A stretch of 30,523 nucleotides of DNA from a virus: positions 1-30,523 of IMG/VR virus record IMGVR_UViG_3300043539_001670. The stretch is one strand, 5' to 3'. A program made the translations under genes and the position numbers. Positions 1 through 30,523 of this stretch are shown in pieces (position 1 is the stretch's first letter; the number at the start of each line of letters is the position of its first letter). Under the pieces are notes generated by a model. That model was not told the DNA's origin and searched no databases. It saw only the letters and a list, made by a program, of their open reading frames with translations.

Positions 1-1
1 C

Positions 2-367
2 CAGACCGGGCGCTACGCCGATCCCGCCTATCCGCGCGTGCATCTGACGATCGACGGGCTGCTGCGCCTGACGCAGGCCAGCGGCGAGATGTGCGTTCTG
101 GGCTATCTGGCCGATCGCCTGGGCCATGTGCTGACGCCGCTGGAGCCGCAGGCCCCGCGCCCGAATGTGACGGCGGAGATGGCCGGGGTCGGCGAGCGCA
201 GCGCCAAGCTGTTCACCGAGCATTGCCGGGCCTTGAACGACGCCGCCAGCCCCGGCCGCATCGATCCCGCCGAAGCCGCCGAAATGCTGACCGCCGCGCG
301 GGACCTGCAAAACCAGCTCGCCTCCCTTTCCGCGCAGCTTCAGCGCATTCAAGGGAGCGTGGCATGA
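2..367 (+). CDS. Partial small phage regulator-like protein (CII/CP76-like, tentative)
   Basis: The reading frame is open from the window edge, so the true start lies upstream. A GTG at 38 is available but is probably internal, because the codons before it (encoding QTGRYADPAYPR) look like coding sequence. The visible part is about 121 residues. The first 45 residues have the look of the region after the helix-turn-helix in phage CII/CP76-type regulators (HLTIDGLLRLTQASGEM, then LGYLADRLGHVL). The rest is Ala-rich and helical and could form a coiled coil (residues 85-121). The stop overlaps the next start as ATGA at 364-367, so the two are translationally coupled. The family call rests on general resemblance only. 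The DNA-binding half is not in the window. Confidence 0.5.
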   Translation, partial: QTGRYADPAYPRVHLTIDGLLRLTQASGEMCVLGYLADRLGHVLTPLEPQAPRPNVTAEMAGVGERSAKLFTEHCRALNDAASPGRIDPAEAAEMLTAARDLQNQLASLSAQLQRIQGSVA

Positions 368-675
368 CCAGAGATCAGGCGAAGGATCGCGCCCGCGCCG
401 GCCTCGAAGCGCAGCCTCACAGCAAAGCCGCCGCCGAGCAGTTGGATTTCATTCACGCGCATTACCTACGCAAGGCTCTGGCGGCGGACGATCGCGCGCG
501 CGACGAACTGCTTTCGACGCTGGTGGCCGCCGTCGCCGCGGCGTTTGCGCTTTTCTACCCTTCGGACGATGAGCGCGCCGCCGAGGTCGCCTGCCTTTGC
601 GAAGAGATCCCGAAGTTTGTCGAGCGCTGCCACGCTGTGAATGTCAGCCTGGAGGGCGAACCGTCATGCTCCTGA
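364..675 (+). CDS. Hypothetical phage protein, 103 aa
   Basis: A short, largely helical protein of 103 residues. Its ATG at 364 overlaps the stop of the preceding gene (ATGA), and its own stop at 673-675 lies 10 bases inside the next gene, so it sits in a coupled early operon. I see no recognisable family. It has an N-terminal charged helix, an Ala-rich hydrophobic stretch around residues 55-62 (AAVAAAFALF) that is too short and too bracketed by charge to be a confident membrane segment, and four Cys near the C-terminus without clear metal-site spacing. GC-rich third positions match its neighbours. Position between a regulator-like gene and a methyltransferase suggests an early accessory role, which is inference only. 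Confidence 0.65.
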   Translation: MTRDQAKDRARAGLEAQPHSKAAAEQLDFIHAHYLRKALAADDRARDELLSTLVAAVAAAFALFYPSDDERAAEVACLCEEIPKFVERCHAVNVSLEGEPSCS

Positions 676-1550
676 CCGAGTTTCCCGTCACGCGGCTGCG
701 CGTTACGTTCGAGTTTGAGGCGACTGACCCGAAGGGTCTTGAGCTGTTTTACTTCCTCACAACTCAAGCGCCTGCTCAATTCGATCTGAAGATTTCAACT
801 TTGATGCGCGCGCCGCCGTTCGCGGAAGCGCCTGAGCCTGCGGAGGATTGGAGCAAGCTGGTCGCGCCTAAGCTTTCGCTGCGGCACGGTCGGCTCACCG
901 AGATTCTGTATCAGGAAGGCGCTGTTCAGGCGCTGGAAAGAGGTTTTGAGAAGGCCCGCAAAGCGGCGAGAGATCTTGGCCTGACGACTGCCTCTTTGCG
1001 GGAACATCACGGCCCGATCTCGCCACCGCCGCCTGCGCCGCCTCCGCCGGCGCAGCAAGCCGCGCCCGCCGCCTTCGACGACGACCGGTTTGAGGTTCGC
1101 TACCCGGACCCGCTTACGCCGCCCGCAGCGCCAGCCGCGCCGCCGCCGCCTCCTCCTGCGCCGCCGCCTGCGCCGCAGCAAGCGGAGACGCCCAAGCCCG
1201 ACGCGCCGAAATCGCGCGCGGAAGCCTTGGTTATGGTGGCGAATGTCGCGCAGGACATCGCCAGGGCCGCGCCGGTGGGCAAGACCGTGCCGGTCACGCC
1301 GCAGAAGCCGGCCGACCCGGCGAAGAAGGGCGTGCGCGAGCGGCTGCGCGACAAGCTGCGGGCGCTTTATCGCGCGGGCGATCCGATCCCAGGCAACAAG
1401 GAGCTGGGGGCGGAGCTGGGCGCCTCAAAGGAGCATATCGGCGTCGCCCTGGCGGAGCTGAAGCGGATCGAGGCGATCGACTATGAATGGCGCCCCGACC
1501 CGACCCCGGAAGACGAGACGCGGCAGCGCCGCTTTGTGACCAAGGCGTAA
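666..1550 (+). CDS. Putative DNA-binding protein with Pro-rich linker and C-terminal winged helix
   Basis: 294 residues in three parts. Residues 1-115 form a globular domain of unknown fold. Residues about 118-185 are a low-complexity linker dominated by Pro and Ala, with runs of six or seven prolines. Residues about 215-294 resemble a GntR-like winged helix-turn-helix, with RERLRDKLRALYRAGDPIP leading into GNKELGAELGASKEHI and a following recognition-type helix (VALAELKRIEAI). The ATG at 666 is preferred over upstream codons because it overlaps the previous stop by 10 bases. The same frame extends upstream to 597, where it is a shadow of the previous gene. Binding DNA through the C-terminus, with the linker as a flexible tether, is a reasonable inference. 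Target and partner are unknown. Confidence 0.7.
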   Translation: MLLTEFPVTRLRVTFEFEATDPKGLELFYFLTTQAPAQFDLKISTLMRAPPFAEAPEPAEDWSKLVAPKLSLRHGRLTEILYQEGAVQALERGFEKARKAARDLGLTTASLREHHGPISPPPPAPPPPAQQAAPAAFDDDRFEVRYPDPLTPPAAPAAPPPPPPAPPPAPQQAETPKPDAPKSRAEALVMVANVAQDIARAAPVGKTVPVTPQKPADPAKKGVRERLRDKLRALYRAGDPIPGNKELGAELGASKEHIGVALAELKRIEAIDYEWRPDPTPEDETRQRRFVTKA

Positions 1551-1554
1551 CGCG

Positions 1555-2169
1555 ATGACCGTCATGCCGCGCTTGCCGCAGCGCAAGGGATCGCCGCGCC
1601 CGCCGCATCCCCAGGCGTTTCACGCCACGCCGCATGAGGCGATCGATCTGCTGGTGATGAAGGAAGATTTCATGGGGCCGATCGGCGAGTTCGCCTGCGG
1701 CGAGGGGCATATCTCCCGCCGGCTTGAATGGTGGGGCTTTGAGGTGATCAGCACCGATCTGATCGATCGCGGCTATGGCCAGGGCGGCGTGGATTTCCTG
1801 GCGCACCCTTCGCCCCATGCCGATCTGCGGTTTTCCAGCCTGATCACCAATCCGCCCTTTCCGCTGTTCATCCCCTGGATCCAGCGCAGCCTGGACCTGA
1901 TGGACCAGAAGGGCTGGCGCAGCGATGGCGTGCGAGAGGCCGGCGTCGCGCTGCTGGCGCCGGTGACCTATCTGGCGGGGCAAGATCGCGGCGAAGTCTT
2001 CAGCCGCCGACCCCCGGCCGCGATCTGGGTGTTCTCCAAGCGCATCCTTTGCGTCCAGGGCGGCAGCCAGGGCGAAGTGACCGGCTCCGGCGCGGTGGAT
2101 TTCATGTGGCTGATCTGGCGCGCGCCCTGGCGAACGACCAGCTTCCGCCCGTCGTTGGGGTGGCTATGA
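1555..2169 (+). CDS. Orphan adenine-type DNA methyltransferase
   Basis: 204 residues with the class I SAM-dependent methyltransferase pattern. The SAM-binding motif I is EFACGEGHI (residues 45-53), an acidic residue ends the next strand (ISTDLID), and the catalytic motif IV is NPPF at residues 99-102, typical of N6-adenine (or N4-cytosine) amino methylases. The N-terminal FHATPHEAIDLL is a common start for this phage family. No restriction endonuclease lies nearby, so it is an orphan enzyme. Likely roles are protecting phage DNA from host restriction or altering regulation by methylation. The gene starts 4 bases after the previous stop, and its end overlaps the next ATG (2166). The target site cannot be read from sequence, but GATC is strikingly common in this window. 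Confidence 0.85.
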   Translation: MTVMPRLPQRKGSPRPPHPQAFHATPHEAIDLLVMKEDFMGPIGEFACGEGHISRRLEWWGFEVISTDLIDRGYGQGGVDFLAHPSPHADLRFSSLITNPPFPLFIPWIQRSLDLMDQKGWRSDGVREAGVALLAPVTYLAGQDRGEVFSRRPPAAIWVFSKRILCVQGGSQGEVTGSGAVDFMWLIWRAPWRTTSFRPSLGWL

Positions 2170-2402
2170 CCAGCGCCCCGCCTTCTTCCCTCGGTTGCGC
2201 CCATCCCGGCTGTGCGGCCTGGGGATCGGTGCGCGCGATCCTGTCAGGCTGGCGCCGGCCCATGCGCACCGGGCCGCTGTTCTGCATGCGCCACGCGCCG
2301 CCGCCGCCGCAGGAAAACAGTCCGGAAATCCCGCCCTTGGCCGTCCCCGGCGAGTCACGGGGGCAGGGGGGGCGCGGCTCTGACCAGGGGTCTTTGTTTT
2401 GA
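2166..2402 (+). CDS. Small Cys/His phage protein, possible zinc-binding
   Basis: 78 residues. The N-terminal half carries C-x3-H-like and C-x4-C-like elements (CAHPGCAAWGS) and a second pair FCMRH near residue 40, a pattern seen in small phage proteins placed just before the primase gene in alphaproteobacterial phages. Together these could bind one zinc ion. The C-terminal half is Pro/Gly-rich and probably disordered. The ATG overlaps the methyltransferase stop (CTATGA at 2164-2169), and the stop overlaps the TTG start of the primase gene (TTGA at 2399-2402). Function is unknown. Confidence 0.65.
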   Translation: MTSAPPSSLGCAHPGCAAWGSVRAILSGWRRPMRTGPLFCMRHAPPPPQENSPEIPPLAVPGESRGQGGRGSDQGSLF

Positions 2403-3493
2403 GCAGCGTCGGCTTCGCACAGCGAAACGATCGCGCCGCCCGCGACGAGATCAGCGTTCAGGAGATCTCCAACCGGCTGGCGGGGCAGGCGGCGGAGGTG
2501 GCGAAGGCGCTGTTGCCGGCCGGGCGGCGCGACGGGCAGTTCTGGTCCTGCGGCGGGACGCATGGCGACAAGGGAAATAGCCTCAAGGTCAATCTGACCG
2601 GCGCGCGGCGCGGGAAGTGGAAGGATTTCGCCACGAATGAATATGGCGACCTGATCGATCTGATCATGGCGACCCAGGGCCTGGACAAGGGCGGCGCGGT
2701 GCAATGGGCCAAGCGCTATCTGGGGATCGAGACCGAGCGCGCGCAGCGCTCGCCAGAAGAGCGCCGGGCCTGGCGTGAGCAACAAGAGCGCGAGGCGGCC
2801 GAACGCGCCCAGGCCGCCGCCGAAGAGGAAGCCGCCGATCGGGCGCAGCGGCTGGCCAGCGCGATCGAGATCTGGCGGAAATGCCGGAAATTCCCCGACG
2901 CCGTGACCCAGGCCGACAAATACCTCCGGGCGCGCGGGATCATCGGCCCCCTGCCCCCGACCCTGCGCCATCACCCGCGGCTGTGGCATGGCAAAACCCA
3001 GCGCTTCCTGCCGGCTTTGGTGGCGGCGGTGCAAGGGCCGGACATGCTGCAGGACGGCCAGACTCGCGCGCCGATCATCGCCGTGCACCGGCATTGGCTG
3101 GATCCGCAGCGGCCGGACGTCCGCAAGGCGACCGACAAGTTCAGCCTTGGCCCCCTGAAGGGCGGCTGCGTGCGGCTGACCGGCGCGGCGCAGCGCCTGA
3201 TCCTGTGCGAGGGGGTGGAGACCGGGCTGTCGCTGAAGCAGAGCCATACTTCGGCGGTGTGGTGCGCGCTCAGCGTCGGCAACATGGTGGAGGCCTGGAT
3301 CCCCGACCAGGTGCGCGAGCTGGTGATCGCCTGCGACGGCGACAGCGTGCGCCGCCCCGCCTGGTATCAGGCCCGCATGGCGGCCGTGAAGCGGCATGAG
3401 CGGCCCGGCCGCGTGATCCGGATCATGGAGCCGCCCGAAGGCATGGATTTTAACGATATTGCGCAGCTCCAGACGATTGGCGGACTGAAATGA
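2399..3493 (+). CDS. Toprim-domain primase-like replication protein
   Basis: 364 residues. The N-terminal part (about 18-110) matches the primase-associated domain of phage DUF7146/toprim proteins, including the LPAGRRDGQFW and GKWKDFATNEYGDLIDLI segments. A charged Ala/Glu coiled coil follows (about 115-160). The toprim fold is marked by the conserved Glu at 271 (LILCEGVET) and the DxD pair at 313/315 (VIACDGDS), which bind Mg2+. It probably synthesises primers for phage DNA replication together with the adjacent ATPase, whose start overlaps its stop. The start is a TTG at 2399 preceded by AGGGG near 2385. No ATG or GTG is available nearby. The first 16 residues come from a repeat element (see findings), because the family-like part begins only around residue 18. 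Confidence 0.85.
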   Translation: MSSVGFAQRNDRAARDEISVQEISNRLAGQAAEVAKALLPAGRRDGQFWSCGGTHGDKGNSLKVNLTGARRGKWKDFATNEYGDLIDLIMATQGLDKGGAVQWAKRYLGIETERAQRSPEERRAWREQQEREAAERAQAAAEEEAADRAQRLASAIEIWRKCRKFPDAVTQADKYLRARGIIGPLPPTLRHHPRLWHGKTQRFLPALVAAVQGPDMLQDGQTRAPIIAVHRHWLDPQRPDVRKATDKFSLGPLKGGCVRLTGAAQRLILCEGVETGLSLKQSHTSAVWCALSVGNMVEAWIPDQVRELVIACDGDSVRRPAWYQARMAAVKRHERPGRVIRIMEPPEGMDFNDIAQLQTIGGLK

Positions 3494-5283
3494 CCGCGCG
3501 CGGCGAACGCTTCCTGCTGGGCTGGGACGAGAAGGATCTGGACGAGCCGGCCTCCGGCGCGATTCCGCCCATTCCTCTCGGTCAGGCCGATGGCAATTAC
3601 TTCTTCCTGTCGCGCTCGGGCGAGCTGCGCCGGCTGGATGTGCGCGGGTTGAGCCCGCTGGGCATCCTGTCGCTGTTCAATGGCGACGCCTCCTGGCTGA
3701 AAGAGCAATGCCCGAAGAAGGACAAGGACGGGAATGTCGTCGATTGGGCGCATAAGGACGCAGCGCAGACGCTGATGCAGCTCTGCGCGCGGCAGGGGCT
3801 GTTCTCGCCCTCCGCCTCGATCCGCGGGCCGGGTTTCTGGCCGGACGCCACCGGGGCGATCTCTCATTGCGGCGATATCCTGATCCGCTGGACTGAGGCC
3901 GGGCCGGAGGCGATGCGATCGGGCATCAAGGTCGGCTCCGCGATCTACCCGGCCTTCCCCGCCACGCCCCTGCCGCGCCGGCAGCCGGCGAGCGAAGCGG
4001 ATGGCCATACCTTGCTGCGCGCGATCGAGCTGTGGCCCTGGGCGCTTGGGACTCAGGCGGCGGAGCTGGTGGTGGGGTGGATCGGCGCGGCTCTGATGGG
4101 CGCGGTCTCCCATCGCTGGCATCCGCATATGCTGGTCTCCGCCATCCATGGCTCCGGCAAGACCTGGCTGTGCAATCTGGTGGGCAGCGTGATCGGCCGG
4201 GCGCCGGTGAATAACTTCTCCGAAGCCTCGGTGCGGCAGGAAGGCGCGGGCGAGGCGCGCGGCATTCTGCTGGATGAAAGCGAGAGCGGCGGACGGTTCG
4301 AGCCGGTGATCGAGCTGATCCGGCATATGGCCGCCAAGGGCGGGGCGACCGTGCAACGCGGCAGCCCGGACGGGCAGACCCGGAAATACACGATCATCGC
4401 CAGCGTGTTCATGGCCGCGATCAACCCGCCGGCGCTGGACCCGCAGGACCGATCGCGCATCACCGAGCTGGAGCTGCTCAGCATTCCCCAGCGCGACCCG
4501 GAGAAGACGGCGCGGCAGGAGCTGCGCGTGCAAAAGGCGATGGACTGGGCGGAGGCGATGGGGCCGGCGCTGCGCGCCCGCGCCTATGCCGGCTATCGAC
4601 GCTACCTGGCGAACTTCGCGGCCTGGCGCGCGGCGTTTCAGGCTCTGGGCGCAACGCCCCGCCAGGCCGACCAGCTTGGCGCGCTGCTGGCCGGGCGGGA
4701 TGTGATGCTGTCGGACGAGGAGACCAGCGTGGAGGCCGCGATGACGGCCGCCGTCGCGTTCCAGCCGATGGTGAACCAGATCAAGCTGGAGGAAGCGGAG
4801 AACAGCGAGGCGCAGCGCTGCCTGAACCATCTGTTCAGCTATATGGCGGAAGCCTGGAGCGGCGGGAACAAGGCGACGCTGGGTCAGCTGGTGATCAACG
4901 CGCTGGGGCATGACGAGACGTCCATTAACGCGCGGCTGGCCTTGCCGTCTTACGGGCTGCGGGTGGAGACGGGCGGGCTGCTGTTGAGCGAGCCTTGTCT
5001 CTTGGTGGCGAACTCGCATGGCGCGCTGACCAAGATCTTCAGGGACACGCCCTGGAAAGACGGGGCCTGGGGCCGGGCGCTGAAGAACCTGAGAGGCGTG
5101 GATTCCTGGCCGCATCCGGTGCAGTTCGCCGGGGCGAAGAGCCGGGCCAAGCTGATCCCGCTCGAGCATCTGCCGACCAGGGCCGCGACATATCTGGACG
5201 CCGACCCCGCCGCTCCCCCCGGCCCCCCCGATCCAGCCCAGGAAGCGGATCAGCGGGATTTGGGCGAATTCCAGGGCTTCTGA
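3490..5283 (+). CDS. P-loop ATPase, replicative helicase-like
   Basis: 597 residues. Walker A is HGSGKT (residues 220-225) and Walker B is ILLDE (259-263). An Asn-containing strand (VFMAAINPPAL) and an Arg-rich segment (DRSRITELEL) follow, like the sensor and Arg finger of DUF927/superfamily 3-like phage helicases. The N-terminal 200 residues are a separate domain of the kind found in primase-helicase pairs. The C-terminus ends in a Pro-rich acidic tail. It overlaps the toprim gene by 4 bases (ATGA), supporting a two-gene primase-helicase unit that unwinds DNA at the origin. The candidate origin lies immediately downstream. Exact helicase superfamily and polarity cannot be decided from sequence alone. 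Confidence 0.82.
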   Translation: MTARGERFLLGWDEKDLDEPASGAIPPIPLGQADGNYFFLSRSGELRRLDVRGLSPLGILSLFNGDASWLKEQCPKKDKDGNVVDWAHKDAAQTLMQLCARQGLFSPSASIRGPGFWPDATGAISHCGDILIRWTEAGPEAMRSGIKVGSAIYPAFPATPLPRRQPASEADGHTLLRAIELWPWALGTQAAELVVGWIGAALMGAVSHRWHPHMLVSAIHGSGKTWLCNLVGSVIGRAPVNNFSEASVRQEGAGEARGILLDESESGGRFEPVIELIRHMAAKGGATVQRGSPDGQTRKYTIIASVFMAAINPPALDPQDRSRITELELLSIPQRDPEKTARQELRVQKAMDWAEAMGPALRARAYAGYRRYLANFAAWRAAFQALGATPRQADQLGALLAGRDVMLSDEETSVEAAMTAAVAFQPMVNQIKLEEAENSEAQRCLNHLFSYMAEAWSGGNKATLGQLVINALGHDETSINARLALPSYGLRVETGGLLLSEPCLLVANSHGALTKIFRDTPWKDGAWGRALKNLRGVDSWPHPVQFAGAKSRAKLIPLEHLPTRAATYLDADPAAPPGPPDPAQEADQRDLGEFQGF

Positions 5284-5297
5284 GATGTCGATCGGGT

Positions 5298-5570
5298 GGA
5301 GAGCGGAACGGCGGGCGGAACAGCGTACCGGGCGCGTTCCGGCGTTTGTTCCGGTCGGCGCGTTGATTTCATTGGGCTTTTGCGATCGGAACGGAATTTC
5401 GCGCGGAAGCCTCGTGATGCGCGTGCGTGCGCGTGCGCCTGCGCGCATTGCATCCGCTTATGACCGTTCCGGTGTTCCGATGATAGATTATAGAGGGATA
5501 TCAATATGATAGTCCGGAACAAAGAGCGGAACGCTGTCGGAACGCTGGCGGAGGAGAGCGTTCCGGCGCT
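5298..5570. other. Candidate replication origin or operator: cluster of CGGAAC/GTTCCG hexamers
   Basis: Eleven copies of CGGAAC or its complement GTTCCG lie between 5304 and 5566. Forward copies start at 5304, 5316, 5387, 5515, 5527 and 5538. Reverse copies start at 5336, 5348, 5466, 5474 and 5560. Well under one copy would be expected by chance. The cluster contains an AT-rich stretch at 5480-5510 and an alternating GTGCGC tract at 5415-5445. It follows the helicase gene and runs into the first 20 codons of the next gene. Phage and plasmid origins are often built this way. Binding by a phage regulator instead is the main alternative. Confidence 0.55.
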
Positions 5571-6027
5571 GGTGGTTGGGGTGGAGAAGGTGGCCACCCG
5601 CGAGCTGCTGGCCAGGCGCAGGCTGCGGGCGCTCAAGACGCTGGTCGAGCGGTTTCGCTGGGGCAAGCGCGAGCTGCTGATCGTGGAGATGCTGCAGGCG
5701 GCGCATGAGGCCGGCGTGACCGGCGCGAACATCCCGGCTCAGGCGCTGCGCGAGAAGGTGGACGGGACCAGCAACGCGGCCGCGACCCTCTCGGTGATCC
5801 TGCATCGCGAGGAGCATCTGATCCGCTGGTATCGCATGGTCAGGGCGGACTGGTCGGCGCGGCAGGTGCGGAGCGACGCGATCCTGTTCGTGCTGGTTCA
5901 TGGCTCGACGCTGCGCGCGGTGGAGGATCTGTACCGGATCCGGCACGGGCAATTGGCCGCGACGATTCACGACGAGATCACCCGTCTGAAAATGGCGCTT
6001 GACAAGGCGGGGACAGAACGGGCATGA
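5506..6027 (+). CDS. Putative DNA-binding protein next to the hexamer cluster
   Basis: 173 residues, predicted mostly helical and basic. Two segments could be helix-turn-helix units: about residues 85-110 (PAQALREKVDGTSNAAATLS) and about 130-160 (LRAVEDLYRIRHGQLAATI). Neither matches a family I can name. The ATG at 5506 is supported by a GAGGGA ribosome binding site about 7 bases upstream. The first 20 codons contain four of the hexamer repeats. The protein is therefore a good candidate to bind those repeats and so control its own expression or start replication, as iteron-binding initiators do. This is inference from position. The stop overlaps the HNH gene start (ATGA at 6024). Confidence 0.7.
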   Translation: MIVRNKERNAVGTLAEESVPALVVGVEKVATRELLARRRLRALKTLVERFRWGKRELLIVEMLQAAHEAGVTGANIPAQALREKVDGTSNAAATLSVILHREEHLIRWYRMVRADWSARQVRSDAILFVLVHGSTLRAVEDLYRIRHGQLAATIHDEITRLKMALDKAGTERA

Positions 6028-6401
6028 AAAATCCCATCGTTGGAAAACTGCGCCCGACGCGGGCAAGCAAGACCACCGACCCCTTCTATCTCAGCAAGGA
6101 ATGGCGCGCTGTCAGGCTGGCAGCGCTGAAGCGCGACGGGTTTCGCTGCGTGGTCTGCCGCCGCAGCGTCGCCGGCAAGGGCGAGGCCCGCGTCGATCAC
6201 ATCATCCCGCGCAGCCAGGGCGGCGCGGCTCTCGACCAGGCGAACCTCCGCACGCTCTGCGCTGCTCATGACAACCAGGCGCACCGCGAGAAATCCTCCG
6301 GCGGCGGCGGCGGACCCCGCGTCGAACGCTTCATCGTCAAGGGCCTCGACGCCGACGGCCGGCCCCTCGACCCGAACCACCCCTGGCGGCGCCGTGGGTA
6401 G
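6024..6401 (+). CDS. HNH endonuclease (packaging-associated)
   Basis: 125 residues with a complete HNH/beta-beta-alpha-metal motif. Zinc ligands are Cys42 and Cys45 (CVVC) and Cys79 and His82 (LCAAH). The catalytic core is VDHIIPRSQGG with His59, plus Asn74. In HK97-type cos phages an HNH protein encoded beside the terminase stimulates cos cleavage by the large terminase subunit. The position directly before the small terminase gene fits that role. A Gly/Ser-rich linker (residues about 88-98) leads to a short basic C-terminus ending in WRRRG. It overlaps the previous gene by 4 bases. The TAG stop runs straight into the G-rich putative cos region. Confidence 0.9.
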   Translation: MKNPIVGKLRPTRASKTTDPFYLSKEWRAVRLAALKRDGFRCVVCRRSVAGKGEARVDHIIPRSQGGAALDQANLRTLCAAHDNQAHREKSSGGGGGPRVERFIVKGLDADGRPLDPNHPWRRRG

Positions 6402-6462
6402 GGGGGTGCAAATCTCTGGGCCGTTTGGGGGCAGAACCGGTAGGGGACACCGTTCGCACTCA
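6402..6462 (+). other. Putative cos (DNA packaging) region
   Basis: The spacer between the HNH and small terminase genes is G-rich and contains GTGCAAATCTCTGGG (6406-6420), a TTTGGGGGC element and ACCGGTAGGGG. I recall AAATCTCT followed by ACCGG at this position in many phages with an HNH-terminase pair, and in HK97 the cohesive-end site lies between the HNH and small terminase genes. The cut positions cannot be read from the sequence. Confidence 0.5.
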
Positions 6463-6489
6463 GAACAGAAATCGGAGGGGGGGTCAAAA

Positions 6490-6990
6490 TTGGCGCCGGC
6501 TCTCACAGCGTTCCCAGGCGGCGGCGAGGACATCGAAGAGCCGAACTGGTCGCTGCTGATCCCTGACGTGGCGAAGCCGAAGAAGGCCCAGCTGGCCTTG
6601 ATGGCGGATCCGGCCGAGTCGACGATCGACAACAAGCCCCTGCGCGAGTCGGCGCATCGTCACTGGTTGCGGATCGTCGCGGCCTTGCGGACGGCTGGCA
6701 CGCTGGCGGCGGAGAACGCGCATCAAATCCAGCGTCTGGTCCTGGCCTATGTTCAGTACGATTACGCGTCCTCGCAGATGTTCCTTCACGGCGCGGTGAC
6801 CAAGGCCAAGAACGGCACGGCGATGCTAAATCAATGGCAGGTCGTTCAGCGCCAGGCCGACAGCGACGCCACCACGGCGGAGATGGAGCTGGGCATCACC
6901 CCCCGCCGGCGTGGCCAGACCGCCCCGGCCAAGAAGCAACCGAAGAAAGCCTCCGCCGCCGACGCTTACCTCAAGCCCCTGCGCGCCTGA
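6490..6990 (+). CDS. terS: Terminase small subunit (P27-like)
   Basis: 166 residues from a TTG at 6490. I chose this start because an extended ribosome binding site (GGAGGGGGGG, 6474-6483) ends 6 bases before it. A GTG in the same frame at 6406 lies inside the putative cos region and lacks such a site. Residues about 15-130 follow the P27/phage terminase small subunit layout: a PKKAQLAL segment, then a helical domain with ALRTAGTLAAENAHQIQRL. The C-terminus is Lys/Arg-rich. The protein recognises phage DNA at the packaging site and loads the large subunit. The stop overlaps the large terminase start (TGATG at 6988-6992). Confidence 0.82.
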   Translation: MAPALTAFPGGGEDIEEPNWSLLIPDVAKPKKAQLALMADPAESTIDNKPLRESAHRHWLRIVAALRTAGTLAAENAHQIQRLVLAYVQYDYASSQMFLHGAVTKAKNGTAMLNQWQVVQRQADSDATTAEMELGITPRRRGQTAPAKKQPKKASAADAYLKPLRA

Positions 6991-8840
6991 TGGGCAAGCG
7001 CCTCTGGAAACTCACCAAGGCCGATCTGGCCGACCCCACCACCGCCTGGGCGAGGGCGGCCGTCGCCGGCAAGATCACCGTCGGCGAGCTGGTCCGCCAC
7101 GCGGCCGAACGCCACCTGCGAGATCTCCGCGACGGCGCCCGCCGCGGCCTGCATTGGAGCCCGGAGCGCGCCGCCCACGCCCTGAACTTCCCGCCTTCCG
7201 TGCTCACCATCACCGAGGGCGCGCATGTCGGCCGACCCTTCAACCTGCTGCTCTGGCACATCTTCTGCGTCGGCTCCCTGTTCGGCTGGCGGCTGGCGTC
7301 GGGCCGCATGCGCTTCCGCAAAGGCTGGCTGGAGACCGGCAAAGGCCAGGCGAAATCCCCGCTGATGGCGGCGATCGGGCTCTACATGATGGGCTTCTAC
7401 GGCGTCCCCCGCGCCAAGGCGTTCGCGATCGGCCAGGACAAGGCCACGGCGAACGTGCTGTTCAAGGACGCCGTCGCCATGTGTCGCGGCCCCATCCCCG
7501 GCGGCGAGGAAGGCGACAGCCTGGTCGCCAGAGGCGAAGTCATCCTGCGCGGCGAGGGCGACAACGCCTGGAAGATCGAACACCTCGACAGCGACAGCAT
7601 CTTCCAGTCGCTCGCCAACAACCAGAACGTCTCCGGCCCCCGCCCCACCTTCGTCGCGGCCGACGAGATCCACGAGTTCAAGACCAACGCCGCCATCGAG
7701 ACCTGGCAGGAAGCCATCGCGAAAATGCCCGGAGACGCGCTGATGCTGATGGGCACCAACACCCCCGCCGTCGATCAGCTCGTCGGATCCCAGTACAGCG
7801 AATTCTATCAGGCCGTCGTCACCGGCCAATACCGCGACGACGAAGCCTTCGCCTTCATCGCCCGCGTCGATGAGGCCGACCGCAAGGACGTCTTCACCAA
7901 CGAGGCCTGCTGGCCGAAGGCGCTGCCCGCTCTGGGCGTCACCTTTCCGATCGAGAACATCCGGGGCCGCGTGCAAACCGCCCAGGTCCTGATCAGCACG
8001 GCGCTTTCGGTCAAGCGCCTCTATTTCGGCATTCCCGTCGGCTCGGCCGAATACTGGATCGAGGAAAGCGCCTGGCGCGCCGTCCAAGGCAAGGTCGATC
8101 CGGACGAACTGAAGGGCCTGCGCTGCTGGCTGGCGCTCGATCTCAGCCAGAAGAACGACCTCACCGCCCTCACTGCCATCTGGCAGCGCGCCGACGGCTC
8201 CTCCAATGGCCATCTGCTCACCAAGACCTGGTATTGGACCGCCCGCGACGGCCTGGAAGAACGCGCCCGCGAAGACCTCGCCCCCTACATGGAATATGTC
8301 GCCGAGGGCCTGCTCACCGCCGTCCCCGGCCCCACCATCCGCTATTCCTTCATCGCAGCCCAGGTCAAGCGGCTGGTCGCCGAACATGACGTCCAGGCCC
8401 TGGTCTTCGACGCCGCCTTCTTCGCAGAATTCCAGGCCGCCTGCCACGAAGTCGAACTGCAGCATTGGATCTGGACCGGCGAAGAGAGCGCGCTCTACGC
8501 CCCGGCCGGCGCGCTCAAGATGATGCGCCACGGCCAGGGCAAGCGCGTGAATGTCGGCGACAAGGCGCTGGAGGAAATCCAGCTGGTCATGCCGCATTCC
8601 GTCACGAAACTGGAGGACGCGATCTTGAACGGCACGATCACGATCGACGCCTCCCGCGTCACCGACCTTTGCGTCATGAACGCCGCGATCGACGAAGACG
8701 GGCAGGGCAATCGCGCTTTCGACAAGCTGCGCTCGCGCGGCCGCATCGACGGCCTGGTCACCAACGCCATGGCCGTCGGCGCCGCGCTCTCCGGCGTCAC
8801 CGCCGCCGCGGCGAAGAAATCCTGGTGGGAAACCGCCTGA
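6990..8840 (+). CDS. terL: Terminase large subunit (HK97-like)
   Basis: 616 residues, normal for this family. The ATPase domain has a variant Walker A, TGKGQAKSP (residues 116-124, invariant Lys122), Walker B VAADE (222-226) and a coupling motif LMGTNTP. The nuclease domain begins with the strand LALDLS (catalytic Asp384), then VFDAAFF, then a C-terminal Asp-rich part. It cuts concatemeric DNA and pumps it into the prohead, docking on the portal encoded next. The start at 6990 and the stop at 8838-8840 both form TGATG overlaps with the flanking genes, typical of coupled translation. An upstream extension of the frame to 6834 is a shadow of the small subunit gene. Confidence 0.95.
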   Translation: MGKRLWKLTKADLADPTTAWARAAVAGKITVGELVRHAAERHLRDLRDGARRGLHWSPERAAHALNFPPSVLTITEGAHVGRPFNLLLWHIFCVGSLFGWRLASGRMRFRKGWLETGKGQAKSPLMAAIGLYMMGFYGVPRAKAFAIGQDKATANVLFKDAVAMCRGPIPGGEEGDSLVARGEVILRGEGDNAWKIEHLDSDSIFQSLANNQNVSGPRPTFVAADEIHEFKTNAAIETWQEAIAKMPGDALMLMGTNTPAVDQLVGSQYSEFYQAVVTGQYRDDEAFAFIARVDEADRKDVFTNEACWPKALPALGVTFPIENIRGRVQTAQVLISTALSVKRLYFGIPVGSAEYWIEESAWRAVQGKVDPDELKGLRCWLALDLSQKNDLTALTAIWQRADGSSNGHLLTKTWYWTARDGLEERAREDLAPYMEYVAEGLLTAVPGPTIRYSFIAAQVKRLVAEHDVQALVFDAAFFAEFQAACHEVELQHWIWTGEESALYAPAGALKMMRHGQGKRVNVGDKALEEIQLVMPHSVTKLEDAILNGTITIDASRVTDLCVMNAAIDEDGQGNRAFDKLRSRGRIDGLVTNAMAVGAALSGVTAAAAKKSWWETA

Positions 8841-10108
8841 TGGCGAAAGCAGGTTTCTGGCCCCGGCTCTGGCCCTTCGCCCGCAAAAGCCAGACCGCGA
8901 CTCTGAACGAACAGGTGCTGGCCGCTCTGCGCGCCGCCTTCGGCGGCGGCCCGTCGCGCTCCGGCGTCTCGATCACCTGGGAAAGCGCCCTGCAATGCAC
9001 GACGGCCTTGTGCGTCACCCGCGTGCTGTCCCAGGGCGTCGCCCAACTGCCGCTCAAGATCTTCCAGCAGGACGGCCGCAGCAAGACCGAGGCGCTCGAT
9101 CACCCGATCACCCGCCTGGTCAAGCGCGGCCCGAACGGCTTTCAGACCTGGTTCGAGTTCGTCGAGTTCCTGATGGTCAACGCCGTGCTCGGCAAAGGCG
9201 GTTTCGCCCTGATCCTGCGCGACAGCCAGCAAAGAGTGATCGAGCTGCTGCCGCTGCCCGCGCCCTGGGTCACGGTCAAGCGGCGCAATGACTGGTCGGT
9301 CTACTACCAGATCGATCTGCAGGTCGGCTCCGAGGGCGGCTATCGCCGAATCACCGTGGAGGACGCCGATATCCTGAAGATCCTGGGTCCGTCGCTTGAT
9401 GGCTATCGCGGCCTCGCCGCCGGGCTGGATCTGGCGCGCGAAGCCCTGGGGCTGGCGCTGGCCACAGAAGAGCAGCACGCCCGGCTGCATTCCAACGGGC
9501 TGCAGACCTCCGGCGCCTGGTCGGTCGATGGCATCCTGGCGCCCGAGCAGTATGAACAGCTCTCCGCCGCGATTGAAAAGCATATCGGCCTCGCCCAGGC
9601 CCACCGCCCGCTGGTGCTCGATCGCGCCGCCAAGTTCCAGGCTTTCAGCATGACCGGCGTCGACGCCGAACATCTGGCCACCCGCGCTTTCCAGATCGAG
9701 GAGATCTGCCGCGCGCTCCGCTGCATGCCGATCATGGTCGGCCATAACGACAAGGCCGCCACTTACGCCAGCGCGGAGCAGATGTTCCTCGCCCATGAAA
9801 CCCATGATCTGGTTCCCTGGGGCGCCCGCGTCGAACAGCGCGTCGCCCGCAGCCTGCTGACCATGGACGAGCTGGAGGGCGGCCTCTACCCCAAGATCAT
9901 GTTCCAGGCCCGGCTGCGCGGCGATCCGGCCAGCCGGGCGGCGTTCTACCAGCGCGGAATCACCGATGGCTGGCTGACCCGCAACGAAGTCCGCGCCTTT
10001 GAGGACATGAACCCGATCGACGGGCTGGATGAAATCCTGTCGCCCTTGAACATGGTTCTCGGCAATCCGCCCCCTGCCACGCCGCCCGCCCTCACGCCTC
10101 CCGCATAA
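8840..10108 (+). CDS. Portal protein (HK97 family)
   Basis: 422 residues, close to the 424 of HK97 gp3. Family features include the early AALRAAFGGGPSRSGVSITWE, the TALCVTRVLSQGVAQLPLKI segment, HPITRLVKRGPN, the FVEFLMVNAVLGKGGFALI strand-helix, and a late PIMVGHNDKATYASAEQMF-like segment shared by portal proteins. The dodecameric ring forms the DNA entry vertex of the head and contacts terminase and head-tail connectors. The ATG at 8840 overlaps the terminase stop. The C-terminal 20 residues are Pro-rich and likely disordered. Confidence 0.95.
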   Translation: MAKAGFWPRLWPFARKSQTATLNEQVLAALRAAFGGGPSRSGVSITWESALQCTTALCVTRVLSQGVAQLPLKIFQQDGRSKTEALDHPITRLVKRGPNGFQTWFEFVEFLMVNAVLGKGGFALILRDSQQRVIELLPLPAPWVTVKRRNDWSVYYQIDLQVGSEGGYRRITVEDADILKILGPSLDGYRGLAAGLDLAREALGLALATEEQHARLHSNGLQTSGAWSVDGILAPEQYEQLSAAIEKHIGLAQAHRPLVLDRAAKFQAFSMTGVDAEHLATRAFQIEEICRALRCMPIMVGHNDKAATYASAEQMFLAHETHDLVPWGARVEQRVARSLLTMDELEGGLYPKIMFQARLRGDPASRAAFYQRGITDGWLTRNEVRAFEDMNPIDGLDEILSPLNMVLGNPPPATPPALTPPA

Positions 10109-10118
10109 GGGGTCGCCC

Positions 10119-10841
10119 ATGCATGACCGTCTCGCCATCCCCGTCGAGCTGAAGCTCGCCGGGCCCGAAGCCGCGCCCGGCTCTTTCGAAGGCTACGCCT
10201 CGCTGTTCGGCGTGATCGACCAGGGCGGCGACATGGTCGCCCCCGGCGCGTTCACGCAAAGCCTGGCGGCCATGAAGGCGCGCGGCTACGCCGTGCCGAT
10301 GTATCTGAACCACGGCGCGATGGCGGGCTCCGATCCGCTGCCGGTCGGCGTCTGGCGGTCGATCACGGAAGATGCGAAAGGCCTCTCCGTCTCCGGCGAA
10401 TTGCTGGGCCTGAACACCGACGCCGGGGCCTATCGCTACGAGCTGGTCAAGGGCGGGGCGATGCGCGGCCTCTCGATCGGCTACCGCGCCAAGAAGGTGG
10501 ATTACGGCAAGAAGCCGGGCGAGCCGCGCCGCACGCTGAAGCAGATCGATCTGATCGAGATCTCGATCGTCGATGATCCCATGCTGGCGCAGGCGCAGGT
10601 CGCGACCATCAAATCCGCCGCAGCCGGCTTCACCATCCGCGAATTCGAACGGGCGCTGGAGAGCGGGACGCTCCCTCCTCTGTCCGATCGCGAAGCCAAG
10701 GCCCTGCTGGCCGGCGGCTTCAAGGCTCTGGACGCGATCAGGGGCGAGGCGCGGGACGCGCTGACCCCGGATCCATCCGACCCCGACTCCGAAGAAACCC
10801 TCGCCGCCCTGCGCGGCCTGCTAACCCGCATGAAAGGTTGA
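10119..10841 (+). CDS. Prohead maturation protease (HK97 family)
   Basis: 240 residues. This is the herpesvirus-protease-like fold of HK97 gp4: a start with EGYASLFGVIDQGGD, the catalytic His65 in YLNHG, the catalytic Ser119 in RGLSIGY, and the closing IEISIVDDPML strand. It digests the scaffold-like delta domain of the capsid protein and then itself inside the prohead. The C-terminal 70 residues (from about 170) are a helical tail that probably targets it to the capsid interior. It begins 10 bases after the portal stop, and the capsid gene starts 4 bases after its own stop. Confidence 0.95.
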   Translation: MHDRLAIPVELKLAGPEAAPGSFEGYASLFGVIDQGGDMVAPGAFTQSLAAMKARGYAVPMYLNHGAMAGSDPLPVGVWRSITEDAKGLSVSGELLGLNTDAGAYRYELVKGGAMRGLSIGYRAKKVDYGKKPGEPRRTLKQIDLIEISIVDDPMLAQAQVATIKSAAAGFTIREFERALESGTLPPLSDREAKALLAGGFKALDAIRGEARDALTPDPSDPDSEETLAALRGLLTRMKG

Positions 10842-10845
10842 CCCC

Positions 10846-12159
10846 ATGCCCCTCGACGGCGAAATCAAGAAGATCATCGAAGACCTCGGCACCACGCATG
10901 AGGCCTTCAAGAAATCGGTGGAAGAAGAGCTGGCCCAGATCAAGAAGGCCGGCCAGCCTGATCCGTTGACCACGCAGAAAATCCAGAAGCTGAACGATCG
11001 CCTCGATCAGCTGACTGACGCCAAATCCAAGGCTGACAAGCATCTGGAGGATCTGGAGAAGAAGCTGGCGCGCCAGTCCTTCTCGGGCGGCGAAGGCGAC
11101 GACAAGTTCGCGGCCGAGCTGAAGGCGATGAACCATACCATCGCGGCGACCCGAAACGGCCGCGCCGAACAGTTCGATGCGGATGGGTATCGCGCTTACA
11201 AGACCGTCCTCAACCAGTTTCTGCGCAACGGCAATGAGCATTTCAGCGATTCGGAGCGCAAGACCCTCGCGGTCGGCGCCGATCCGGACGGCGGCTATCT
11301 GGTCACGCCCGATCGCACTGGCGCGATCGTCACCCGCGTGTTCGAAACCTCGCCGATGCGCCAGATTTGCACCGTCCAGACCATCGGCACCGATGCGCTG
11401 GAAGGCCTGCGCGACACCGATCAGGCCAGCGCCGGCTGGGTCGGCGAGACGGCGGCCCGCCCGGTCACCGGCACGCCGGCGCTTGGCCAGTGGCGCATTC
11501 CCACCCGCGAGATGTTCGCCCAGCCGGACGCGACGCAGAAGATGCTGGACGACAGCTCGATCGACGTCGAAGCCTGGCTGGCGGAGAAGGTCGCCGACCG
11601 CTTCGCCCGGCTGGAAAACACCGCCTTCATCACCGGCGACGGCGTCACTCAGCCGCGCGGCATCACCACCTACCCGACGGCGGCCACGGCGGACGATACC
11701 CGCGCCTGGGGCACGTTTGAGCATATCGCGACCGGCGTGTCCTCCAATTTCCCGGCCACCGCGCCGGCTGATCGCCTGTTCGATCTGGTCCAAGCGGTCA
11801 AGTCGGAATATCTCACCAACGCTCGCTTCCTCACCCGCCGCTCGGTCATGCAGCTGGTGCGCAAGTTCAAGGACACCACCAACCAGTATCTCTGGCAGCC
11901 CTCGCTGCAGGCCGGCGTGCCGGAAACGCTGCTGGGCTACCCGGTGTTCTACGCGGAGGATATGCCGGCGCTCGCCGCTAACTCGCTCAGCATGGCCTTC
12001 GGCGATTTCGCGCGCTGCTACACCATCGTCGATCGCATCGGCGTGCGCACCATCCGCGACAATGTGACGAACAAGCCCTTCGTCCGCTTCTACTCGATCA
12101 AGCGCGTCGGCGGCGACGTGGTCCAGTTCGAATGCGTGAAGTTCATGCGCTTTGGTTGA
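10846..12159 (+). CDS. Major capsid protein (HK97 fold)
   Basis: 437 residues. Residues about 1-95 form a charged coiled coil, the delta domain that acts as internal scaffold and is removed by the protease. The mature part opens with SERKTLAVGADPDGGYLVTPD, the usual N-arm to HK97-fold transition. Next come the E-loop region around WVGETAARPVTGTPALG and the spine helix and P-domain segments (ENTAFITGDG, QPRGITTYP). The family closes with a strand like FVRFYSIKRVGGDVVQFECVKF. There are 415 to 420 subunits in a T=7 shell of this family. I did not assign crosslinking residues. It is followed by a 198-base gap filled with hairpin repeats. Confidence 0.95.
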   Translation: MPLDGEIKKIIEDLGTTHEAFKKSVEEELAQIKKAGQPDPLTTQKIQKLNDRLDQLTDAKSKADKHLEDLEKKLARQSFSGGEGDDKFAAELKAMNHTIAATRNGRAEQFDADGYRAYKTVLNQFLRNGNEHFSDSERKTLAVGADPDGGYLVTPDRTGAIVTRVFETSPMRQICTVQTIGTDALEGLRDTDQASAGWVGETAARPVTGTPALGQWRIPTREMFAQPDATQKMLDDSSIDVEAWLAEKVADRFARLENTAFITGDGVTQPRGITTYPTAATADDTRAWGTFEHIATGVSSNFPATAPADRLFDLVQAVKSEYLTNARFLTRRSVMQLVRKFKDTTNQYLWQPSLQAGVPETLLGYPVFYAEDMPALAANSLSMAFGDFARCYTIVDRIGVRTIRDNVTNKPFVRFYSIKRVGGDVVQFECVKFMRFG

Positions 12160-12164
12160 TCCCA

Positions 12165-12199
12165 GGCGCGGCTCGCGGGCGTAAGCCCGCAAACGCGCC
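12165..12199. repeat. Covarying hairpin repeat, copy 1
   Basis: Begins 5 bases after the capsid stop. Outer stem GGCGCG (12165-12170) pairs with CGCGCC (12194-12199). Inner stem GCGGGC (12175-12180) pairs with GCCCGC (12185-12190) around a GTAA loop. No T-tract follows, so it is not a classic intrinsic terminator, though it could still slow RNA polymerase or protect the capsid mRNA end. Confidence 0.8.
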
Positions 12200-12211
12200 G
12201 CCTGAGCCCTA

Positions 12212-12267
12212 GCGCGGCTTTGCCTGCGTCGGCTCGCCACAGGCGAACGATCGCAAGCGAAACGCGC
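12212..12267. repeat. Covarying hairpin repeat, copy 2 (nested form)
   Basis: The outer stem GCGCG (12212-12216) pairs with CGCGC (12263-12267), preceded by the family flank GAGCCCTA. Nested inside is the shorter mini-hairpin type: GTCGGC, then TCGCC-ACA-GGCGA (12234-12246), then ACGATCGC. This copy links the intergenic family to the mini-hairpins translated at the start of three genes. Confidence 0.7.
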
Positions 12268-12289
12268 GGAGGCGATCACGTCAGCTTCA

Positions 12290-12323
12290 GGCGCGGCTCG
12301 TGGGCGAAAGCCCCGAACGCGCC
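12290..12323. repeat. Covarying hairpin repeat, copy 3
   Basis: The outer stem GGCGCG (12290-12295) pairs with CGCGCC (12318-12323). The inner arms GGGC and GCCC close a GAAA tetraloop, with one bulged T (TCGTGGGC against GCCCCGA). It lies 34 bases before the next start codon, so it could sit in the leader of the 12358 gene. Confidence 0.75.
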
Positions 12324-12357
12324 TCTTTCCCCCTCTCCGCTCTGAAGGAGCCCTGTC

Positions 12358-12756
12358 ATGGCTTACCGCGATCTCCGCTCCAATATGGATGCGGTCCACA
12401 CTCTGGCGCCGGCCGCGCGCGCCGCCACCGCCAACGGCGTTTCCGTCGATCTGCGCGGCTTCGAAGGCGCGATGGCCGTGGTCCATTTCGGGACCTGGAC
12501 CGACGGCACGCATACCCCCTCGCTTGAGGAATCCAACGACGGCACCACCTTCACCGCCGTCGCCGCCGCCGATCTGATCGGCAGCTTCTCGGCGGTCACC
12601 TCCGCCGCCGGCAACAACACGGTCCAGCGCGTCGGCTATAGCGGCTCCCGCCGCTTCATCCGCGTGACGATGACGGTCGCCACCGCGACCACCGGCGCGA
12701 CCAGCTCCGCCGCGATCGTCCGCGGCAACCCCGCCACCATCCAGCCGGTGCCCTAG
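12358..12756 (+). CDS. Small structural protein, possible head decoration or fibre protein
   Basis: 132 residues, rich in Thr, Ala, Val and Gly and predicted all-beta. The pattern YRDLRSNMDAVHTLAPAARA, then a beta domain with GTWTDGTHTPSLEESNDGTTF and YSGSRRFIRVTMTV, recurs in small proteins encoded directly after capsid genes in alphaproteobacterial and other siphophages. The position and beta-sandwich look fit a capsid cement or head fibre protein, but I know no experimental proof for this group. The ribosome binding site is GAAGGAG about 10 bases upstream. The TAG stop is part of the hairpin repeat that follows, a feature shared with the tail tube gene. Confidence 0.75.
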   Translation: MAYRDLRSNMDAVHTLAPAARAATANGVSVDLRGFEGAMAVVHFGTWTDGTHTPSLEESNDGTTFTAVAAADLIGSFSAVTSAAGNNTVQRVGYSGSRRFIRVTMTVATATTGATSSAAIVRGNPATIQPVP

Positions 12757-12787
12757 CGCGGCTTGCGGGTGAAACCCGCAAACGCGC
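12756..12787. repeat. Covarying hairpin repeat, copy 4
   Basis: Starts on the last base of the TAG stop. The outer stem GCGCG (12756-12760) pairs with CGCGC (12783-12787). The inner stem TTGCGGGT (12763-12770) pairs perfectly with ACCCGCAA around a GAA loop. A second short palindromic element, CACTTCCTGC...GCAGGAAGTG (12803-12842), follows in the same gap and could form a separate 10-base-pair stem. Confidence 0.8.
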
Positions 12788-12803
12788 GCTGCGACCCGAC
12801 AGC

Positions 12804-12842
12804 CACTTCCTGCAGAGCGGCCCGCCGCGCCGCAGGAAGTGG
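12804..12842. terminator. Stem-loop between structural genes, terminator-like
   Basis: ACTTCCTGC and GCAGGAAGT pair around a GC-rich loop of about 20 bases. A short T-run (TTTTTTTCC near 12858) comes 16 bases later, too far for a classic intrinsic terminator. It may attenuate readthrough or act as a processing site between the decoration-like gene and the next gene. This is a weak call. Confidence 0.35.
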
Positions 12843-12889
12843 CGAAAGGATCGCCCTTTTTTTCCTCTTCTTCATCTGGAGACCCGCTC

Positions 12890-13138
12890 ATGTGGCTCAA
12901 ACCCCTCACCACCACTTCGGCCTGGGAAAACGGCGCGTCCAACCCGACCGCCCTGATCCAGGACCAACCGATCGACGTCAGCGACGATCTCGCCGCCATC
13001 CTGATCCGCGACGGCTTGGCTGAAGCCTGCGATCCTCCGCCTTGCGAAGCCTGCGATCAACCGGATTGCCCGGATTGCGATCCGCCCGCCCCCCCGCCTG
13101 AAGCCCCGGCCGCCCCGCCGGCCGCCAAGAAGAAGTGA
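12890..13138 (+). CDS. Small head/connector-region protein with Cys-rich tail
   Basis: 82 residues from an ATG at 12890, which has a CTGGAG ribosome binding site 8 bases upstream. A longer frame from 12839 lacks a comparable site and would add low-complexity Ser residues. Residues 1-45 (MWLKPLTTTSAWENG, then IDVSDDLAAILIRDGLAE) resemble the short proteins often encoded between capsid and head-tail connector genes. The tail has five Cys at 47, 52, 55, 60 and 63, spaced C-x4-C-x2-C-x4-C-x2-C, and then a Pro/Ala stretch ending KKK. The Cys cluster could bind metal. The function is unknown. The stop overlaps the next ATG (TGATG). Confidence 0.7.
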   Translation: MWLKPLTTTSAWENGASNPTALIQDQPIDVSDDLAAILIRDGLAEACDPPPCEACDQPDCPDCDPPAPPPEAPAAPPAAKKK

Positions 13139-13752
13139 TGTCCTACGCCACCGTCACCGTGACGACGCCAGCCTCTTCGCAGGATCTGGCGTCGCTTGCG
13201 AGCCTGAAGACCGAGCTGCAGATCGCCGGAACTGCGGATGACGCGTGGCTGCAGGAGAAAATCACCGAGGCAAGCGCGGTGATCGCCGCTTATTGCGGCC
13301 GCAGCTTCGGCCAGGAGACGATCAGCCAGACCTTCCGCCTGGAGCGTCCGGCCCCGGCCTTGCAGCTCGCCCGCTTCCCGCTGGCCTCGGTCACTTCGGT
13401 CACGGAGGACGGCGAGCTGCTGACCTCCGATCTCTTTGAGGCCCAGCCGGAGCCGGGCCTGCTGCGCCGGCTGTCCGGCGATCGGCCCGCCGCCTGGACC
13501 GCCGCCAAGGTGACAGTCGTCTATCAGGCCGGATACGCCCTGCCGGCCTCCGCCCCGGCGGCGCTGCGCGACGCCTGCCTGACCCTGGTCAAGGCGCGCT
13601 GGTCCGGCCGCAGCCGCGACCCGCTGATCAAGTCGGAAGAGGCCCCGGACGTCTACAAATTCGATTACTGGGTCGGCGGCGTCGCCGACAGCGGTTCGCT
13701 TTATGACCTGAAAGCCAAGCTTGAGCGCTTCCGCAGCTACGCCAGGCCGTGA
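13138..13752 (+). CDS. Head-tail connector protein (HK97 gp6-like)
   Basis: 204 residues. The helical opening, SLASLKTELQIAGTADDAWLQEKITEASAVIAAYCGR, is the hallmark of gp6/gp15-type head-tail adaptors, followed by a beta insertion and a closing helical segment (LRDACLTLVKARW). Twelve or so copies bind below the portal ring to extend the DNA channel. I take ATG 13138, which overlaps the previous stop, over the GTG one codon upstream. It ends in a TGATG overlap with the next gene. Confidence 0.88.
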   Translation: MSYATVTVTTPASSQDLASLASLKTELQIAGTADDAWLQEKITEASAVIAAYCGRSFGQETISQTFRLERPAPALQLARFPLASVTSVTEDGELLTSDLFEAQPEPGLLRRLSGDRPAAWTAAKVTVVYQAGYALPASAPAALRDACLTLVKARWSGRSRDPLIKSEEAPDVYKFDYWVGGVADSGSLYDLKAKLERFRSYARP

Positions 13753-14072
13753 TGAACCCGATCGCAAGTTACGCCCGCGCCTTCGCCGCCCGCGCGGCCC
13801 TGGCCACGCATACCCGCTATGACGTGAACGACCAGCCCGTCACAGCGCAGGTCCGCGCCGTGCTGCGCGGGGCGAAGAAGGGCGAAATCGTCGATGACGT
13901 GGTCGAAGGCGCGGTCGAGGCCAGACTCCTGGCCGCCGATCTCACGGTCGCCCCGGTCCCCGGCGACAAGCTCACCATCTTCGGCCAGGTCTACAAGATC
14001 ACCGGCGTCGACGACGCCCGTCTCCGCGCCCAGGGCCAGCTCTTGGCCTATGTCGTGGATCTGGCGGGCTGA
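13752..14072 (+). CDS. Head-tail joining protein (stopper-like)
   Basis: 106 residues. The C-terminal half, LLAADLTVAPVPGDKLTIFGQVYKITGVDDARL, reads like the small beta-barrel of the lambda gpFII/Phage_attach and related head-completion (stopper) proteins, with the usual PxPGDxxxxxGxxYxIxGV order. It would seal the connector after packaging and offer the docking face for the tail. The ATG at 13752 overlaps the connector stop, and the stop overlaps the next ATG (TGATG at 14070-14074), so the four genes from 12890 to 14740 are translationally coupled. Confidence 0.75.
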   Translation: MNPIASYARAFAARAALATHTRYDVNDQPVTAQVRAVLRGAKKGEIVDDVVEGAVEARLLAADLTVAPVPGDKLTIFGQVYKITGVDDARLRAQGQLLAYVVDLAG

Positions 14073-14740
14073 TGCGTCTATCCCAAGGCTTCGCGCGGCA
14101 GTATCAGGTCGCGATGCAGGGCGCAGAAGCGCAGACCCGCGCCGCCCATGTCGCCGCCGCCCGCGCTCGGCTGAAGGAAGACGCCGGGCTTGCGCCGGAA
14201 GATCCGGAAGTTCAGACCTTCGTGGATCGCCGCCGGGGCGCGCCGCTGGAATCGGTCGATGTTCCGGGCGTGATCCTGTTTCGCATCTCACGCCTGGCGG
14301 AGGTGGCCCAGTTCGCCCTGCAGGCCGCGCGCGGCTTCTCGCCTGCGCGCTCCGGCAATTACCGCGCCGCCTGGCTGGCCCTGGTCGGCGGCCAGATCTG
14401 GCGCGGCGATGCGATCGATCCCGACGCGGAGCTGACCATCGTCAACCCCGTGCCTTACGCCCGCAAGATCCAACTGCGCGGCGCGAAGGCCCTGTCGGTC
14501 CCGCCCGGCATCGTCGATCGGGTCAGCAACGCGGCGAAAGCCAGGTTCGGAACCAGGGCTTTTCTGATCACGGTCCGCTTCATCCAGCTTCCCCCCGGCG
14601 TCGGCCGCAACTACCGCCTGAAAAACGCCTCCACTCGGGTGATGTCCGGCGGCCGGATCGTCGCGCGCAAGGATTCCCCCAGGGGATCCGCGATCAACTA
14701 CCCGGCGCTGTCGGTCACGCAACGCTGGAGCTTTCAGTAA
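14072..14740 (+). CDS. Neck/tail completion protein (HK97 gp10-like, tentative)
   Basis: 222 residues. Its place, between the stopper-like and tail-terminator-like genes, is where HK97 gp10-type proteins are encoded. Such proteins carry a motif like the observed NPVPYARKIQLRGAK, in which a tyrosine-containing turn precedes the basic segment. The ARSGNYRAAWLALVGG helix and the SVTQRWSFQ end also fit a minor tail protein. The N-terminal 60 residues are helical and charged. Family assignment is by context and general pattern, not by a diagnostic motif. It overlaps both flanking genes by one base. Confidence 0.65.
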   Translation: MRLSQGFARQYQVAMQGAEAQTRAAHVAAARARLKEDAGLAPEDPEVQTFVDRRRGAPLESVDVPGVILFRISRLAEVAQFALQAARGFSPARSGNYRAAWLALVGGQIWRGDAIDPDAELTIVNPVPYARKIQLRGAKALSVPPGIVDRVSNAAKARFGTRAFLITVRFIQLPPGVGRNYRLKNASTRVMSGGRIVARKDSPRGSAINYPALSVTQRWSFQ

Positions 14741-15165
14741 TGCCCCTGCCGGACGCGCTCACCGCCATTCGCAACCGGATCACGACGGCTTATCCCGCCA
14801 TGCCGATCCGCTGGCCGGGCAAGCGCTTCCAGGTCCCGAAACCGCCGACCATGTTCTTCGTCTTCGATTTTCTGGGCTCGTCCCCGGTCACGGCGGGCAT
14901 CGCCGCGACCGGCTCGCATCTCCATCGCGAATTCGCCAGCTTCGCGGTTCACGTGCTGGTCCCGGATGGCGACGGCGACGCGGCCTTGAACGCCACCTGC
15001 CAGCAGCTTGCCGATCTGTTTCGCGTCACCAGCTTCGCCGCAGCCGTCGGTCAGGTGAATTGCGACGGCGAGCCGCGCATCGATCCGCTTCCGTCCGACG
15101 CGATGGAAGGCGCCTGGTTCGGCCGCTCTGTGGTGGTCGATTTCCGTCATGATTTCGTAGGATAG
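14740..15165 (+). CDS. Tail terminator-like protein
   Basis: 141 residues. A helical start, PLPDALTAIRNRITTAYP, leads to a mixed fold with a central helix (ATCQQLADLFR) and a closing strand (GRSVVVDFRHDFVG), the order seen in tail terminators (lambda gpU, DUF4128/DUF3168 types). Such a hexamer caps the tail tube at its final length and attaches it to the head. The ATG at 14740 overlaps the previous stop (TAATG). The same frame runs open far upstream (to 13894) as a shadow of the preceding genes. It precedes the tail tube gene by 12 bases, as is usual. Confidence 0.75.
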   Translation: MPLPDALTAIRNRITTAYPAMPIRWPGKRFQVPKPPTMFFVFDFLGSSPVTAGIAATGSHLHREFASFAVHVLVPDGDGDAALNATCQQLADLFRVTSFAAAVGQVNCDGEPRIDPLPSDAMEGAWFGRSVVVDFRHDFVG

Positions 15166-15177
15166 GAGAAGAACCCC

Positions 15178-16410
15178 ATGCCCATTGCTATCGGCGTAAA
15201 CAAGCGCCTCGCCTTCAAGAAGGAGACGGCGGGAACCCCGAACACCGCGCCCGGCGCGACCGGCGCGCAGGTCGTTCGCCGCGTCGAATCCAGCTTCTCG
15301 CTGCGCAAGCAGGCCTACCAGTCCGAAGAGATCCGCACGGATTACCAGCTCGCGGATTTCCGGCATGGCGCCCGCTCGGTCGAAGGCTCGATCCGGGGCG
15401 AGCTGGCGCCCAACAGCTACGCCGATTTCTTCGCCGCCGCCTGCGGCGCGGCCTGGGCGACCGGCGCGACCACCGGCGCTCTGACCACCATCGCAGCCAC
15501 CGTCTCCGGCAATATCCTCACTCTCACCCGCGCCGCCGGCTCCTTCCTCACCGACGGCCACAAGGTCGGGGATATCGTCAGACAGAGCGGCTGGACCACC
15601 ACCGGCACGGCCAACAACGCCAAGAACGGCCGCATCCTCACCCTCACCCCCACGGTGATGACGATCGCCGATCTGCAAGGCGCCCCGGCCCCCTTCGCCG
15701 CCAAGGCCTCCGGCGACAGCGTCACGGTCTCGGTCACCGGCCGCAAGCTGCTGATCCCGCAGACCGGCCATACCGACGACAGCTTCTGGATCGAGGAGTG
15801 GCACCCGGATACGTTGCTGTCCGAACAGTTCGGCGGCTGTTCGGTCCAGCGCCTCGGCCTCAATCTTCAGGCCAACGGCATCACCCAGATCGATATCGGC
15901 TTCCTCGGCTATGACATGGTCACGGCCGGCGCCGCCTATTACACCACCCCCACGGCGGCGGGCACGGCCGGCGTGCTGGCCGCGCCCAACGGCCGCCTGC
16001 GCGTCGGCGGCGTCGACGTCGCCACCGTCACCAGCCTGCAAATGACCTTGGAGACCGGCCTCACCAACGCCCAGGTCGTGGGCTCCAACATCACCCCGGA
16101 TCTGTTCCCCGGCCGCAAGATCGTCACTGGCAGCTTTTCCGCCTATTTCGAGGACGGAGCCTTGCGCGACGCCTTCATCAATGAAAGCAACATCGCCCTG
16201 CAAAGCTACCTGACCGGCTCCACGGCGGCGAATTCCCCCTGCTTCGCCTTCAAGATCGACAATCTGAAGCTGGGCCAGGCCGACAAGACCGATGGCCAGC
16301 AAGGCATTATCCGCAACTACACTTTCCAGGCGATCCTGAACGCCGCCGGCGGCGCCGGCACGGCCACCGACCTCACCACCATCGCCTTCCAGGATACTGA
16401 GATACCCTAG
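15178..16410 (+). CDS. Major tail tube protein
   Basis: 410 residues. Layout matches the longer siphophage tube proteins: an N-terminal arm (KETAGTPNTAPGATGAQ), then the RSVEGSIRGELAPNSYADFF beta-helix segment. Inserted next is a small domain (about 100-180) with FLTDGHKVGDIVRQSGW and ANNAKNGRILTLT. The SFWIEEWHPDTLLSEQFGGC strand pair follows, then a C-terminal beta sheet ending with an extended strand. Hexameric rings stack to form the tail tube. The ribosome binding site is TAGGAGAAG about 10 bases upstream. The TAG stop is the first element of a hairpin repeat array, which may lower transcription of downstream genes relative to this highly needed product. Confidence 0.88.
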   Translation: MPIAIGVNKRLAFKKETAGTPNTAPGATGAQVVRRVESSFSLRKQAYQSEEIRTDYQLADFRHGARSVEGSIRGELAPNSYADFFAAACGAAWATGATTGALTTIAATVSGNILTLTRAAGSFLTDGHKVGDIVRQSGWTTTGTANNAKNGRILTLTPTVMTIADLQGAPAPFAAKASGDSVTVSVTGRKLLIPQTGHTDDSFWIEEWHPDTLLSEQFGGCSVQRLGLNLQANGITQIDIGFLGYDMVTAGAAYYTTPTAAGTAGVLAAPNGRLRVGGVDVATVTSLQMTLETGLTNAQVVGSNITPDLFPGRKIVTGSFSAYFEDGALRDAFINESNIALQSYLTGSTAANSPCFAFKIDNLKLGQADKTDGQQGIIRNYTFQAILNAAGGAGTATDLTTIAFQDTEIP

Positions 16411-16441
16411 CAGGGCTTTGGCGCTTTGCGCCAAAACCTGC
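16410..16441. repeat. Covarying hairpin repeat, copy 5
   Basis: Directly follows the tail tube stop. The outer stem GCAGG (16410-16414) pairs with CCTGC (16437-16441). The inner stem TTTGGCGC (16417-16424) pairs perfectly with GCGCCAAA (16428-16435) around a TTT loop. Confidence 0.85.
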
Positions 16442-16454
16442 GCCCCGAGCCCTA

Positions 16455-16486
16455 GCGCGGCTTGAGCCCGCAGGGCTCAAACGCGC
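16455..16486. repeat. Covarying hairpin repeat, copy 6
   Basis: Same layout as its neighbours with both arms changed together. Outer stem GCGCG (16455-16459) pairs with CGCGC (16482-16486). Inner stem TTGAGCCC (16462-16469) pairs perfectly with GGGCTCAA (16473-16480) around a GCA loop. The flanks on each side read CCCGAGCCCTA. Confidence 0.85.
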
Positions 16487-16499
16487 GCCCCGAGCCCTA

Positions 16500-16531
16500 G
16501 CAGGGCTTTGACGCAAAGCGCCAAAACCTGC
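16500..16531. repeat. Covarying hairpin repeat, copy 7
   Basis: Outer stem GCAGG (16500-16504) pairs with CCTGC (16527-16531). Inner arms TTTGACGC and GCGCCAAA pair with one A-C mismatch around an AAA loop. It is nearly identical to copy 5 and separated from it by the differing copy 6. Confidence 0.8.
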
Positions 16532-16557
16532 GCAAGGCGCCTGTTTCCTTTTCCTCA

Positions 16558-16576
16558 CCCTGAGCCTGTCGAAGGG
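16558..16576. repeat. CCCTGAGCCTGTCGAAGGG repeat element
   Basis: This 19-base word resembles a dispersed repeat I recall from many alphaproteobacterial chromosomes, usually in gene ends or spacers. Its right half (CTGTCGAAGGG) recurs at 29464-29474 and 29507-29517. Its presence suggests exchange of spacer DNA between phage and host. Confidence 0.5.
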
Positions 16577-16697
16577 CCGGCTCGCCAATCCCCACCTCGT
16601 CGCGTTTGCGGGCGCCTGTCTCCACCTCCCACCGGGCGCGCCTTGCGCGTGTTTGTTCCGCCGCTTCGCGTCGTCACAAGCCCCGCTAGGGCGCGCT

Positions 16698-16733
16698 TGT
16701 CGGGTTCGTCAGCAAGGCTGACGAGCCCCGACA
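16698..16733. terminator. Strong stem-loop upstream of the tail chaperone gene
   Basis: A near-perfect stem of about 15 base pairs, TGTCGGGTTCGTCAG against CTGACGAGCCCCGACA with one bulge, closes a CAAGG loop. There is no T-tract. It lies 32 bases before the GTG start at 16766 and ends the 355-base spacer. It could work as a processing or stability element in the leader of the chaperone-tape measure transcript. Confidence 0.5.
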
Positions 16734-16765
16734 GAGCCCCGCCAGACCAACCGAAAGGCTTTTCA

Positions 16766-17263
16766 GTGTCAAAATTCGACCTCTCCCGCATCACCTATCT
16801 CGCCTCCCTCCCGCTGATGATCAAGCTGCCAGATGGCAGCGACAGCGGCTGGACCGTCAATCTGATGGGCCCTGGGCACCCCAAGCAAGATCTCCTGAAC
16901 GCCGAGCTGCGCCGCTTCCGCGCCGGGCTTGAGCGCGCCGAAGCGGCGGCCAAGGCCGCCGGCCAGCCCTATGAGGAAGACGCCGAAGCCAGTTCGGCCT
17001 TCTTCGCCGGCTGGTCCGCCGCCCGCGTGATCGGCTGGTCCCCGGTCCAGTTCGAAGGCGCTGATTTCAAGGCGACCGACGAAAACAAGCTCAGGATCTT
17101 CAAGGAATCCGCCTTCGGCTTCGCCCGCGACCAGATCCAGGCCGCCTTGGGAAGAACCCAGGATTTTTTGCCGAAATCACCGAAGACCTCCGATCCTTCG
17201 CCCGAGCGAATTTCCAGCTCGACAAGCGCCAGTCCGACGGCCGCTCCCTCCGAGAGCATCTGA
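16766..17263 (+). CDS. Tail assembly chaperone, short form (gpG-like)
   Basis: 165 residues from a GTG at 16766, supported by GAAAGG about 8 bases upstream. An upstream extension of the frame to 16508 runs through the hairpin array and is not credible. The core, with FDLSRITYLASLPLMIKLPDG and a helical second half to about residue 135, looks like the conserved part of siphophage tail assembly chaperones encoded between tube and tape measure genes. After residue 135 the reading frame degenerates into Ser/Pro-rich sequence typical of a shadow frame. This fits a short form made when ribosomes do not shift at 17164-17170. It presumably coats the tape measure protein during tube assembly. Confidence 0.82.
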   Translation: MSKFDLSRITYLASLPLMIKLPDGSDSGWTVNLMGPGHPKQDLLNAELRRFRAGLERAEAAAKAAGQPYEEDAEASSAFFAGWSAARVIGWSPVQFEGADFKATDENKLRIFKESAFGFARDQIQAALGRTQDFLPKSPKTSDPSPERISSSTSASPTAAPSESI

Positions 17264-17547
17264 TCAGCGTCGAAGAACAGACCAAGCGCCGCCCGCCCCA
17301 GCTCACTCTTCCGCCTTGCCCCCCGGCGGCGGCCCATCTCTGGGACTGGCACCGGGAGCTTGGCGCGGGCCGGCAGTTCGGCATGGTCACGGCCTCCGGG
17401 CCGGGCGGGGCGATGCAGATCCCGGTTCCGGCCCGCCTGCCCTGGGCCGATCTCAAAGCCTGGTCCGATCTGACCGGGAATTCCCCCACGCCGCTCGAAT
17501 GGCGGCTCCTGCGCGATCTCGAAACCCTCCAACTGAACGAGGCTTAA
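16766..17547 (+). CDS. Tail assembly chaperone, long form by -1 frameshift (gpGT-like)
   Basis: Reading frame 0 to the TTG at 17168-17170 and then shifting back one base joins a second frame (17170-17547) with no stop, giving about 260 residues. The shifted part reads LAEITEDLRSFARANF, then HLWDWHRELGAGRQFG, PWADLKAWSDLTG and PLEWRLLRDLETLQL. That order (Trp-rich helix, W-x-LTG, then WRLLRDL) is the one I recognise from the T domain of alphaproteobacterial tail chaperones, which recruits the tube protein. The T frame has no start codon of its own near its beginning and ends 6 bases before the tape measure ATG. In lambda the G/GT ratio set by the shift is essential for tail assembly. Efficiency here is unknown. 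Confidence 0.8.
17164..17170 (+). promoter_or_regulatory. Slippery site T TTT TTG for -1 frameshifting
   Basis: Six T followed by G, in phase with frame 0 as T TTT TTG, the X XXY YYZ form that allows both tRNAs to re-pair after a -1 slip. A GGG-AAGAA-CCC type hairpin lies just upstream (about 17146-17161). A small perfect stem TTCGC-CCGA-GCGAA lies downstream (17197-17210). No long pseudoknot is evident by eye. Confidence 0.75.
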
Positions 17548-17553
17548 TCCCGC

Positions 17554-20500
17554 ATGGCGAATAACCCGGTCACAGAGATCGATATCCGAACGCAGCAGGC
17601 CCAGCGCAATCTGGACCAGCTGCGTCAGGCTTTCGATTCCGCCGGCAAGACCGCCGGCCGGCTGGAGGACGCGCTCACCACTCAGAACCAGACCTATCTG
17701 AAGCTGGCTGCGGCCACGGATTCCGCCGCCCGCGCCCGCCAGCAATATGAAGCGCTTGAGCGCCGCGCCGGGGCCGCGCTCGACGCCAACAAGATCAGCG
17801 CGGAACAGTATTCCCGCCTGCTCGACGCGCAGACCGAGAAGCTGAAGAAAGTCGCCGACGCTCAGAACCAGATGACGAATTCTGGAAAGGCGTCAACTGA
17901 AAGCTCTTTGAGCTTTCTGGCTACAGCCGGCAAATACGGCCTTATCGTCACGGCTATAAAAGAAGTCGCCGACACATTTACTGCTGTGCAGCGCACCATC
18001 GCCCAGGCCGGCGATCAGGTCGCCATGATGACCGTCCGGGCGAATCTGGCCACCGAGCGGTTGATGGGCGGCGGCCAGAGCTTCGGCGAGATCGCGCGCA
18101 TCGCGCAAGCCGTGGGCGCGCCGCTGGAGGCGACGGCCGGCCTGTTCGCCCGGATCGGCCGATCGGCCGCCGACGCCGGCGCGACCAGCGTGCAGGAAGT
18201 CTCCCGCGCCACGGAGATCGTCCAGAAGCTGGCCATCGCGTCGGGCGCCACCGTGCAGGAGGCATCCTCCGGCGCGCTGCAATTGGGTCAGGCGCTCGCC
18301 TCTGGTCGCCTGAGCGGCGACGAGCTGCGCACCATCCTGGAAACCATGCCCTCGCTCGGGCAGGCGATCGCCAAGGAGTTCGGCGTCGGGGTCGGCCAGC
18401 TTCGCGACATGGGCGCGGCTGGCGAGCTGGTCTCCGATCGCGTGTTCAAGGCGATCCTGAACGCCGGTTCTGACGCCGACCGCATGTTTGCCGCCCTGCC
18501 GAAAACGGTGGAGCGCGCCAGCACGGAAATGTCCAACGCCTGGACGCTGTTCCTGGCGCAGCTCGACAGATCGCTCGGGGTCTCCAAGGGCATCGTCTCC
18601 GCCATGGAGGCCGCGCGCCGCGTGGCGGAAGGCGCCACCAGGATGGTCGCGCCGGCCGGGCCGGACGCGCAGCTCGCCAATGAGCGAGAGCGGCTGCGCG
18701 TCTTGGACGCCAATCAGCCGATCGTCCAGTCGCGCTTCGATCGCGCGGAGAACGATCAGACCCGCGCGGAAATCCTGAAAAACATCCTGGCGCTGGAAAA
18801 CCAGATCGGCGCGGCGGCGGCCGCCGCCGACGCGGATGATCAGCGCCGCGTCGAAGCCCAGAAACAGGCCCTCGCCGATCGCCTCGCCGGGCTGGAGAAG
18901 GAGCGCGCGGCGGATCTGGCGAAGGCCGAAGTCCGCTCGCGCCTGTCCAGGCAGGCGATCGAGGAGCTGGAGGCGCGCGAAAAAGCCGAAACCGCCATCC
19001 GCGCCAAGCTGGTCGGCCTGTCCGACGCCGACCAGAAAGCGCAAGCCAAGGCCGCCGGCGATCAGGCGGTCGCGCTGCTGCGGCTGAAGCAATCGGCCGA
19101 AGACCGCTGGAAGGCCGAAGCCGAAGGCGCGCGCGCCGCCGAAAAGGCGGCAACCGACGCCGCGCGCCAAGCGGAGAAGAACGCGGTCGACAGCGCGCGG
19201 GCGGCGGCGCAGGAGCAGGAAGCGCGCGATCGCGCCCTGGAGACCGTCGCCGAACAAGTGAACCGCCTGGAAGATGAAGCCGCCGCGATCAGCCTTGGCG
19301 CGCGCGAACGCGCCGTGCTGGCCGAACGGCTGAAAGCCGAGACCGCTCTGAAGAAGGGTCTGGTGGATGTCGATCAGGAGCTGTACCAGGCCGAATTGAA
19401 GCGGGTCGAGCTGGCGGCCGGGCAGAAATTCGACAGCGAGCGCAGCAACCGGGAAGCCGAGCGCGCCGCGACCGACGCCGCGCGCATCGCCGAACGCCAG
19501 GCCGAAGAGGCCGCCCGGCCGATGCGCAACCTGTTCGACAATCTGCAGCGCGGCACGGCGCAGATCTTCGAGGGTTTGTTCACCGGCACGCTGAATGTCG
19601 GTCAGGCGTTTCGCAAAGTGCTGTTGAACGCGGCGGCGGAATATCTCAGCGCCGTCGCCGTCACGCCCGCCCTGCGCAGCCTCGGCTCCGCCGTGGGTCT
19701 CGGCTCCGGCCAGCCCGGATCAGGCGGCGGCGGCTTCCAAATGCCCGGCTTCGGCGGCGGCGGGCTGATGGATGGCCTCACCAGCCGGATCGACAGTTTC
19801 GGCAGCTCCGTCCTCGGCACGGCCGCGCCGGGCGCGGTCGGCGGCTGGACCGTCACCGGCGTCGGCGGTCCTTCCGCCTCCGCCCTGAACGCCGCCAATG
19901 GCGCAGGCGCGCTGTCCAGCTATCTGCCCTTCGCCGGGGTTGGCGTCGGCGCGCTGATGCAATTCGCCCAGGGCAATGTTGGCGGCGGAATCGGCACGCT
20001 GGGCGGGGCTGGCCTGGGCTTCCTGGCCGGCGGCCCGGTCGGGATGGGAATCGGCGCGGCGCTTGGCGGCTTTCTGGGCGGGGCATTCGGCGGCAAGAAA
20101 CCCTCGGTCGGCCCCGGCGGCGGAATCGGCTTCGGCGTCGGCGCCGATGGCAAGGTGAATGTGGGCTTCACCAGCCAGGACAACAATTACGACGCCGTCG
20201 CCAAGAACCTGGACGCCGCGCAGAGCGTGGCGGACGCCGCGGCCAAGCTGATCGAGCGGCTGGGCGGGAAGTTCACCGGCACGGCGGTGGCCGGGCGCGG
20301 CGCTGAATTGGGCTATGACGCCGGCCTCAAGATGTTCACCGGCGGGGATGACACCTCCGGCGGTCGCGGCCGGTTCAAGACGCTGGAAGAGGCGATGGCC
20401 GCCTCCGTCACCGCAATCATCAAGAACGCCACCACCACCGGCCTGTCGAAGGATATTCAGGACCGGCTGGCCAAGGTCGCGACCAGCCAGGATCTTGAGA

Positions 20501-21669
20501 CCCTGCTGCAATATGTCGACGGGCTGCGCAGCCTGCGCGACGGCTTCGTGAATTGGCAGGAGCCGCTGACTCAAGCCGAAACGGCCATGGCTGGGCTGAA
20601 AGCCGCTTTCGAACAGGCGAACGCCGCCGCGACCAGCCTCAGTTCTTCCACCGATGAGGTGAAGGCGTCCTACGAAAAACAGCGGATGTTCCTGGTCAGC
20701 GAGTTCAACCGCCCGCTGGAGGAGCGCTTCCTGCGCGCGACCAACCAGAACGCGGCGGCCGACGAGATGGTCCGCGCGAAGGCCGAAGCCGATCTGCGCA
20801 AACAGGCCGCCGCCTTGGGCGCGGAGGCCGTGCTGCAGGTCGAGAAGACGCTGGCGGCGGAGCGGTTGAAGGAAGTCGGCGATCAGCGCGCGGTGATCGA
20901 GCAGGCGAGCGCCGCCCGCCGCCAGCAGCTCCAGGCCTCCGCCGATGTCCTGGCGGGCGTGATGGGCAACATCGCCGCCGCCATGGACGAAGCCCTGCGC
21001 GCCTGGCGCGGAGTGGCGGAGCAGGTCCAGAAATTCACGGACTCCCTTGGCCTGTCCGCCGTCTCGCCGCTCTCCCCGGAAGAGCAGTTGAACCTGGCGA
21101 CCCGGCAATACCGGGATCTGCTGGGCCGGGCGATGGGCGGCGACGTGACCGCAGCCCAGGGCGTGACCGGGGCCGCGCAGACGCTGCTTGAGCGCGGGCG
21201 CGGCTTCTACGCCAGCAGCGCCGGCTACGCCGATCTCTACGGCCGCGTGACCGGCGATCTGACCGGCCTCTCGGCCTTCGCGCGCGGCGACGCGCAGACC
21301 AACGTCACCAATGAATACACCGCCCGGATCATCGCCCTGCGCGACGCGCGCAACGAGATGCTGCGCGGCTTCGCGTCGGGCGGCATGGTCAACGCAGGCG
21401 AAGTGGCCCGCGTCCATCCCGGCGAGTTGCTCTACACCGGCCCGCGCGGCGGCCCCACGCGGGTGTTCAACCCGTCAGAGACAAACGCGATTCTGGGCGG
21501 CGGGCAGGGCATCTCCCGTCTGGAGGCGAAGCTCGACCAGCTCATCCGCGTCGTCGCCGCCTCCGGGCAGATGAACGCAGAGACGCAAGCCGCGATGGCC
21601 GAAGCGTTGGACGCCATCCGGCGCAAGGCGAACCTCGCCAGCTCCGACCCGATGGCGAGGGCGGCTTAG
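17554..21669 (+). CDS. Tail tape measure protein
   Basis: 1371 residues, the longest gene in the window. At the roughly 1.5 angstrom per residue of other tape measures, this would give a tail near 200 nm. Order: coiled coil (about 1-110), then the tape measure N-terminal domain (about 145-365, with LMGGGQSFGEIARIAQAVGA, GRLSGDELRTILETMPSL and the variant QAIAKEFGVGVGQLRDMG). A long Ala/Glu/Arg coiled coil follows (about 370-670), then a Gly-rich hydrophobic segment (about 725-850) that could insert into the host membrane during DNA entry, then a further helical C-terminal part. No lysozyme or peptidase motif was seen. It starts 6 bases after the chaperone long form and overlaps the next GTG start at its TAG stop. 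Confidence 0.95.
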   Translation: MANNPVTEIDIRTQQAQRNLDQLRQAFDSAGKTAGRLEDALTTQNQTYLKLAAATDSAARARQQYEALERRAGAALDANKISAEQYSRLLDAQTEKLKKVADAQNQMTNSGKASTESSLSFLATAGKYGLIVTAIKEVADTFTAVQRTIAQAGDQVAMMTVRANLATERLMGGGQSFGEIARIAQAVGAPLEATAGLFARIGRSAADAGATSVQEVSRATEIVQKLAIASGATVQEASSGALQLGQALASGRLSGDELRTILETMPSLGQAIAKEFGVGVGQLRDMGAAGELVSDRVFKAILNAGSDADRMFAALPKTVERASTEMSNAWTLFLAQLDRSLGVSKGIVSAMEAARRVAEGATRMVAPAGPDAQLANERERLRVLDANQPIVQSRFDRAENDQTRAEILKNILALENQIGAAAAAADADDQRRVEAQKQALADRLAGLEKERAADLAKAEVRSRLSRQAIEELEAREKAETAIRAKLVGLSDADQKAQAKAAGDQAVALLRLKQSAEDRWKAEAEGARAAEKAATDAARQAEKNAVDSARAAAQEQEARDRALETVAEQVNRLEDEAAAISLGARERAVLAERLKAETALKKGLVDVDQELYQAELKRVELAAGQKFDSERSNREAERAATDAARIAERQAEEAARPMRNLFDNLQRGTAQIFEGLFTGTLNVGQAFRKVLLNAAAEYLSAVAVTPALRSLGSAVGLGSGQPGSGGGGFQMPGFGGGGLMDGLTSRIDSFGSSVLGTAAPGAVGGWTVTGVGGPSASALNAANGAGALSSYLPFAGVGVGALMQFAQGNVGGGIGTLGGAGLGFLAGGPVGMGIGAALGGFLGGAFGGKKPSVGPGGGIGFGVGADGKVNVGFTSQDNNYDAVAKNLDAAQSVADAAAKLIERLGGKFTGTAVAGRGAELGYDAGLKMFTGGDDTSGGRGRFKTLEEAMAASVTAIIKNATTTGLSKDIQDRLAKVATSQDLETLLQYVDGLRSLRDGFVNWQEPLTQAETAMAGLKAAFEQANAAATSLSSSTDEVKASYEKQRMFLVSEFNRPLEERFLRATNQNAAADEMVRAKAEADLRKQAAALGAEAVLQVEKTLAAERLKEVGDQRAVIEQASAARRQQLQASADVLAGVMGNIAAAMDEALRAWRGVAEQVQKFTDSLGLSAVSPLSPEEQLNLATRQYRDLLGRAMGGDVTAAQGVTGAAQTLLERGRGFYASSAGYADLYGRVTGDLTGLSAFARGDAQTNVTNEYTARIIALRDARNEMLRGFASGGMVNAGEVARVHPGELLYTGPRGGPTRVFNPSETNAILGGGQGISRLEAKLDQLIRVVAASGQMNAETQAAMAEALDAIRRKANLASSDPMARAA

Positions 21670-23249
21670 TGTCGGTGATTCTCGCCGAACTCGACTCCCG
21701 CGACGCAGCGGGAACCATCACCACCATCCGGCTGGCGACGGAAGATTACAATCACCCGACCGCGCCCGGCTTCTATCTGGGGCGGCTGCGCGGCGATCTG
21801 TCCTGGACGCGCTCTTGCTGGTCGAACGGCTCCACCTCCGGCGCGGTCACGATCGGCTTCGGCGCAATCGCCGCCGCCAATCCGGACGGCGCGCTGGATA
21901 GTCTGCTGACCGGCGGCTATGCCGGCGGGGCCTGCCGGCTGTTGTGGCTGGAGGACGCCGCGCGGCCTTACACGGAGGCCGTCACTCTGGCGCGCTTCAC
22001 CCTGGAGCAGCCGGAATTCAGCTTCAACGAGGTCAGTTTCCGGGTGCGCGACCGCCTCGCCGATCTGGACTCGCGGAAGCTCCAGACCGCCCGCTATCTG
22101 GGAACCACCACCACCGTTGGGATCGAAGGCCCGGTTGATCTGAAAGGCAAGGTCAAGCCCGATCTTTACGGCCTGACCCGCGACGTCGAGCCCTATCAGG
22201 TCAACCCCGGCAAGCTGATCTATCAGGCGAGGAACGGCGCGGCGGAGGTCTTCGCCGTCTATGATCGCGGCGAGGCGCTCACCCGCGCGACGCCGGATTA
22301 CGCCGATCTGACGGCGATGGAGGCGGCGGCGCCGGGGCTGGGTCAGTTCCGCGCCTGCCCATCTTTGGGTTGCTTCCGCCTGGGCGGCAGCCCCAGCGGG
22401 CTGATCACCGCCGATGTTCGCACCGGGGCCTCGGCCGCCGATCGCACCGTCGGCCAGATCCTGAACGCCATCGCCACCGGCCCCGGCGGGCTGACCGGAG
22501 CGGAGGTCAGCGCGGCCGATATCGCCGCCCTCGACAGCGCCAATTCCGCCGTGGTCGGCTTCTACGCCCGCGAGGAAATTTCCGTGCGCGCGGCGCTGGA
22601 GCCGATCGTGAATTCCATCGGGGCCTGGTTCGGCTTCGATCGCCTGGGGGTGCTGCGCGCGGGCCGGCTGATCAACCCGACCGGCTCCCCGGTGGTGAGC
22701 TTCCGACGCCTGCGCGCCGGCTATGGCGAGGAAGCAGCGCCGGCGAACGCGGCGGATATCCTGTCGATCGAGCGCCGCCCCCTGGATGATCCAGGGCGCG
22801 GCGTGCCGCCCGCCACTTGCACCCTGACGCATACCCGCTGCTGGACCCCGCAGACCAGCGATCTGGCCGGGGCGGTGCTGACCGATCCCGCGCAGACCAG
22901 GCGCAACTTCCTGGCGACTGAAACCCGCAAGGCGACCGCGACTGATTCCGCCGTGCTGCTGCAATTCCCCGGAGCCGGGACCCGCGATTTCGACAGCCTG
23001 ATCGACGACGCGACGGACGCGCAGACCGAAGTCGATCGCCGCCTCGCCTTGTTCAAGATCCGCCGCGATCGATACGTCGTCTCGACCGCCCTCACGCCCG
23101 CGCTGATCGAGGCGCTGGAGCTGGGCGCGATCGTGGAGATCCGGCTGCCGCGCTTCGGTCTCGACGCCGGCAAGCTGTTTCAGGTGATCGGCCTCACGGT
23201 CTCGGCCGGCGGAGAGAAACCCGTGATCGAAGTGGATGTCTGGGGATGA
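21669..23249 (+). CDS. Tail tip protein, first of two (distal tail/hub candidate)
   Basis: 526 residues from a GTG at 21669 that overlaps the tape measure stop. The opening ILAELDSRDAAGTITTIRLATEDYNHPTAPGFYLGRL and the segment FSFNEVSFRVRDRLADLDSRKLQTARY followed by DLKGKVKPDLYGLTRDVEPY recur in tail proteins encoded after the tape measure in alphaproteobacterial and pseudomonad siphophages. Function is generally listed as unknown. Mostly beta structure, no signal peptide. A Cys pair in CTLTHTRCW (about 380-390) is a minor feature. By position it should be a distal tail or hub component at the tail tip. That is inference. Confidence 0.8.
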   Translation: MSVILAELDSRDAAGTITTIRLATEDYNHPTAPGFYLGRLRGDLSWTRSCWSNGSTSGAVTIGFGAIAAANPDGALDSLLTGGYAGGACRLLWLEDAARPYTEAVTLARFTLEQPEFSFNEVSFRVRDRLADLDSRKLQTARYLGTTTTVGIEGPVDLKGKVKPDLYGLTRDVEPYQVNPGKLIYQARNGAAEVFAVYDRGEALTRATPDYADLTAMEAAAPGLGQFRACPSLGCFRLGGSPSGLITADVRTGASAADRTVGQILNAIATGPGGLTGAEVSAADIAALDSANSAVVGFYAREEISVRAALEPIVNSIGAWFGFDRLGVLRAGRLINPTGSPVVSFRRLRAGYGEEAAPANAADILSIERRPLDDPGRGVPPATCTLTHTRCWTPQTSDLAGAVLTDPAQTRRNFLATETRKATATDSAVLLQFPGAGTRDFDSLIDDATDAQTEVDRRLALFKIRRDRYVVSTALTPALIEALELGAIVEIRLPRFGLDAGKLFQVIGLTVSAGGEKPVIEVDVWG

Positions 23250-24127
23250 CGAACGGAACCATCGGTTTCCCGGTCTGGACCGGGCTCGCCACCCCCGCCG
23301 CCGGTTCCGGCTCCTGGCTGGCGGGCTGGCCGATCGCCAACATCAAGTCGCTGCCCTTGGGGCGGGTCGCGCGCTCCAGCTCCGCCGCGGCGACGGATAC
23401 GCGGTTCGAGGTGACCTTCGCCACGGAAACCCCGGTGCAGATGTTCACCTTCGTGAACCACAACGCCAGCAATGACGGGACATTCCGGATCCGCGCCTAT
23501 GCCGATCTGGCGGCGACTGACCTGCTCTATGACTCCGGCCCCGGCCCGTCCGGCGCGGGTCTGGAGTTCTGGCCGGCGGTCTACCAGACCGAAGATCTGG
23601 AATGGGAAGATGATCGCTGGTGGGATGGGAAATACAGCGATCAGGAGAAGCTGGGCAATGTCCCGATCCTGCCGGTGCTGGCGCCGCAGCCGATGGGCGC
23701 GCGGCTGATCCGGGTGGAAGTCACCGACCCGTTGAACCCGGCCGGCTTCTTTCAGCTCGGCTACTTCGATCTGGCCGGGGCCTATGCGCCGGGCGTGAAT
23801 TTCAAAAAGGGCTCGGAATACGGGCTGAGGGATCGCACGGTGGTCTTGGAGGCCGAAGGCGGGGCGAAGTATTTCAACCGGCGCGGCGACGTGAAATTTT
23901 TTCGCGGCTCGATCGACTGTTTGCCGCGCGGCGAGGCGCGGGTGCGCTTCTTTGAGATGCACCGCCAATTGGGCGTGGCGCTGCCCTTCGTGTGGCTGCC
24001 CTTCCCGGATCAGCCGGAAACCTATCTGACCCAGGCTTTCCTGGCGCGCCACGCCGCGCTGGATCCGATCACCCTGGCCTATGTCGATCGCGACACAGTT
24101 CCCCTGAATTTCGAAGAGGTCCGCTAG
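23246..24127 (+). CDS. Tail tip protein, second of two
   Basis: 293 residues, predicted largely beta. The N-terminal 170 residues (IANIKSLPLGRVARSSS, VTFATETPVQMFTFVNHNASNDG and a LIRVEVTDPLNPAGFFQLGYFDLAGAY-like strand pair) have the look of a galactose-binding/discoidin jelly-roll that could hold carbohydrate. The rest is a compact C-terminal domain ending RDTVPLNFEEVR. The ATG at 23246 overlaps the previous stop by 4 bases, and the TAG stop abuts the fibre gene. Role is inferred from place: baseplate or adhesin connector between the 526-residue protein and the fibre. No enzyme motif is visible. Confidence 0.75.
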   Translation: MTNGTIGFPVWTGLATPAAGSGSWLAGWPIANIKSLPLGRVARSSSAAATDTRFEVTFATETPVQMFTFVNHNASNDGTFRIRAYADLAATDLLYDSGPGPSGAGLEFWPAVYQTEDLEWEDDRWWDGKYSDQEKLGNVPILPVLAPQPMGARLIRVEVTDPLNPAGFFQLGYFDLAGAYAPGVNFKKGSEYGLRDRTVVLEAEGGAKYFNRRGDVKFFRGSIDCLPRGEARVRFFEMHRQLGVALPFVWLPFPDQPETYLTQAFLARHAALDPITLAYVDRDTVPLNFEEVR

Positions 24128-26539
24128 ATGACGACTCTCACCGTCAACGGCAACACGTACAGCGACGACCGCAACCCGACCACGGGCCTGGGCGGCGGCG
24201 GCCACCGCACGAGGCTGATCCCGCTGTTCGGCGATTCCCTGGTCGAAATCGGCGCGCTGGTCGGCAATGTGCTGGGCTTCGGCACGCGGTTTGTGTTCGA
24301 CGCAGGCACGGCGGCCGCTGATCCCGGCGCGGGGCTGCTGCGGTTCAACAATGCGGCCTCGGCCAGCGCGACGGCGATCCACATCGACAATCTGAACAGC
24401 GCGGGCGGGGATATCTCCGGCTGGCTCACCCTGATCGGCGTGAACCGGGGGCAGCTCCATTTGCGCAACGCTTCGGGCTCGAAATGGCGCGTCTACAATA
24501 TCACCTCGGTCACGGCGAATGGCGGCTGGGCGACCATCGCCGTCAGCTTTGGCTCCGGCTCGGGCGCGGAGTTCACGGCGGCGGAGAGCCTGATCGTGAG
24601 CCTGGCCCCGGCCGGCCCGCCCGGCACGGTAAGCGCCGCCGGCGACGGCACGATCAGCGCGCCGGGCTTCGCTTTCGCCAGCGAAGCCGGCCTGGGCATG
24701 CGCCGCAAGGGCGCGGCCCTCGCGGCGATCACGGCGTCAGGCGCTGACCTGCTGGAGCTGCGCATCGCCAGCCTCGCGGAAGCCCAGGCCGGAACCAACA
24801 CCCTGGCGCTGATGAGCCCGCAGCGCGTGCTGGATGCGATCCGCCGCAACGCCCCTGGCAACACCGGCGGTCAGACCGCGACCGGCGATCTGACGCTGAC
24901 CGTCACGTCGGCCGGCGCAATCCTGGTGACGCCCACCGCGCCGGGTTTCTTCGTCACGCTGCCGGCGGCCAACACATTCGGCGCGGCCGGGCCGGGGATC
25001 TTCTCGATCTACAACGCCGGCCATTTCGATTACGGCATCCGCGACAGCACCGGGACGCGGCTCGGCTGGATTCCGCCGCGCGGCTCGGCCGTCATCGATC
25101 TGGTCAGCAACGGCACGGCGGCCGGAACCTGGAACTGCGTCGGCGCGGTGAAGCTGGGAATCACCGCGCAGTTTGTGAACCCGAGCATCACCGGCGCGGC
25201 CGGCGGCGCGCCGACGCAGGCGATCGACATGGGCAGCGGGCGCACGCTGTTCCTGATCGCGAATTCCGATCTCTACGGTCTTGTCTATGACGGGCCGACG
25301 CGGGCTTGGGGGTCGATGACCCTGATCCGCGCGGGGGTGCAAAACGGGTTTATCGCCGGCATTCAAACTGTCGCCGGCAGCCAGGCGCTGGTCTGTTCCT
25401 GCAACAGCGGCGGCACGACCTTCCAGGCGGTGGTTCTGACCATCGCCACGACGGCGATCACCGTGAACACGCCGGTCTCCGCCACCCTGGCCGGGAACGG
25501 CGGCGACGCGGCGCCGATGGTCGCCGTCGGCTCCAGCTATCTGATCGCCTATGGCCGGCAGAGCACCACGATCGGGCTGCGCGCCATCACGATCTCCGGA
25601 ACGACGCCGACGATCGGCGCGGAATCGGCCGTCGCCAGCTCGGTGGCCAGCTTCCGCCCGGCGGATCTCTATGTCTCCGGCTCTGTGGTCAGGGTGATCA
25701 CCGCCAGCACGGCGACCACCGTCTTGGCGCAGCCCTACACCGTTTCCGGAACCACGCTGACGGCCGGCACCGCCGCCACCGCCACCGCCACGGCGAACGA
25801 CGCCGCCAATATGCGCACCTACCAGAACAGCAACGGCAACATTGTGGCGGTCTTCGTGAGCACTACGCCGCAGGCCGCGATCTTCCGCCTGACCGGCACG
25901 ACGGAGGCGGCCAGCACGGTGAACCTGGGCGGGGCGCATCTGGCGGGGCTCAACAACAATTCCGATCTGGTGGATCTGACCGGCGGCAAGACCCTGGTGG
26001 CCTGGACCAACGCCGGGCAGACCGGAGTGATTGCGAACATCCTGACCGACACGGCGGGAACCGCCTCGGCCGGCACGGCCTTGACCATCGCTACGCCGCA
26101 GCCGGCCAGCCAGGGCGTTGCGGCCCTGTTCGGCGGGGCCAGCGCGGCGCGGCTGTTGGTGCATGGCGCCGCCACCAGCGATCCGAACCAGACCCAGATC
26201 ACCCTGGGCGTCTCCGGCGCTTCGCCGACGCTGACCGCCGTGCAGCAATTGCGCGGCCATCTGCCGGATGTCTTGGCCGTCAACGCCAATCTGCGCGGCC
26301 GGCGCTCGGTCGCGTTGCTGCGCGCGGGAACCGCCGCCTATGTGATCCCCCAGGCCAGCGCGGTCGGCTCCGGCGCGCTGCTGGCGACGCCGAACAATCT
26401 GGCGGCGATCTCCCGCCCCCGCACCGGCGTGCGCGTCGAGGCCACGATCGGCGCGGCGGATTTCCAGAGCTGGTTCGGCCAGTCAACGAGCGCCGGCGGG
26501 AACGGCTTGATCCTCAATCAAATGGAGTGCGCGGCATGA
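24128..26539 (+). CDS. Tail fibre / receptor-binding protein with propeller-like repeats
   Basis: 803 residues. The N-terminus, TTLTVNGNTYSDDRNPTTGLGGGGHRTRLIPLFGD, is a tail-attachment module shared by phage fibres. A middle part contains SLAEAQAGTNTLALMSPQRVLDAI, the linker type EAEAGT...MSPxR found in many fibres. Residues about 370-760 carry about eight repeats of roughly 50 residues, each with a hydrophobic strand such as YLIAYGRQSTTIGLRAITISG and a Thr-rich turn, consistent with a seven- or eight-bladed beta-propeller. The very C-terminus (FQSWFGQSTSAGGNG) may be a trimer tip. It most likely determines host range. The ATG follows the previous stop directly. Confidence 0.8.
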   Translation: MTTLTVNGNTYSDDRNPTTGLGGGGHRTRLIPLFGDSLVEIGALVGNVLGFGTRFVFDAGTAAADPGAGLLRFNNAASASATAIHIDNLNSAGGDISGWLTLIGVNRGQLHLRNASGSKWRVYNITSVTANGGWATIAVSFGSGSGAEFTAAESLIVSLAPAGPPGTVSAAGDGTISAPGFAFASEAGLGMRRKGAALAAITASGADLLELRIASLAEAQAGTNTLALMSPQRVLDAIRRNAPGNTGGQTATGDLTLTVTSAGAILVTPTAPGFFVTLPAANTFGAAGPGIFSIYNAGHFDYGIRDSTGTRLGWIPPRGSAVIDLVSNGTAAGTWNCVGAVKLGITAQFVNPSITGAAGGAPTQAIDMGSGRTLFLIANSDLYGLVYDGPTRAWGSMTLIRAGVQNGFIAGIQTVAGSQALVCSCNSGGTTFQAVVLTIATTAITVNTPVSATLAGNGGDAAPMVAVGSSYLIAYGRQSTTIGLRAITISGTTPTIGAESAVASSVASFRPADLYVSGSVVRVITASTATTVLAQPYTVSGTTLTAGTAATATATANDAANMRTYQNSNGNIVAVFVSTTPQAAIFRLTGTTEAASTVNLGGAHLAGLNNNSDLVDLTGGKTLVAWTNAGQTGVIANILTDTAGTASAGTALTIATPQPASQGVAALFGGASAARLLVHGAATSDPNQTQITLGVSGASPTLTAVQQLRGHLPDVLAVNANLRGRRSVALLRAGTAAYVIPQASAVGSGALLATPNNLAAISRPRTGVRVEATIGAADFQSWFGQSTSAGGNGLILNQMECAA

Positions 26540-26952
26540 CCTTGAAGGCGTTAAGAGACCAGACCGGGCGGGTGTTCGGCCCCTGCCACGTGATCACGGA
26601 GACACCGGATGCTTATCTCTGTGACGCCACGGTCTACCCGAAAAGCGTGATCGGCCCCGCCACCATCGAGGACTGGACCGACCCCGCCCCGCCGCCTGCG
26701 CCGGTTCCGGCCAAGGTCACGAACGCGCAGGCTCGCTATGTGCTGCGCCGTACGCCTTACGGGGAAGGGACGCTGTTCGACGCGGTGAACGCGGCGGCGC
26801 AGGCGCAGGGCGGCGACATCCTGGATTTCTGGGAATACGGCAACGAGTTCTACCGCGACAGCCCGGCGATTCTGGGTCTGGCGGCAGCGCTGGAAATCTC
26901 TTCGGCGCAGCTCGACGACCTGTTCCGCGCGGCGGAGGGGGTGCAGCTATGA
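26536..26952 (+). CDS. Fibre-associated protein (possible tail fibre assembly chaperone)
   Basis: 138 residues. The N-terminal 45 residues form a small beta domain (GRVFGPCHVITETPDAYLC). A Pro-rich hinge (DPAPPPAPVPAK) leads to a helical domain, VTNAQARYVLRRTPYGEG, and an acidic WEYGNEFYRDSPAILGLAAALEISSAQLDDLFRAA segment. The closing pattern (E-F-x-R-D-x-P-x-L, then L-D-D-L-F-x-A) is the one I know from proteins encoded next to tail fibres and from chaperone C-termini. It overlaps the fibre stop by 4 bases and the next gene by 4 bases. The chaperone role is inferred. Confidence 0.7.
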   Translation: MTLKALRDQTGRVFGPCHVITETPDAYLCDATVYPKSVIGPATIEDWTDPAPPPAPVPAKVTNAQARYVLRRTPYGEGTLFDAVNAAAQAQGGDILDFWEYGNEFYRDSPAILGLAAALEISSAQLDDLFRAAEGVQL

Positions 26953-27188
26953 CCTTCCTCCTGAACTACCTCTACAACGTGATGGTCGCGCTGTCGCAGT
27001 TCCTGAACGTGGCCCTGTTCTTCGGCGATCCGGACGAAAGCATCTCCGGCCGGATCGGCAAGAGCATCGCGGCCGGCGGATGGGCCGCGCGCATGCCCTG
27101 GCCGGGCTTCATGCGCCGGCATTTCCTGGCCTCGATCGAGCCGGAAGAGGGGCGCGACGGCGCGTTCGATCGCCGGAGCCGGGTATGA
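26949..27188 (+). CDS. Small membrane protein of the lysis region
   Basis: 79 residues with one N-terminal hydrophobic segment (residues about 3-25, TFLLNYLYNVMVALSQFLNVALFF). The motif GDPDESISGRIGK and a basic aromatic part (MPWPGFMRRHF) follow. A segment like ALFFGDPDESIS is common in small phage proteins encoded next to lysis genes. The role is not established. Overlaps the previous and next genes by ATGA. It is possibly a second holin or antiholin, but one transmembrane helix is not enough to say so. Confidence 0.65.
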   Translation: MTFLLNYLYNVMVALSQFLNVALFFGDPDESISGRIGKSIAAGGWAARMPWPGFMRRHFLASIEPEEGRDGAFDRRSRV

Positions 27189-27592
27189 ACGGCCTCGGCT
27201 CACCAGGGGCGAACGATGGCCACGGCCTCGGCTCGCCGCAGGCGATCGACGTCCGCGCCGGCTATCCGCCCGATCGCCGCGCCTCGCCGCACCCGCTGAA
27301 AGTGCTGGCGCAGGGCTGGCCGATCCTCGCCAGCGTCTTCGCCGCGCTGATCGGCATGTTCATGCAGTGGGCCGATCTGCGCCGCGACATGGGCGTGATC
27401 GAGCGGCGCTTGATGGAGAATGACCGCCGCGTCGCCAATCTGGAGGCGATCGACGCCGCCAACGCCGCGCTGATGACCGAGCTGAAAGTGAGTCTGGCGG
27501 AGATCAAGGCCGAGATCCGCGCGCTGCGCATCGAAATGGAGATCGGCCCCCCGCCTCGCAGCCCGCGCCGCCGCGCAGAAAGCCTGCAATGA
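27185..27592 (+). CDS. Membrane-anchored coiled-coil protein, repeat-derived N-terminus
   Basis: 135 residues. One transmembrane helix lies at about 44-62 (GWPILASVFAALIGMFMQW), followed by a coiled coil of about 50 residues and a Pro/Arg-rich end. This resembles the small single-pass proteins of phage lysis regions. The first 24 residues contain the repeat motif twice (GLGSPGAND and GLGSPQAID). They look like mini-hairpin element sequence read in frame, since the rest of the protein begins as a normal unit near residue 25. The ATG at 27185 has a GGAG about 7 bases upstream. Function unknown. Confidence 0.7.
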   Translation: MNGLGSPGANDGHGLGSPQAIDVRAGYPPDRRASPHPLKVLAQGWPILASVFAALIGMFMQWADLRRDMGVIERRLMENDRRVANLEAIDAANAALMTELKVSLAEIKAEIRALRIEMEIGPPPRSPRRRAESLQ

Positions 27593-27867
27593 CCAATCCG
27601 TTCTATGAACCGCCGCCCCGCCTGCCGCGCCCGATCCGCCCGGCCGGGCGTCTGAACGCGCAGACCTATGATCTGGAGAGCCAGGGGCAGACCATCACGG
27701 TGACGATCGCCCGCGACGCGGAGACCGGGCAGGCGCTGGAGATCGTGCTGCATGGGCCGAAAGTGGGATCCACCCTGGATCTGCTGTTTCAGGATCTGGG
27801 CGCGGCGCTCTCCCGCCTGATCCAGAACCGCGACCCCGAGAACGGCCAGCCGATCCGGCCTTCCTGA
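27589..27867 (+). CDS. Hypothetical phage protein, TSCPD-domain-like
   Basis: 92 residues. The middle, SQGQTITVTIARDAETGQALEIVLHGPKVGSTLDLLFQDLGAALSRLIQ, follows the pattern of TSCPD/NrdJ-type small domains that are found in many phage hypothetical proteins (strand with xVTVxxxxxxGxxxEIxLxGxKxGS, then a long helix). Cys residues of the true TSCPD motif are absent, so any nucleotide or metal role is doubtful. The ATG overlaps the previous stop by 4 bases. Resemblance is by eye only. Confidence 0.65.
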   Translation: MTNPFYEPPPRLPRPIRPAGRLNAQTYDLESQGQTITVTIARDAETGQALEIVLHGPKVGSTLDLLFQDLGAALSRLIQNRDPENGQPIRPS

Positions 27868-27879
27868 CAGGAGACATCC

Positions 27880-28080
27880 ATGAAGAACACTGGAAGACCC
27901 GCCGTTTCCGGCGCGGGCGCGATGGGCGTGATCGGCGATCATTTTCCCGACGCCGGCAAAATGGTCTCCTTCCCGCCTGACTGGCCGGCCCGTCGCGCGG
28001 TCACCGCGGAAGAGCGGCGACGGATCGAGGCCGCGCCGCGCCCCTCCCTTGAACTCCTGGCTCTTGGAGCATCTCGATGA
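27880..28080 (+). CDS. Hypothetical phage protein, 66 aa
   Basis: 66 residues, with a good ribosome binding site (CAGGAGACATCC before ATG 27880) and an ATGA overlap with the endolysin-like gene at 28077. Contains FPDAGKMVSFPPDWP and a short basic helix (EERRRIEAAP). No membrane segment, no recognised domain. Real by context and spacing, with unknown function. Confidence 0.6.
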   Translation: MKNTGRPAVSGAGAMGVIGDHFPDAGKMVSFPPDWPARRAVTAEERRRIEAAPRPSLELLALGASR

Positions 28081-28556
28081 CCAACGCCGCTTTGCTTCCG
28101 CGCGGGATCAGGAACCACAATCCCGGCAATATCCGCCCGAACCCGAGATGGATCTGGCTGGGCGAAGGCCAGCCGGATGTTGATCCGGCGATGGGCGCCT
28201 ATTGCCGGTTCATCGCCCCGCGCTATGGCCTGCGCGCGCTGATCCGCGATTGCCGCAACAAAAGGCGGCGCGGATTGAACACGCTGTTCAAGATCAAGGC
28301 CGCCTTCGCCCCGGCCGCCGATGGCAATGACGTGGCGGCCTATGCCGGCGCAGTCGCGCGCATGGTGTCGGAGGAGCTGGGCATCGATCTGGACGTCAAC
28401 GATCCGCTGCCGCCGGACACGCGCGAATTTCGCATCGCGCTGGCCAAGGCGATGACCCGCGTCGAATGCGGCGACCCCTCCCGCCATGGCATGCCGAAAT
28501 GGTGGTACGCCGACGAGGTCTATCAGACCGCCGCCGAGATGGAGGAAAATCCATGA
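28077..28556 (+). CDS. Endolysin-like / phage lytic protein
   Basis: 159 residues. The opening RGIRNHNPGNIR, then a Trp/Leu/Gly segment and CRFIAPRYGLRALIRDCR, is the pattern of phage proteins called structural P5-like or lysozyme-like muralytic proteins, which start RGIRNNNPGNI and carry lysozyme-like folds. Candidate catalytic acidic residues include the Glu and Asp in the WLGEGQPDVDPAMGAYCRF stretch, but I cannot assign them. No signal peptide. It lies directly before the holin-like and spanin genes, which supports a lysis role. It ends in an ATGA overlap with the holin-like gene. Confidence 0.75.
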   Translation: MTNAALLPRGIRNHNPGNIRPNPRWIWLGEGQPDVDPAMGAYCRFIAPRYGLRALIRDCRNKRRRGLNTLFKIKAAFAPAADGNDVAAYAGAVARMVSEELGIDLDVNDPLPPDTREFRIALAKAMTRVECGDPSRHGMPKWWYADEVYQTAAEMEENP

Positions 28557-28819
28557 CCAGCGTCGGCTCTGCGCAGCAGAACGAGCGCGCCCGCGTCGGC
28601 GCCAGATCTCGACAGCGCCGCCGCCGCCGCGTGGCGGCCTATCTGCTGGCGCGGCTGCAGGAGCCCAGCTCCTGGGCCTGCGGCCTCACCCTGATCGGCG
28701 CGGGCATCGGCGCGAAGATCGCGCCGGAGCATGCTTTGGCCATCACCGAGGCCGGGGTGATCGCGGCCGGCGCGCTGAAAGCTTTTCTGCCCGATCGCTG
28801 GAGAGAGGAAGCCCCATGA
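28553..28819 (+). CDS. Holin-like protein, repeat-derived N-terminus
   Basis: 88 residues. Two hydrophobic segments lie at about 42-57 (ACGLTLIGAGIGAKIA) and 61-78 (ALAITEAGVIAAGALKAF), separated by a short PEH turn. This is a class II-like holin topology that would form the pore through which the endolysin escapes. The first 25 residues (TSVGSAQQNERARVG, then an Arg run) match the mini-hairpin repeat family, and the family-like part begins near residue 27. ATG 28553 has GGAGGAAA upstream and overlaps the endolysin stop. The Arg-rich N-terminus may delay membrane insertion, as in antiholin forms, which is speculative. Confidence 0.75.
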   Translation: MTSVGSAQQNERARVGARSRQRRRRRVAAYLLARLQEPSSWACGLTLIGAGIGAKIAPEHALAITEAGVIAAGALKAFLPDRWREEAP

Positions 28820-29271
28820 TCCCCGCTTTGTTCGCCTCCGGCGCCGTCGCCGGCCGTCTGCCCTGGCGCGCGATCGGCCTTGCGGCCGTAGCCGGCCTGA
28901 CCCTGTTCGCCTTGCTCTATCTGCGCGGCGAGACCCAGCGCCAGGCGGCGGTGATCGAGGCGCAGCGCGCGCAGCTCGACCAGGCGGAGGCGGCGAACAA
29001 AAGCCTTGTCGCCTCGATCAAGGAGCTGAAGCTCAATCACCAGCGAGAGACCGCAGCCCTGAAACTCCAGGCCGAAGCCAGCGCCCGCGCGGCGCTGCAG
29101 GCCGCAAGAGCAAGGCAGTATGTGAATGACCAGAAACAGAAAAGCGACCCTCTGGCTGATCCCGTGCTTGATGGCGCTGTTAAGCGGCTGCGCAAGCCCC
29201 GAGCCCCGGATGGTGACCAGCCTGAGAATCAAGCGGCTGCTCCCGCCGGCGGATCTGCTCTCCTGCCCTGA
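28816..29271 (+). CDS. Inner-membrane spanin (Rz-like)
   Basis: 151 residues. One N-terminal transmembrane helix (about 18-36, RAIGLAAVAGLTLFALLYL) is followed by a long periplasmic coiled coil (about 40-100, with Gln/Ala/Glu heptads) and a Pro/Asn-rich end. This is the i-spanin architecture, which joins with an outer-membrane lipoprotein to fuse the two membranes in the last step of lysis. Its 3-prime third overlaps the o-spanin gene in another frame for 146 bases, the partly embedded arrangement known from other phages. It follows the holin-like gene by an ATGA overlap. Confidence 0.88.
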   Translation: MIPALFASGAVAGRLPWRAIGLAAVAGLTLFALLYLRGETQRQAAVIEAQRAQLDQAEAANKSLVASIKELKLNHQRETAALKLQAEASARAALQAARARQYVNDQKQKSDPLADPVLDGAVKRLRKPRAPDGDQPENQAAAPAGGSALLP

Positions 29272-29434
29272 CGCCCCCGACCCGCCCGCCCCGGACCCCG
29301 GCGCAGCCCTGCTGCGCCAATCCCAAGTGGCGGAGCATCTGATCGCCGTCTGGGAAGCCGGCGAAGACTGCCGCGCCAAGCTGCGCGCGATCCAGGCCTG
29401 GGCGGCGGATGCGTCCGGCTCTCCCTCGCCCTGA
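29126..29434 (+). CDS. Outer-membrane spanin lipoprotein (Rz1-like)
   Basis: 102 residues. A basic start (MTRNRKA), a hydrophobic run and a lipobox LLSGC mark a signal peptidase II cleavage before Cys22. The mature protein is about 81 residues with a Pro-rich segment (CPDAPDPPAPDPG). That is a typical o-spanin composition. It starts within the i-spanin gene in the +1 frame and continues past its end. Extra Cys residues (positions about 47 and 82) could form disulphides in the periplasm, as in other o-spanins. Its TGA stop is the first three bases of the 43-base tandem repeat that separates it from the minus-strand genes. Confidence 0.88.
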   Translation: MTRNRKATLWLIPCLMALLSGCASPEPRMVTSLRIKRLLPPADLLSCPDAPDPPAPDPGAALLRQSQVAEHLIAVWEAGEDCRAKLRAIQAWAADASGSPSP

Positions 29435-29526
29435 TCAGGCGCGGCTCGCTCGCGAACGCGCCTCTGTCGAAGGGTGATCAGGCGCGGCTCGCTCGCGAAC
29501 GCGCCTCTGTCGAAGGGTGATCAGGC
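29432..29526. repeat. Exact 43-base tandem repeat with hairpins, plus start of a third unit
   Basis: Unit 1 (29432-29474) and unit 2 (29475-29517) are identical: TGATCA, then a GGCGCG/CGCGCC-paired hairpin (29438-29462) with inner TCGC-TC-GCGA, then CTCTGTCGAAGGG. A third unit begins at 29518 (TGATCAGGC) and breaks off. The block lies between two convergent genes, touching both stop codons, so it probably works as a two-way transcription barrier. It belongs to the covarying repeat family. Confidence 0.85.
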
Positions 29527-29937
29527 TTCCCGCTGATCGGCCGCAAGAGCTGTGGCGACAGTGGATCCGCGCGGGACAAGCCGGATTTCCTGGCCCGCCT
29601 CGATCAGACCCGCCGCCACCCGCGCGAGCATTGCGGCATGGGCGCCGGCGCAGGGGAAGCCCAGATTCTGCGCTTCCGCGTCGTCGGCGCAGAATCCCAG
29701 CTCGACGATCGCGCCGCCGATCTGCGAAGCGGGCTGCTCTCGAACTGTCTCCAGCGCCGCCGCCGCCACCCCCTCGATCACGCGCAGCAGCTTGACCAGC
29801 TCCGTCAAGATCGCCGGCGACGGGCTGCGCCGGCCGGTGATCCAACTGTTCACCGTGTCCGGCCGGACCTTCAGCACGGCGGCGGCCTCTCGAGGGGAGA
29901 GGCCGCAGAGGCGCGTGAGCAGGGCGAAGGGGGTCAT
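29521..29937 (-). CDS. Helix-turn-helix protein
   Basis: 138 residues, read right to left. The N-terminal 60 residues form a Cro/C1-type helix-turn-helix: LLTRLCGLSPREAAAVLKVRPDTVNSWITGRRSPSPAILTELVKLL, with the recognition helix in RPDTVNSWITGRR. The remainder is Ala-rich and helical without a recognised domain. I prefer the ATG at 29937 with GGAG 9 bases upstream to a TTG at 29952. It lies two bases after the stop of the other minus gene, so the two form an operon. It probably regulates phage genes, but whether it is the immunity repressor cannot be told here. The stop lies in the repeat block. Confidence 0.75.
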   Translation of the reverse strand: MTPFALLTRLCGLSPREAAAVLKVRPDTVNSWITGRRSPSPAILTELVKLLRVIEGVAAAALETVREQPASQIGGAIVELGFCADDAEAQNLGFPCAGAHAAMLARVAAGLIEAGQEIRLVPRGSTVATALAADQREA

Positions 29938-29939
29938 GG

Positions 29940-30523
29940 TCACGCGCTCCAATAGGACCGGGGGCAGCCGGCTGGGCGAAGGCTTTTGAACTGCTCTTCG
30001 CTGACCAGAGACCGCAGGATCGCTTTCGCTTCCGGGTAGCGAACAGCGAGCGGGGCGAGCTTGACCGGATCGTCGCCGGCCGCCGCGATCGCGCGGTCGC
30101 GCTCCAGACGCCGGCTGATTTCGCCGGCCAGGCGCTGACGCTGCGCCCGAGGAATAGACGGGTAGACCTGATCGATCGCCCGGCCGGCCGCGACCGCGCC
30201 GATGCTCTTGGCGCCGGTCATCGCCTCGACGACGGCCGCGATCATCTCGGCTTCCGTGGCTTGAGCGGTCGCGCGGCGGGTGGTCGCCGCTTTTTTGGCG
30301 GCCGCAGAGCGCGCGCCGTAATCTTCCGCCCGATAGCCGACGGGAACCGCGACCTCGAAATGATCGGCGATCCGCGCGATGATCTTTGACGGGCAGTCGC
30401 CCGCCCAGCAGTACCAGTCGGAGCTGGCGTGCTTGTCGTCGTGATCGGAGCAGCGGATTTTCAGGCGATCGTCGGACTCCTCGTTCGCCGCGACATAGAC
30501 GTAATGAGAAGCGGACAGGCGGG
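29940..30523 (-). CDS. Unknown minus-strand phage protein, partial
   Basis: The frame stays open from its stop at 29940-29942 to the right window edge, so the gene is cut off. About 194 residues are visible, not just those after the internal ATG at 30245. The upstream part reads RLSASHYVYVAANEESDD, then RCSDHD, ASSDWYCWAGDCPSKIIARIADHFEVAVP, a spread of Cys and His that could bind metal. A basic Ala/Lys/Arg linker follows. The last 100 residues are helical (IDQVYPSIPRAQRQRLAGEIS and RYPEAKAILRSLVSEEQF). I do not recognise the family. It is the first known gene of the minus-strand operon with the helix-turn-helix protein, so an early or regulatory role is possible. Confidence 0.65.
   Translation of the reverse strand, partial: RLSASHYVYVAANEESDDRLKIRCSDHDDKHASSDWYCWAGDCPSKIIARIADHFEVAVPVGYRAEDYGARSAAAKKAATTRRATAQATEAEMIAAVVEAMTGAKSIGAVAAGRAIDQVYPSIPRAQRQRLAGEISRRLERDRAIAAAGDDPVKLAPLAVRYPEAKAILRSLVSEEQFKSLRPAGCPRSYWSA

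Follow-up and report, generated by a model that had tools for sequence, protein, structure and literature searches.

Structure-defined hairpins with a constant GCT/AA internal loop at phage gene junctions, and their resemblance in design to REP elements

Several intergenic gaps in the late region of the phage sequence studied here contain short hairpins whose arms differ from copy to copy while remaining self-complementary. The sequence is IMG/VR record IMGVR_UViG_3300043539_001670, and all 30,523 nucleotides of it are referred to below as the window. What kind of element preserves its shape in this way? A sequence-only reading of the window had listed nine such hairpins. All nine were found, the one at 12212-12267 being a nested copy, but those at 29438 and 29481 are not independent, as they belong to a 43-bp tandem duplication. 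Missed in that reading were a GCT/AA internal loop, a CTAG tag, a minus-strand composite (16636-16733) and a set of short forms. The loop and the tag link these hairpins to REP-type elements, a connection that had been overlooked.

The common core, present in 9/9 hairpins, is an asymmetric internal loop, 5'-GCT/3'-AA, flanked on either side by a stem whose sequence is free. Directly below this loop, an invariant G-C pair forms the top of the lower stem. The unit is defined by structure: a free lower stem closed by G-C, the GCT/AA loop, a free upper stem and a terminal loop of 3-4 nt. Apart from the tag, only about five bases are constant. The copies at 12756, 16410, 16455 and 16500 are exactly 32 nt each, with a 5 bp lower stem, 5'-GCT facing 3'-AA, a 7 bp upper stem and a 3 nt loop. 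The frame GCGCGGCT..AACGCGC occurs 6 times in the window versus 0.05 expected from shuffling, and GCAGGGCT..AACCTGC occurs twice versus 0.00 expected. When every possible 3+2 loop is ranked over the window, GCT/AA comes first, with 7 strict matches versus 0 in 20 shuffles. The previously described switch of the outer stem from GCGCG/CGCGC to GCAGG/CCTGC was seen, but there are more variants, including TGTCGGG/CCCGACA (window) and AATCACG/CGTGATT (G582, a second phage). The inner arms, said to pair perfectly, mostly do so; the exceptions are a C.A at an inner base (12166), a bulged T (12291) and an A.C in 16500-16531.

The tetranucleotide CTAG occurs only 7 times in the 30.5 kb window, and 6 of these are hairpin feet. 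It is absent from c1, c3, c8, c9 and m1 (Table 1). For the genes before c4 and c5, the in-frame stop codon is supplied by the TAG of the hairpin itself. The 132-aa gene before c4 belongs to PHROG 5707, a family of unknown function, and lies in the position of a decoration protein.

Table 1. Positions and features of hairpins with the GCT/AA loop in the window.
Copy	Position	Strand	Features
c1	12165..12199	+	GCGCG GCT CGCGGGC GTAA GCCCGCA AA CGCGC; 34 bits; few bases past major-capsid stop
c2	12209..12267	+	CTAG tag; nested
c3	12290..12323	+	28.9 bits; one bulged T in inner stem
c4	12751..12787	+	CCCTAG tag; TAG is in-frame stop of 132-aa gene
c5	16405..16441	+	CCCTAG tag; TAG is in-frame stop of 410-aa tail protein; outer stem GCAGG/CCTGC
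c6	16450..16486	+	CCCTAG tag
c7	16495..16531	+	CCCTAG tag; single A.C mismatch in inner stem
m2	16636..16691	-	imperfect; CCCTAGCGGGGCTT..AAACACGCGC; constant frame common to second phage G582
m1	16698..16733	-	TGTCGGG GCT CGTCAGC CTT GCTGACG AA CCCGACA; 41.6 bits
c8	29437..29463	+	past spanin stop; AGGCGCG GCT CGCTCGCG AA CGCGCCT
c9	29480..29506	+	tandem duplicate of c8, 43-bp unit
short form	2404..2434	+	4-bp inner stem; TTGA stop/start overlap before primase-like gene; 12.7 bits, not significant alone
short form	28557..28588	+	ATGA stop/start overlap, lysis region; 12.6 bits, not significant alone

Some members depart from the simple layout. The inner stem of c2 encloses a second, short GCT/AA hairpin (12226-12254), and m1, in which the outer and inner stems are both new, forms with m2 the minus-strand composite. 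The strict loop search yielded m1 and three short forms (2409, 12229 and 28563), each of the latter with a 4-bp inner stem; the covariance model scores the short forms weakly, at about 12 bits (E 1.5-2.1). The membership of two of the three is less certain, as they lie across stop/start junctions and can be translated. Three unrelated reading frames open at stop/start overlaps (2399-2440, 28553-28590 and 27185-27250), and their N-terminal peptides (MSSVGFAQRNDRA, MTSVGSAQQNERA and MNGLGSPGAND) are alike because they are encoded by short-form hairpin DNA. Such palindromes within coding sequence are reminiscent of the Rickettsia palindromic elements.

Covariation was assessed in an alignment of six 32-nt copies, namely four of those listed in the sequence-only reading, one from the minus strand and one from another phage. 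Pairing is retained in 98.6% of cells and two-sided changes occur at 10/12 pairs, which bears out the earlier claim of paired changes. None of 500 shuffles equalled the alignment on any measure, and a sliding-partner control lowered pairing to 22-52%. Across 17 elements from three phages, 175/179 pairs are Watson-Crick and a single one of the 179 is G-T. The elements were chosen for pairing, so the weight rests on the loop and on the diversity of the arms (16 different inner arms and 9 different outer ones) and not on pairing itself. Shared descent is behind part of the arm variation (c5, c7 and the L015 copy L015a; c8 and c9), and the inner arms of c5 and c7 are held in common; most inner arms are unrelated. 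Strong covariation, now in three phages, supports the proposed selection on structure. Selection on RNA alone is not established, because G-T pairs are nearly absent and the loop is conserved on both strands, and a hairpin acting at the DNA level would fit at least as well.

The long forms lie past the stops of the major capsid, 132-aa, tail and spanin genes. At 28 capsid-homologue loci, two of them from the window's own phage, the 70 nt past the stop were compared; in 13 this segment folds with unusual stability (z below -2) and is unrelated in sequence. In one prophage-like relative (L190), CGTCATTCCGGCGAAGGCCGGAATCCA occurs within 70 nt past the capsid stop and fits the description of a CGTC-1 REP; this CGTC-type REP occupies the gap between capsid and next gene, the site of the window's hairpins. 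Caulobacter phage Sansa has annotated terminators behind its tail and spanin genes. Stem-loops at these sites in relatives indicate that a hairpin there is normal, and that the kind of hairpin is the new part. Scans identified no U-tract after the long-form copies. A separate, U-tailed intrinsic terminator (12841-12855) lies directly behind c4; within 12802-12860, it comes after a long inverted repeat, CCACTTCCTGC..GCAGGAAGTGG. Also present next to hairpins, at 16559-16580 and 29463-29476, is a GAGCCTGTCGAAGGG-type repeat. It resembles what we take to be a common sphingomonad intergenic repeat, and a sphingomonad host is our guess.

The family was also identified in two other phages, G582 (IMG/VR 3300044729_004026) and L015 (3300031991_000096), and is thus a real, structure-defined family of at least three related phages. 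Two further records, L001 (99.8%) and L002 (100%), represent the window's own phage. G582 (26 kb) and the window have a common tail module, with 62% identity in the tape measure and 70% in the next gene, and the head genes of G582 have no match in the window. G582 encodes hairpins at 6216 and 6257, directly after a 677-aa ORF in the capsid position, and a minus-strand composite at about 14500-14565. The composite frame GCGCGCCCTAGCGGGGCTT..AAACACGCGC is common to G582 and window positions 16636-16733, with wholly different arms, and the two composites sit at different gene junctions of homologous tail modules. In L015, a long and a short form adjoin each other past the presumed tail-terminator gene. 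The inner stem TTGGCGC/GCGCCAA occurs both in c5 (16410-16441) and in L015a (1213-1244), with the loop TTT in c5 versus AAA in L015a, as would result from an inversion of the inner hairpin.

Evidence for insertion comes from the junction between the tape-measure gene and the next gene. There is essentially no gap at this junction in the window and in 19/20 relatives; one relative (L218) has a U-tailed terminator there, and G582 alone has the composite, about 107 bp. From this comparison of sequences, the G582 composite is a clear derived insertion. On its right side the outer arm, CGTGATT, runs into the start of the next gene (GTGATT). This start is shared with the window, so the left arm AATCACG matches sequence that was probably present beforehand. 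As a single case, the overlap hints at fold-back copying or later compensation. No pair of empty and filled junctions was found in near-identical genomes, and movement is deduced from few cases, given that the family is known from three phages among the matches listed.

No real copy of the commonest subtype, CCTAGCGCGGCT..AACGCGC, came out of an exhaustive scan that covered the genomes of 84,980 species of bacteria and archaea; the 17 matches all lack inner stems and were dismissed as chance. Strict GCT/AA hairpins number 0 in 356 kb of sphingomonad DNA. In 200 sphingomonad genomes, model and pattern searches gave chance-like matches only, weak or without inner stems, at a limited sensitivity (the model scored few candidates per genome). 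Two pattern scans of viral sequences identified real elements, among the matches listed, only in the known phages and G582, and rarer members may have escaped them. Apart from G582 and L015, neither distant capsid relatives nor 80 tail-protein relatives have GCT/AA hairpins above control words. BLAST matches in two human-gut phage records were judged coincidental, and plasmid matches were short and due to chance. Rfam 15 gave 0 matches above the gathering score, and no described phage element of this form was found in the literature, so the earlier statement to that effect stands as far as it is testable. Integron attC sites were considered for CGGCTT..AAC and set aside, as visual inspection showed no RYYYAAC/GTTRRRY boxes. 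The arms differ between copies, which spoke against both type III antitoxin repeats and anti-CRISPR RNA repeats, and these were dropped.

The closest known design is that of the E. coli REPs, in which GTAG precedes the hairpin and a conserved AA/GC mismatch bulge is required for the transposase TnpA-REP; this protein reads the folded single strand in a strand-specific manner, and the upper stem is non-specific (PMC8266576). The y/z REPs of E. coli (group 2 REPtron) are likewise 20-40 nt extragenic hairpins with a tetranucleotide at the 5' foot and an upper stem that is non-specific in recognition, and they too occur in both orientations and as composites. Their bulge of AA opposite GC may be compared with the GC(T)/AA loop of the phage hairpins, where the sides are swapped. 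The 32-nt long forms, lying in intergenic gaps, fall within the REP size range (20-40 bp extragenic palindrome). However, the phage tag is CTAG, in part of the copies, rather than GTAG, and in the phage loop GC lies 5' and AA 3', the reverse of the E. coli REP with its AA 5' and GC 3'. The phage stems are also hypervariable, no RAYT gene was seen, and the setting is a phage rather than a chromosome with hundreds of copies. A CGTC REP is marked by its unpaired CGTC tag, by a continuous stem of 8-9 bp that begins with AT, and by a CCA tail (PMC3733652), all of which are lacking in the phage family; REPs of this type, common in alphaproteobacteria, are similar in being short intergenic palindromes without a known transposase (PMC3733652). 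No unpaired GTAG or CGTC was found at one end of the phage hairpins, and no high chromosomal copy number for the commonest subtype in the 84,980 species or, at limited sensitivity, for the family in the 200 sphingomonad genomes. None of the three phage records, the window included and all of them fragments, has the Y1 transposase/RAYT domain (PF01797). The resemblance to E. coli REPs is therefore one of design and not of membership, given the results for tag, copy number and transposase.

The position of the long forms, past the stops of capsid, 132-aa, tail and spanin genes, could be explained by an element of the late mRNA. The GCU/AA loop would be recognised by a protein of phage or host origin, or cleaved by an RNase III-like enzyme, and would set the stability of each gene's message. 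In transcripts of phage T7, the intergenic RNase III processing hairpins likewise have two stems, separated by an asymmetric internal loop. The conservation of the loop while the stems covary, and the stem-loops of relatives at the same site past the capsid gene, agree with such a role. The T7 sites, however, are longer, the stems here being short for RNase III, and unlike them the phage family includes opposite-strand copies: in two phages the GCT/AA loop of the composite is on the strand opposite the late mRNA. G-U pairs, which drifting RNA helices usually contain, are also nearly absent, and we consider an element acting purely through RNA rather unlikely. Less likely again are ordinary leaky terminators or 3'-end stabilisers multiplied by local duplication, with a loop that is ancestral and has no function of its own. 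The plain tandem duplication of c8 and c9 and the inner arms shared by c5 and c7 are what such multiplication would produce, and intrinsic terminators occupy equivalent places in phage late operons, behind capsid, tail and spanin genes (Sansa; L218). The long forms differ from these in having no U-tract, a conserved internal loop and the CTAG tag, and their arms are fully changed around a fixed loop even between phages with unrelated head genes.

A mutational process could also keep the palindromes perfect as their sequence drifts, if fold-back or template-switch synthesis at replication forks kept copying an arm onto its partner. Consistent with this are the rarity of G-T pairs, the match of the G582 left arm to pre-existing gene sequence and the inverted loop of the stem shared by c5 and L015a. 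Yet the invariant GCT/AA loop is unexplained by such copying, which should erase it or make it symmetric, as is the CTAG tag, and we regard the process as a very doubtful explanation of the family. A different proposal is that of a mobile hairpin known by shape only, in which a factor would recognise the GCT/AA loop and the CTAG foot, and insertion would rebuild one arm from flanking DNA; this we think unlikely.

We tentatively favour REP-like hairpin cassettes that are recognised by structure, are mobile or were formerly so, and are kept as 3'-end stem-loops, a reading that seems to us quite possible but short of probable. It is suggested by the covariation around an invariant loop, by that loop being the commonest 3+2 loop in the window and absent from the sphingomonad DNA, and by the concentration of CTAG at hairpin feet. 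The minus-strand composite, with its constant frame and new arms at different junctions in two phages, its restriction to G582 at the tape-measure junction, the rarity of G-T pairs and the other hairpins, terminators or REP at the same places in relatives point the same way, as does the E. coli design of tag, bulge and non-specific upper stem (PMC8266576). Against it are the lack of a Y1 transposase in three fragmentary phage records and of any RAYT link, the lack of a GTAG or CGTC tag, the copies without CTAG, and the fact that no host genome with the family was found. In the REP-like reading, by analogy with TnpA-REP and its GTAG and AA/GC bulge, a factor would read the folded single strand via the loop and the tag. 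Units may have been inserted at gene junctions by a protein, at times bringing a stop codon, and would have been kept mainly behind strongly expressed structural genes. There, as their position suggests, the stem-loop in the mRNA may protect or attenuate the upstream message.

Sequence searches hardly see such elements, because only about five bases and the tag are constant, and structure is needed to find them. If the hairpins are known by shape only, they would be a class of non-autonomous elements without conserved stem sequence, each copy having new matching arms. If they are mobile, REP-like cassettes would occur in phages too, recognisable almost wholly by shape. If instead they act in RNA, the copies would be a natural set of variants in which a single internal loop stands out as the active part. 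In both cases, the loop offers a small target that can be tested directly.
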